Shown here in pieces: positions 1 through 64,000 of a stretch of 64,000 nucleotides of DNA. The notes under the pieces were generated by a model. It had not been told where the DNA came from. It made no database searches and saw nothing but the letters and a program-made list of their open reading frames with translations. This DNA comes from Hydrangea macrophylla. Its lineage: Eukaryota > Streptophyta > Magnoliopsida > Cornales > Hydrangeaceae. Position 1 is the first letter of the stretch; each line of letters starts with the position of its first letter. The translations under genes were made by a program, and so were the position numbers. The DNA is taken from positions 88,692,588-88,756,587 of the forward strand of contig CM066987.1 in NCBI GenBank assembly GCA_033977485.1, in the 5' to 3' direction.

Positions 1-1911
1 TGGCAGAAACTAAAACCCTAAATCCTCAACAGAGGTCCAGTCGACTGCCCAGTCGACTGGGCTAAGCAGAACCCAAAATGCAACTTACTCAAAAGGGGTC
101 CAGTCGACTGATATAGGAACCCAGTCGACTGCTTTTCCATTAATAGAAGCAGTAGCCAAAATCTACAGTGTTCAGTCGACTGACAAAGGGTCCAGTCGAC
201 TGCTTCCCTTACTATTCACTTTCAGTGTCTCAAACACACGGGATCCAGTCGACTGATCCTGGGTCCAGTCGACTGCTCCCCTGCTGGCAGCCCTGTGATG
301 AAAATTAACAACACATGCTTCTCAAAACCAACAACAAACACAACCATAACTGATTTCCAACCTATTAAAATGCAATTACAGATGTTCGATTACAAGATTT
401 CCATACTGCAGAACTAAGCCAAGGATTTATTACAACATAATACAATATTCAAATCCTTACCCAAGTTTAGGATTTAAAACAAAAACATATACAAGTGATT
501 TCCCCGGCGTTCATCGGCCTCACTCATCGCACTTCTTCTTGTCTTTCTTTTTACCTACAATGGAGTACATCTCCACTGCTCAGCTATATGCTGAGCATAC
601 AATTCTAAATGTATGCTTATATGACAATTCATGGTTTAAGCATCTAAAACACATAGAAATAGTCTCTAGGGTGAGTGGTACGCATTCATCCGGTCGATGC
701 CGTAGGAGGCCCACCTCTCCCACGCATCTTGTACACTGGTTGGGCCTTCCTCCATGCCAGGTACCGTGTCCTGGTTGGGCCCACCTCTAATCCAGACACA
801 ACCAAAATTCCAAATTCCATCAAATTCACAATCCTCAAGGTTCGAGGAGCTTACCCCGGATGAATTTGCACCAAACTCCCCTTTGACCCAAGTAGACACA
901 TAACATGCTCACATAAATAGTTATACGTGCTTTTATCATAATTTCACGTGCATAATTAACGGGGCCTAATTAACACATGAATTTCGCCCGGATCCAAGAA
1001 TATCAAAAGTGATGTCCAAAACATGAAAATCCATATATTTCATAGATCTAGAATTCATACCTCGTGCGATTCTTTTCAAACTTTGAAGGATCGTCTAGGG
1101 GGCTAAATAATCGTCGAATTTCAATTTATACGCGATTCCTACAAGTTTTACCTGATTTTTCCCAAAAGTCTAGAATTAATATTTTTACAAAAATTTGCCA
1201 AACATGACCTAAGTGGTATCAAAACGTAGATCTTACCTCCACGAGTTCAAATCTAAAATCTGGAGAAAATCTGACGGACGAACGGTCGTCGATCGGCGTC
1301 GCAAAGCCCGTTGGCTCCAAATCTCCCTTCTCTCTCCTCTCTCTAGATATTTGTGAGTGTTTGGATGAGATTGAAATCTCATCCCAATCTATATATAGGC
1401 AAACTTTCGGGGAATTACGTTTACCTCCCCGCAAGTTTCTCAAAACTTCTCATTAACCCATGAAACTTTGCACAAGTCCATTTTATAACTTTACGAGTGA
1501 ATATTATAAATTTCAAAAGTTTTCGACTAAGTCTCGTTTGGGTCCAAAATAACGTCCGAAAACTATATTCTGTGGGATCTCTACACAACCTACCTTTTTA
1601 ATTAACGTATCTCTCACGTTCTCACCACAGTTCTCAAAATGATATAATCTATATCAAAGATTATCATAATTATATTACACAGGTATAATTACTATTCACA
1701 GAAATACCAGATAAGGTCAAATAACATTTAAATCATATAAATGCCATTTACTCATGATTATGCAATATGAACTTCCATGTTCCCGTGTCCTCACTGACAC
1801 CTTACCGTTGACTCACAGTCAACCACAACTCGAATTATTAATAACATTAATAATTCCAAAATCTCAAATGATGCATTTTTTAAAATCGTAAATTTCTGGA
1901 ACGGGTGTGAC
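1..1911 (-). repeat. Gypsy-like LTR, cut by the window edge
   Basis: The right end reads ACGGGTGTGACA, which on the minus strand is the TGTCACACCC start common to plant Ty3/gypsy LTRs. Minus-strand reading then gives a TATA box near 1390, a GA-rich leader near 1340 and a splice-donor-like GAGGTAAG near 1235, which fits promoter and leader on the minus strand. No primer site follows position 1911, so it is either a solo LTR or one LTR of an element lying outside the window. Family and strand are inferred from termini and promoter layout; no coding region is seen. Confidence 0.5.
38..275. repeat. Eight CAGTCGACTG palindromes in four pairs
   Basis: Exact copies of the 10-bp palindrome CAGTCGACTG start at 38, 50, 101, 122, 173, 193, 246 and 266. 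They form four pairs with within-pair offsets of 12, 21, 20 and 20 bp. The pairs recur every 63-73 bp. Spacers between pairs are not conserved, but the base after the first member of a pair is usually A and the second member is followed by a C/T-rich stretch. Confidence 0.95.
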
Positions 1912-2289
1912 AAATTCTACTTTATTTCTTCTTGTTGTTTGATAACATTGTTGATTCTCAGTGTTAAATTTCACACTATTTTCAAAATTTTGCACTATTG
2001 AAAAGTTTTAAACTAGCAGAGAAAGACTCGTGAAAAGGGGCGTCTCGACGTATCAACCCAAGACATAGAAAACCCCATTGAGTACGTGGTGAACTTAACC
2101 AACACAGCAGAAAGCAATGCACACGTCTTTTTACACTTACCAGTCACAACAGAAAGCAAAGTAAAATAGTGGCGCATGGGTCCCTACAAACACTATAGGA
2201 TGTCTTAGAGCATTTATAGGGTTCCAAAGAGTTATGTGCATGTCTTTTTAGGGGTAGGATGTGCTTTGTGTGTCTTTTGTGGAGGCTTT
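1912..2289. other. Intergenic, no feature recognised
   Basis: AT-rich sequence with no convincing coding potential or terminal repeats. Confidence 0.6.
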
Positions 2290-2800
2290 TTAGGATGACA
2301 TATGATGTAAGGCCCGTTTAATGCATGAAATTGTACATTGTAATGCAGTATAAAATTGTACGATGATTAAGTAATACTTAATGAATGAACTTATGCTTCT
2401 TTCTACATCTTAGTTCGGATCTTAGATTTGTGTAACCAAACATATTAGATTTTTGTGTATCAAAATTGGTTCTGTTTGGTGCAAGGACTAATTTCCTCAG
2501 TATATATGCATAGGTTCTGTTATGGTCCTATAAGCACTGAATGGGATTCTGCAATGCAGTGAATATTTCACACTAATAATACAGTGCAAAATTACTTCAG
2601 TGTAAAATAAAATGATAATTAAGTGCTGCTAGCTAATCATATTGAAATTGGTTCTGTTTGTTGTAAGGACTTGTTCCCTCAGTATATCTGCATATGTTTG
2701 GGTCATTTATACTATAATTGTGAGTATGATTCTGGAATTCAGTGAAAAATTCACATCGATGATGTAGTGTAAAATTGTACACTGATACTCAGACTAGTCA
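2290..2800. repeat. Diverged tandem repeat, period about 180-200 bp
   Basis: Two clearly related copies begin near 2462 and 2645, each with ATTGGTTCTGTTTG, then an AAGGACT...CCTCAGTATAT block, then a GCAGTG/AATTCAGTG block and a GTGTAAAATT block. A third partial copy near 2330-2390 shares the TAAAATTGTAC...GATTAAGTA segment. It resembles an old tandem or satellite-like duplication and has no coding capacity. Confidence 0.6.
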
Positions 2801-3640
2801 TTGCTGCCAAAAATATCTGCCTTGCTCACCAAAATTACATTGAACAAAAAAAAATAGCAATGGATAATCTAACAAATCATTTGACGTGGCACTAATAATA
2901 TGAAAATCAATAAATAGCAAATTTAATGGCAATATATGTTACAAATTGTGATATTAATGCTATAATTAAGGGATTTTATATCAGAAAGTATTTATACTAA
3001 CAACTTGCAAGATATTTGGTTGACTGATCCATATAAATTTGTATATCTACGTGTGTATCTATCTATATACGACTTAAATGGTGACTCCAACAATTTAGGG
3101 ATTAATGATCAACATTAAGATATGCAGGGATATTTTCAGTTAATAGAGTCTTATGTGTATATATATCCAGGGGTAAAATCGTAATAATAAATTTGGGGAT
3201 GGACTAATCACAATAAACTTTCTGTTTTTTTTGGACTTAACAATATAATTAAATCTTGAGTGGACCTAATAAAAAAAAATTTAGTAGATAGGGATTTTCG
3301 GGGAGATTTCAATTTCTTCTATTTCTTAATATGTAATTAGTTGGATGAAGTTCAAGTAAACTCCCTTGAGTTGCATGAAATGAATTCGAAATGATTGAGA
3401 ATGGACAAATGAAGAAATTATAATTGAGACCAATTCAATTGGCAGCTACCATTTTGGAGGGGTGGAGATTACTAAAATAGATAAAGCAAATTGACAAATG
3501 CCAAAATTAGCCAAATTGATTTCAAATTCTCCAGCACACTGAGGTGAACCACCTCTTTTATATATGTAGTGGATAAATAGATAGATTTTATAAAATTTTT
3601 ATGGTTTTGAAATATGATTGATCCATAGGCATATGTTAGC
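2801..3640. other. AT-rich intergenic sequence
   Basis: No gene, RNA or terminal-repeat structure could be supported here. Confidence 0.6.
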
Positions 3641-3645
3641 TAGCT

Positions 3646-4084
3646 GAGTAAAACTTTGGGCACAAACAAACCCACAACCTAACCATCCACAACCTTATGT
3701 GGCAACCGTGGGTCCCACACTTAACCCAACCAACTAACTCTTCTCCTAATCCATCTATAACCCACTAACCTAACCCGGTCAAACCCACTAACCTAACCCA
3801 ATACACCCTCCTCTCTCACCTCGTGCGAAATCAGTCTTCCCTCTCTCTTCTCAAGATCATTTCCCCCCTCTCTCTCTCTCTCTTCCCAAAATCTGATCTT
3901 GAGAAGAGAGAGGGAAGACTGATTTCGCTAGAGGTGAGAGAGGAGGGTGTATTGGGTTAGGTTAGTGGGTTATAGATGGGTTAGGAGAAGAGTTAGTTGG
4001 TTGGGTTAAGTGTGGGATCCACGGTTGCCACATAAGGTTGTGGATGGTTAGGTTGTGGGTTTGTTTGTGCCCAAAGTTTTACTC
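3646..4084. mobile_element. Foldback (long inverted repeat) element, TSD TAGCT
   Basis: Two arms of about 200 bp are near-perfect reverse complements, running inward from GAGTAAAACTTTGGGC at 3646 and from the matching end at 4084. They meet around a short CT-rich loop near 3866-3895. The left arm carries an extra copy of an about 20-bp CCCACTAACCTAACC-type segment. A 5-bp direct repeat TAGCT flanks the element at 3641-3645 and 4085-4089, which supports transposition. The superfamily is unknown. High arm identity suggests recent origin or ongoing correction, and a transcript would form a long hairpin. Confidence 0.8.
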
Positions 4085-4600
4085 TAGCTATATATAGTGT
4101 ATATTGTGTCTCAGTTTTACAAGTGAACCAATAACATTTCAGAATAGAATGAAAAATACTTAAATAAAAATATTGAACTATTGTCCTTTTACATTACTTA
4201 AAAAAAAAAGATTGGTTCAGGTGCACAAAATTATTTTATATAAAAATTGATCACTCTTGCAAGTTTATTTATTTTTTGATGCGAGATCACTCTTGCAATA
4301 TTAAGAAATTCCGGATTTGTACCTTTTTCACTTGACGCTTAGATGGCATTCTAAAATCATAGATTGAAATAGAATCTTATGTGGCAAATCTTTCCCTCTC
4401 TCCCTAATTGCAGACCCAAATCACCCTCCTCATCCTCATCTCTCTCCCCTCCTCTGTATCCAACTATGCTTCAACTCCCTCCCCTCCATTAGCAATGTCT
4501 TTTCATTTTCCAATTAAAAGCTGAAAAGTTTTTTGATTTTCAAACCTATGTCATCTCCAAGGCAAATCTATTATACATATATATATATGAAAATTTTATA
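4085..4600. other. Intergenic, no feature recognised
   Basis: AT-rich with a CT-rich stretch near 4395-4500. No coding region or terminal repeats supported. Confidence 0.55.
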
Positions 4601-4752
4601 AGGAGGGTGTCCTCTCTTTAATAAAGACAGAGCCTCTGTTTTGACCGTCAGATCGTGTTTAAAAATTGTAAAGTGACAAAACTGCCTTTAATAAAAACAT
4701 GATTCGACGGTCAAAATATAGCCCTCTCTTTATTAGAGAGAGGAAGCCCTCC
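4601..4752. mobile_element. MITE, copy 1 of a neighbouring pair
   Basis: The first 50 bases (AGGAGGGTGTCCTCTC, then a TTTGACCGTCAGATC block) are repeated in inverted form at the right end (ATTCGACGGTCAAAAT... ending in AAGCCCTCC). The element is about 150 bp with no coding capacity. Its centre shares the TGTTTAAAAATTGTAAA block with the neighbouring copy at 4779-4948. Confidence 0.65.
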
Positions 4753-4778
4753 CCAACTGTATATATATATACAAAAAT

Positions 4779-4948
4779 TCTCTAAAGAGGGCCACCTCTC
4801 TTTATTAAAGAGAGGGTCTCTATTTTAACCGTCAGATTGTGTTTAAAAATTGTAAAATGACAAAATTGCCCTTAATGAAAATACGATCCAACGGCTAAAA
4901 CAGAAACCCTATCTTTAATAATAAAAAGAGGGCGTCCTCTTTAGAGCT
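4779..4948. mobile_element. MITE, copy 2 of a neighbouring pair
   Basis: Ends TCTCTAAAGAGGGCCACCTC and GAGGGCGTCCTCTTTAGAG are near inverted repeats. The interior matches the copy at 4601-4752 in the same orientation (TAACCGTCAGATTGTG, AAAATTGTAAAATGACAAAA). It is separated from copy 1 by about 25 bp of TA-rich sequence, so either two insertions landed side by side or the unit was duplicated. Confidence 0.65.
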
Positions 4949-5143
4949 GACTATATATATATATATCTTTCCATCTATGTATTTAAAATACTAAAAGCTG
5001 AGAGTGTTAACTTACAATCGCTGTGAGTGCATCATGTGTTATTAGCATTCAAACCACCATTGGCTGCTGCTCATGTGTTGAAGCTGTTCCTCTCACCTGA
5101 ATTAAAACTACTTCTCTCTCTATGTATATATATCTCTCTCAAT

Positions 5144-5335
5144 CAGGGCCGGCCCTGAGGGAAGCGGCACACGCGGTCGCTTAGGATCCCTTTAGGCAGG
5201 ATCCACTCTTAAAAATACTAACTAAATTTATTATTTAAATAATTTAATAAATAATATTTATAATATTTATACTAATATACACATAGACCCTATTTAGAAG
5301 TTACATTAGTGGCTCAAAATCTCAGGCCGGCCCTG
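5144..5335. mobile_element. Non-autonomous hAT-type element, TSD CTCTCAAT
   Basis: The 192-bp element begins CAGGGCCGGCCCTGA and ends TCAGGCCGGCCCTG, so its termini are inverted repeats that are also nearly palindromic. A perfect 8-bp direct repeat CTCTCAAT flanks it (5136-5143 and 5336-5343), which is diagnostic of hAT-superfamily insertion. The interior is AT-rich with no open reading frame. Confidence 0.88.
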
Positions 5336-5534
5336 CTCTCAATGTATTCAAGTTTAATAGTCTGATACACTTCCTAAACCCCATGTTTTTCTCATGCTTG
5401 TCTGTTCCCCTTTCTCTCTTAATATTCAAGACATGCATTCTGTGTACACAAATCCACTCCTCTTTGCGCTGAAGAAGCTTTTCCCATTTCTCACCTCTTC
5501 AAATGTCTCGACATTTAGTGGTTTTGGTTGACCG

Positions 5535-5618
5535 ATTGCCTTCCAGCCGTTTTACCATTTGTGAATATGAGAAACCAATTGGCTTCCAGTCGTCTAACGT
5601 TTGCGGAGATGAGAAGAC
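5535..5618. repeat. 43-bp imperfect tandem duplication
   Basis: A segment beginning ATTGCCTTCCAGCCGT at 5535 is repeated with changes at 5578 (ATTGGCTTCCAGTCGT) and ends at GAGATGAGAAGAC. It lies in otherwise unassigned sequence. Confidence 0.6.
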
Positions 5619-5743
5619 GTACGTTGCTTCAATTATATGCTCATTTATATATACCTATTTGCCATAGCTGCATCTTCCACCATCGCAACTTCGACCGTCT
5701 TGAAGACTATAGAAATATCAAGTACCTTTTTTTAAATCCATAA

Positions 5744-7240
5744 GGTATACTCCATATTCCTTACTTGGCTTAATTGAATTATTATCTTTTTTATTATTGC
5801 CATATATTTTTGGCCCTTAGTCGTTGTTTGGGGGATTTGGGTCATGCATTCATGGTTGTTTTTTTTGGGTTTATTTTGTAATGCACATTAGATGTTTGAT
5901 GTATTGTTTGTTTGCAAGGTTGTGCCTTGATTTACTTGAATTTGTCCAAATTTATTTAAAAACAAGCACATCCCATATTGATTCATCATTCATGCATTCA
6001 ACTTTGCTAACAAGGCTTATGAAAAAATAAATACATTAGAGATCCTCACAATATGCCAATACAAATACAGTAAAAATATGATCAGTCTCAAATTTGTTTC
6101 ACGAATTTAGCTGCCTAAGTGATGTTGCAGTTTCAAAACAATTTACAATGAAATTTTAAAAAGTCCTACTATAATTTGGAGGTGACCCTTTTCCAAGTCA
6201 CAAATTTAAAAATAATATCTTTATTCACACACAAAAAAAATAAAATAAAAGCATATTTAAGTAAAACAACTTACCAGATAGAGAACGACGAGCAAGTAAG
6301 ATGAAACTACAGTAGAAGGTAATATGAAGAGCAGAGAGTGGTTTGAATGATTGGATAGTTGTACCAGATGTTGGTGCAGTTATCGGGTACTACTAAATTT
6401 CGTAAATTTTTTTAAAAAATGATTATCAGTATGGTTATCCCAACTTCAAATCCTTTTTTTTCTATTTCATTTTGCTTCTTTCTCTAAGAAGAAGCAAATT
6501 TCTTTAAGCCCTGGAAAATGTTTCTCTAGAAGTGAAAGGCTACTGCTATCCATTTTGCAGAGCTGTTATTGGTATATCTTAGTTCTTTCTCCAAATACAA
6601 TGCGCAGAGAGATAAGTTTCAATATGTGTAGCCTTATGATGACTTTGGTTTGTGTCTGAGTCAGTCCTCAATGTAATGCAGTGTGACATGCAAAATTCTA
6701 GCATTTTCACTTGTTTGTTTTGTGCTACAAATTTTCATTGGACGTTGTCTCCATAAGATGAAAAAACAGTAAGATTTCCCATTTATCCCAAGGAGTGTAT
6801 GCAAGCTGTTTTCCTATCTTCTTCCTTTGTCTGGATTATGAAATACTAACCATCAACTACATGAACACATAAGCATATCAGTGTCAAAAATGTGGTACAA
6901 TTGAATAAGAAGTTGGGAACAACTTTGGAACCACATATTTATTCTTCCCGGTTTTTTTGGTAACCTTATGGCTGATTATTGTTATGGTAAGTTGTTGCTG
7001 TTGCTGAACACTTGTGGAAGAAATTAAAAGAATTTGATAACAAGTGAATTTTACATATATTTAGATAATACTTGAATGGAAGACTTATTCTCAATATATA
7101 TATATGTTTAAAGTGAGTAGTAAATAATTTTTTGGGCATTCTGATTTGCATATATTTTTGGTTGTTCTTTTCCACTTATTTCAATTGTATCCTTAAAGAG
7201 GAAAGAGAACCGATGACATTGTGCACAAATATTGAGGAAG
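5744..7240. other. Intergenic, no feature recognised
   Basis: AT-rich with short poly-T and poly-A tracts. Open frames here are short, compositionally ordinary and resemble nothing I recognise. Confidence 0.55.
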
Positions 7241-7243
7241 AAG

Positions 7244-7244
<1 letters not shown>

Positions 7245-7313
<69 letters not shown>

Positions 7314-7329
7314 GTGTGTGTGTGTGTGA
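7245..7329. repeat. Compound (GT)n(GA)n(GT)n microsatellite
   Basis: A short GT run, about 25 GA units and a second GT run follow one another without interruption. Confidence 0.95.
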
Positions 7330-8530
7330 ACTGGGGATAATGGGTAGGAAATGAAGAGGCTGTGATGTTAATGGGAGTGCAAAGGTTCCTTTGGCTATTT
7401 GTATTCCTCTGTTTTAATGTGTTCCACATGTCAGTCTTAGGCTTATCCAATTAATAGATAACGTGAGAGGGAGAGAGAGGGTCTGGTTAATTTTATGCAG
7501 TTTCTAGAGGGAGTGTTTTAATTTTTTGTGCCACGTGTCAGCAGACTACTCATCCTCAGCTTGAGCTCTTTCTTCTTTCTCCTCGGCAATGGCTGTGTTG
7601 ACAGTTTATTGGAAAAAAGTGTATAGATAGAGAGAATCGTAATTGAATACAGAGAGAGAACATAGAGAGGCACAGTATAGAGAGACGTTTTAGGCGTTAT
7701 TTCTTAGGAGAGGAGAGAGGCTTAGTTAATATGGAAGTCAACTTGACAACACATAATTCATCTCAGATTCACCAATACAAGAAAATCTACTTATATTTAC
7801 TTCTTAATGTTTCTTTTCTTGCAGAAACTTTTCGATATCCACAAAAATATGACTAATTCTGTGGAACTTTTGCATATTTTATAGCAGAGTGATTTGATGA
7901 ATTACTGAATTATTATTTTTCCCTCCTACACATTTATCTTATGAGTGGTGCTATGCAGATCTGTTAGTTTAAGAGCCTTTTTAGTGTGATTTCAAAATAT
8001 TTAGGACTTGTGCAGTTAAATAAAGTCTTCAGCTCAAATTACCGTTGCTAATCTCCTTAACTTCTTCTCATGCTTTTCTTCTTTTAATGTGAACATGATG
8101 GGGTTGACAGCTAAAATTTCCACTAACATAAGTCCTCAATTCCTGGGTGAGACTGACATCGAATAGATGAATTTTTTTAGGTTTCATGTTAATACCTATA
8201 CATATGCATAATAATACGCATACCTATATCTATATCTGTGTGTATATCTTATGAGCTTTGGCCTTTAGTGTATACACGCACGCCCATGTACTGCAATATA
8301 GCACCAGCTTGATTGATTGAGTCAAGAAATCTGCACTCTTTGTTACCTAAGAGCATCCATGAGTCAATTACTTGATCATCTCTTACTTGACAGTTTCATA
8401 ATATACTTACAAACTAAAGCAACTTATTCTTTCTTATCTAGGAAGTCAAAACCATTCTTGGTTATTCATTTTCAAAAAGCAAAACAAGATATATGTATAT
8501 GTGTTTGTATATATGTATATCTATATCTTA
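7330..8530. other. Intergenic, no feature recognised
   Basis: GA-rich patches near 7465-7715 and TA-rich microsatellite-like stretches near 8205-8290 and 8490-8528. No gene supported. Confidence 0.55.
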
Positions 8531-8539
8531 AGTTCTGAC

Positions 8540-8727
8540 GAATCCGGATCCTTGGCCGCAGTTATGGGTAGCCAAAATGGCAGCACCCACGTGGCTACTT
8601 GCAGGACCACACATATTTTTTTTGCCTTTTGAAAAAATACCCCCCCAAAAAAAAGTGTGGTTCTGCAAGTGGTCACGTTGGTGCTGCCCACTTCGGCAGC
8701 CCACAACTGCGACTGAGATCCAAAATC
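8540..8727. mobile_element. Mutator-type MITE with 9-bp TSD
   Basis: The 188-bp element has long terminal inverted repeats of about 65 bp that nearly meet at a poly-T/poly-C centre. The outer ends GAATCCGGATCC and the reverse complement of GAGATCCAAAATC match imperfectly, and the inner GTAGCC...TGGCAGCACC...GGACCACAC blocks match well. A 9-bp direct repeat AGTTCTGAC flanks it at 8531-8539 and 8728-8736, as expected for Mutator-like transposition. It has no coding capacity. Confidence 0.8.
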
Positions 8728-8782
8728 AGTTCTGACTGTTTGGATTTTGCACGGAACTTATCTAGGAACTTTTAATGCACGT

Positions 8783-8916
8783 TGTTCAAAGAGAGAATAG
8801 AGAGAAAGAGAAGGCTTAACCTAATTAAGTTAGCCCACACTTATATATATATATATCAATCATATAATCACAAAAATTACAGAAATACCCTTAATACTAA
8901 TACTTATATTCTAACA
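8783..8916 (-). repeat. 3' LTR of the copia element
   Basis: Begins TGTTCAAAG and ends TTCTAACA on the plus strand, so the minus strand reads TGTTAGAA...GAACA. It differs from the 5' LTR at 13508-13639 by about three substitutions and one 2-bp TA indel. Confidence 0.92.
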
Positions 8917-8931
8917 CTCCCTCTCAAGCTG
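8917..8931 (-). other. Polypurine tract of the copia element
   Basis: The minus strand reads CTTGAGAGGGAG immediately before the 3' LTR start TGTTAG, the usual plus-strand priming site. Confidence 0.8.
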
Positions 8932-9057
8932 GAGCATAGATATCTATCATGCCCAGCTTGTTACAAAGATCATAGAACAGTCCTCTATTTAGTGCCTTGG
9001 TAAGAATATCTCCTAGTTGCTCACTACACCTAACAAAAGAAGTAACAATTTCCTTTC

Positions 9058-12000
9058 TCATAACCATATCTCTGATAAAATGACAATCAACTTCATATGT
9101 TTGGTCCTCTCATGAAACACTGGATTACTCGCAATGTACATAGCTGCTTGATTATCACAATACATCTTTATAGGTTTACTACTTGGAAATCCCATCTCTT
9201 GCAGAATAGTCTTCACCCATAACAACTCACAAGCAGTATGAGCCATAGCTCTATACTCAGCCTCTGTACTTGATCTTGCAACTACATTTTGCTTTTGGCT
9301 CTTCCAACTGACAAGATTTCCACCAACGAACACACAAAACCCTGATACTGAACGTCTATCAAGACTGTCTCCTGCCCAACTGGCATCTGAGCAACCGACT
9401 ATCTCCAAATTATCTGAAGGCTTCAATACTAAACCTTTACCAGGGGCACCTTTCAAATACCTCAATATACGACACATTGCCTCCCAATGTTATAACTTGG
9501 GACTCTGCATAAATTGACTAACAACTCCAACAGAAAGGCTGATATCAGGTCGAGTTACGGTTAAATAAATCAACTTACCCACAAGTCTTCTATACCTTCC
9601 AGCATCATTGAAGTCTTCTCCATCATCTTTACTAAACTTAATATTTGAGTTCATCGGAGTGTCGACAAGTTTTGAACCCATCAATCCTGTATCATCTAGA
9701 AGGTCGAGGACATACTTTCTTTGGGATAAGAAAATTCCTTCCTTAGACATTGCCACCTCAATACCCAAAAAATAACGTAGTAGCCCCAAATCCTTCACAT
9801 CAAAATGCTTACTTAAATGAGACTTCAATAACTGTATACCTTCACTGTTACTGCTAGTAATCACTATATCATCTACATAAACTGCTAGAACTATTGTACC
9901 TTTCTCACAGTCTCACAAAAACTGAATGATCAAAACTAGTTCTTTTCAACCCATATAAACTAGCTACTTGGCTAAACTTGTCAAACCAGGCCCTTGGAAA
10001 CTGTTTAAGGCCATAAATGGCTTTCTTCAACCTACATACTTTATGTGACTCCCCCTGAACAACATACCCAGTAGGTTGTTCCATATACACATCCTCCTAT
10101 AGGTCACCATGAAGAAAGGCATTCTTTATGTCAAGTTGATATAGAGGCAATCCCTGAGTAACAGCAACAGAGAATAAAATGCGAACAGAATTGAGACGAG
10201 CTACAGGGGAAAAGGTTTCAAAGTAATCCACACCAAAAGTCTGAGTGTACCCTTTAGCCACCAAACGAGCTTTCAACCGTTCAACAGTACCATCCGAATG
10301 ATACTTAACCACATAAATCCAACGACAACCTACAACATGTTTCCCAGAAGGAAGATTAGTTAATACCCACGTACCATTTTTGGACAACGCCAACATCTCA
10401 TCATCCATAGCACTCTTCCAACCCGGAGAAACCAATGCCTGAGTATGAGACTGAAGAACAGAGACTGAAGATAAAGCACTAACAAAGGAGCAAAGTGGGG
10501 ATGATAAATGAGAATATGAAATAACCTGATCAATAGGATGGTGAGTGCAAGAACGAGTACCTTTTCGAAGAGCAATGGGTAGATTATGAGATTGGGGAAC
10601 CTCAGCCGAAGTGGATGAAGATGGAGGTGGAGTTGGCGGGTCATGAATACTGGATGGCTTGTCACGACGACGATACACCTGCAATGGAGGAGAAATAGGA
10701 GGAGGAATGGGTAAGGGAATAGTGGGCGATGGAGCAAGAACATCAATATCTAAAGAAGCACTGGAGGACGAAAAAAATGGTGTACCTTCAAAGAAGGTGA
10801 CATTTGCAGTAGCCACATAATGATGACTCTGAGGATTCCAGCATTTATAACCTTTTTGAGTACGTGAATATCCCACAAATATACATTTGGTGGCTCGAGG
10901 ATCCAAATTTTCATGACCAGGAGTAAGAACATGAACAAATGCAACACAACCAAATACACGTGGTGGTAAGGCAAACGATGATCTAGCTGGATAGAGAACA
11001 AAATGAGGAATGCCACCACTAAGAATAGATGAAGGCAGGCGATTAATAAGATAACAGGCAGTGAGTACAACATCCCCCCAAAATTGTTTAGAAACATGCA
11101 TGTGCAACATAATTGTTCAGGCAACCTCAAGAAGGTGTCTATTTTTTCGTTCAGCTACACCATTCTATTGTGGAGTATAACCACAAGAAGATTGATGAAT
11201 TATCCCCTGAGAATCGCTATAGGACTGAAGAGGTCCTTTAACATATTCCAAAGCATTATCAGATTGTAAAATACGAATAGTGCAACCAAACTGAGTCATA
11301 ATCTCTTCATGAAATAATTGAAAAATAGAAGAAATATCTGAACGTTCTTTCATTAAAAATAACCATGTCATCCTGGAACAATCATCCACAAAAGACACAA
11401 AATAAGAAAAACCTAACAGATTCTTAAAAGGAGTAGCCCGATGATTATTTTTACGTAAAGGAAAAGACACCCTATGATGCTTACTTAACTGGCAAGCCTC
11501 ACACTCGAAACTAGACATAGACTTAAAGGACGGAAAAAACAACTTCAAGGACTATAGTGAAGGATGACCCAGACGGCAGTGCCATTGATGTGGTAAAACA
11601 GATGTATGTAAAGCCGTCGATTTATTCGCTGTTGAATGTTGTTCCAGGTAATGAAGACCATCACGCTCACGTCCTCCACCAATCAACTTCTTCGAGTTGA
11701 GGTCCTAAAAAACACAATGAGAGGGATAAAATGTTACAAAACAATTTAAAGATTTAGTAAGTTGAGTGACCGATAGGAAACTAATGGGAAATTGAGGAAT
11801 ATAATTTACAGATGACAATGAAAGAGATAAGGTGGGAGAAACAGGACCATGACCAATAATAGGACAAGATCGTCCATCAGCTAAAACAACAGAAGGCTGT
11901 GTGGGTGGACTAAGTAATTGTGTAAATGGACTTACCAGTCATATGTGCCTAAGCCCCTCAGTCGATGACCCATGGTGATGGAGCAAATGAGAAAAACACG

Positions 12001-12060
12001 CAATATTACCTGACTGTGCAAAACCAACAGTACTAGACAAGGATTGTTGTTGTTGTTGGA
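9058..12060 (-). pseudogene. Copia pol polyprotein remnant (PR-IN-RT-RH)
   Basis: The minus strand encodes the remains of a copia Pol. The protease site near 11950-11965 should read DSGA, but the serine and threonine codons are now stop codons, so it is dead. Integrase sequence lies at about 11165-11548 (CEACQLSKHHR zinc-site half, FVDDCSRMTWLF, LQSDNALEY), and its C-terminal part continues from 11110. Reverse transcriptase spans about 10470-9490, with [22 protein letters not shown] near 10100, YGLKQFPRAW near 10000 and a YVDD catalytic site near 9870. RNase H lies at 9477-9058 (DASWAGD, STEAEYRA, CDNQAA). At least five breaks by stop or frameshift separate the blocks. The product would make and integrate cDNA if intact. 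Confidence 0.9.
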
Positions 12061-13068
12061 TTAAGGCATTGTATTCCTCTTGCGAGAGAGCGTCATAGAC
12101 TCATTTGAAGATGCTACGACAGGTGGAGTAGGAGTATTAACTTCCTGTTGAGACCCTGAAGCATTGTCAGAAGAGTAAAGGGCTGGATTAGGTGAGGTCT
12201 CCCACGGCTTACCATAGATATCATAACACCTATCCACAGTATGATTGTCACCCCCGCAGTGTGTGCAATAAAGAGAACCACGACATCGACCAAAACCACG
12301 ACCACGTCCAGGAGGACCTCCTCGTCCTCGATTACCATTAAACATAGGAGGGGAATTGCCAAAGCCACGACCGCGATTATTACTAGGAAAATTGCCACGA
12401 TCACGAAATTCTATATCCCGTAGATGTAACAAGTGCAGAATTTTCTTTCCCAATAGGCTCAAAAGAGACGAAGGAGGAAGACTCTGTAGTAATCCCACGA
12501 GAATACACATTGCTCAAGGATGGAATACTACCATCACCGACCAAAATTTGACGTAATAGACTGAAGATTCGAATGTAACCCAGGTAAGAACTTGGAGACA
12601 TAAAATTCCTCTTGTTGCTTCTTGATAACGTCAACATCATTAGTGATAGGATGATACTGATTCAACTCATCCATGAGTCCCTTAAATTTACTGCAGTATT
12701 CACTAACCGGCTTATCACCCTGTTGAAGCAGAAATAAATTTTGATATACCTCATAAACACGAGAAACATTCTTTTCCATGGAAAACGTCTCATGAACAGA
12801 CTCCCAAATCTCTTTGGCTGAGGACAAGAACATGACACTCGAACACATAGTAGGTTCCATACTATTCCACAACCAGGACATAATCTTCATAATCCTTACT
12901 ATCCTTAGCAGGAGCAACAGACTCAATATATTTCAACTTCTTTCTAGCCCCTAAGTCGACTTTCATAGCTTGAGCCCACAACAAGTGATTGTACCCATTC
13001 AACTTAGCAGTGATAATTTGCATACTCACAATATCGGACAAAGAAATAGAACCATTCTTGTCAGCCAT
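12061..13068 (-). pseudogene. Copia gag remnant
   Basis: The likely start is the methionine of MADKNGSISL at 13068; the open frame extends further upstream, but that part does not look like Gag. The N-terminal half matches the copia Gag (UBN2) pattern, with LNGYNHLLWAQAMKVDL, SSAKEIWESVHETF and LPGLHSNLQSI. Two frame changes occur, near 12870 and 12520. The C-terminal third is rich in arginine, glycine and proline and ends in a CX2CX4HX4C zinc knuckle (CTHCGGDNHTVDRC) near 12230-12270, which binds the RNA genome. The pieces do not form one frame, so no full Gag is made. Confidence 0.88.
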
Positions 13069-13304
13069 ATCAATCAAAAATAGTAGGAGTCTTGTACCCA
13101 ATAACAAAGGAAAAATACTAAAAACGAACAAGAAGCAACATCAACACCAATAAACTCAAACGGAACTAACCAATAAGGTCCATAAAGGGACCGAGACAAC
13201 ACGAACGAAGAAACCACCAATCAAAATTGCCTAATCGAGTTCCGATGTATGTGAATATGATCCCTTGGATGGTTGGAATTCAAGAAAGTAAAGAAATCAG
13301 ATCA

Positions 13305-13440
13305 TGAACAGTGCTCGATGAATAGTTACTGTATGAACAGTGTCGCGTGAATAGTAACTATGTGAACAGTGTCACATGAACAGTACTGCATGAACAGTGC
13401 TGCATGAATAGAGGTACGTGAATAGTGCTGCATGAATAGT
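13305..13440 (-). repeat. Ten-copy 14-bp array in the copia leader
   Basis: TGAACAGT or TGAATAGT/A starts at 13305, 13319, 13334, 13348, 13363, 13377, 13391, 13405, 13419 and 13433, a period of 14 bp (twice 15). It lies between the primer site and gag, in the untranslated leader. The intervening 6 bases vary. Confidence 0.93.
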
Positions 13441-13494
13441 ACTGTCTGTGATGGTGGTGGTGGTGGTGTGCGGCGCAGAGAAGCCTATTTGGGT

Positions 13495-13507
13495 GGCTCT
13501 AATACCA
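13495..13507 (-). other. tRNA-Met primer binding site
   Basis: The minus strand reads TGGTATTAGAGCC directly after the 5' LTR. This matches the plant initiator tRNA-Met site TGGTATCAGAGCC with one change. Confidence 0.88.
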
Positions 13508-13639
13508 TGTTCAAAGAGAGAATAGAGAGAAAGAGAAGGCTTAACCTAATTAGGTTAGCCCACACTTATATATATATATCAATCATATAATCACAAAAAT
13601 TATAGAAATACCCTTAATACTAATACTTATATTCAAACA
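13508..13639 (-). repeat. 5' LTR of the copia element
   Basis: Matches the 3' LTR almost base for base. It ends TTCAAACA on the plus strand and is followed by the second copy of the target duplication CACGT. Confidence 0.92.
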
Positions 13640-13644
13640 CACGT

Positions 13645-15418
13645 GTTAGAAACCAGAAATGGAGTGCAAGTTTATGAACAATAGAAGTACTTTTTTGTAA
13701 TTATAAGGACACTGTGTGACTTTTTGTTGGAGTGGTTCTCAAAAACACGTGGTAGTAAACCAACTTGATTTTGATTGGAAGATGTTGGTCCCACCATTAT
13801 TGAAGGTGGTCCTACTAGCATATGCTTGGGAACCATGTGGGATACAAATTAAATTTGGGAAGCATAGCATTGCTCAAGTCCATAAGTTATGTAGAAGCTT
13901 ACTTAGAAGTTAAAACTCAAGTCCCGTTTCTTTGTTTTCTATTTTTTTATGAATTGTGAACAAGTCACCTCAGTTTCAGCCTAGAGCATAAAAAGATGAT
14001 ATTTTCTAATTATGTTTTTTGAAGATGATCTATGCTAATTTTTTCTCCACCCTAATTTATTTTTCTAAAAATTTTGTTGGTATTTTCTACAATTTCGGTT
14101 GTGTGGGAATATAACTTTGTTGTAAAGTGAGTCGCTAACCTACATTTTTTAGAATGGAAGTATATAGTAGTTTGTGGACAGAAATTTATTCATGTTTTCA
14201 AAAATTTGTGACATGATTCACTTGTGTTTTAGAATTAACTTATTCAAGGCATGATAATTTAGAGTCTTAGATTAACTTGGACCAGAGAATACATTATTCA
14301 TGCGTAGGCTCTTTCTTGGTCTATACAACTCAGCCACACCAAACCACAATCATATCTACGTTAAAAAAGGTCAATGTTTACTTACTGGGACCTGGAGTTT
14401 CCTTCAATGAAACGGTTGGTAGGCAAGTTATATTTTTGTCATTGATGCTACATGAGTCTATGTAGAGAAATTTAATTCCTATTTCAAAATGTTTAATACA
14501 AACCTTATGTTTTTTATAGTCTTCCTCCTATTCTTGAAAATACAAAAAGAACGCTGCAAAACATAGAACTATTTTACATAGTAGGAGGAATGGGTTTGGT
14601 CAACAATCAATCCAGACTCACAAACAAAATAATAATAATAATAATCAACGTTATTGCACGTTTTTGCTATTAGAGGCGTGATAGGGATATCTGGAATCAA
14701 AGCTTTGGTTTGTGTAGACGATTTTCAAGAAGATGGAATAGTAAAGGCATCATAAAGTAAGGGAAAAAGAAGGAAATTGATTATATGAGGAACTCTGTAG
14801 ATTTAGTCACAGAGAGGGAGGTTTGGGAATAGTAGTATAACAATAAAACAAATAAACACAACTTAGTCCTTTTCATCGACCACATGTTATGCTTAAGACA
14901 CGTTATCTAAGAAGCAGGGCAAGTAACTACTGCACTTATTGATCTTTCTTTTCTTTCTAAGTTTCATTCCAACTCTTGAAATTACTGGATGGTATAATAA
15001 AATGGATCTTTGGTGATATATTATGCTTGCAATTCATTAAACAATCCCCTAGTATTTTTTCTTTGCCAATATTTGTTTTACACCGTTTGACACTTCATTG
15101 TTGTAAATTTATCGTTTAGTTATTATATGAGTTAAAATTTGGGGAAATTTATCATTGTGTGGTACCAAATCTTCAATCAATTGTACAATTTTCCATACTT
15201 TACAAAAACAACGATCAAAAGCAGTGTACCCGCGTATCGCGTGGGTTACATGCTAGTATGTACGGAGTATTATGTAAAACTAATAGCGGAAAGTGCAAGC
15301 GCAAGTTATACCACAAAATGACACGTAGCATTGCAATTAAATGCCAAAAATGCAAACATTTTCTCCCTGTTAAACACTTACCCTTACAGAGTTACAGATC
15401 CTTTACTGCAAACCTTCC
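13645..15418. other. Intergenic, no feature recognised
   Basis: AT-rich sequence with short unconvincing open frames and a small AAT repeat near 14628-14644. Nothing else stands out. Confidence 0.55.
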
Positions 15419-15477
15419 TCTCTCTCTCTCTCTCTCTCTCCCCCCCCCCACCCCCCCCCCCCCCCCCCCTCCCCCTC
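15419..15477. repeat. (CT)n plus poly-C tract
   Basis: About 11 CT units followed by long C runs broken only by single A or T bases. Confidence 0.93.
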
Positions 15478-15689
15478 CGATTTAGAGACTTTGTGCGTCT
15501 CTGCTCAGTCGGCATTCGCATTGTCGCCAAATTTAAAGGGTTCATCGACAATCATAGATGAGATAAGGAATTGTAAAATCTATGAATTTGAAGAAGGTAA
15601 ATCAAATCTGTAATTTTAATCGATCCTCGATCTGGTGGTGATATGATTAAATTTTATTTTAACCAGGGTTTTCTATTTTTGAGTTTGGG

Positions 15690-16835
15690 CTTTCTTCAGG
15701 TGGTGGTCCATCACTAGAATCAAATCGAACTTTGATGATATAGTGTTTGAGGTTGGGATGATCACCCCGAAGTACCCATCAAAGAATTTCAACGAGCTTC
15801 CCCCTCATGAGGGAAAGCGATCTGCTCTTATCACGTTGCCAAGGTCCTACTCTGCATATTGACTTTTATAAGTTTTCAATTAGTTTATATTTCTGCATTT
15901 GACTCTGTTACATGTATAGTCTTGCTTGTTGAGCAATTTTTCCCTTCTTATGAGGGATCCCTTTTTAATAAAATGAGGACTTCTGTTGTTAGCTGTTGGA
16001 TTCTGCTTTCATTAATGCTACTTCTGTCATTTCACTAGCGTGACCTACAATCCAATGACCTCAACAGAAGTCCTCATTTTAATAAAATGAGGATCCCTCA
16101 TAAGAAGGGTTCTGTATGTGTATATATATATATATATATATTAAATTTTGATTTTTTTTGGTACTGAATCCCTGATTACTGCTATGACTTTGCTGAAGGC
16201 CTTCTTAGTGGACTTCAAGCAGGTGTTAACTCACATGGTATAGTCAACATTCACGATGTAAGCACTTTTCTTAACTAGCTGACTGCCCTTGGGTAAAACA
16301 TATAATGCATGTTATTTATTTCATATATGTTCAATAATAATTATGTACATTTTGAGGACAACAATTCAATTCTTTGTAGCAAATTAGATATTTAATTCTA
16401 AATGGTTTCTATAAGATTTTTCATACAATTTTGAGTTTCCGAGTGTGGTTTAATTTACGGAATTTTCGTGAAAATTTTCATATCCTAAAAGCTTAATAAG
16501 TATATTTTTGGATTGGGGGTAGAAATGGCATTTGGATCGCTGTACTGCGTCAGATAATCCAAAGTACGCAGGAGATGCTAAGAATTACTTTCACACCATT
16601 CAAAAGGTATGTTATGGTAATTTCACTTCTTTCTTATGTATAAAGTTTTTCAAATTGTTTTGGAATTTTATTTAATGGATGTGGACACAATTCTTTTATG
16701 GATTACTGTTGGATTCATGAGATGTGTTGTTTGTTCTTTCTCGTTGGCAATCCTTTCTGACGCCAACAAATTTTTCTGTGCGACTTAGGTGTTTATGACT
16801 GATGATGGCCAAAATGTAAGTGAGTATGTGTCTCA
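15690..16835 (+). other. Possible exon fragments of an unknown gene
   Basis: Three short plus-strand blocks look exon-like. One near 15715-15845 reads TRIKSNFDDIVFEVGMITP in one frame. One near 16525-16605 is preceded by poly-pyrimidine-poor sequence and followed by a GTATGT donor. One at 16790-16818 follows a TTAG and ends at GTAAGTG. A MITE (15942-16109) and a TA repeat (16118-16141) lie between them. I do not recognise the product, the frames do not join cleanly, and chance is possible. Confidence 0.22.
15942..16109. mobile_element. MITE with 48-bp terminal inverted repeats
   Basis: The left end CCCTTCTTATGAGGGATCCC and the following AAAATGAGGACTTCTGTTG are repeated in inverted form at the right end, which finishes CTCATAAGAAGGG. 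The interior is unique and non-coding. No convincing target duplication could be read, so the superfamily stays open. Confidence 0.75.
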
Positions 16836-17323
16836 TATTTGTTTGAGTGAGAGTGGGCCAACCACCGGGACCCCTCAAATAGATTCCATGGACCCAGTTC
16901 TGCTATTTTGTGCTCCGTTTTCTCTCAAGTATTTCGATTCTTTTTTGTCCATGTAGCAATAGAATACAAGCAGTCCAGGCGGTTTTTCTTGCAACCCAGT
17001 GACAGTGTCCTGAATCTGTCTCTCTCCCTCTCCCTCTCTCTCTAACCTCTAGTGTAATAATGGGAAAAGTCTTGCCCTCACTCTGTCTTTGAAACGTAAA
17101 ATGCTATTGAGACTGCCCAATTCTCTCCCTCTTTTACTCTTTTTGCTTGCACAAATGAAGACCCCTCCATCAATGAAGTGTCAATAATTTTTTTTTGCAA
17201 GTACCATTTTAAAGTGGGTATGTTGGAGAGTTTAATTTGTTCCAATCAAAAAAAAAATTGTTGGAGAGTTTGTATGTTGCAGATTTGCAGTTTTCTTTTT
17301 GGGATTTTGTTGCTCTGCCTCTG

Positions 17324-17351
17324 GTGTGTGTGTGTGCGTGTGTGTGTGTGT
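17324..17351. repeat. (TG)n microsatellite
   Basis: About 14 TG-type units with one TGCG interruption, followed by a T run. Confidence 0.9.
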
Positions 17352-17805
17352 TTTTTTTTTGTGAGTCTCAGCTTCTATTAAATATTTGTTCCAGGCTCAT
17401 CTATGTTGGTATGATTAAAGTTCCTGATATATGAATTTGAATTTCAATTGGGGTCTTCACTGTGCAATCACATGAGGTACGTAAATTTTCTTTTCGTTCT
17501 ATGAATTTAACAGGATAGGAATTTTTGTTTCTAAAGTTCTGTTGTGACAATAATTGATGATGAAATTGTTCATAGGTTGTCATTTTATGTTTTTGTTAGT
17601 AATTTGAGTTTATTTGTAAGACGTGATTGTTGATGATGTATTTGTCATCTTTGTTGTCTCGGTACATTTGGGTTATTGATAACATGTGAGTTTCCACTAT
17701 TTTTGTTAAATTATATTACTCTCAAGGTTGCAAACCAATCTTACAAGAAGAAAGAGGTTTCAAGTATCACCTATAATGCCTCTATTTCTTTACTATGACA
17801 GTAAC

Positions 17806-18264
17806 TGTAAGAATATTGTGGGCCATACAGGCATCCACATACTAATGGACCGGGTCCAATAAGAGGCATTACTTAGGTACCAATCAATGGGACTTGGAGT
17901 CCTAAGTAAGTAGGGTTTGTGTATGCCTATATATGCACGCATATATCACACAAACCCTCACTCTCTACTACGATAATTCGGCAGCCCCCCCCCCCCCCCC
18001 CCCCCTCTCTCTCTCTCTCTCTATACGGTTTTCTCTCTCTAGCTTATCACCACATAGAGCTTGGGATTTAGATCATGGCATCATCGGAGATTGCTCTCGT
18101 AGTTTTCTTCGCGACTGATACGAAGCTCGAGAAGGTACACGGAGGCAGCAAAACGTGGTTCTTTTTTAGGGTCGTAACAACTCCGTCTCGCCAATCCCAT
18201 TGAGTTATTCCGCTAGGTAACGTACCTAAACTCAACATGTATGCGTGTGTGCATTTGTTTTACA
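17806..18264 (+). repeat. 5' LTR of the truncated copia element
   Basis: Begins TGTAAGAATATTG and ends GTTTTACA, followed one base later by a tRNA-Met primer site. It contains a TATA-like CCTATATATGC near 17926 and a C21 plus (TC)n tract at 17985-18022. Only one copy is present in the window. Confidence 0.8.
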
Positions 18265-18265
18265 T

Positions 18266-18278
18266 TGGTATCAGAGCC
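18266..18278 (+). other. tRNA-Met primer binding site
   Basis: TGGTATCAGAGCC, an exact match to the usual plant initiator tRNA-Met primer site, one base after the LTR end. Confidence 0.92.
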
Positions 18279-19322
18279 CATAGGATGTTTGTTCGACCAA
18301 AATAGATCCACCATTGATGGACCTTGTTTTGTGTACAAAAAACTTCAAAAATCGATTTCTATGTGGTCTATGTGAAAACCCAAATATTTTTCAAAATTTT
18401 TGATTGGGATGTGCTCTTATATGTTCATAGAGTCTACCCATAAAGTCTAATGGCCCAATTATCTCCATAGGTGGAGAAAATTTAACCCTAATTTCTGGAC
18501 AATAATAAACCGTTTTTTTTCCTTCAACTTTGATCCAATTTTCTGGACAATCTACACGTCCATGACCACTGTTTAATGACTTGATCTTGTTCAATGCTAT
18601 GAGGGCTTTACAATGATATATAATACATGTGTATTGGATCAAAGACGAGGGAGATTTAAGCGTGAAAGTCAGGACCCCAAGCAGTTCTTGTGCAAATTTT
18701 AGGGTTTTTCTGGAGAAAAAGAAGCCTTGGCCTGACCACCCCCCACGCGCACGGCGGCTCGTCTGGTGCCTGCGGTAGTGCTGATGGCCGGCTGGCCGTC
18801 GCTCCAGTGCGTGTGGGTCCCTCGTTGGCCCTATTATTTTAATATATTTTTTATAAAAATATTCCAAAAAATTATTTAATTATTTTGTATTTAAAACAGT
18901 TTCTGTGATAAAAAAACTAGTTTTTAATAGTTTTTAAACTGTTTTAATTGCTAATAAATTATGGAAAAATGTGAAAAATTAAACTTTTATTTTTCCTATA
19001 TTATAGACACTGAGTGGGACCAGAAATAATTTAATGATAAATTATTTCGTTATTTTTGGTATTTTAGAGCATAAAAGAATATGTTTTGTACGTATCTTAA
19101 TTGCTTAAAATATCCAAAAATATTTATTAATTGTTGAAATTAATATTATATGCATAGGACACTGTTTTGGGCCTTGTGAATCTTTAGGGAGTGACTGATT
19201 CCTTGAAATATTGTATTTTGGGGAATTTACACATCATTGTGAAATAGTTTTAACAAAATCAATTTTATTTGATAAATTGATTAAAATTCGTTTCTAAGCT
19301 CCCATAAATTCTGGAAAGCTTT
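18279..19322 (+). other. Leader region of the copia element, first part
   Basis: Non-coding leader, AT-rich after 18840, with a GC-rich patch at 18730-18830. An antisense open frame at 18391-18867 resembles nothing known and is probably chance. Confidence 0.55.
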
Positions 19323-21540
19323 ATTACCAAACCAAACCAAACCAAGGCTTGTGTCCCAATCAATTGGGGTCGGCTGTATGAATCCTTTTTCTCCATTCTG
19401 CACGATCAAGAGCTATATGCTCATTTAAATTATATATATTCATATCTTGTTGCACCACATATTCCCAAGTCAGTCTAGGTCTGCCTCTCCCCCTAACCAT
19501 TCCAGGCATTACGATCTTATCACTCTTTCGCACAGGTGCATCTACAGGTCTTCGTTGCACATGGCCGAACCATCTAAGTCTATTCTCCCTCAACTTATCC
19601 TCAATATGTGTCACTCCTAAAGTCTCTCGGATGTACTCTTTTCTAATTCTATCTTTCCTAGTCTTACCACACATCCATCTTAGCATCCTCATCTCCGCTA
19701 CACTCACTTTGCTAATGTGTTGTTTCTTAGTTGCCCAACACTCTGTCCCATAGAGCATAGCTGGCCTAATAGCTGTCCTATAAAATTTTCCTTTCAATTT
19801 TGCTGGTATTCTCCGATCACATAATACTCCAGAAGCACTCCTCCACTTAAGCCAGCCCACTTTAATTCTATGGGTCACGTCATCACCAATCTCTCCGTCT
19901 CTATTGATCATTGAACCTAGATAGCGAAAGTGTTCCCTCTTTGAGATCTCCTGATCTTCGATCTTCACTGCTTCGTTGTCTCTACTTCCATTGTTGCTAA
20001 AAGTACATTCCATGTATTCTGTTTTCGTCCTACTTATCTTTAGCCCCTTAGTCTCCAGTGCTTCTCTCCAAGCTTCTAATTTAGTGTTGAGTCTCATTTT
20101 AGTCTCATCAACCAAGACAATATCATCTGCGAACAACATACACCATGGGACCTCATCTTGAATGTGTCTAGTCAATTCATCCATAATTAGGGCGAACAAA
20201 TAAGGGCTCAAGGCCGACCCCTGGTGCAGGCCTACAGTAATTGGGAATTCGCTGGTTTCTCCGGCTGGTGATCTAATTGTAGTAACCGCTTCATCATACA
20301 TATCCTTCACCACGTCAATATAACCCTTGGTCACTCCTTTATTCTCTAGCACCCACCAAATTAAATCTCTAGGCACTCTATCATAAGCTTTCTCTAAATC
20401 AATAAAAACCATATGTAGATCTTTTTTCTTCTCTCTATACTTTTCCATTAGTCTTCTAAGTAAATAAATTGCTTCCATAGTTGATCTCCCAGGCATAAAT
20501 CCAAACTGATTTTCTGACACTGATGTTGCGCCTCTTAAGCGATGCTCCATCACTCTCTCCCATAGCTTCATAGTATGGCTCATCAACTTAATACCTCTAT
20601 AGTTGTTGCATTGTTGTACATCTCCTTTACTCTTATATATAGGCACTAGGATGCTCTTCCTCCACTCATCAGGCATTTTTCTAGTCATTAAAATCTTATT
20701 AAAAATTTTTGTAAGCCAAGATGCCCCCACATCTCCCAAGCATTTCCAAACCTCAATAGGGATCTCATCTGGTCCTAAGGCCTTGTTGGGTTTCATCTTC
20801 TTCAAAGCAAATTCCACCTTAAACTTCCTTATTCTCCGATAGAATCTGTATTCTCTAGTTTCATCGTAACTTCCAGTTTCTTCTTCCATTGTGTTATCCA
20901 TATGTTTTTCATTCAGCAACTTCTCAAAATAGCTCTTCCACCTTTCCTTAATCTCTTCGTCGTTCACTAATACCCTAGAGTCATCGCTTTTTATACACTT
21001 AACCTGATTAATGTCTCTTGTTTTCCTTTCTCTCGACTTAGCAAGCTTATAAATACATTTTTCTCCCTCTCTAGTGTCTAGTTTGGTGTAGAAGGCGTCA
21101 TAGGCTTCCATTTTAGCAACTCTAACTGTCCTTTTAACCTCCTTATTTGCACATTTATAGCTTTTGAAGTGTTCCTCACTTCTATCATTTTGCCACTTCT
21201 TAAAGTAATCCTTTTTGGTTTTTACTGCAGCTTGTACCTCTTCATTCCGCCACCAAGTATCTTTAGAAGCTAACCCTCTTCCCTTCGACTCTCCGAGGAC
21301 CTCCTTCGATATTCTCGTGATGCACCCTGCCATTCTATCCCACATAGTATTGCTTCCATCTTCTAAATTCCAAGGTGCTTCTGTATACATTCTCTCTTGG
21401 AATATTGCTAGTTTCTCGCCTTTAAGGTTCCACCACCTAGTTCGCGGGTTTATAGGGTCTTTTCTAGTACGACATTGTCCTTTTATATGGATATCTAAAA
21501 TAGTAAGTCTATGTTGAGATGTTAAACTCTCTCCTGGATT
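19323..21540 (-). mobile_element. 5'-truncated RTE-type LINE
   Basis: The minus strand carries an intact reverse transcriptase frame and ends with TTGGTTTGGTTTGG followed by TAATA. This is the short-repeat, non-poly(A) 3' tail typical of plant RTE elements. The 5' end falls inside the end of the endonuclease domain, so the copy was truncated on insertion. It lies in the leader of the copia element, in opposite orientation. No target duplication could be read with confidence. Confidence 0.88.
19360..21540 (-). CDS. LINE (RTE-type) reverse transcriptase, N-terminus missing
   Basis: One long uninterrupted frame runs through the element. From an internal methionine at 21390 it is 676 aa, and it stays open upstream to about 21535. 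The upstream part ([22 protein letters not shown]) matches the linker after an APE-type endonuclease, which itself is absent. The reverse transcriptase follows: [71 protein letters not shown] and the catalytic FADD near 20130. The C-terminal part ([23 protein letters not shown]) is typical of RTE ORF2 tails. The intact frame suggests recent insertion, but without endonuclease it cannot move alone. Confidence 0.88.
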
Positions 21541-22440
21541 AGATATTTCAAATTTTCATGTGGATTTTAAATTATTTTATTAATTTAAAGATCCTTAAAG
21601 AATTGATTTTTAAATTGGTTTTAAAACCTACAATTCTTTTTAAAGTTGATGAAAAATCTAGGATTTTTCATAGCTTTTCTTTAACTTATGGGAGTTATCC
21701 GGGCTATGTAAATTTAATAATTGCAAATTTTAGAGGCTCATTGCATTATTAGTCACGTTTAATTACTGTTGTTTGTGATTGATTGACCCCGAGACCTCTA
21801 ATTCTTCCTCCTTGTGGAGTGATGGATGAGTCCATTCATTTTATAATAAGATCGCATGAGTGCTTGATGTATGTGATTAATATATTTTAATCTGGCTTAA
21901 ATGAATGGACAACAATTGACAATTTATAGAGCTTGTGTCCTCACGAAGTATGTTTAAGGTTGTTTTTGTATATGTTTATAAACAAACTATCCCTATTTTT
22001 TTGGGCTATAAATGTAATGTGAGGACGAGTGTTTTATTTATGGAAAAACATATTTGTAAAGGGATGATTTTCTTTGTTTGTATATCATAAATTTGAATTA
22101 CCTTAACATGAGCCCTAAGTTGTCAATTTGAACCCACGTGGGGTCCCTGTGCATTTTTGTTGTATGGTGCACTTTATATTTTGTGGATGAACTTAGATAC
22201 GTTAATGGACTATCTAATTGATGATTGTTTAGAAAATTCAATTATAAAAGTTTTTTTCTTGATTTGCAAAATTAAAATTTGATTAATGAGCAATAGCAAA
22301 TTTTTTGGTCTTAAATTATAAAAAAAGGGAAAAATCATTTGTAATTGGATTTTAAAACAAACTTTTATAAAATGCGCAAATAATAATGTCAAAACCTTTG
22401 CGCATGTTTGTTTTTTTTTTTTTTTTGAATGTAGAAATAT
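21541..22440 (+). other. Leader region of the copia element, second part
   Basis: AT-rich non-coding sequence between the LINE and gag, with a 16-base T run near 22410-22426. Confidence 0.6.
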
Positions 22441-23300
22441 TTTCAAACAAATTGTTGCTGAGTTGAACAAAGCTAACAAATTTAATGGGAAAAACTATGA
22501 CGCATGGCAACGAAGAGTTACCCTCTTGTAGACTGAGGAAGAGCCGCTTCCGCATCTAACCCAGTCAATGGTCCAACCTGTTGTGCCAGAAAATAGGCCC
22601 ATGGCCCAATATCGCCGACGGCTTAACACCTATAATGAATGGGTGAAGAAGGATCATCTCATGCGCAATATATTGTTAAGCAGCATGAACGATGATCTTG
22701 GTGAGTATTTCCAATACTCCAGTGCTAAAGAATTATGGGACCATCTAAAATTTGCTTTCGGTGGAACATCAACTACTAGGCTTAGGAGCCTGGTGTTGAA
22801 GTTCGAGGTGTATCGAAAAGATCCCAAGCAATCGATGACTGAACATCTTAGGACGATGTCTGGTATGATTCGAGATCATAGTGCTGCTGGGAACACCCTC
22901 ATTGACGAACAACAGATTCAAGTCGTGATTCGGTCACTGCCTGAAACTTGGGTCCATATGAAGCAAATTTTGACACATAATGAAAATATCAAGAATTTTG
23001 CTGATATATCTAAACACGTGGAGCTGGAGGCGGAGCGCCAAAAGGCAAACCGCATTACTACACTTATGGCAAGAACTTCCATAAGTGGAGGTGAGAGCGG
23101 GGCTAATGGGCCTAAGCGCAATGCCAAGGGTAAAAAGTCTCAAAGAAAGGGTGGGGCAAATAATTTAGCTCCAAAGGCTGATAAAACAAAGAAATGTAGA
23201 GTTAAGCGCACTGACAAGAAAAACACTTCTAAATCTAAATGCTTCAACTGTGGAGGATTGGGACACTTTGCTCGTGATTGCACTGAGCCGAAGAAGGTAA
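22441..23300 (+). pseudogene. Copia gag with an in-frame stop
   Basis: The frame opens around 22440 (ELNKANKFNGKNYDAWQRR) and meets a TAG at 22529-22531. It then runs open from 22568 through the Gag core, with AKELWDHLKFAFGG, RLRSLVLKFEVYR, QQIQVVIRSLPETW and DISKHVELEAERQ. A lysine-rich basic region follows. A CX2CX4HX4C zinc knuckle (CFNCGGLGHFARDC) near 23240-23285 would bind RNA. Gag is fused in frame to the protease region that follows, as is usual in copia. The single stop makes the N-terminal part untranslatable, but the rest is well kept. Confidence 0.85.
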
Positions 23301-25175
23301 CTTTACCACCCAACTCTCTCTATGTTTTTGTGAGTTCTTATGTCCTAATTGCTCATTCGCTCCATAATTGGATTGCATATACAGGAGCAACAAGGTATGT
23401 GACCAGAGATCGAGGGGGGTTTGTAGATTATCATAAAATTCCAAGTGGTACCAGTAGGGTATACATAGGAAATGGCACTTGTGAAAAAGCATTGGGAGTG
23501 GGTTTATTCCAACTTCATTTGCGCACAGGGCGCACTATACTTCTACATGAGGTGTTCTACGTCCCTGGAATCCAATATAATCTACTCTCGGTTTTGGCAC
23601 TTCTAGATTTAGGTTTTGTTTTCAGTTTGGACATGATAAGTTAGATATTATTATGGGTGGTATTACTTTTGGACATGGTTTTTTATGGAATAATCTATTT
23701 AAAATTGATTTGTTTGATCCCATTTCCTCTACTTCTCTAGTTGTTTCAAATAAAAATATTGACTCTGTAACATGGCATGCTAGACTCGAACACATAGGAC
23801 GAGATAGGATGACTAGATTAGCTCGAGAAGGCCTTCTAGGTCCACTCGCTAAGGTTGACCTACCTACGTGTGAGTCTTGCCGAACAGGCAAAGCATGTCG
23901 TAAGCCTTTTTGGTAAGGCTAAAAGAGCTACCCATACATTATAACTAGTACACTTTGACATATGTGGACCAATGAATGTAAAGGCACGTCATGACGCCTC
24001 TTACTTCCTTACTTTTATCGATGACTACACGCGATATGGATATGTCTATCTGATTTCTCATCGCTATGAAGCTTTAGATTATTTCAAACGCTTTGTAGCA
24101 GAGGTTGAGAATCAGCAAGACCCTAAAAGATTTTCGAACAGACAGAAGACGTGAGTACTTATCTGATTAGTTCAAGGAACAGTCTGAGGAAAAGGGGATA
24201 CGTAGACAGCTCACTATTCCTGGAACTATGCAACAAAATGGTGTTGCAGATAGAAGGAATAGAACACTTCTAGATATGGCTAGATCTGTGATGGCGCAAG
24301 CTAACCTCCCAATATCATTCTAGGGAACTGCTGCCTACATACTTAATAATGCCTTCACAATTAGTTCCTTCTACCCCCTATGAGCTATGGAAATGCGAAA
24401 AGCCCAAATTAGAACATTTGCGCCCATGGGGCTCATCAGGATATGTTTACAATACTTCCCATAAGTATGGAAAACTAGATCCAAGAGCTCGAAAGCATAT
24501 CTTTATAAGATATTCTGATAGCTCAAAAGGCTATTTTATGTATGGTGAACATTCGGATGGAGGAATAACAGAAATTGAGTCACATGATGTTGATTCCATT
24601 GAGAATGATTTCCCCAGTATTGGTGACGCCAAGAGAGATCTTGACCTATATGAGATGGAGGATGTTGAAGAAAACATACCATCTTTAAGTGAGGGTGGGG
24701 AGATTGACATTTCACATCCAATAGTCGCTGAAAAAGGTACTAGTCTTCAGCCGAGTGGGAATACACTGCTAGACGCTAGTGGGAGTGTACCAGACAATAG
24801 GAGTACATCACTGGACATTCAAGATCCTCAGGTAGCACACCGCAGAAGCAGGCGAGGAAAAGTTCCACGTTGGCGTTTTGAAATTAAGGAAGAAGTTCTC
24901 ATGTGTATAATAGATGATGACGAGCTTGCTTCCTATAAGGAAGCACTTTCTTCTGCTGCCAAATCTTAGTGGATGGCTGTTATGCAAGAGGAGATGAGCT
25001 CTATAGACAAGGAAAAAGTCTGGGAGTTAGTTAATATTCCTTCTGACTGTAAGACCATTGGAAACAAGTGGGTTTTCAAAGTCAAGCGTAAGGCAGATGG
25101 ATCCATTGACAAGTATAAGGCACACCTTGTGGCGAAAGGTTATACCCAAAGAGAGGGTATAGACCATAGAGAGAC
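23301..25175 (+). pseudogene. Copia pol, first part (PR, IN, start of RT)
   Basis: The protease block near 23365-23400 reads IAYTGATRYVT: the catalytic aspartate of D-S/T-G-A is a tyrosine, so it is inactive. The frame stops at 23644. Integrase follows in other frames: GAG-pre-integrase WHARLEHIGRD...CESCRTGKACRK (23770-23900), FLTFIDDYTRYGYVY (24005-24055), and the C-terminal part from 24349 (STPYELWKCEKPKLEHLRPW). Reverse transcriptase starts near 24973 with [31 protein letters not shown] sequence and HRET at 25160-25174, where the solo LTR interrupts it. Several frameshifts and stops break the polyprotein. Confidence 0.86.
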
Positions 25176-27055
25176 TGTAGAAACCCAGAATTTATTCAAG
25201 GGTATTTTGGTAATTTCGGACCAATGTGGGTCTTGTTTTGGGACAGTGTATTTCAATTTGATACATGTTGGTAGCACTTTTTGGTTAGTGGGTACACATG
25301 TGTAATATATCTTGTGGTTGGGTGTGTTATACACTAAAACCTAACCCATACCTACCCAAACCTAACCCATACCTACCCACACCTAACCTATCAAATCAAT
25401 CACTTTTGGGAGACAACTCCCTCACCTTCCCCCTCTTTCTTGGCAGCTCTCTCTCTCCCTCCTTATATCTTCTTTCTTCTTCATTTTTTGGATACACAAC
25501 TCTATCTCTATATCTCTCATTCTCTCACCATTTTGGAAGTCCAAAGTTCCCCATTGAAGCTTCACCTCCAAGCTCCATTGGAAGACATTGCAAGCACTTT
25601 TGGACTTAAGCTATTTGAAGCAAAATTTCTCCTCTCATCAAGGGCTTCTCTTTGATCTCTTCCTTTCCCTCTTTAGACTCCTATTTTGGTGTGTTCTTGA
25701 ACAAAGAACACAAGAGGTAGATTTCATTGACTAAGTGCACTCCTCTTTCTAATCTCATGGTTTGCTATGTGTAGGACTAGAGATGTTACATACTAATCTT
25801 GTTTCATGACTTTTCCTACATGTTTAGCTTTGATGGTTAGTTGCTCATTATATGCATGTCTAGTTAATTTAAATGTTTAAACCTAAATGTTAAATGAGTT
25901 GTTATGATTTAAATTACTCTATGTTGCTAGTAATTTCTTTGATGACTTAAATGATATCTATGCCCTACTTGAGATCCTTGATTTCTTGTTTAGTTGTTAT
26001 GAGTTATTATGTTCACTTCATAATATCGAAACCATAGAAATGACATTGTAGTTGCATAATCATTGTAGTCACATTTCATAGTCGCCAAGTCGGCTTAGCA
26101 TTCATAGCATTGGCTTGGGAGTATGAATTTGATAAAATTCCCCCCGATTGGGGAATGACCTTTGAATCCCCGTTTGGGGTTGTAATTTAATGAAATTCCG
26201 GAAGCGGGTGTGAGGTGAGGAAGGTTGTTTGTGATCCTTAAAACATTCGAAAACGCAAGGTCATATTCGGTTAGCTACCAGAGATCTTGTATGCTACAGT
26301 CACGTTGGAGTGGCTCGCATCCGGTGTTGAGAGTGAGTGGCTATGGAATTTAGTATTGGGAAGTTGCATGGTTCGGCCTTACGGCTATTTGCATTGCCAC
26401 GGCGGCAAATCATTGCACCGCATGTCTTAGTATGATTTTAGAAGTAGTAGTACATTTCTTCAATGCTATCTACTGAGCCGTCGTGCTTAATGAAATCTAT
26501 AAAACCACTTTGTTTCAGGTGAAGTTGACAAGGGCAAGGCCCACGAGTAGTCAACTCGGATGTATCTTTTGAAGACGTCCCTCGAGGAGTCTTATTTTGA
26601 CAAGCAACTCCATATTTAGTAAATGGATAGAAAGGATTTGTAACAGGTGTAATCTAATGCCTAGACATTAATAGATTACTAAGCTTACATGTTTCTTTCC
26701 TTTCCTTTTTGTATCCATTAATGAATCATGTATATGGTGATCTTAGAAGCTGTAATCAGGCATATGTTTAGCCCTTGCTTAATAACTCTTTCTTTTAAAC
26801 CTTGTTGATCTTGTAATATATTGGGGTTCCTTGTTAAATTATGTTTTAAATACTTCTTTACAAATTCCTTTCAAAAACCAAACTATGTTGGTTGACCCTA
26901 TTTGACCCGTTTGGTCCTCGTGGGTCAACCCTTGACTTATTAACTTTTCTTTGGAATCCACATAGGATTCCCCTATATGCTTCCGCCTTGTGGATTGGTC
27001 TTTGTAGAACTATCCCTTGCTTTCCTTTATGTGGTTTGGTTTTCGGGGCGTTACA
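25176..27055 (+). mobile_element. Solo gypsy LTR, TSD GAGAC
   Basis: The 1880-bp insertion begins TGTAGAAACC and ends GGGGCGTTACA, and is flanked by GAGAC on both sides (25171-25175 and 27056-27060). Removing it joins the two halves of the copia reverse transcriptase in frame at the conserved ETFSPV block. It has no coding region, primer site or polypurine tract, so it is a solo LTR left by LTR-LTR recombination. The ending and the 1.9-kb size fit chromovirus (Tekay/Del) LTRs, which is inference. A CCTAACCCATACCTACCCA repeat lies at 25338-25388. Confidence 0.9.
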
Positions 27056-27186
27056 GAGACATTCTCTCCTGTGGTGAGATTTGCCTCCATATGCCTTAAC
27101 CTGGTGATCGTTGCACATTTAGACTTAGAACTCTTCCAAATGGATGTCAAGACTGCGTTTCTCAATGGAGAACTAGACGGAGAGGT
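27056..27186 (+). pseudogene. Copia pol, second part (RT fragment)
   Basis: After the second GAGAC the reverse transcriptase resumes with ETFSPVVRFASICLNLVIV and FQMDVKTAFLNGELDG, the palm region before the catalytic YVDD. It then passes without a stop into the plant-mobile-domain sequence. YVDD and RNase H are missing. Confidence 0.88.
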
Positions 27187-29610
27187 AGTGACATGCAAGG
27201 TTAAGTCACATAGCGTGGCAGAGTGGCAGGCTCTCTACCAGGAGTTAATGAGGGCAACACTACCCCCTAATAGGTTAGATCTCGGTAGGGTTTACTTCAT
27301 TTGGTTAGCCGAGCAAGTGGAGGGTATGCCCGCAGGTGACTTATTAGTCCATACATTTGAGCGGTATGCCCGTGCTACCATATTGTGGCTGCTTGGAGGC
27401 ATGTTGTTATCCGATGTGTCGGATAACAAGGCTAAGCTAATGTACCTTCCATTACTACGAGATTTGGACGCATATGGTTGCATGAGCTGGGGCTCAAGCA
27501 TATTGGCGTGGTTGTATCGATGCTTATGTCGGTCCTCTCGTATGCATGTGTACGACGTATGCGACCCAATTGTGTTATGGCACGTATGATTTAATATCTC
27601 AATAACTTATGCCTATTTTAAAAAAGTGCATATTATTTATGCATCTTCTTGTTGCAGATGTGGGCTTGGGAGCGTATACTGTTGATTAGGCCAGACTTGT
27701 CCAACATTATTCCCATAGGATTTTTGCCGCTCCAGGCCCACCCGGTTCTCCCCATTAGGGCATGTGGGTACATGTATTAGTATGTGTTCCATTAAATAAT
27801 GTTAAAATATAATGGTTAGTAAAGTAGTATGACATTTTATTATCGTATATTTGTTTAGGTGGACGGTTTCTTTGGAACTGCGTATTATCAGCACTCATGT
27901 GCGTCGTGTACACAAAGATCAACTTGACCAGTTGCATGAGGGCCATTTTATATGGCAAACATACTTAGTGGAGCCACATGGTTATGTGCTGCCTGATGTG
28001 TACCAGGTGGGACAGGAGTTATGGAGGGCTTGTTCGCCTTTGATTTGCGTGGATGCTATTGAGTGGCACTTACCTGATGAGGTCATCCGGAGGTTTGGAT
28101 TCTGATAGACAGTCCCAGAAATGGTTGACACATCACGGCTCCTACATGTTGTAGATCGACGGGGACTCGTATCGCAGGATTGGACCGTGTTCCACCGTGA
28201 GTATATTCAGAGGTGGGCAGCTCAGAGAACTTCTATTATGGAGGGTGATAGAGTAGACATGGCCATGGAGTCTACCGATCCTTATATGAGGTGGAATCAC
28301 CAGTTTACAGTCTTATTGGTCGTACATATAGCATTAGGGGTGACCGGTTTCCACGGAGGAAGAACTACCATTGAGCTGTGGTACATATATAAATGAAGTA
28401 CAATATTCAAATTTTATTAGTTCTTTAGACCAACCACTTAATTGTCTTAAATTTTTTTATCCTTTCAGGTGCGCGCTGTTAACATGATGTATCAAAGTGC
28501 GCAGACCAGTTTACAACAGTATAGTGCTCATGAGTGTGGTTACCGGAGTACGCTCTAGGGGATTGTGACATCATATGCTGAGGTACTATAGCAGATACAT
28601 GCATAGTTGTCTCCTTCAGTCGGCCCATCATCTAACACCCCTAGCTCCAACAGGACAGTCCCCAACCTTGTGTTTGATGACCTTTCACAGTTTGAGAGAG
28701 CAGACCTTTCACAGCTGTTTGAGGATATTCCTATGGATGACATCATTGATCTGCTTGGTATGTATCCACCCCCTGCATCTACCACCACCACGGTCATACC
28801 ACCGGTTACCCCACTAGCCACCACCCCCTTCCTCATATATACCACTACTACCACCACCATACCACCATTACCACCACTACGACCCCACATCTACTACCAC
28901 CACCACTACCACCATACCACCGCTTATCCCCAAACCAGTGGCTACCCCTATAGCCACCCCCCTGACATCTACATACGATACAAATATGGGTGAGGCTTTT
29001 CGCATAAGTTCATGTTAACGCAGTTACCACCACTACCACCATACCATCTAGCCTGCCGACCCATTTACTAGACAATACAGATATGGGTTAGGTGTTGATA
29101 CAGATTGCTATTGATGGAGTAGTGGGCCATGGGAGAGGTCTTGGGATAGGATGTGGGAGAGGTCCCTAGCAAAGATGTCATGGGAGACAGGTTGCTTTTG
29201 CTACACAGGCGGCACTAGAGGCGAGTCTCTCTCAACCGACCCAGGTTACTCCAGATACTGGGACGGCGGCACCAGACGCGGGTCCCTCACAGCCGACCTA
29301 GGTTGGTCCAGATACTGGGGCGGCTGTACTAGGGATGAGTCCCTTGCATCCAACCTAAGTTGCTCCAAATACACAACCACCACCAGATGTGGGTCAAAAG
29401 CAGTCATCCCAGGTTACTGCAGATACACAGGCGGCACTACAGGCAGGTCCCTCACAGCCAACCCAGGTTGATATAGATACACAGGCGCACCAGTTATGGG
29501 TTCGGAGCAAGTGCCACATGTTGATGAGGGAGAGCAGAGAGGTAGGCCTTGGAGGTGGAACATAGATACGTGGATTGTACATTCTATTTTGTACATTTGG
29601 TTTTAGTTAT
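27183..29610 (+). pseudogene. Plant mobile domain (MAIN-like) protein, decayed
   Basis: Exon 1 (to 27587) carries RATILWLLGGMLLSD, YLPLLRDLDAYGCMSWGSS and WLYRCLCRSS, the hallmark PMD core shared with MAIN/MAIL proteins. It ends at a GTATGA donor. Exon 2 starts after TTGCAG at 27658 (MWAWERILLIRP). Exon 3 starts after TTTAG near 27859 and holds IWQTYLVEPHG, CSPLICVDAIEWHLPDEV, then stops TGA-TAG at 28103-28108, then RGLVSQDWTVFHREYIQRW. The C-terminal part is Thr/Pro-rich and includes a roughly 63-bp repeat. PMD proteins act in the nucleus in gene and TE silencing, and TE-linked copies are known; the role here is unknown. The first exon lacks about 70-100 residues at its start. Confidence 0.78.
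29195..29490 (+). repeat. About 63-bp repeat in the PMD gene tail
   Basis: Four imperfect units with GGCGGCACTAGA, GGGTCCCTCACAGCCGACC and AGGTTACTCCAGATAC blocks. In the frame that continues the PMD tail they encode variants of PSQPTQVTPDTGTAAPDA, interrupted by stops. Confidence 0.75.
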
Positions 29611-30029
29611 GTTTTGGACTGGGTATGTTGTTTTGGACTGTGTATTTAGTTGTTTTTCTTAATTTTGTCCATTTCCTTTTTCTGTATTATCATAGTTGAT
29701 GTTTTCCCCAACTATAATTACATCATGTACTAAGATTCAAATTATCAACTACGTTTTCATTGTCAAATTCATATTGTTCATGTTTTTGTAGTTTTCTTTT
29801 TTTAGAATCATGGGATTTTGTCTAAACTTATTTAACTCAGATACAATCTATTGTTTCTATTCGTGGGAGAAAATAAAAGAATAATAAGAAGAACAATGGT
29901 TCTAACGGATCAAAACTCAGTGGTTCCCAGAATCCAACGTACTAAATATAAATCCATACATTTAAGGGAAAAGAAAATCATAAAACCATACAACTCAAGT
30001 TACATTTGAATGTTAGAATCAACAACAAC
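29611..30029. other. Spacer between convergent PMD and transposase genes
   Basis: AT-rich with T-rich runs; no coding sequence. It probably holds the 3' ends of both transcripts. Confidence 0.5.
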
Positions 30030-31286
30030 CCATGGTCGCGCTGGACACCGGCATCGATCGTGACCAGTCACCCTACAAATACTACATTGTTTTCACACAC
30101 GGACCTAAGGTACATCCATGTCATTGTGGATACGTGCAGACTAGGTACGACTCGACCTTTATCACACATCGAGTGTGTTCATTCAATAGCAACACAGGTA
30201 CATTAATTGCTTTGTGGCCAATAGTCTTCGTGCTCTGTGAGGTAGAAATTGCTTTCCGATGCGTAAATGAAAAATTCCATGCTATACTCTTTTGCTACAA
30301 ACTGGAAAGGGTCTAGTCCTTGATTCGTTGTAACAACCAAAATGTGCGAGCATGGATATTTATATATATCTCTTCTCCCACACGAACAATAACCCAAATT
30401 AAGTCGCACGACCTGTCAGCTACCCCCATTTGTTTGACTCCTCCGTGTGATAACTTAGAACTCCTCTGTGGACCTATTAAGTGAAAAGTTGCAAAAGTTA
30501 AATTATTAATAGTGATTAGGTTGTTTGCAAATCTAAATGACTACACTAAGTGAAAATATAGTAAATGAAGAGTACCTATCATACGCTTGTAACTCGTGAA
30601 TAATTGCTTCATTTTGTTCTTTATCAAGTGCATCTACCACGTGCTTCGTGAAGATACGCCAATCTCTTAACCATTTCTGCATGGTTAACTTTCATTTGTC
30701 AAAATATTTCACAATCTGGTAAAATATGAGTTGGACACATGTAGTTATTGGGATAGCACGTGCCCCCTTTAGTACTGAGTTAAATCCTTCGACGTGGTTA
30801 GTGGATATGATACCCAACGATGACCACCATCAATCACAAGAGACCATTGACCTGAGGGTACAAGATCTAATCAACGCTGCGCATTGGTATCTATTTTTTC
30901 AATACTCTCCATATCACGATTGAACTTCATAATCTAATGCTTGGTCCCAGCAATCCAAAGTAGGTCCTTCAACAAGATATTTTTGAATTTCTTGTGGAAG
31001 TTGCATTAGAAGTGCCTTAAACAAAATTGATGTTACGCATTGGGCTCACGCCACTCTGGTAATATCTCAACTGCACTGATTATAGCAGCATGTCAGTCAG
31101 ATATTAGGCACATGCCTTGCTGACCACGGACAACATATGTACTTAGGTTCCTTGAGAACCATGACCAACTAGGGTCTCCTCATCAATAATTGCAAATGCA
31201 AGAGGAAATATCTTGTTATCCGCATTTATCCCCATAGCTATAAGGATCTTGCCTTTGTATTTGCCATTAATATGGGTCCCATCAGC
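30030..31286 (-). pseudogene. MuDR-type transposase, C-terminal part
   Basis: Reading the minus strand from 31286, the catalytic region starts with GTHINGKYKGKILIAMG and FPLAFAIIDEE near 31270-31180, the first acidic block of Mutator transposases, and frameshifts soon after. Further on, NHVEGFNSVLKGARAIPITT lies near 30790-30730. The SWIM zinc finger CSCGRRDIYKYPCSH lies near 30390-30340 in the frame that ends at 30203. Stops and frame changes lie between these blocks. It is the continuation of 49101-50183: the conserved block before DGTH is cut exactly by the 17.8-kb insertion. Confidence 0.86.
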
Positions 31287-31315
31287 CACTACACCAAAAC
31301 AGCAGATTTGTCACT

Positions 31316-31470
31316 CTTATTTTTGCTAACTTTGTCACTGCTGAAGACAGACAAAATTGTCACTGTTACGACGGTGACAAGTGCAATTGGTGACAAAAGT
31401 AACACTTTGTCACTGCTAATAGCACTGACAATGTTTATCATGTAATTATCACCGTTTCTAACAGTGACAA
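31316..31470. repeat. Left GTGACAAA subterminal array
   Basis: Around eight TTTGTCAC/GTGACAAA-type motifs in both orientations, spaced 15-30 bp. The right-end counterpart is at 48970-49095. Confidence 0.75.
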
Positions 31471-31567
31471 ATATGGCCTAAATCACTCCCAAACCCAACC
31501 CAACCCAAACCACCCCACCCCCCCATCCCCCAAATATTTGGTTTCCAAACATTAGACAGATATAGAG

Positions 31568-31570
<3 letters not shown>

Positions 31571-31626
<56 letters not shown>
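31571..31626. repeat. (AG)n microsatellite
   Basis: About 27 AG units. A matching (CT)n tract lies at 31777-31813. Confidence 0.95.
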
Positions 31627-31628
<2 letters not shown>

Positions 31629-31773
31629 CTGATGCCTCTGATCTTCCTCCTCCACCTCTCTTCTTCATCCTCCCCCCCCCAAATATTCATCGTTTCTCTA
31701 TATGCTCAAACATGCGCCAACGCCTCTCTTCCTCCTCTACCTCTCCTCCTCCTCCTCTCCGCTGCGTCCAGAA

Positions 31774-31819
<46 letters not shown>

Positions 31820-31834
31820 AACCCTGGCAGAGAG

Positions 31835-32362
31835 AGAGAAAAGGCATCCACGATGCTTCCTTGAAGCTCCACCATTTTCTAGGGTTTCAACCTTCACTGT
31901 ATTGAAGTGCTTACTCAGAGATAGAACAAGCTAGGGTTTCACTTGATTGCCAAGTACACATAAACTGATATTCTATCCTCTATGTTTCCCCCTTTCTAAC
32001 TGATTTTCGACTCTCATTTTGCAGGATAAACAAGAACCTATTTCTAGAGACCCAAGAATGATATAGAGGTAAACTAAGACCAACTTTTACTTTTACCCAG
32101 AGAAAAGGCATCCACGATGCTTCCTTGAAGCTCCACCATTTTCTAGGGTTTCAACCTTCACTGTATTGAAGTGCTTACTCAGAGATAGAACAAGCTAGGG
32201 TTTCACTTGATTGCCAAGTACACATAAACTGATATTCTATCCTCTATGTTTCCCCCTTTCTAACTGATTTTCGACTCTCATTTTGCAGGATAAACAAGAA
32301 CCTATTTCTAGAGACCCAAGAATGATATAGAGGTAAACTAAGACCAACTTTTACTTTTACCC
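31835..32362 (+). repeat. Perfect 264-bp tandem duplication
   Basis: The unit 31835-32098 is repeated at 32099-32362 with no difference that I can see. Each unit contains TTTTGCAG, then an about 50-bp exon-like stretch, then AGAGGTAAAC, so a short exon with both splice sites is duplicated. The absence of divergence points to a recent event or an assembly duplication. Confidence 0.93.
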
Positions 32363-33384
32363 TTTTTCTGTTTTTGTTAAAATCGTTCCTAAAGAAATTT
32401 TCAATTGGGGTTTATTGGAATAATTGGTTGCTAAGTCGAGTTCTGCTTGTATTGAGTGTTTTGGAATAATTGGTTTATTGGTATGTGGTACTACCTCCAT
32501 GGCATTGTTCCAAGTTTTTTTTTGTAAAAATTAGGAGGTGTGAATTGCTTTGTTCAATGATTTCATTAATTTCGTTGAGCTTGGGCTTTGGTATCAGAGC
32601 AATTTGGGGTTCTTTTAAAAAAATTTTAAGACCCCATTTGGATCTAATTTGACGAACAAGTTGGAGGGTTTCATAGTCCTTCGAATTATACTGTACACAA
32701 TTTTTTTTTTTCTTTTTCTTAGAAGTTGTGAATTTTTTATTGTTGCTAAAAGTTAGACGTTGTGAATATGAATGGTTCCTATGTATGTTCAAGCCTACTC
32801 AGGAGTTTCTTAATTTCATTGATTTTTGTTTTATTTCTGGTATTTGTTATGTATGTTCAAACCTATTGAAGTGTACTTGAAATTTGCAATAGAGAGTAAT
32901 CTTATTTACAATGCTTGTCTGTTTCAATGCAATGCTTCCCAAAATCTGTATCCCAAATTGTTCCCAAACACATGTGGCTGCTCAAATAATTTAGTCTACA
33001 ATATATATGGAATTGTTTAGTTTCCAATGGTAACGTGTAATACTAATCCTATGGAATTGTTTAGTTTCATTGTACATGAGTGATGTAAAAAAGAGAGTAT
33101 AGCGTGATTGTGTTTATAGCTGCCAGCCTGCCAATTACAAGCCTTTTTGGTTAGTTTTTTTTTTGTTGATATATTTCAACAATTGTGTTTATTTTCATTG
33201 TACACAGGTGGATTTTCAATATGGGTCAAAGAATTCTATTGTATTTATAGCTGCCAATTTGGAGCTTCATCGCAAGTAATTATTATTTTTATATAATTTA
33301 GTTGAGTTGATTGATTATAGCTTTCAAGACTTTGAAATACAGGAATGGGTTTGTGATTCATACTCACAATTCACAAAGGTATTA
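32363..33384. other. Unassigned sequence inside the CACTA-like insertion
   Basis: AT-rich and probably intronic. It contains an isolated TGGTATCAGAGC at 32589-32600, identical to a tRNA-Met primer site but without LTR context. Confidence 0.5.
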
Positions 33385-33640
33385 CTCCCTCCGTCCCATA
33401 ATTTGAGTCCCACTTTAGGAACCCAACTTTTTAAGGTGACCAAAAGAATCTACACCTCCTTTCCAAAATTACCCCTAATCATTACAACAAATGTTTTTTT
33501 TTACTTTGTCTTAGTGTAGATTTCAAGTAGGGTTAGTTTTGGAAAGTAAGTAAAAAATGTATACCAATTTAGGAAAGTGGACAATAATTTTGAGACATCC
33601 CAAAATGGAATAATGGACTCAAAAAATGGAACGGAGGGAG
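33385..33640. mobile_element. Stowaway MITE, TSD TA
   Basis: Ends CTCCCTCCGTCCCATAAT and the inverted GGAACGGAGGGAG are the Stowaway (Tc1/mariner) signature. TA is duplicated at 33383-33384 and 33641-33642. The 256-bp element has inverted sequence running well into the interior. Confidence 0.92.
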
Positions 33641-33642
33641 TA

Positions 33643-34599
33643 TGAGTTTGTAACTCATACTCACAAAGGTATTCATTTTTGATGCATTTAGTTCATTTAA
33701 TGAATTTGTACTCTATAAAATTTTGAGTGAGGTTTTGTTTTGATTAGGGACTGTTGTGATTCTTTCAATTTTTTTTCCCCTTCTTATCTAAAGTTCTTGA
33801 AATCTTATTTACATTATATTGATATTGAATGTAGTAATTGGTTTTGACTAATTTTAACTGCATGCTTTAGTATTCTTTTGAGCCTTGAGTTTTGAAAGTG
33901 AATGAGCTACTGCTAGCATAATGCTTAGATATTGGTATTCATGGGTTTGATTTACTATTCTGTCACTCAAAGAATGCCACATTCATCTTTGTGTTTTTGG
34001 GTCTTCATTTTCAAGACAATATAATAAGTATTATTTTACCAAAATGTTTCCAGAAAATGTATAAACTTTTTTATATCTTAGTCTTCAAAAACTGAAAATC
34101 GGAAACATTACCAAACTCTCGGATTCTATATTTTGAGAGAGTTGTTAATTTCTTACTTTCTGAAATGCGAAAGCTTCAATCGATATGCGGCTTTCTCATG
34201 ACTGTAACTATTGGATTAAGTTTGTGAACTATGATTTGATTACAATTTTAGCGACATAACGGGCATGACTTTTTATTTTATTTTTTTTAAAATTTTTATT
34301 AGGCTTCAAGCATGAAGTATGTTCAGCGAATTGATTTTCTGGAAGAGTGAATAACAATTGTCATTCTCACTTGTCTTCAGTTTATCATCTTCTAAACTTG
34401 CTCTTTTTCTTTTATGTTTTAATAACAACTTCCATTAACATTTCCCTCATATTCTGTTTGTGCATTATTTTCATCATATTACAATGCTACGCATGAGGTG
34501 TTGGTTTTCCTGAGTTGTTGTTAACCTTCTTCTTCATATTACCTAAATCTTTACAGTAATATATATCTATAATACAAATATTTGTTCTCTTATGACTGT
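33643..34599. other. Unassigned, intron-like
   Basis: T-rich plus strand, no coding region, no terminal repeats. Confidence 0.5.
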
Positions 34600-34603
34600 G
34601 ACA

Positions 34604-34764
34604 GAAGTACTGGATTTGAAGGCAAAAATGACTATAAAATTGTTAATGAATTTTTCTTGGGGAAAGCTTTGGGCGAAGCACTTACTGAGCGCATTGAGGC
34701 GACAACAAGGGAGTTTTTGAGTGCACTTGTTAGATTGCAATCGGAGCAGTGGAAGCAAGCATAG
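34604..34764 (+). other. Exon-like fragment, product uncertain
   Basis: A GTGACAG acceptor-like site precedes an open block reading NDYKIVNEFFLGKALGEALT and ATTREFLSALVRLQSEQWKQ. It ends at TAG 34762-34764, with CAGGTAATA a few bases further on. The amphipathic GKALGEALTERIE...EFLS...LQ pattern reminds me of a small plastid-predicted plant protein family, but I cannot confirm it. It may be a captured host exon. Confidence 0.35.
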
Positions 34765-35690
34765 ATTACAGGTAATAACTTGTTCGAAGTGGATTATTTC
34801 ATAACTTCCACAATCAGTTTTCTATTATTTTTAAGGCCATAATCAGTTAGGTTCAACGTAGTTCTAAAATTTTGGAGAAAATCTATAGCAGTTGGAATTT
34901 TCAAAGATAGAAAGTTCCTTGATACATGTTTTATCTTTCTTTAACAAGTATTCAAACACCAGAAAAGTGTGTGTAGCAATTTCCAGAATGGTCTACCTAG
35001 TACAAGAGAGATCTTAATTTTTTTTCGCCTCTTTTGTTTGGGAAAATAGGAGTTATGGAAATAAATGTGTACAATGCTACTCTTCATCCTTCAATTAGGG
35101 ATTCTCACATTTGGGTTTTCTAATTAGGATAAAGAAGTGGAACATTTTTCTTCTTTTGTTTCGAAGCTGCCACTTTCTAGGAAATAGGTCGACACCTATT
35201 TACAAATCATACAATTATCTTAAGACTTCGGTAAACGTTTCATATTTTGTTATTAGAGAATATGATTTCTGCCCACCAATGAGTTGTGAACTTGTAACTT
35301 GTTTGATTTCCCTTTAATGTTGCATAGATGGAGATTTTGATTAGCTTTCATTTAAGTTTTATACCTACAATGAAAACTATATGTATGAGAATATGATTTC
35401 TGCTTACCAATGACTTTAATTTCATGGTTTGAATTTGAATTTTGAGTTATATGTGTGTGTATGTATATGTCTATAATTATCTATGATGTTGTACTGATTT
35501 CTATCTATTAATATCTCAAGTAAACATGGTTTTTCCATCCATATGTAATTATGTATCAGGTTGTAATGCTCCGTTTGGTACGGAAGTGTTTTTTTTATTC
35601 CGTTGTACAAATTTTCAAATTTTGTTGATGTATCATTTTATTTTTAAGTGAATTTTGTGAATTTTTGGAAGCACAGCATTCACTTTATTT
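34765..35690. other. Unassigned, intron-like
   Basis: AT-rich; a short TG/TA microsatellite at 35450-35470. No gene supported. Confidence 0.5.
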
Positions 35691-35694
35691 CTAT

Positions 35695-35833
35695 TACTTG
35701 GTATCATCTTCAGCAACACAGCACATGTGCACAGCAGCACATTACAGCACACGTGCACTACACACACACACGGCAGCGTACAACACGCGTACATACAGTG
35801 CACGTGCACAACAGCACAGCACAGCACAGCACA
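35695..35833. repeat. CA/GCA-rich array with GTGCAC palindromes
   Basis: Repeated CAGCA and CACACA units are interspersed with ACATGTGCAC, CACGTGCAC, ACGCGT and the 12-bp palindrome GTGCACGTGCAC, closing with four CAGCA-type units. It contains E-box/G-box-like CACGTG and CATGTG cores. Confidence 0.75.
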
Positions 35834-36754
35834 TGTGTCCTTATCAGTTTGTTCGTTGAATTTTTGCAAGTTTTTAGTGTTTTTTTTTTAAGGTTCTAGA
35901 GATTTAGATTTGTGGGTTTACAAGTTCTTGATCTGGTGCTTGGGAGTAGTGTTTTGGGTCACACTCTGGGGCGTTGAAAGATTCAGAGGTTGCCTTTGAA
36001 ATAGTCTATGTTTGATTTGTTCATGTCTTGGCTTTTGTTTCCGCTTGTATTTGCTGCCATTGCAAGCTTAGCCGAATGAATTTCAAACTCAGATTTGAGC
36101 CATTGCCTTCGTCTATGATTAACGAATATTGTCTTTCGGATTGATCCATTGCCTTTGTCTACGATTAAGCACTATCTCTCCAAAAGGTTAATTAATTAAC
36201 TTCTAGTTTTTAGATCAAGAAAATAATAGGAAACATAGTAGCGAGCAATATTTGGTTTGTAGACTTAGAGAAGGAAAAGGAAAAGGAGAAATAGACCAAT
36301 TTCCTTAGGCTCTGTTTGGTTTATGGATTTAGACAAGGAACTAGAACGGGAAAGGAAATGAGAAGGAAAACGATTAATTTCTATGGTTGCTATCATCCAG
36401 TATTCCAGTGTTGGGCTTTTTTTGAAGTTGTTTTCTGCAATTTTTGTTAGTTTCCCGTTGCCCTGTTCCTAATATTTTGGTTTTTTGACACACTATTGAC
36501 TTATTTTCTTTTGGACACTCATTGTTACTGTCTGGTCTGTGTCTTTAAGTTCATCTCAAAAAGGCACAGGCCAGTTCGGGGAAGTGCTGTCAAAATTGCT
36601 GTTGAAAAATTAAAATGTGAATGCAAGCCATAAATAACTAATTAGTTGTATTGTAGGCCTCTGTTAAGAAAAGCTATGTATATGTAAATGTGAACTAGTC
36701 CATCCTCTAAAATTAAGTAAGTTGTACTGATGAAATCAGGTATGAGAGATACGG
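35834..36754. other. Unassigned sequence
   Basis: T-rich; a diverged internal duplication near 36080-36170 (GCCATTGCCTTCGTCTA versus CATTGCCTTTGTCTA, each with ACGATTAA-type context). No gene supported. Confidence 0.45.
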
Positions 36755-36858
36755 TGGATTGTCCCACATCGCCAGGGCATAGCCCCCGTCAGTGCTTCTT
36801 ATAAGCCTGAGTAAGAAGCACGGACTGGGGCTATGCCCGGCTGATGTGGGACAATCCA
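36755..36858. repeat. 104-bp hairpin with snRNA-promoter-like box
   Basis: TGGATTGTCCCACATCGCC at the left is mirrored by GATGTGGGACAATCCA at the right, and the arms stay paired (GGGCATAGCCCC, AGTGCTTCTTA) around a short centre. GTCCCACATCG at 36761-36771 matches the plant U-snRNA upstream element RTCCCACATCG, and TTATAAG at 36799-36805 could be its TATA box. It may be a MITE built from promoter sequence; no snRNA coding sequence was recognised. Confidence 0.6.
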
Positions 36859-38193
36859 ATGGATACTAAAATATGTTTTCGCATGTTATACTTCAGTTAT
36901 TATGCATAATAGTCTCTCATAATTTATGTTGTCTAAAACGCACATGTTTATGCTCAATTTGGACACGTAAATTAGACTTGAAATAACAACCTAAGTAAAA
37001 ACAAAACTCTTAATTAGTAAGATAGGAGACAAAGCTAAGATAGTAGACAGCATTAAGGAGCTTAAGAAAAGTTATATCAACAGCATTAAGGAGCTGTATC
37101 CCAGCACCTATCTATATATGCAGAAAAGACACATGAGAATACATGGCTAGACCCCCTTATTATCATTTAGAAACATGTGTGGAGCATTGCTTCACAACAT
37201 CAGACTGCGCTGAGTTTTAGAAAAGATCAATTATACGCCAACTTAAAGACTGCACAATAGAAAATGCATAGCTGTAATCAGAACACTGAACTGGCGCAAA
37301 CTTGACGCAAAAAACACGTTGGAAGGATTACAAACTTAACTGAGACTCAAACTGATTAATTTAAATATTTACCAAGTCCAAAGCACCAAGTGAGTGGGAA
37401 AGTAAACTACGAAACACAGCATAAGGCTTTGAACGCATTCTTCTTTTCTTGTATGTGTTGGCATCTAAGACAACTAGACAAGCTAAGAGAGTGAAATAAA
37501 GAAAGCGAGAAATATAGCGCTTATCATAATTATATTTTCTGCTTGGGGCAAGGGTAGTAATATTATTTCTATTTCTCTCTGTATACATATAAAAATACAT
37601 GGTCTCTCACATGTTTGTTGTATGCTTCTTATGCGAAAAGATATGTATGCTTTTTGAATCTCAAAACATGGATTGTTGTTTTTAACTTTTCAAGTATATT
37701 GAAAAAGAATATTTTTCCTTTCAACAGAAATTATAGGCGGAAATATATTAACACTTGTACAAGACCAAATTGGGGAATGCCTTCAACAAGAACAGGTGAT
37801 GTACTTCTCAAATGAACGCCAAGTCAGTCACTTTATTTGCATTGTACTAATAGCAGCATCCCTCTATTTCTTGGTTGCAGCCTTGCAGGCTTTTTTTTTT
37901 TTTTTTTTATGTTGTAAAACAAATAGATATTACTTATGCAGCTCTACTTCTTCATCTATTGTTGTATATTCTGAGTTCAGCTTTGTGATGAGAGATTAGC
38001 TTTAGCTTTCATGAACCCCAACCTGGCCGTCGCCGACCCCTCGCCACCACCTTAAGCCTGCGCCGCAACCCCCCACTACCCTTTAGACCTGCGCGACCAC
38101 CTGTGTTCTTCCTCCCATCTTGCCGCAACCGCAACTGCACATCCAATCTGAACTGAAGTTTCAACCCCACTCCTACACACACATCGGAGCCCC
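36859..38193. other. Unassigned sequence left of the Harbinger element
   Basis: AT-rich, with a GC-rich patch at 38022-38110. No convincing gene. Confidence 0.5.
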
Positions 38194-38231
38194 TAAGGCC
38201 TCGTTTGTTTCGCGGGATTGGGGGTGGGCTA

Positions 38232-38689
38232 TGTTACCCGGACTTGGCATCAAAGGTGCCGTACCCGTGTCGACGTGGGTATGAAAAAGGATACCGACAT
38301 GGAATATGTGTCGGACATGTTTCGTACCATGTCGGACATGGCTTGCTATCAAAAATATAATCTAACGAGGAAATTTTTTTTCTCGACTCAAAGTCATCTT
38401 ATCATATTTAGACTATTTTTAAACTATGACCCTATTTTGAAAGTATTTAAACTATGACCCTATTTTAAAAGTATTAAAATTAAAATACTTGATTTTTTTT
38501 CTTGCATAATATGCAAAACTATTATATAAATTTATAATATTTACTTAAATATACACATGACCCCGTACCCGTACCCCGTTATGGATCCTTTTTTTGCCGC
38601 GTCCCCTTATCCTAATATTTGGGAGTTTCACAAGTCCGACCTCCGAATACATCTACGTACCCGACACTCGTACCCGAGTCTGGGTAACA
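38232..38689. mobile_element. Mutator-like MITE near the Harbinger left end
   Basis: TGTTACCCGGACTTGG at the left is mirrored by CCGAGTCTGGGTAACA at the right. The inner sequence has ACCCGTGTCG- and CCCGTACCCG-type repeats and no open frame. GGGGGTGGG lies on both sides as a likely 9-bp duplication, with a one-base ambiguity at the left. Confidence 0.65.
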
Positions 38690-39752
38690 TTGGGGGTGGG
38701 ATTGGACTAACAGTCCTTTTTAATTCCATACACCCACGTTTGGATGCACAAAAAACACAGGACTATCTTTGGGACAACTTGTCCCCACGCACAAATAAGC
38801 CCACAAATGGGCCACAAAATTAACCCACAGGGGGGGTGGGTTATAGAATCCATGGCTTAAGGTCATCTTGGACTAAATGGCAAAAAGACAAGATTAACCT
38901 CCTTATCAATTATACAAGGCAAAACTCATCACTTTATCACATTCTAGATTCTCTACCAACAGCAAGAAGGGGAAAGCCGTTCAAGAAGAAAAGGCTATGC
39001 TCTCAGATTTCTCACAAAGCCGTCACTTTATCGCATCAGGTAAGCTAAATCTACACTTCATTTACATAAATACAAACTGATGATGATCATGATAATTTTT
39101 TATTTTTATTTTTCCGAAATAGTTGTTGTTTTACATAGTATTATGCTCAAATCTTGATAGTTATGGGTAGATCTATGAAATATATGTAGTATATAAAGAC
39201 ATTTGATAAGAATTGTTGTTTTAAAATTTTATGATGATCATGATAAATTTTTTTTCCTGAAATAGTTGCTGTTTACATAGTCCTATGTTCAGATCTTGAT
39301 GGTTGTTGGTAGATCTATGAAATATACATAGTATATAAAGATATTTGTTGAGATTTGTTGTTTTAAATTTTTTTGGCCTAAAAATAAGTAGTATTATGAG
39401 TAAATCTGCGGCTTTTGGTGTTGTTTTGGTAAAATATTCATAAATATTGAGGATTTATTTTTAATAGCTAGTACAAAGTATTTTGCTCAAGTTTTGAAAT
39501 TTGTTAGTAGATATATGAGATTTTTTGGATATAAAGAATTTTGTTAAGATTTGTTGGATATAAAGGTAACATGTTTGTCACTATTTTATTTGGGTCCCAA
39601 AATATTGCAACTTTGGTAACCATATTGGTTTTTAAAATCATAGTAGTTGCCAAAGTTACAACTTTTTGAGACTCGACTACAATATTTTGGGACCAAAACT
39701 AGTACATAGGTTTAGTTTGCAAAATGTATAAGGTGATTGTCTATTTTGTTTT
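38690..39752 (+). other. Non-coding 5' region of the Harbinger element
   Basis: AT-rich. Two diverged copies of a GTTGTTTTACATAGT...GATCTTGATAGTTATGGGTAGATC segment lie near 39122-39260 and 39265-39370. It is probably promoter and intron of the transposase gene, since the copia insertion lies just before an AG acceptor at 44538-44539. Confidence 0.5.
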
Positions 39753-39936
39753 TGTTGGAATTAAGGGATTTTATCCCAGATTTTATTGTGTTTTAATGGG
39801 TCATGTTGACCATATTTAAGTTGATTGATCTATTTCCTTTTCTAGTTTATTTTCTTTCCTTTTTTATTTCTCACTGTAATAGTATATATTCTTGGGATGT
39901 ATAGCAATAATATTTGTCTTTTCCCAATTCTCTTTT
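39753..39936 (+). repeat. 5' LTR
   Basis: Begins TGTTGGAATTAAGG and ends CAATTCTCTTTT, next to the primer site. The terminus is not the usual CA, but the same end is found in the 3' LTR and fits the target duplication. Confidence 0.88.
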
Positions 39937-39949
39937 TGGTATCAGAGCC
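39937..39949 (+). other. tRNA-Met primer binding site
   Basis: TGGTATCAGAGCC immediately follows the 5' LTR. Confidence 0.93.
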
Positions 39950-40361
39950 AACCCTACACTACACCACCACCAGCCGCAGCTTTACCACCTCCTCCAGCCA
40001 GCCGCCACCCTTCCTTCACTAGCCGACAGCCTTCCCAGCCCCTACCAACCAAACCGACACCCACCCAGGCACCACCAGCCTGCGCCGCAGCCTCTAGGAG
40101 TCTCCCCTCCTTGCGGCGTCACCTCTACAGTTCAGCAGCCTTCAGGCTGCATCTCTTCAGCCCTTGTTAGGGCTTGTGTGATGTATTAGAGCAGTTCGTG
40201 TGCTCTTAACTGTCAGTCGGGTAACCGAGTTTCCGGTTGCCCCCGTTTGCCGAGTTTCTGGCCGCCGAGTTTCCGTCTGTGATTATCTTTGTTGCCGATT
40301 ATTTGTTTTTTGTTGCCGGCAAGTCTACATCTATTTTTTGTTGGTCACTCTTCACAGCATC

Positions 40362-41350
40362 ATGTCTGATATTGGTAAGATCATTGACCCGCTCAACCCT
40401 ACTACTCCTGTTGTTGCCCGTTCGGATCTCTCTGTGTCTCATCCGACTCACCGGGTCACTAGTGTACTTCTCAATGGAAAAAATTCCACGCTTGGTCTAA
40501 TTCCCTTCGCCTCTACCTAAGAGGCAAACGGAAAATCGGATGGTTACTAAAGAAGGAGGTTAAGCCTGCAGAATCGGACGAGAAGTTTGAGGAGTGGTTT
40601 ACAGATAACTGTATTATTCTGGGCTGGATGTTTAATTCGATGGATGAATGGATCTATAATATGTTTATGTATCATAATACTGTTCATGGACTTTGGACTG
40701 CCTTGAAGAAGATGTATGATCATGCGCATTCTGACTCGCGCATTTTCGAGCTCTACCAGGATATTTCTCATGCCTCCCAAGCTACTTTGGGACTGTCTGT
40801 TTCTGATTTTTTTGGATACCTGCAGACCCGGTGGAAGGAGTTAGCTCAGTATGAACCCATCACCGATTTCCCTAATGATGGAGATGTTGAAACTAAGCGG
40901 CTTGACCGCCGCCGTACCTACCTGTTCTTGATGGGCCTAAAGCCAGAGTTCGAGGCCCTCCGAACTCAGATTCTGAATACTGTCCCTATGCCCTCTTTAT
41001 TTGAGGCCTTTGCTACTGTTGATGGTGATGAGAGACGTCGTCGCCTACTATCTGCTCCTGATTCTAGGTCCTCTCCTTTACCTGTCCCTGGCCAGATGGC
41101 ATTTCCGGCTTCTTCCGGTGCTCGTCCTGGAGGAAATCGTCCTTATTGCCAGCATTGCCGTACCCCAGGCCACTCCATTGATCGTTGTTTCACTCTTTAC
41201 CTAGAGTTGAAAGGACAGTTCACTCGGACTCGACCTGCTGGTCGTGGTACTGGTCGCGGCCTGGGTGTTCCTCGTACAGGAGCGATTGTCGAGATGCTTC
41301 CACCTCCACTTGATTATAATCAACTTCAGTCTCAGATTGCTCAACTTTAG
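40362..41350 (+). pseudogene. Copia gag, one frameshift and a terminal stop
   Basis: It starts at MSDIGKIIDPLN. A one-base change in the A run near 40480 shifts the frame just after the conserved LLNGKN. The alternative frame then reads HAWSNSLRLYLRGKRKIGWL, and the UBN2-type Gag continues with NTVHGLWTALKKMYDHA, LGLSVSDFFGYLQTRW and RRTYLFLMGLKPEFEALR. A CCHC zinc knuckle (CQHCRTPGHSIDRC) lies near 41150-41190. A TAG at 41348-41350 separates it from pol, which continues in the same frame, so readthrough or one mutation would once have joined them. It would package the RNA genome. Confidence 0.88.
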
Positions 41351-44338
41351 ACACATGTAGGTTTGGGAGCTCCTCCTCCTCCTCCTCCTCCTCCTCCGTC
41401 ATCCACTGGTCCCACAGCCGCTATTGTTGTAGGTACTCCTACTGCTCTTCATGGTAAGTCAGGCCACCCTACTTGGATTCTCGATTCTGGGGCAAATAAT
41501 CATACGACTGGTGAGCTTTCGGTTTTTACTTCCCCTGTTACCTTTATTAAACAGTCTGTACGTATCGCAGATGGATCTTTCATTCCCATCTGTAGTCAGG
41601 GTGATGCCCGCTTATCTTCCGACATCACCCTCTTCTCTATGTACTATGTTCCCAATTTTGCTTTTAACTTGCTTTCGGTTAATCGCCTTGTCAAAGATCA
41701 TAACTGCTCTGTTGTTTTCTTACCTCATTCTTGTTATTTGCAGGACCTGACTACGAAGAAGATTTTTGGCAGGGGGTTTGAGCGGGACGGTCTCTACTAC
41801 TTCAGTGATCCTTCAGTGTCCAGGACGTTCTCCAGTCTTCAAGCTTCCGTGTTACCTACTTTTAATAATTCTGTTTTGCCCGACTCAAATAAATATGTGT
41901 TTTCCCTTCAAACTTTAGATTTGTTGCATGCTCGTCTAGGTCATGTCAACTTTCAGTATTTATGTTGGTTATTCCCTCAGTTAAATAAAGCTTGTAAGGA
42001 TTTCAATTTTAAATGTGGTTTGTGAATTGTCCAAACATACTCGCACTTCTTATATTCCTCGCATGCACCGGGCACCTAGTGCCTTTGATCTTATTCACTC
42101 CGATGTGTGGGGTCCTTCCCCCGTCACATCTATGTCACAACACCGATATTATGTTACATTTATTGATGACTATACACGCTGTACTTGGGTTTATCTTATG
42201 AAGAAAAAATCTGAAGTTTTCTCTCGTTTTCGAAATTTTTTTCAAATGATTAAGACTCAATTTCATACTGTTGTTTGCAATATTCGGTCTGATAATGGTA
42301 GGGAATATATTACTGATGAGTTTCGGGCTGAACTTAATAAAGGGGGCATTCTTCAACAACTCACTTGTCCTTATACCCCCGAACAAAATGGGGTATCCGA
42401 ACATAAGAATCGTCATCTTATGGCTATGGTTAGGTGTCTCCTACGTGGGATGGTTGTTCCCAAGTTTTTTTGGCATTTTGCTGTCCTTACTGCTACTTGC
42501 CTCCGGTCATTACTACTGACTCTTTGCCTCCGGTCATTACTACTGACCCGTTACAGGTATACTCTCGTCGTCCTCGCTCTCCGGACCCCGTGCCAACATC
42601 TTCTCCGGAATCAGGTATCTCGTCCCCTCCTTTAGTATCTGATGTTGCTCCTCGTTATACTACTCGTATTCGTCGTCCTCCATCACGTTACATTCTTTCG
42701 AGTAGTACTAACCACCCAATTTCTAAGTATGTATCTTATCAGGGTCTGTCAAAATCATTTAGCTCTTTTGTTAGTGCAGTTGATTCTGTTTCCATTCCTC
42801 GCTCTGTTCATGAAGCCCTTCAGAATCCGAAGTGGGTGGCTGCTATGAAAACAGAAATGAGTGCTCTGCATAACAATGAGACTTGGGAGCTTGTCTCTCT
42901 CCCGGAGGGTGAACGTACAGTTGGCTGTAAGTGGGTTTTTAGTGTTAAGTATTTGGCAGACGGCACCATTGACCGATACAAGGCCCGTCTTGTGGCTAAG
43001 GGTTTTACACAGGTTTCGGGTAAGGATTTCGGTGCTACTTTTGCTCCGGTTGCTAATCTGACCACAGTCCGGCTACTTGTTTCTCTTGCTGCTTCCTATT
43101 CTTGGCCTCTTCATCAACTCGATGTCAAGAATGCATTTCTTAATGGTGACTTGTCTGAAGTTATCTATATGGATCCACCTCCTGGTTTTCGGGCTCAGGG
43201 GGAGTATTCGGGGAAAGTTTGTCGCCTTCGAAAATCTCTCTATGGATTGAAGCAGTCCCCTCGTGCATGGTTCAGCCGGTTTAGTGATGTGGTGCTCACT
43301 ATGGGATTTAATCGGTGTCATTCCGATCATACTTGTTTTATTCGTCGTAATTCCAAAGGACAATGTATTATTATCTCTGTTTATATTGACGATATTATAA
43401 TTATAGGAGATGATACATCTGGTATTGTACAAGTGAAACGTTCTCTTGGAATGTCGTTTGACATTAAGGATTTGGGTCCTCTGAGGTTTTTTCTTGGCAT
43501 TGAGGTGGCCTGGTCCCGCCAAGGTATTTCATTATCCCAAGGAAAGTATGCCCTTGACCTCCTCCAAAATACGGGAATACTTGGGTGTAGGCCTGCTTCT
43601 TCTCCTATGGATCCAAATCATAAGTTGACTGCTGAATTAGGAGAACTCTTAGCAGATCCTACTGTATATCAGCGTCTTGTGGGTCGTCTCATCTATTTGA
43701 CGAACACAAGACCGGATTTGACTTTTGCTGTTAGTGTTGTGAGTCAATTTATGCACTCACCACGTACTTCACATCTCGATGCTATTTATCATATTCTCCG
43801 ATATCTCAAGACCTGTCCGGGTCTTGGTCTTTTCTTTAAGACAGGAGCTCAATCAAGTCTTTCATGTTTTACTGATGCTGACTATGCAGGCTCAAAGGGT
43901 GATAGACGCTCTACTTCTGGTTTTTGTACTTTCCGAGGTTGTCATCTTATCTCTTGGAAAAGTAAAAAGCAAGCTGTTGTCTCACGGTCTTCTGCTGAGG
44001 CCGAGTATCGTGCCATGGCTCAGGGTTCATGTGAACTCATATGGCTTCGTTCTCTTCTTACTGAGTTAGGCTTCCCAGTGGTAGATTCATCGACGTTATT
44101 TTGTGATAACAAATCTGCTATTATGTTATCATCTGATTCTGTTCTTCATGAAAGAACTAAGCATATAGAAGTTGACATTCATTTTATTCGGGAAAAAGTT
44201 CGGTCAGGAGTCATCACACCAAGCTTTGTTCCTTCCTCAGATCAGACCGCTGATATGTTCACTAAGTCCGTCGGTCCAGCACTTCTACAGTCATCTCTCA
44301 GCAAGCTTGGTCTCGTCAATATATTCGCCACAACTTAA
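41351..44338 (+). pseudogene. Copia pol, nearly complete RT and RNase H
   Basis: A proline run is followed by an intact protease site WILDSGANNHTTG near 41477. GAG-pre-integrase LLHARLGHVNFQYL follows. A one-base insertion near 42013 ends this frame at 42025. Integrase continues at 42015 (SDVWGPSP, YYVTFIDDYTRCTWVY, IRSDNGREY, PEQNGVSEHKNR), but its C-terminal region is deleted at about 42500, where CCTCCGGTCATTACTACTGAC occurs twice. From 42434 to 44338 runs one open frame with complete reverse transcriptase (LDVKNAFLNGDL, LYGLKQSPRAW, YIDD near 43385) and RNase H (TDADYAG, SSAEAEYRA, CDNKSA). It ends just before the polypurine tract. Confidence 0.92.
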
Positions 44339-44345
44339 GGGGGAG

Positions 44346-44529
44346 TGTTGGAATTAAGGGATTTTATCCCAGGTTTTATTGTGTTTTTATGGGTCATGTT
44401 GACCATATTTAAGTTGATTGATCTCTTTCCTTTTCTAGTTTATTTTCTTTCCTTTTTTATTTCTCACTGTAATAGTATATATTCTTGGGATGTACAACAA
44501 TAATATTTGTCTTTTCCCAATTCTCTTTT
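44346..44529 (+). repeat. 3' LTR
   Basis: Follows the polypurine tract AAGGGGGAG at 44337-44345 and matches the 5' LTR except for about five bases. Confidence 0.9.
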
Positions 44530-44540
44530 GTTTTTTTAGG

Positions 44541-45925
44541 ATGGATGTGAACATGAGCCACGTAGAGGCCTTTTTGGTGCTTGAAGAGGTTATGACGGAG
44601 ATCATATATATGTGTGCAATGTATATGATATTAGTCCAACTTGTGTATGGTAGGCACTTTGCTAAGCATTTGGTTAGGAGTCGAGCTTTAAATAGAGTTG
44701 AGGCTCAAGTAGAGCATTTAGATCGAATCATTGGTGGAAGTGACATAACTTGTATTGAGCAACTACGTATGGATAGGAACCCATTTGGCACACTATGTGG
44801 CCTTTTACGTACCGTTGGACTTTTGAGGGATGCAAGACATGTTAATGTAGAAGAACGAGTAGCTATGTTCTTGCACATATCGGCACATCATGTAAAGAAC
44901 AGAGTGATAAAATTTGACTATTTGAGATCGGGGGAGACAGTGAGCAGACACTTCAATACTGTGCTTAAGGCAGTATTGCGATTGCAAGGGATATTATTGC
45001 GTACTCCTGAACCAGTTCTAGAAAATTCCACTGATGACATATGGCGGTGGTTTAAGGTAGCTTTTTTTTTTGCTTAGTTTGAACATTCTATCTTATTTGT
45101 CGAGAATAATCTTTATACTTTTAAAATGTTTATATTATAGAATTGCCTTGGGGCTTTAGACGGCACATACATTAGAGTCAATGTTCCTGATATTGACAAA
45201 CCGCGGTACCGCACAAGGAAGGGGGAGATTGCTACAAATGTCTTAGGAGTGTGCTCTATGGACATGCAATTTATATATGTTTTACCGGGGTGGGAATGGT
45301 CTGCAGCTGACTCTAGGATTTTGCGCGATGCCGTTACACGAAGAAATGGATTAAAGGTCCCAACCGGTAATTACAAATAAGTGTTAACACATTTTGACAA
45401 ACAATTTAGGCATTTTCATGGTAGAACTTAGTATTTGCTAATTGCAACACAGGTTACTACTACTTAGTAGATGCTGGCTATACCAACGGTGAAGGATTCT
45501 TAGCACCATATAGAGGCCAACGATATCATTTGTCCCTTTGGAGGGAAGGATTAGCTGCCCCCCCAAAATCATGAAGAATTCTTCAATTTGAAGCATTCAG
45601 TAGCTCGTAACGTGATTGAGCGATGCTTTGGCCTTCTCAAACTTCGGTGGGCAATTCTTAGGAGTCCATCATACTATCCGATCAAAACTCAAACTCGAAT
45701 AATAACTGCATGTTGTCTTCTCCATAATTTGATTAAAAGAGAGATGTCACTTGATCCACTCGAACATCAGTAGAAGAAAACAATCAACCACATGACTTTG
45801 GAGATGAAGTAATTGACACCGTAGAGCCATCAAACCAGTGGACTGATTGGAGGAGGAACTTGGCAATGCAAATGTTCAATGAGTGGCGAGCGAATCAAGG
45901 GCACAGAAATGAGCAAAATGAGTAG
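44541..45925 (+). pseudogene. PIF/Harbinger DDE transposase, two frameshifts
   Basis: Three exons are visible. Exon 1 (44541-45056, MDVNMSHVEAFLVLEE onward) ends at TTTAAG|GTAG. Exon 2 (45141-45366) starts [16 protein letters not shown] and includes [15 protein letters not shown]. Exon 3 (from 45453) reads YYYLVDAGYTNGEGFLAPYR, then [20 protein letters not shown]. The aspartates of ALDGTY and AADSRI and the glutamate of VIERCFG form the DDE triad, all present. A C7 run near 45560 shifts the frame, and a second one-base shift near 45769 cuts the tail; downstream sequence stays coding in the shifted frame to TAG at 45923. The copia LTR lies 12 bp upstream of the ATG, so the native 5' exon or promoter may be separated. 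Confidence 0.9.
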
Positions 45926-46149
45926 ACCTTAGTGTTCATTGTAATTTTATGATGTTTATGGAAATTTTTAGAAGCTCCTACGTATTTATTCGCTAGTTGT
46001 GTGTGAGACAACTTTTTTTATGATGTTTATTTAACCTTGAAGGCATGTTTATAGCGTGCAATTATTATTGTAAGTGACTTCTAGTAATCATTTGTATTTT
46101 CTACTCTATATTTGTTATTGTTACATGCCACGCTTTATATACTAGCAAT

Positions 46150-47189
46150 GGAAAATGGAAGCTCTAGCCAACAAGGAGACAAAACTGATACAAGAAGAGT
46201 GTGGACCACAAGAGAAGAGGAAGTGTTGCTTCATGCTTTCCATGACATTTGTGCTACTGGATGGAAATGTGATAATGGTACTTTTAGGGCTGGTTACACG
46301 AGTGTGTTAGAGAGAAACATGGTGACAACCATTCCTGGATGTGACTTAAAGGCAAAGCCACAAATTGAGTCAAAAATCAAAACATGGAAGAAGCAATATA
46401 ACAGCCTTGCTTCTGCACTGATGACTAGTGGAATTGGATGGAATGATACAGAGAGATACCTTGACATTCAAGATGATGATGTGTGGGACAATTATGTGAA
46501 GGTGACAAAAAAAAATGTCAATGCAAATATTCAAATTTTCCTACTTTGTTTGTTTGCTAATAATTTATTAAACATGTAAATGTTGTTGTTTTTTTTTTTT
46601 TTTCCTTTTTCTTTTTTCTGTCCTTTAATAGAAAGATCCATCCATCAAGAGAATGCGGAACAAGCCTTACCCCTATTATGAGGATTGGTGCTTGATATTT
46701 GGCAAAGAAGCTCCAGGAGATGCTCTTGAAGACATTGAACTCGAGGAAATTGATGGAAATAATGAGACTGAAGTGGTGGCAGATGACATGGATATTCCAG
46801 TTGATACTGATGGATCAGCGAGTGTTACTAAAACTCATACTGATAAAGGAAAAAATGTTGTGAAACAAGGTATAAGAAAGAGGACTAGAGGGGCTGATGT
46901 GTGGGTTAGTAGCATGAATGAAATGACCATTGCATTCGGTGCTTTCTTTGATAATCCTAGAAATAAGATGTCAGATATTGCTCAAAGGATTGGGTTTGAC
47001 TATGACATGGCCGCTGAGAGGAGGAAGGTGAATTGACAGCTGACTAAGCTTGGCAACTTGACTATGACAGAAAGGCTCAAAGTTGCCTCGTTGATTGTGA
47101 ATCACCCCCACCGAGTTGATCTATTCTTTAGCTTGCCAGAGGATGAGCAGGAGGCTTGGGTGATGATGTTGCTTGCTGGTGAAACCTAG
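46150..47189 (+). pseudogene. Harbinger Myb/SANT-like protein, premature stop
   Basis: This is the second protein of PIF/Harbinger elements, which binds the termini and helps transposase enter the nucleus. Exon 1 starts MENGSSSQQGDKTD and holds a trihelix/Myb-like domain (RVWTTREEEVLLHAFHDI, AKPQIESKIKTWKKQYNSL, DVWDNYVK). An intron with a T-rich end runs to TAG near 46631. Exon 2 has KRMRNKPYPYYEDWCLIFG, an acidic stretch and RGADVWVSSMNEM. A TGA at 47034-47036 interrupts it, and the same frame stays open to 47189 (LTKLGNLTMTERLKVASLIV). It is transcribed in tandem with the transposase about 225 bp upstream. Confidence 0.85.
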
Positions 47190-48153
47190 ATGTTGCTGGA
47201 ACATCTGTTTTTTTGGATATAAACAATGGAACTTGATGACCTTTTGCTCATTACTTCTTAATCATTATGATGGTCTGTAATTATTAATTAATGGTTACGT
47301 ATGTATGATATTGTTGCATGTAAATAGGTGGTGTAACGTAACTCCTACGTATGTTTTGGTGCTTAGTTGCATGTGTGAATCATGTAGGAAAGATGGCTTA
47401 CTTCCATTAGTTGTAACTGTTTTGGGGAACTTGGTTTGTGTTACATATATGTAGTGCTAATATTATGGTGTTGCATGGCTATCAGGACTTCTAATTTTTG
47501 TTGAACATATATATGGTATTCTTGGAATTATTATAGTTGCATTATTGTAATGTCAAATTTTTTTTTTAATGTAATATGGTGTTGTCTATTTTTTCAGGTG
47601 TGGGTACAAGAAATGGTATGTTGCTTTTGTTGGCCGCAGCCCAGGTATTATAGTAATATGTCTACTTTATTTTTTTTTATGAATATATTCAAGTAAGTAA
47701 ACTAAAGATTGTGTTGTAACATATATATGCTTGATTTACAGTGAGGATGTGGGAATTAGAACATTTTTCGGTTGGCCAATTTATAGACTTTTTTTTTCTT
47801 TAGCTTTTTATATTTAATTTTTTTAATAATTCAGTGAAGTTTTGATGTGTGATTTGCTTTGGCAGTGGAAAATTTGTCAAACTTAGTCTTATGACTTGTG
47901 GTGAAGAGGTGAAGAGGTGGGGCGTGTGTGGGAGGGGCAAATATGACAAATTATAAATTTGTCCATTGGAGTAACTTCCTAAACAAACAAATGATTGGAC
48001 TAATTAATATTAATCCGCTCCATATTATGCGCCCAACCAAACACTGGATTATCAATTAAAATGGACTAATAGTCCTTTTCTTATATAGTCCCAGGACTAC
48101 TAATGCTTGGTTATGTAATCCCGCTTAAACTTGCCCGCGAAACAAACGAGGCC
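47190..48153 (+). other. Non-coding 3' region of the Harbinger element
   Basis: AT-rich sequence ending in subterminal GGACTAATAGTCC-type repeats and the right terminal inverted repeat. No gene supported. Confidence 0.6.
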
Positions 48154-48372
48154 TAAAGGAGTTGTTCCTTCTCCAAGCACTATTGATTGAGTGTTGTTTT
48201 GCTTGTTCTTTCAGTTTCAGTGTTTTTTTGGTTCCTTTATGGACCACTGATCAGTTCTACCTGATCTGTTAGCACCCTATACGGTGCTCTAATTTACGAT
48301 CGAGTGTGCTTCTCCATCATCTTCTCCGTTGCCCTGTGATTATCGTGGGTTTTCACTTCGCGTACAGGAGCT

Positions 48373-48790
48373 ATGATAGAAACTCAGAGTCCGTCATCTA
48401 GAAGTTTGAAAACACCTCAGAGTGATAGCATTGTTATTGCTAAGTCTATGCTATTGCAACTAGAAACTCCTTTCGTGGAAATTAATTGCCAAAATGTGAG
48501 ATGTTCTGTCTAATCACATGATCTGATTTTTTGTTGTATTAGTAATTGAACTCTCTCATATGCTATGTTTTCCTTTAATTGATTTACATTTACCAGGGTG
48601 TGGTACCCCTTCCTGGATATAACAATGAGTTTGGGTGCCAAGTTATTATGAAAAAAATTGAATGAAGAGCAAATCCCTCTTAGTCAATGGTACGAGTTCA
48701 TCAAAAGTGAAGCAACAGAGGCAGAAATGAAGCAAAGAGACAAAGGCAAAGCCATCATGGCTACTTTCATTGGCCCGACTGTAATTTGTT
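48373..48790 (+). other. Exon-like fragments of an unknown gene
   Basis: An ATG at 48373 opens MIETQSPSSRSLKTPQSDS, and the block runs to LETPFVEINCQ before a GTGAG donor at 48496. After a TTTACCAG near 48597 a second block reads GVVPLPGYNNEFGCQVIMKK. It then shifts frame into LSQWYEFIKSEATEAEMKQR. I do not recognise the product. Position inside the CACTA-like insertion suggests either one of its own genes or a captured host gene. Confidence 0.35.
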
Positions 48791-48969
48791 GTAATCTATT
48801 TTCAAATTTGAATAGATTGTAATTATGTGTTTTTTTTTTAAAAATCACAAATGGTGTTTAATTAGTGCACTCATATTTGATTGTAATTTGCAACTTATTT
48901 TGTTTATAGTTAAATTGTTTTGGATTACAATTGTATAGGTACTAAAAGAAAAATGATTTTTTTTTTAAA

Positions 48970-49095
48970 CTTTGTCACAGTTAAAGTAGTGACAAACCCA
49001 TAAAGTTGAAAGCTGTTACAAATTTGATAATTTGTCACCACCATTTGTCACTGTTTAAGGAGGTGACAAATACATAAATTGTCACCAACTTTGTC
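48970..49095. repeat. Right GTGACAAA subterminal array
   Basis: At least seven TTTGTCAC/GTGACAAA motifs in both orientations, matching the left array at 31316-31470. Confidence 0.75.
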
Positions 49096-49100
49096 ACTAC

Positions 49101-50183
49101 CCCAAGCGACAATGAGTAAACCCGCCAATTGAAGGTTTGAAGGCCCAAAACAAGTATTGGAACTTGACCACATCATGGGTGTCCGTAGGATTCATTTTCC
49201 ATTGCACCATTGTCCCCAGGTTGTATTTTTGAAGAGTTGACATAAATCTAGGCAATTTTCTATAAGACTCATCTCAATCTTCAAAAACTACCTCTATTGC
49301 TTTTTTCCTCGCACACCATGCCTTTTTTGTACGAGATTGTGGATTTCTAGCTTTCCTTCACCCTCTCAATGACCAAATTGATTTTCATATAGGGATCACG
49401 TTGCACATAACCCATAATTAACTGCGCTATAAAATTCATATCTAGATTAACATTGTACTGGCTAGTGTGTGGGTATACACAATGGTGATCGACGTTATAC
49501 TGTGTAATTTGAAAACCACCCATCAATAATTTTTTTGAATCCCGCAGGCACCATGTGCACCAAGTTTTGCACTTAACCACCCAAAGTTTTTGATTCATTT
49601 TAACTATCACATATTCTCGGTCATTCTTTGTGTGATAAAACTTTACGGCTTCCTGGAGATACTGCTTATCTCTGAATGTCATTTTCTTCTTTCTCTCAAC
49701 TTTTTGAGAGTCCCATATTGGAAAAGTATGGTTGCTATCACGAGTAGTAAGTTCACAACCCTCATCCCCCTCCAAGGTTATAAAAGAAAGGTATCAGACT
49801 GTGAGGCTCTTGTACATGAGGGGGAGATGTCGTAATGACACCCTGCAGACCCACTATTTCGCCTTCTTTATTAGAATCTGAACCATCCATCATTATATCT
49901 TCCTCTTCCTCTTCTTTAAGGGATCTTTTGTGTGCGCACCACCGCTGTCTACAGTAATATCTCTAGTATTGTCCTCAAGTCTTACCAAGTGCTCGACGAG
50001 ATTCATATACCCTTCATCGGTTGACATTGTTTTACGAAAATTCTGTCCACTGAAGTAATACCCTGTATTTTCAGATGCATGGTAATATAAATAAGACTCT
50101 ATATGCTTGTGTGAACTTTTGGTGTAAAGCCTTTTCCAATTGATTGGCCTTTTCTTAATCGATTGATCTTGGTTTATTCTCAA
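49101..50183 (-). pseudogene. MuDR-type transposase, N-terminal part
   Basis: Minus-strand reading starts in the block at 50183-49893 (NFRKTMSTDEGYMNLVEHLV and an acidic and basic tail). It passes stops, and from 49775 gives the MuDR N-terminal domain: FRDKQYLQEAVKFYHTKNDR, VVKCKTWCTWCLR, YPHTSQYNVNLDMNFIAQLI. After a stop at 49347 it continues with SYRKLPRFMSTLQKYN and VVKFQYLFWAFKPSIGGFTH up to 49101. The catalytic part resumes at 31286, across the 17.8-kb insertion. The first residues may belong to the neighbouring LTR, because the palindrome cluster starts near 50136. Confidence 0.85.
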
Positions 50184-50801
50184 TCGATTGAAGTCTTCTC
50201 AATTGATTGAACTTGTGCCTTCTCGATCGATTGAACCTTGAAACTCTGCCGACCTGATTCCATGACATGGACCCTTTCCCAATCGATTGAACTTCTATCA
50301 ATCGATTAAACTTCTGGCTGACCTATTTTTAATCGATTGAACTTACTTCAATCAATTGAAAGTGTCTGATTCTTAACCCTTGTGTTTGCCACCTGCCTCT
50401 CGTGTCATTCTATATATATATATATGAGTTATATTTGTGTGTGTGTGTATGTGTGCTGTTTTGGGTAGAGAGAATATATATAGAGAGAGTTGTATGTGTG
50501 TATGTTTAATATATATAATCGTGTATGTGTGTTATACATATACCTCTCAGGTAAGAGAGAAGAGAAGAGAGCAAGGAGATGGAAGGAATACGAAGAAGAA
50601 GAGCAGACGATAGGGAGAGGAAGAGAGACAGAGAGGAGAGAGAGCACGTCACCACCATAGCCTCCGCCAATCGAACTCGGAACGCCACTGCCAGAATGCC
50701 AGAGTGAGGTGAGTTTAGTAACTCACTAAAGGGATTATTCTAGGATGATATCTGTATGTTTAGACGTGTATATAGTGACCCTGATGTACCTGTTCGTCTC
50801 T
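50111..50801 (+). repeat. Gypsy 5' LTR, left part
   Basis: The start is not clear and lies between about 50070 and 50135. The sequence holds an ATCGAT palindrome cluster, then a TATA box near 50411-50424, then a GA-rich leader with a GAGGTGAG donor near 50707. It is continuous with 57193 onward once the CACTA element is removed (TSD TCT). Confidence 0.6.
50136..50358. repeat. CAATCGATTG palindrome cluster, upstream of TATA
   Basis: Nine exact or one- to two-mismatch copies of CAATCGATTG (often followed by AA) start near 50136, 50156, 50181, 50200, 50224, 50280, 50299, 50330 and 50349. Offsets of 19-20 bp recur, with other gaps of about 24-56 bp. The spacers are unrelated in sequence. Confidence 0.93.
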
Positions 50802-50856
50802 CACTACACCATATGGCCTCATTACTAACGGATATTTCTGTTGGGAAAAGTATTTC

Positions 50857-50992
50857 TAACGGATATATCCGTTAGTATTTTAGCGTTAGTAATATTACTA
50901 ATGGATATATCTGTTAGAAAGCTACTTACTAACGTTGTTTTTCAACTGAATACTAATGGTTTGTCAACAATTTCTAACGGATATATCCGTTA
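50857..50992. repeat. Left subterminal TAACGGATATATCCGTTA repeats
   Basis: The 18-bp palindrome is exact at 50857-50874 and 50975-50992, and occurs with two mismatches at 50899-50916. Half-sites CTAACGG and CCGTTAG lie nearby. The right counterparts start at 57102 and 57128. Confidence 0.93.
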
Positions 50993-51009
50993 GTAATTTT
51001 CAAAATCCG

Positions 51010-52198
51010 TTAGAAATATGCATAAATATAAAATAATAATAATTTAATTATATACTTCCCAATTATTATTATATATATTTTTTGTTGCACCTAATTAACA
51101 ACCATATTAATTTATACCGAACACAAAAAATAACAAAATTAATCTATATCCAACCCAACAAAGCATAATTAATCTCTATGAAACACACAAAGCTCAATAT
51201 ATCTATAACAAAACAACAAATATAATTCATAATAATCATAACAAATAGAATCGTGAATACTCTACTGTATTATTTGGAATATTCTCTATGAATCCTAAAA
51301 ATAAAACATCAATATATATAAATTACAAACATGTACTTCACAATATTCTCAATGAATCCTAAAAATAAAGCATCAATGCATATACATTATACAAGCATAT
51401 ACTTTACACTCCCGCCCTATGACTACTGCTCCATCCCTTTGATGTATCAAATTAAACCCACGATTATCACCTATGATTCTGGAATTCTGATTTCTCATAT
51501 TATATCCTGCATAGATAAAAGTAAACAAAATCTTTCAATGGCATGAAAATAATATCCAAACCAAGACATCTCTCAATATGTATACATCCAAACCAAGCTG
51601 ACAACAAAGGCATTAAAACTACAAAAGTTGTGATAATACGAAGCTAATGTTGCTTTCCTGCTTATAAAGTAATGAACGACAAGACCTAAGTATACATGGA
51701 TAATGCCCCCAATGTTCCAAAGATAGAATTGAAAAATGACTAACTAATTTGTGGTTTGAAGGTTTACTCATAAAAAAGTCCACTTCAACAATCACATCAG
51801 CATGAGAAAGAGATAAAAATCAAGTGAATAAAATCATAAATAAATTCTCCAATTCTCCACTCATGCCGCATTACCCATTAATAACAATATTCGCCCTCTC
51901 CCCTTTTCACCACTTCCCAACCGAATGGTCTCTATTCCAATTCAAGTAACACTTTGCATTTAAACATTAAAACACCAAATAAAAACTTTTCATTACCATT
52001 AAACCAATACATTGTTGCACCCAAGTTCCTCTAATTCATACTTGGTCTAAATACGTGTAGAGGCAACCAAGCAGATGTGTGTTATAATGGAAAAATTCAT
52101 GTAGGGGACAAAAAGCTAGGTACACTATGAAAAGGAACTATCTATCAAACTATGATTGAGTTTTGACAAATAAAATATATACAAAACAACAAACTTAC
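51010..52198. other. CACTA interior, non-coding
   Basis: AT-rich. A roughly 67-bp imperfect tandem duplication (CTCTATGAATCCTAAAAATAA... repeated as CTCAATGAATCCTAAAAATAA) spans 51281-51412. No gene supported. Confidence 0.6.
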
Positions 52199-52382
52199 CT
52201 GGTGGGAGAGATTGCTTCCACTTATCGTCCTTCTCTGAGTCAAACACACAAAGTGTGTAGAGGTACTTGGAGCAACGAACCTTGAACTTGACAACATCTT
52301 TGCTCCTCTTGATTTTCACGGAACGTGCATCTTTCCTTCTGGCGGTGAGAAGGAAATCCTTGATCTCGTGGATCTGCTTAGG
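52199..52382 (-). pseudogene. RPL38: Captured exon of ribosomal protein eL38
   Basis: The minus strand encodes [20 protein letters not shown], then [19 protein letters not shown], then [12 protein letters not shown] and KQSLPPG. That is almost all of the 69-residue large-subunit protein eL38 except the first methionine and the last few residues. The exon ends at CCACCAG|GTAAGTT, an intact splice donor. The 5' side reads CTCAACCTAAG, so the AG acceptor normally expected before CCTAAG has been lost. The ADKL motif usual in plant eL38 is DDKW here. The final exon (LSVQDL in plants) was not found downstream. It is carried inside a CACTA element, so it is a transduplicated fragment, not the functional gene. 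Confidence 0.92.
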
Positions 52383-53195
52383 TTGAGTATCAAAAGATAA
52401 GAAGGAAATAATTAGCACAAAATGATATTGACCAAAATATAGCAACATAGGGAAACAAGGTAGCACTACAAGAAAATTGGCATTTAGTGGCAACAACTTG
52501 GTTAATAAAGAAAAAGATTAATTGGTTAATAAAAAGAAAAAGAAAACTAGAAGAAGAGATATGTATAACAAGTAAAGGAGGTGAATTTAGATTTTAAAAG
52601 AGAAATATGTTGTGTATTTGTAATGAAATCATTGTACTTTCATTGTCTAATTTTTGTATTGAATGGCCAAACAGAGGCGACTAATTATTTCTAATGGTGC
52701 TGAGAGTTATTCTTTAAGGGCATTCATCAATTATATAGCATTCTATTATGACCCTGAGCTGAAGAGGAGTAATCATGGCCCTACAATTCAAATTAGCATC
52801 TTCTAGCCGTCGGATGTAAGTCGCCATTAGTGATGACGTCACTTTGGCATATAGTGAGAAGATCAAAACTCGTAGTAGAAACAAAGGCAATTTTGAACAT
52901 AAACTGAATATAAATAAGAGAAAATAAGGAGATTAGGGCAAAAAACAGAGCATATTCTGTTGAGGATTCAAAGAATATTAAGATTTAATGTGAAAAGTTC
53001 ACGAAATAAAGAAGAAATTGAAAGTTGGTGATTAAAAATTGGCAATAATTTCAAAAAAAAAAATTGGTACTAATACACTAGACAAACCTGACCTTTGGCA
53101 TTTTTGCACAAAGTAAATTCTCTTGGACTCAAAGGTATACAAGATTTGACCATATATAGATAACATAAAATTGAATTTGAGCAAAACATTTCAGC
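52383..53195. other. CACTA interior, non-coding
   Basis: AT-rich, no recognised gene. It may hold the upstream intron and promoter of the captured eL38 gene. Confidence 0.5.
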
Positions 53196-53201
53196 AAAAC
53201 C

Positions 53202-53362
53202 GGGGCTGTTCCAGTAAAATAGGGGCTGATTGGGGCTGTTTTTAGCTCTTTTAGGGGCTGAAAAATGCAGTAAACTCACCATAACATGGACTGTTTTGGG
53301 GCTGTTTTAAGGTCTACTTATAGGCAGGAAAATGCAGCAAAACATGGGCTGTTTTAGTTCCT
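53202..53362. repeat. GGGGCTG(TTTT) cluster
   Basis: GGGGCTG occurs at 53202, 53222, 53232, 53254 and 53298, most often followed by GTT or GTTTT, and alternates with AATGCAGCAAA/AATGCAGTAAA blocks. It is an irregular minisatellite inside the CACTA element. Confidence 0.75.
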
Positions 53363-56300
53363 AAAGGTATCTTGCTATCTTAGATAAGTTAGCGTTAACC
53401 ACATTGTCAAGAAACTAACAAAAACTCAGCATTTCAACTTGGGTCCACAATCCATAGACAAAACTATTTCAATTGAAAGCTAAAAGCTCAAACCTCCTAC
53501 TAATTATTAAGTTAAATAAACTCTTAGCTATGGTGGATTGATTCTTACCATGTCATTGGGTCAAACATGGCTGGGCCAAACCAAAACATTGAAAAACTTG
53601 TTAACATTATTTTTTTCAAACAAACAAATAATGGGAAGGTGGACATTGAAGTAATTCAAAATAATACACCAATGGATTATACACTCTAAACTAATCAACC
53701 CCATACCGAAAAACTGAAATAACAAGGCATATGGTTCCAACTATAGAGCTTGAAGCCGGCAAGAGAAGGTCCCAGAGGGAGAAAGGGAAATGAGATTTGG
53801 GTTTTTGATTTGGGTATGCATATGGGTGAAAGGGAGAGAGAGTGACCAAAAAGAGTATAAGATAGAGGGAGGGCTGATAGTGAGGGTATGCGTGTGTTTG
53901 TTTAAATCAAACTTTTTCTTAGTGGATGACTAAGAAACACATGCTTTTCTTTATAAAACTAAATTTCCAAACACACGCTTTGGGTAAGTGAATCCTTTTT
54001 TTTTAGTAAGTAATGTGTTGAAGTAGTTTAACTTACTAAATTTCCTACATCGTTGCCCTCTGACTAAAGTTTACTGTTGTACTGTTGCAAACTTGTGTTG
54101 TACTCTTGTAATTGCTTATACATGTCATTTAGCGATGATATCCGCAGTTATGAAATCCATATGAGATGTAATTTTTAACTGACAAGAAAAATGAAACAAA
54201 AGTAATCTAAATGAACCGATATTACATATTTTGATATTACCCTCTAAACGGACCTTTAATGAACAAGCATGGTTAACAAAGCAAAAATCTGCTACAATCC
54301 GTAAAGCAAAAATAGGCAGCAAAGTCAAAAGCTACATCCGCAAAGCAAAAATCTGCTTCAATCAACTGACAAGAACAAGCACAGTTAAAAATATTTTGAT
54401 ACATTACTCACATTTCTAACACCCATCCAAAAACTTTATGGGTCTCCGGATCATCTTTCATCCTCAAAGAAACATTCATCCGCATAGCTGAAATTTTTTC
54501 CAGTAGATACTGCAGCAATCACATCAGTTACTAACATTATTCTATGAGGGAGAGTGTAAAAGTTTAAGAAAAGATGAACATTGAGTTTTCTCATCCACTA
54601 CAGCCTCTGCTGCACTAGCAATAGCATTCTTCATACTGTAGATGTGTTCTGCTCTCCAATATTTTGTTCAGAACTCCTTTTCTGTCATCTAGATCTAGTG
54701 TACATACCAACACGATGTATAAAATGCAAATATTCAACACTTAAGTTATCTTGAGTGAAAGAGAAATTAAATTAGTAGAAAAGGGGGTCTTTCACAACAT
54801 GAACTTCCTAAATAATGGAAAGATACATTTTTTTCACCTTGCTGGGAACAAAATTCAGGAATAGAATATCTTTTCACCTATCAGTGATAACCACAAGCTA
54901 GATATCATAGAAGTAGTTGTTGGTTACAGTAAGTTGAACAATAATTGTGCTTTAGAAATTTTAGAGTTTTTAATCTGATTCTTTGGAGTCAGGATTACAT
55001 ATGCCATAAAACGTACCTTTAGAGTTCAACGTTTGTGGCTTTAAAAAAAAGTATGTGTTATTATTTAATTGAAAAATATGCTTTAGTAAACACCCAGTTC
55101 ACACGCGAAAAAAAAAAAAACTCAAGCCCCTAATTGATGATTACACTGTTTAGTTATGGCCTTAGGCGCAACACCCAAATTTATGGTTGTGCAAATTGCT
55201 ACTATAAAACACATAGTTCATATAATAAGAAGAGATAAAAAAACCAAATTGAAGATTATGCTTATGCAAAGATGAGTTCTTTACTCCAAAGAACCATAGA
55301 ATAATGAGGGAAGGAGTCTAACTCAGTGGTGTGTTTTTGGACCCCTGTAGATCTTGTTCATAGTACGGAAGAGAGGAGTTTAACTCAATGGTGAGTTTTG
55401 TTTTTTGTTTTTGTTTTATATAAGTAAATCAACGTGTGTTTTTAATAGCAAGCCTTCCAAGACAATTTCCATGTCTAAGATATCCAGACCATAATAATGG
55501 AGCACTTAGGAGGCTGATTTAGCCAAAGACCTTTGGCATATGTTTGCCATGGGATCTATATAAATGGAACATAGGATATGGTAGGCGTATCCCGGAAATA
55601 TCCAAATCACCACTTATTTTCAGTAATCAGTGGAAAATAAGGAAATATCCAGCAGTCCCCAACCTTTCTTTGATGAAAATCCATATTCTCAACTCTCCAG
55701 AGCCTATGAGTTATCCCATGTGCTCATACCCACAAATTAAGAAATGATAAGCTGCCCCAAACACATTAAGGCCCTTTTACATAGAGAAGTGATATAATCT
55801 CTGTTGTACTTTAGCACAAAGTAAAAAAGAAACATTGACAATATGTAACTAAGTCTACTCGGAAAAAAGTTGAATCGTAACAAATTTTTCTACCCAATAT
55901 CTAACGAAGAGACGCCCTTCATACGCAATTGTCCACAGTTTTCTAAATATACACAGATATGCAAGAAATATGAGAATGTTCCACATATAAGCAGTAAGCA
56001 CCAATGCAAATATGCAACAATGCAAAGGAGCCATACCGCATGACTCTAAAATGTTGACCAAAGAGGGGACACAGAACACCAAAGAAAGGAAACAATAGGA
56101 TTATAATACTATCTAACTTAGATAATAAAATAAAATAAAAACCAAACAAACTAGGTTTTCCCTTCAAAAACTGTTGCCGTCAGACCAAATAACTAGAAAA
56201 AGAAAATGTTCCAGAATCACATGATTTAAAACACGTTGGAAACACCTCCAGTTGAATAAGTACAACTGTGTACCTCAGATAGACGCTCTGTATCATCGTA

Positions 56301-56395
56301 TTTCTTTCACTTACTGGTTCCCTTTCCTAAACATATAAAAAATCATTACTTTATTCTTCAAAAACTCAAACATCACACACAAAAATGCACTGATT
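53363..56395. other. CACTA interior, non-coding
   Basis: About 3 kb, AT-rich, with a GCAAAGCAAAAATCTGCT-type repeat near 54275-54365. I see no transposase domain on either strand. Confidence 0.55.
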
Positions 56396-56631
56396 TGTGT
56401 GTTTGGCTCTCTGTGTGTGTGAGAGGGAGAGTGAGACAGGGAAAAGTTTAGGGAACCGAGAGAGAGGGTGTATGTGTGTATAATCGCGTGCGTTAGTGAG
56501 AGAGAGGAAGAGTGTGTGTTTATGTGTATGTGTATGTGTGTGTGTGTCTGAGCATATGTGTATAGATCTATGTGTGAGCGTGCAGATCGGTGTGTGTAAG
56601 AGATGGAGGATGTGTGTGAGTGTGCAGATCT

Positions 56632-56639
<8 letters not shown>

Positions 56640-56709
<70 letters not shown>
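56640..56709. repeat. (GT)n(GA)n microsatellite
   Basis: About 13 GT units followed by about 21 GA units, inside a wider GT/GA-rich region from 56400. Confidence 0.95.
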
Positions 56710-56712
<3 letters not shown>

Positions 56713-56785
56713 AGAAAGATTACCAGATCTTTGGCGATGGCAGAGGCGGCGACACAAGCGGTGAAGGCGGTAGCGACGATCTAGA

Positions 56786-56884
56786 GTTTAGAAGAAGAAG
56801 AAGAAGGAATGAGGAAGAAGAAGAAAGGGGATCTAGGGTATAGAAGAAGAAGAAGAAGAAGAAGAAGAAGAAGAAGAAGAAGGA
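56786..56884. repeat. GAA trinucleotide tract
   Basis: Two GAA/AGA blocks with about 4 and 15 units, broken by a short GGGATCTAGGGT stretch. Confidence 0.93.
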
Positions 56885-57101
56885 AGAATACCTTTCAGGC
56901 AGTGGCGGCAGGCGGCGGGTGTGGGAGGCAGCGGCGCTCTCTTTCTCGATCTCCCTTTTTCTTTTCTCCCGCTTTCTTTCTATTTTTTTTAGAGCCCGCT
57001 GGTTTTGTTATTTTTCAGAAGAAGAACAAAGGTATTTTATTATTATTTTTTTTAAAAGAGGAACAAAATAATGCAATTACTAACGGATTTTTTCTGATTT
57101 C

Positions 57102-57145
57102 TAACGGATATATCCGTTGCTAATTAGTAACGGATATATCCGTTA
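57102..57145. repeat. Right subterminal TAACGGATATATCCGTTA repeats
   Basis: An exact copy at 57128-57145 and a one-mismatch copy at 57102-57119, with half-sites on both sides, mirroring the left end of the CACTA element. Confidence 0.93.
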
Positions 57146-57192
57146 GAAATCATAAAAACTGTCCATTAGAAATCTAGCCATATGGTGTAGTG

Positions 57193-58828
57193 TCTGGACA
57201 GTTCTGGGAAGAAGACGATCGTTCAATTGATTGAACCTTGTTCAATTGATTGACATTGCTATTTCCTCAATCGATCGAAAAAGACTTCAATCGATTGAAC
57301 TTACTGTTTCTCAATCGATCGAAAGTGTTTCAATCGATTGAAGTTATATTTTACCCCAATCGATTGAACCCTAGTATCAATCGATTGGTATGTTCATAAT
57401 ACTTATATCCCCTATTGTTTCATATATGAACTGTTTAATTGTTTAAATGTTGTACTATGATTCCACATGATGATATTGTTAAATTGTATAGTAGACAGAA
57501 CACGACAGTATGTTAATAATTAGTTAATGAGTGGATATGATAAATGATATCGCATGTGGTTGTTCTATATCTTAAACATGAGCATTGCACGACATGTGGT
57601 CAGCATGCATGGGATAATGGTATGAAGAGATAAGAGAATATGATGAGATATGGGATATGTGTCTTTGTGTGGAATAAGGTGATATATGTACTTTGCATCC
57701 ATGGGATCAACAATTGACGAGCTGGGTGGACGTAGGATGGTTAGAGTTCCTAGTGCGCCTCTCACTGTTGAAGATGTCCAATGATGCGTATGCACTGTTG
57801 AAGACGTCCAGTGAATTGTTGAAGTCGTTCGGCTAGTGCTCTAATGTATTTTTAGTTGTGTAGACGATCAATGGGGATATACACATCATTGAAGACGTTC
57901 GATGTGTTTCTCTCATTATTTACGGATAGAACACACCGTGTAGACAACTGATAGCCTGTGAAGGGATCGTGTGACATAGGACACCATTGGGTAAGCGACC
58001 GGTGTGGCCTACTGGCTAAGTTATGTGATATCAAGGTTGGTATTATTGTATCGACGTATAGATATGAATTTGTATTATTGTATCGATGCATGGATGCAAA
58101 GATAGATAAGGATATAAATGTGAATATGATGAGATAATTGTTCAGTCAGGGATTCAGCATCCCGGCATAAAGATAGATGCATGGTTGCATGGGTTACATG
58201 CATGGATTTGGTAATGTTAGACATTGAGCAGCATGACGAGATATTATATCAAGATGTTTACCTTTGTCTTTATTTAACATATTTCTTTTTATATTTGATT
58301 TAATGCATAGTTTAATGAGACCTCTGATATGTCCGTGAGTTACGTTATTGATAAGAGATTATCCATATTTTAAGATGTTGAACCATAGAGGTGAGGAGTG
58401 TGGTTGAGGTACTCACTCAGCTTTGTATTCAAAGCTGATGGCATTTATGCCCTGGACATTCTAATGTCTAGAGCTTTGCAGCTATTGAAGACAGAAGTCT
58501 GTGTTCCGCTGGACTTGGACTTGAAGGCTTGAAGGCGAAGACGTGCCACTTTGTAATAGTTAGTTTGTACATCTGTTGTACTTCTGTAAATTTTGTTGTA
58601 GGCTTCAGAATATAAGCCAACTGTTGTAATAGTTTTAGCAGACTGTGACTTATGAGTTTCCGCTGTAGCCTCTAGTTATGTTTATAGGATATGTTTTATG
58701 AATAGTGTCCTCCCTATCATTGTGGTTGTTGGTTTGAGTAGATAACAATGTGGTTATTCACCAGTTACGGGCCTACGGGACCAAAGAGGAATTTATTTTC
58801 TCTATTTTTGCTTCTTCGGGGCATGGCA
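57193..58828 (+). repeat. Gypsy 5' LTR, right part
   Basis: Continues the LTR from 50801. It contains the second palindrome cluster, several TTGAAGACGT(C/T)C repeats (57765-57900) and an end reading CTTCGGGGCATGGCA. A degenerate primer site follows. The total LTR length without the CACTA element is about 2.3 kb, which fits a Tekay/Del-type chromovirus; the family is inference. Confidence 0.65.
57224..57387. repeat. Regular array of paired CAATCGATTG palindromes
   Basis: Copies start at 57224, 57243, 57268, 57288, 57312, 57331, 57358 and 57378. They form four pairs with offsets 19, 20, 19 and 20 bp, and the pairs recur every 44, 44 and 46 bp. Variants include CAATTGATTG and CAATCGATCG. Confidence 0.95.
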
Positions 58829-58834
58829 AGATTT

Positions 58835-58848
58835 TTGTTATTAGAACC
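58835..58848 (+). other. Degenerate tRNA-Met primer site of the gypsy element
   Basis: TTGTTATTAGAACC, followed by TAGATTTCAG, aligns with TTGGTATCAGAGCC with three changes and lies 6 bp after the LTR end. It fixes the LTR as a plus-strand 5' LTR. Internal sequence follows only to 59053. Confidence 0.6.
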
Positions 58849-59053
58849 TAGATTTCAGTTGTTAACCGCTTGTCTTTTGTGTTAGAATCTGAGTTCTATG
58901 TTATTAACAATAGCATGAGGATTAGCTGAGATGAGATGGAACTGTTATCTTGTCACGTTGACAAGAAGTTAGAAGAATCCACCTTAGGATGATTCTTTGG
59001 AGGGTAGTAACTGCTGGACCTGATAAGAAATCTTTAGAACTATTGATAGTTGA

Positions 59054-60530
59054 TGTTGGCTCGAAATGGAAGCCTTAGAGGAGGGGGGGGGGGGGGGGGG
59101 TAAAAAGGTTTTAGCAGAAAATAATCTTTTTTAAAAATTAATTGCAAATTAAATACAATCACAAACGATAAAGTAAAGAGAGAAGGGAAGAGACACTTGT
59201 AAACCGAGTTTTCAAGTGGTTCGGCAATCCGCACATTGCGGCCTACGTCCACCCCTCAAGAACACCTCTTGAGGATTCCTTTAATCCGACCTACTTCACG
59301 GGTGTAGATCAAACCGCTACAAGAGTCTTCAACTCTCCCAAAGAAGAACACCTCTCCTTTGCATGCAAGGGTTACTAACCCACACTCTTTACAAATGATT
59401 TGAATTTACAAATTGATCTCTCTCTCTCTAGAGTGGATAATACAATTAAAGGCTCATACAACAACTCCTTAATGAATGGATAATACAAATGAAAACTCAC
59501 TACAGTTTACTCTCTCAAGAATTACAATTGAAATCTAGAGCAAATTGATTTTTCACTCAAACTAGGGCTCAAATGGGAATGATAATTAAACAAGATGTTT
59601 TAATGATTTTATTAATGTTTCTTCTTATTTATGACCCCTTAAAAACATCCCTATATATAGCTTTTGAAAGATTATGGCCGTTTGTAGTGGTTAGGGGGAG
59701 TAAAAATACTTTTTGGAGAGTTTAGAAAACTAGTCGTTAGTGCATTTTGCGCAGTCTAATCGACTGGATCAAAGGTTCGGTCGAATGGGAAGTTTATAAC
59801 AGAGAAGAGACATTTTGCTGTGAAATCCAGTCGACTGAACAGTTCTTCAGTTGACTGAACATTACCTCCGGTTGACTGGACCCTTCATTTTTCAGTCGAC
59901 TGGTTTTTTGCTGTTTTTCGCAGACTGACACATGTTCACTAAAACGGCCATAACTCTCTCTACAAAACTCATTTTTGTGATCCGTTTGAAGATTCGGAAA
60001 CTCGATTCAAATACCTTTCTAACCATATAAAACTCAATATCTAATTCCTTACCAATTGGATCAGGTGTTCCTTTAAATTTGACCCATCTGTAAAGGGTTC
60101 TTGATTTTGACTTAGCCACTTGAAAACTTTTGTGAAATAAATTTAATTGAGTGGTCCAAGTATGTTTAGGTCCTTGAAAGTATTTTAAAGTATGAGAGAA
60201 AGGATACTAAGTCTAGTTAAAGTTACTTGAGCCCCTATGAGTGATTGATCAAAATGCTTAAAAGTAGGGTCTTCAAGCAAGGATAAAAAAAATCTTCAAG
60301 TCTTCAAGCTTGATCCTTGTTGAGCTCAATCACTCTTGGGTCTTCACCATATGCTATCTCAAGATGCCAAACAAAGTTAGAACATTTAAGTTCATAAATC
60401 AAGAGATTAGCACAATGAAAATGACTTGGTAATCGATTGGAATAGAACAAATACAAACATGCTATTATCAATAGATTTGTCATCATCAAAATAAATATAA
60501 ATAATGCCTTAAAGATATTCAAGGCTAACA
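59054..60530 (-). repeat. SIRE-like copia 3' LTR
   Basis: The minus strand starts TGTTAGCCTTGAATATC right after a purine tract and ends CGAGCCAACA, giving 1477 bp. The GGTTCGGCAATCCGCACATTG segment near 59218 is of the type found in SIRE/Maximus LTRs. A minus-strand TATA box (TATATATAG) lies near 59655. An 18-base G run sits at 59083-59100. Confidence 0.8.
59752..59902. repeat. CAGTCGACTG palindromes in the copia LTR
   Basis: CAGTCGACTG at 59828 and 59893, with variants CAGTTGACTG at 59848, CGGTTGACTG at 59869 and CAGTCTAATCGACTG near 59752. Offsets are 20, 21 and 24 bp. On the minus strand the cluster lies about 100 bp upstream of the TATA box. Confidence 0.9.
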
Positions 60531-60545
60531 ATTTCCCCCTTTTGA
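60531..60545 (-). other. Polypurine tract of the SIRE-like element
   Basis: The minus strand reads AAAAAGGGGGAAAT directly before the LTR start TGTTAG. Confidence 0.85.
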
Positions 60546-61015
60546 TGATGTCAAAACATCCAATAGAGATATAGTAATTTAAGAATAGTAAGTGTCATTT
60601 TCATGTTATTATTCAAAATTACAAGATATACAAAAATATGAATCCAAGAATCATTTTTCCATTTATAAAAATCTCTATCATATCATCTCTAAGAATGTTC
60701 ACTAACATTCTCCCTCTATCATTTTCCTCCTATTTGACAACAACAAAAAAACGGGGGTTTGAACTAAAAGTTCCCCCCCAAGATTAGCAAACATATCATG
60801 GAGACAATAAGATACCAAAATTATTAAAGTGAACATAGTAATATGTTCCCCCTCAATATATGCATATATGAATGAATATCAATTTAAGATCAAAATTATG
60901 CTTTATCTTTCCTTAGGAGGATGGGATAGCTATGAACATCAAAACAACGTATCATTCAAAAAGCAAGCATGATATCACAATCAAAATAAATTAATCTAAC
61001 TTACTCCTACTAGGC
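60546..61015 (-). other. Internal region of the SIRE-like element without pol
   Basis: AT-rich non-coding sequence. Protease, integrase, reverse transcriptase and RNase H would be expected between gag and the polypurine tract but are absent. Confidence 0.7.
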
Positions 61016-62542
61016 TTAAGGTGAGAGATTTAACCATTGTCCCAGCACCTCTTGAATGCAACATTTGCGAAAGGAGGTAGGAGAGGATCCCTTCACAACC
61101 CAAACCATATTAATTTTCTTGCAAAATGAACATTTGTAATTAACATGCCCCTTTTTCATGCAATAATGACAAGTTACATGGGGGAGGGTTTCATTTGAGA
61201 TTGATTCATTAACAAAGAAGCTTTTGTACTTCTTTTCCTTGTATCTGGGATTAAATGCCAAACCGGCTTTGTCAAAAACACAGTTTTGCTTTCCCAGAAG
61301 CATATTCAAATTTTGTTCACTTTGTGTGAATTTTGCCAAAGTTTTTGTCAAATCATCCATCTACTTTCTCAATTCAACCTTTTCTTTTTCAATAAATTCA
61401 CTTGATGGTTGATTGGTTGAAGCAAGCTTTTTCTTTTCTCAAAATTTCATTTTGAGATTTTAAATCATCCAATTGCTTTTTCAACTCCAAATTTTCTTTT
61501 TCAATCTCATTTGAAGATTGTGCTCTTAAAACATGTTTTTCATTTTCAATATTCAAAGATTCATTTTGGGATTTCAAAGTATTTAACTCATTTGAAAGTT
61601 TGGAAAAATTCTTTTTAAGAGTTATGTATTTAGATCCCAAATTCTCTAACTCCTCATGTAACTCCACAAAAGCACATTGAAGCTCATTATAGTTAGGAGA
61701 TTCAACAATAGATGTAGGGTTAGAGTTTACCAAATTCTCTTGTGCACCTTCTTGGTCACATGAGTCATCATCGGATGAGTCATCATCGGATGAGTCATCA
61801 TCATCCCAAGTTGCCTCTTTGGCCATTTTCTCATTCTCATCATCTTCATTTGCAAAAAGGCACACTTTTTCCTCTTCATAAGTTTGGTTAGTTGTAACAA
61901 GAAAATTTTCTAAACATAACCAAATTTCATTTGCACTAGAGTATGAATGAATTCTATTATATGAACTATCATCTAAAGAATTATATAGAATTTTCATGGC
62001 TCTAAGATTCAATAGAAGGTTATTTTGATTACTTTCATTCCATTCAATCTTTGGTTTAGGAGGAAAACCAATTTTGACAATACTCCAAAGATGGTAGTCA
62101 AGTGAACGAAAATAAAGTTCTATTGTCCTCTTCTAATGATCATACTTATGATCACTCAGCAATGGAGGAGTGCTAATGCAATAACCTTCTTGAACTTTGT
62201 TTCCATAGAAGTTGACTCAACATTTTGAAATTCAATAAAATCAATAGAGTCATTGAAAGAGCAAGAAGTAGAGGTTACCCCATTGTCAATTACCATGAGG
62301 CAAAGATTGACAATCTCATCTTCATTTGAATTGTTGTTCGATGATTCACTCTCGGAGCAACTTTGAGAGGCCTTCATTGCCTCATTCTTACGTTGTTCAT
62401 ATTTAGGAGGCTTCTTTCCCAATTTTTCTTTCTTTAGAAATTTTGTGAATTTTTGAGTGATCAAATCTATTTTCTCATCCTCATCACTCTCATGATCTTT
62501 TCCCTTTTTCTTTGAGCTTGAGGACTTCAAGGTGATTGACAA
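61016..62542 (-). pseudogene. SIRE-like copia gag remnant
   Basis: Reading from 62542, the first block has a KKKGKDHESDEDEK-type basic and acidic region and EDEIVNLCLMVIDNG. From 62012 comes the Gag core AMKILYNSLDDSSYNRI, SSANEIWLCLENF, an acidic DDDDSSDDDSSDDD run, then a long coiled coil (ELHEELENLGSKYITLKK, NELNTLKSQNESLNIENEK). The last block has LGKQNCVFDKAGLAFNPRYK and a CCHC knuckle CHYCMKKGHVNYKC near 61175-61135. This is the SIRE/Maximus Gag layout. Stops and frame changes separate the three blocks, and the order is unusual in that an acidic EDEIVNLC block lies first. Pol is lacking, so it is a deletion derivative or a non-autonomous LARD-like element. Confidence 0.8.
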
Positions 62543-62790
62543 GCAGGGGTATTTGTAAAATACGACAACGCTAAAAGAAGAAAATGTATTAATTTAGTTT
62601 ACAATTCCTTCATTTATCTGTAATTTGAATTGCAACGCCAATTTATACACAATTTGATTAAACTATGATAAGTTGTGTGTTTTAGCTGTATTTTGTGCAG
62701 ACTGCAGTTGCTGTGTGAAGAATTGAAAGATAAAGATAAAAGGAAGTGCTGGATTCTAAGGAAGACAATCAAAAGCTGAAATACTGAGCC

Positions 62791-62899
62791 TGATCGATTG
62801 AAGACCATTCGATTGATCGAATGTTCGATCGATCGAGAGAAGCTCAAGCGATCGAAGACCCACAAGTTCGATCGATCGAGACATGTTCGATCGATCGAA
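62791..62899. repeat. TTCGATCGATCGAA palindrome cluster, upstream of TATA
   Basis: Six exact or near copies of a 14-bp palindrome have centres near 62797, 62814.5, 62830.5, 62850.5, 62873.5 and 62892.5, so offsets are about 16-23 bp. The cluster ends about 70 bp before a TATA box. Confidence 0.93.
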
Positions 62900-63384
62900 C
62901 ATGGCTTTTATCAGAATATACGCGCACGCAGCAGAAGCGGGTTTTTAACCCTATCATTAGGTCTTAAGTATATATACTTGTATTAGGTACGTCCAGAGGA
63001 GGCCCCCATGACTTTTATCAGTTTTTAAAGAGAGAGATAGAGAAGTTTCAAATTTTTGTAGGTTTTGAAGGTTAGATATTGCTTTGGGATTGGTTTTTTC
63101 TAGTTTAATACAAGTTTTCAGTTCCAGGTTACTTTATTCATTTTCTGCACTTAGTTTATAGTAGTATAATCTGTGAAATACATAATCTTGCATGTTAGAC
63201 ATAGTTATACAACTAGTTTTTATAGTTTGCATGATTAAAACACAACCAAACAAAACTCTAATGGACTTCTACGTTAAAAACAACACTGTGACACTCCAGA
63301 CCATGTTTGAGTAGTTTTCAGGTTGGGAGATCATGATGAAACCGTGATCTCAGGCCTCTACCATGTAGCAGATTAATTTCTGTG

Positions 63385-63512
63385 TTCGATCGATCGAAGT
63401 TAGTTCGATTGATCGGACCAAAGACATTGTCGAGCGATCAAAAATCGAAGTTAGTTCGATCGATCGAGGGAAGAAGATGTTCGATCGATCGAAAGCACGT
63501 CGATCGATCGAG
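63385..63512. repeat. TTCGATCGATCGAA palindrome cluster, second
   Basis: Copies are centred near 63391.5, 63410.5, 63436.5, 63461.5, 63486.5 and 63505.5. The first and last pairs are each 19 bp apart, and the other gaps are 25-26 bp. Confidence 0.93.
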
Positions 63513-64000
63513 CACCCTTTTTCTTGAGGACATTCTATGCAGTATTCCTAGGCTTTCTGTTTTACTGGATTGTTATCAAATTGTCCCAAAACGCTCAGTT
63601 TGTCAAAACAGTCTGTGAACTTTAAGCCTTGAAGCATTTTTCTTCAATATATTTTGCAAACCACCCTCAATGCTAATACCATTGTAAGTGAGAGTCTAAA
63701 CTATTGTTGTAAACCGCTTTTGTGTATTTCAAACTCCATTGTGATGATATAGTCCCGGTCATGAAAGGACTATGGATTCTTTATCCTAAGAGAAATACGG
63801 AATACTGTAGAGAGTGTACTCCATTGAGCTTCAATGTAATTGCATGGTGGATGGCCAGGTTGCGGTGGATTCGTGTAATCCCAACATTCCTTTTTAATTA
63901 AGAAAAACACACTTTGAATCTTTGCTTTAATTAATTAGTTAGTAATTAGTTGATCTAGTTTAATTGCTTTACTTTTAGTAGTTGTTAAACCGTGGAACTT

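Follow-up and report, generated by a model that had tools for sequence, protein, structure and literature searches.

The closest described counterparts of the sequences reported here are the RM boxes of Sireviruses, which are arrays of family-specific palindromes located upstream of the LTR TATA box (PMC2829016, Bousios et al. 2010). RM motifs include CGGTCGACCG in Vitis and ACAATCGATTGT in Tnd-1, the boxes often form CpG islands (in most RM elements), and they were reported to be Sirevirus-specific when set against classic copia elements, and a common factor for them was looked for without success (PMC2829016). In maize Sireviruses, small RNAs map in excess to the palindrome clusters (PMC10760457), the motif being CACCGGAC(N3)GTCCGGTG in the LTR cis-region (Bousios et al. 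2016; PMC10760457, PMC5311732). These resemble the clusters described below as palindrome clusters of LTRs, however the maize motif differs and the evidence there is small-RNA mapping. Palindromic arrays have also been attributed, in general terms, to the cis-regions of further element families (PMC10760457), which is prior art for repeat-array cis regions beyond Sireviruses, in a passage that gives neither motifs nor families. Host factors acting on plant LTR motifs include HSFA2 on ONSEN and WRKY on EVADE (PMC12786077).

The 64-kb stretch of DNA analysed here, likely from a plant (hereafter the window), contains six clusters of palindromes with a TCGA core (C1–C6, Table 1), whose positions and motifs had been given correctly by an earlier, sequence-only reading. 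Perfect TCGA-core palindromes of at least 10 bp were concentrated in these clusters (23 of 25 in the window; dinucleotide shuffles, n = 60, mean 2.58, maximum 8), which have a combined span of 1,013 bp. The same reading had distinguished three palindromes, with the motif changing by family. This needs revision, as the CAGTCGACTG, CAATCGATTG and CGATCGATCG site types are one degenerate dyad site of ~12–14 bp, all fit CRRTCGAYYG, and hybrid sites are present in both C2 (3 exact fits, 6 with one mismatch) and C3 (6 exact fits, including two CAATCGATCG hybrids). Dyad symmetry spans 10 bp; further out, the arms are complementary at position 6 in 28 of the 43 sites and at position 7 in 16. All 26 exact CRRTCGAYYG matches in the window were inside the six clusters and none outside (0.2 per shuffle, 10 shuffles). 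With one mismatch allowed, 43 matches fell in the clusters and 8 elsewhere (9.9 per shuffle), and with two, 62 and 95 (126.7 per shuffle), hence the counts elsewhere represent only background. A scan for palindromic 8-mers (other than AT-only) with at least three copies per 400 bp, which showed each 8-mer at its first qualifying place only, returned five in the window. Four map to the clusters and the fifth, GATATATC, belongs to a CACTA transposon end. No such array was present in four copia LTRs of the same window or in two of its 1.5-kb stretches preceding a PBS, and tRNA and Rfam scans of the whole 64 kb were empty.

Table 1. Palindrome clusters and surrounding features in the window; distances are between the centres of neighbouring sites, in bp.
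Feature	Position	Strand	Description
C1	38..275	-	8 exact CAGTCGACTG sites; distances 12, 51, 21, 51, 20, 53, 20
LTR-like sequence hosting C1		-	starts TGTCACACCC at ~1912; TATATATA at 1390-1397
C2	50136..50358	+	9 CAATCGATTG-type sites; distances 19, 25, 19, 24, 56, 19, 31, 19
CACTA-type DNA transposon	50802..57192	.	CACTACACCATATGG...CCATATGGTGTAGTG ends; 3-bp TCT target duplication
C3	57224..57387	+	8 CAATCGATTG-type sites; distances 19, 25, 20, 24, 19, 26, 21
Sirevirus-type 3' LTR	59054..60530	-	TGTTAGCC...GAGCCAACA; directly behind terminal polypurine tract; holds C4
C4	59752..59902	-	6 CAGTCGACTG-type sites (2 exact fits); distances 21, 50, 20, 21, 24
Four polypurine-tract (PPT) copies	60532..60854	-	60854-60846, 60779-60771, 60717-60708, terminal 60543-60532
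Broken gag-like frames	61016..62593	-	CCHC knuckle CHYCMKKGHVNYKC at 61171
C5	62791..62899	+ (assumed)	CGATCGATCG-type sites, 6 used, 3 exact fits; LTR-like
C6	63385..63512	+	CGATCGATCG-type sites, 6 used, 4 exact fits; distances 19, 25, 26, 25, 19

The sequence-only reading had assigned the clusters to four LTR or LTR-like sequences of both gypsy and copia type. The LTR holding C4 is the sole established one among the supposed four, and it carries the Sirevirus hallmarks of multiple PPTs, an AT-TG attachment site joined by the terminal PPT (AAAAGGGGGAA-AT-TGTTAG) and an 11-bp inverted repeat across the PPT/3' LTR junction (CATCATCAAAA at 60550–60540, inverse at 60491–60481). Sireviruses also have a large gag with a CCHC knuckle and a coiled coil. 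Here the gag-like frame at 61398–62132 gave two matches that fall short of the Pfam cut-off, to Retrotran_gag_2 at E 2.9e-4 and to a leucine-zipper model at E 2.2e-4, and a search of the protein collection at E 0.001 returned no relative; the two frames flanking it had no Pfam match, and the stretch from the gag-like frames to the C4 LTR yielded no pol. The sequences around C1, C2/C3 and C5/C6 are putative LTRs, beside which no PBS and no internal coding domain were found. The start of the C1 sequence (TGTCACACCC) and the end of the C2/C3 sequence (GGGGCATGGCA) presumably resemble the ends of Ty3/gypsy Tekay elements, making a gypsy-type identity plausible for two elements. The CACTA transposon separates the stretches holding C2 and C3.

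It had been thought that no named system matches these clusters, but Sirevirus RM boxes do: the array form is the same and two of the RM sequences excerpted from PMC2829016 are nearly identical to the present motifs. CpG deamination of CGGTCGACCG (the RM of Vitis) and of CGATCGATCG may have given rise to CAGTCGACTG and CAATCGATTG. C4 shares with RM boxes the clustering of palindromes upstream of an LTR TATA box, but differs in its core and in the place of the array within the LTR. RM elements have at least 8 copies each (LTR plus linker), with 3–14 in known 3' LTRs (PMC2829016); C4 has six sites (two exact) in one LTR, the rest of the element being missing. A CGG-CCG core is found in 12 of 13 known RMs, Tnd-1 being without it (PMC2829016), whereas the C4 consensus is CAGTCGACTG with a CGG arm in 2 of 6 sites. 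RM arrays start 200–400 bp after the PPT/LTR junction (PMC2829016), whereas C4 occupies the interval ~630–780 bp into its LTR, counted from 60530. As to CpG islands, C4 has a GC content of 0.44 and a CpG o/e of 0.84 (its LTR 0.52). The steps between sites presented below (19–21 and 24–26 bp) are not described for RM boxes in the excerpted text of PMC2829016. For C1, C2/C3 and C5/C6, in contrast to RM boxes, the sequence within reach shows no hallmark of Sireviruses. This kind of palindrome array is already known from Sireviruses, and the new part may be that its grammar recurs in LTR-like sequence lacking these hallmarks. The U3 regions of the classic copia elements Tnt1 and Tto1 also contain tandem or palindromic enhancer boxes, in few copies and with other sequences, which are like the present arrays in being repeated or symmetric and are tied to element transcription. 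The symmetry of Tnt1 box I is named in PMC2829016.

Literature searches (titles and abstract starts) returned no work naming such arrays in gypsy LTRs among the matches listed. PMC2829016 was among the matches listed for CAATCGATTG, nothing was relevant by title among those listed for CAGTCGACTG, and TCGATCGATCGA combined with retrotransposon gave a pepper tandem-repeat match only. No reader protein of RM boxes was found in titles, abstract starts and passages, and the excerpt of PMC10794571 held nothing further on such arrays. Judging by its excerpt, PMC6911290, considered as a parallel, concerns palindromes at insertion sites, which is another matter. Candidate relatives in IMG/VR were also discarded, with CAGTCGACTG pairs in 1 contig and CAATCGATTG pairs in 4 compared to more for TGCA-core control palindromes (3 and 10); five IMG/VR stretches had 2–3 exact motif sites each and no arrays, the collection being uninformative on plant LTRs.

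A recurrent centre-to-centre distance of 19–21 bp, proposed in the sequence-only reading, was confirmed. Using 43 sites (up to 2 mismatches, overlapping site 62818.5 left out), 19 of 37 neighbour distances were 19–21 bp (random placement mean 3.8, maximum 11 in 20,000 placements), accompanied by a second preferred step of 24–26 bp (10/37; null mean 2.9, maximum 12, P = 0.00055), under a null which ignores tandem duplication, by which distances within one cluster are linked. The remaining distances were 50–56 bp in five cases, then 12, 15 and 31 bp. Keeping the overlapping site gave 19–21 bp in 18 of 38 distances, and perfect sites alone gave 6 of the 17 below 100 bp. There is little to support the accompanying idea that paired sites share one helical face, since 19 bp corresponds to 1.8 turns and the 24–26 bp steps break phase by about half a turn (vector strength 0.28 at 10.5 bp). 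Nor are the spacers unrelated throughout, as C1 is made of decayed ~73-bp tandem units with one site pair per unit and C3 is a decayed 44–45 bp tandem repeat whose units each hold two sites. Sites were nevertheless better kept than spacers, as that reading had anticipated (identity of sites/spacers in aligned units: C1 1.00/0.39, C3 0.92/0.49, C2 0.70/0.44), in a comparison that covers C1–C3 and is partly circular, the sites having been chosen by motif match.

Our preferred interpretation, to which our analysis gives a probability of roughly 57%, is that the clusters are arrays of predicted sites where a dimeric host protein would activate the retrotransposon promoter. The earlier suggestions of a dimeric factor and of a cis element fit together in this view, which we infer: the protein would bind DNA, be dimeric and host-encoded, and act in activation rather than repression. 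It would dock on neighbouring CRRTCGAYYG sites and switch on the promoter, a role suggested for Sirevirus RM boxes, while the arrays would grow via local tandem duplication, with selection holding the sites as spacers drift. We know of no factor for CRRTCGAYYG. A TATA box follows three of the six clusters, as one follows Sirevirus RM boxes, here in the form TATATATA and at 53–93 bp: at 50411, 53 bp from the end of C2, at 62969, 70 bp from the end of C5, and at 59659–59652, 93 bp from C4 in the sense direction, the chance of TATATATA 40–100 bp downstream of a random point being 0.022. C1 is ~1.1 kb downstream of the TATATATA of its LTR-like sequence, and TATATATA is absent from the 500 bp after C3 (weaker TATA-like letters only) and from the 488 bp between C6 and the window end, hence an upstream-enhancer position applies to half of the clusters.

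The arrays could instead act as RNA, their transcripts folding into hairpins which feed small-RNA production and silencing, although we consider this unlikely. In each of the six clusters, either strand is predicted to fold more stably than its shuffles (z -2.9 to -9.4; background of 60 windows, mean -0.52, 5th percentile -2.54, one extreme -21.6), C5 and C6 still do so when only the 10-bp sites are kept (z -3.6 and -2.3), and the small-RNA excess over maize Sirevirus palindromes (PMC10760457) is a correlated observation. However, the excess stability was gone in 6/6 clusters (assumed sense strand) when 14-bp sites were kept and spacers shuffled (z -0.80 to +0.99), hence the spacers show no tuning towards a fold and, as they contribute nothing to the predicted folding, protein docking is mildly favoured. 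This result is compatible with the sites themselves acting as RNA, and an RNA effect may exist beside protein binding, as a side effect. Neutral growth, where a self-complementary unit is amplified by slippage and now decays with the spacing mirroring unit length, appears improbable. The sequence-only reading had itself considered decayed copies of a simple tandem repeat, and this applies to C1 and C3 as arrays; Tandem Repeats Finder also detected a 19-bp array at 62821–62903 in the C5 region, and C5 and C6 have local repeats in common. Yet the C1 sites are identical in 8/8 cases against 39% identity in the aligned spacers, and both step sizes recur in clusters whose surroundings match over 13–28 bp at most.

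In DNA transposons the transposase recognises subterminal repeats, and the present sites might similarly be read by the element's own protein, or serve as a methylation or anti-silencing sensor. The CACTA element with clustered GATATATC palindromes near its end and the symmetric CpG in each intact site point this way, but we regard it as very unlikely. An element-specific protein would not predict one motif class across several apparently unrelated LTR-like sequences, and cores other than TCGA are mostly CpG transitions (8/10), which indicates that cluster sites are not spared methylation.

Returning to docking by a dimeric host protein, one host factor or a small paralogue group may serve both copia Sireviruses and gypsy elements of this plant, the same array and spacing grammar having evolved independently, but this broader reading is tentative and rather doubtful. 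If true, RM boxes would serve as an address for plant retrotransposons in general instead of being peculiar to Sireviruses, and a genome whose unrelated LTRs share one motif class at fixed spacing would reduce the candidates for the reader to a single factor family. Each site is a CpG target too, which may connect the signal for switching on with the location of silencing. Spacers contained 5 CpGs compared to 17.8 expected from base content, a depletion given little weight in view of the low CpG level of the window as a whole (o/e 0.54).

The six clusters proposed in the sequence-only reading were all present, and they held 23 of the 25 perfect palindromes in the 64,000-bp window with a TCGA core and a length of 10 bp or more, within a summed span of 1,013 bp. 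Shuffled windows contained a mean of 2.58 such palindromes (maximum 8, 60 shuffles). TATA- and ATAT-core palindromes outnumbered them across the window (42 and 34, respectively); inside the clusters, palindromes of at least 10 bp had a TCGA core only. Rather than three different palindromes, CAGTCGACTG, CAATCGATTG and CGATCGATCG each fit a single consensus, CRRTCGAYYG, with 26 exact matches in the window, every one within the clusters (0.2 per shuffle), and hybrid sites such as CGATCGATTG and CAATCGATCG occurred in C2 and C3. Among 43 sites (single palindrome copies), the core was TCGA in 33, TTGA or TCAA in eight and GCGA in two; dyad complementarity reached 28/43 at arm position 6, perhaps still included position 7 (16/43) and was 8–12/43 farther out.

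Coordinates of the palindrome clusters (C1–C6) and other features in the window
Feature	Position	Strand
C1	38-275	-
C2	50136-50358	+
C3	57224-57387	+
C4	59752-59902	-
C5	62791-62899	+
C6	63385-63512	+
LTR holding C4	59054-60530	-
TATA box upstream of C1	1390	
MuDR-like frames	49347-50198	-
CACTA ends	50802-51010, 57076-57192	
Tandem repeat, 28-29 bp	13303-13444	
PBS-like site beside it	13496-13507	-
PMD/copia frame	27008-27589	
264-bp tandem duplication	31835-32362	
PBS-like site after it	32589	
Copia 3' LTR	44346-44529	
Transposase/Myb pair	44540-47040	
DDE_Tnp_4 fragment	45144-45380	
Myb/SANT-like protein	46088-46576	

The claimed 19–21 bp spacing accounted for 19 of 37 neighbour distances between the 43 sites (an overlapping site at 62818.5 was omitted; random placement in the same spans, 3.8), but a second step of 24–26 bp accounted for ten more (random, 2.9). 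Five distances of 50–56 bp may represent two steps minus one lost site, the remaining three were 12, 15 and 31 bp, and perfect sites alone gave 19–21 bp in 6 of 17 distances. Short and long steps took turns in C3 and the first half of C2 and were mixed in C4, C5 and C6; C1 combined the short step with 51–53 bp distances, lacking the 24–26 bp step. The suggested single helix face is not preserved (the vector strength at 10.5 bp was 0.28), because ten of the 19 short steps were exactly 19 bp (1.8 turns) and the long step is ~2.4 turns.

The sequence-only reading knew of no named system, yet the kind is already known: RM boxes, arrays of family-specific palindromes upstream of the LTR TATA box in Sirevirus retrotransposons (PMC2829016). 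To this kind our results add the two steps and one degenerate motif underlying three palindromes. A further likely addition is that LTRs outside the Sireviruses carry such arrays next to a Sirevirus sharing their palindrome (CAGTCGACTG type in both C1 and C4); if true, this would be the real news, and it depends on lineage calls from whole elements. CAATCGATTG differs from CGATCGATCG by a CpG-to-TpG change on each arm, as does CAGTCGACTG from the Vitis RM CGGTCGACCG (PMC2829016); judging from these sequences, methylation decay would have produced CAATCGATTG from the CGATCGATCG type and CAGTCGACTG from the CGGTCGACCG type.

The LTR holding C4 is preceded by four polypurine tracts and an AT-TG attachment site, and an 11-bp inverted repeat spans the junction; multiple polypurine tracts, this attachment site and a junction inverted repeat are Sirevirus hallmarks (PMC2829016). 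Upstream lie gag-like remnants, and pol was not found between these and the LTR. Judging by their LTR ends, the C1 and C2/C3 elements may be gypsy (Tekay). The strand given for C5/C6 is tentative, as the TATA box there is a palindrome too. Arrays excluded, the surroundings of C1, C2/C3, C4 and C5/C6 shared just 13–28 bp matches (E at least 0.03). A CACTA transposon with TCT duplications separates C2 from C3, and its ends carry clustered palindromic repeats of TAACGGATATATCCGTTA type, resembling the sites that transposase uses in the subterminal regions of En/Spm elements. Beside C2, which starts within the upstream end of the second, frames look by eye like the N-terminal region of a transposase of MuDR type, with no Pfam match.

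Three of the six clusters occupy an enhancer position, with TATATATA, the TATA-box sequence, 53 (C2), 70 (C5) and 93 bp (C4) downstream of the cluster end; a random point has TATATATA at 40–100 bp with probability 0.022. The number is limited to three because only weaker TATA-like letters, and no TATATATA, were found within 500 bp after C3 or from C6 to the window end, and because C1, 37 bp from the window edge in the sense direction, lies ~1.1 kb downstream of its TATA box. Such arrays were absent from four copia LTRs and two 1.5-kb pre-PBS stretches of the same window, two of these six having one unrelated palindrome each, which echoes the lack of RM boxes reported for classic copia elements (PMC2829016).

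Two clusters trace back to tandem repeats: C1 is made up of ~73-bp units that have decayed (70.7% self-match across 116 bp), and C3 has a 44–45 bp unit. In aligned units, site columns were 100, 92 and 70% identical in C1, C3 and C2 against 39, 49 and 44% for spacer columns, a comparison covering these three clusters, with hand-set unit borders and biased by picking sites through motif match; the pattern is consistent with unit duplication and later selection acting on the sites. RNA folding of all six clusters on both strands gave z-scores of -2.9 to -9.4, and when one strand of each cluster was refolded with spacers shuffled around intact 14-bp sites, the excess stability disappeared (z -0.80 to +0.99); the spacers have no part in an RNA fold. 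With only 10 bp per site kept, C5 (z -3.6) and C6 (z -2.3) retained some. The sites themselves may have a small-RNA role. The simplest reading is that the arrays are a set of putative protein sites, on which a putative dimeric host factor would most likely activate LTR transcription. In plants, some host factors are known to act on motifs within LTRs (PMC12786077), and PMC2829016 proposes, without a test, that RM boxes are regulatory.

Elsewhere in the window, just within a copia element and next to its PBS-like site lies a decayed tandem repeat (CATGAACAGT / CATGAATAGT), and a perfect tandem duplication, likely very recent, lies ~230 bases ahead of another PBS-like site. The transposase/Myb pair directly behind a copia 3' LTR is PIF/Harbinger-like. 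A plant mobile domain (PMD) match and a copia reverse-transcriptase fragment share a single open frame.
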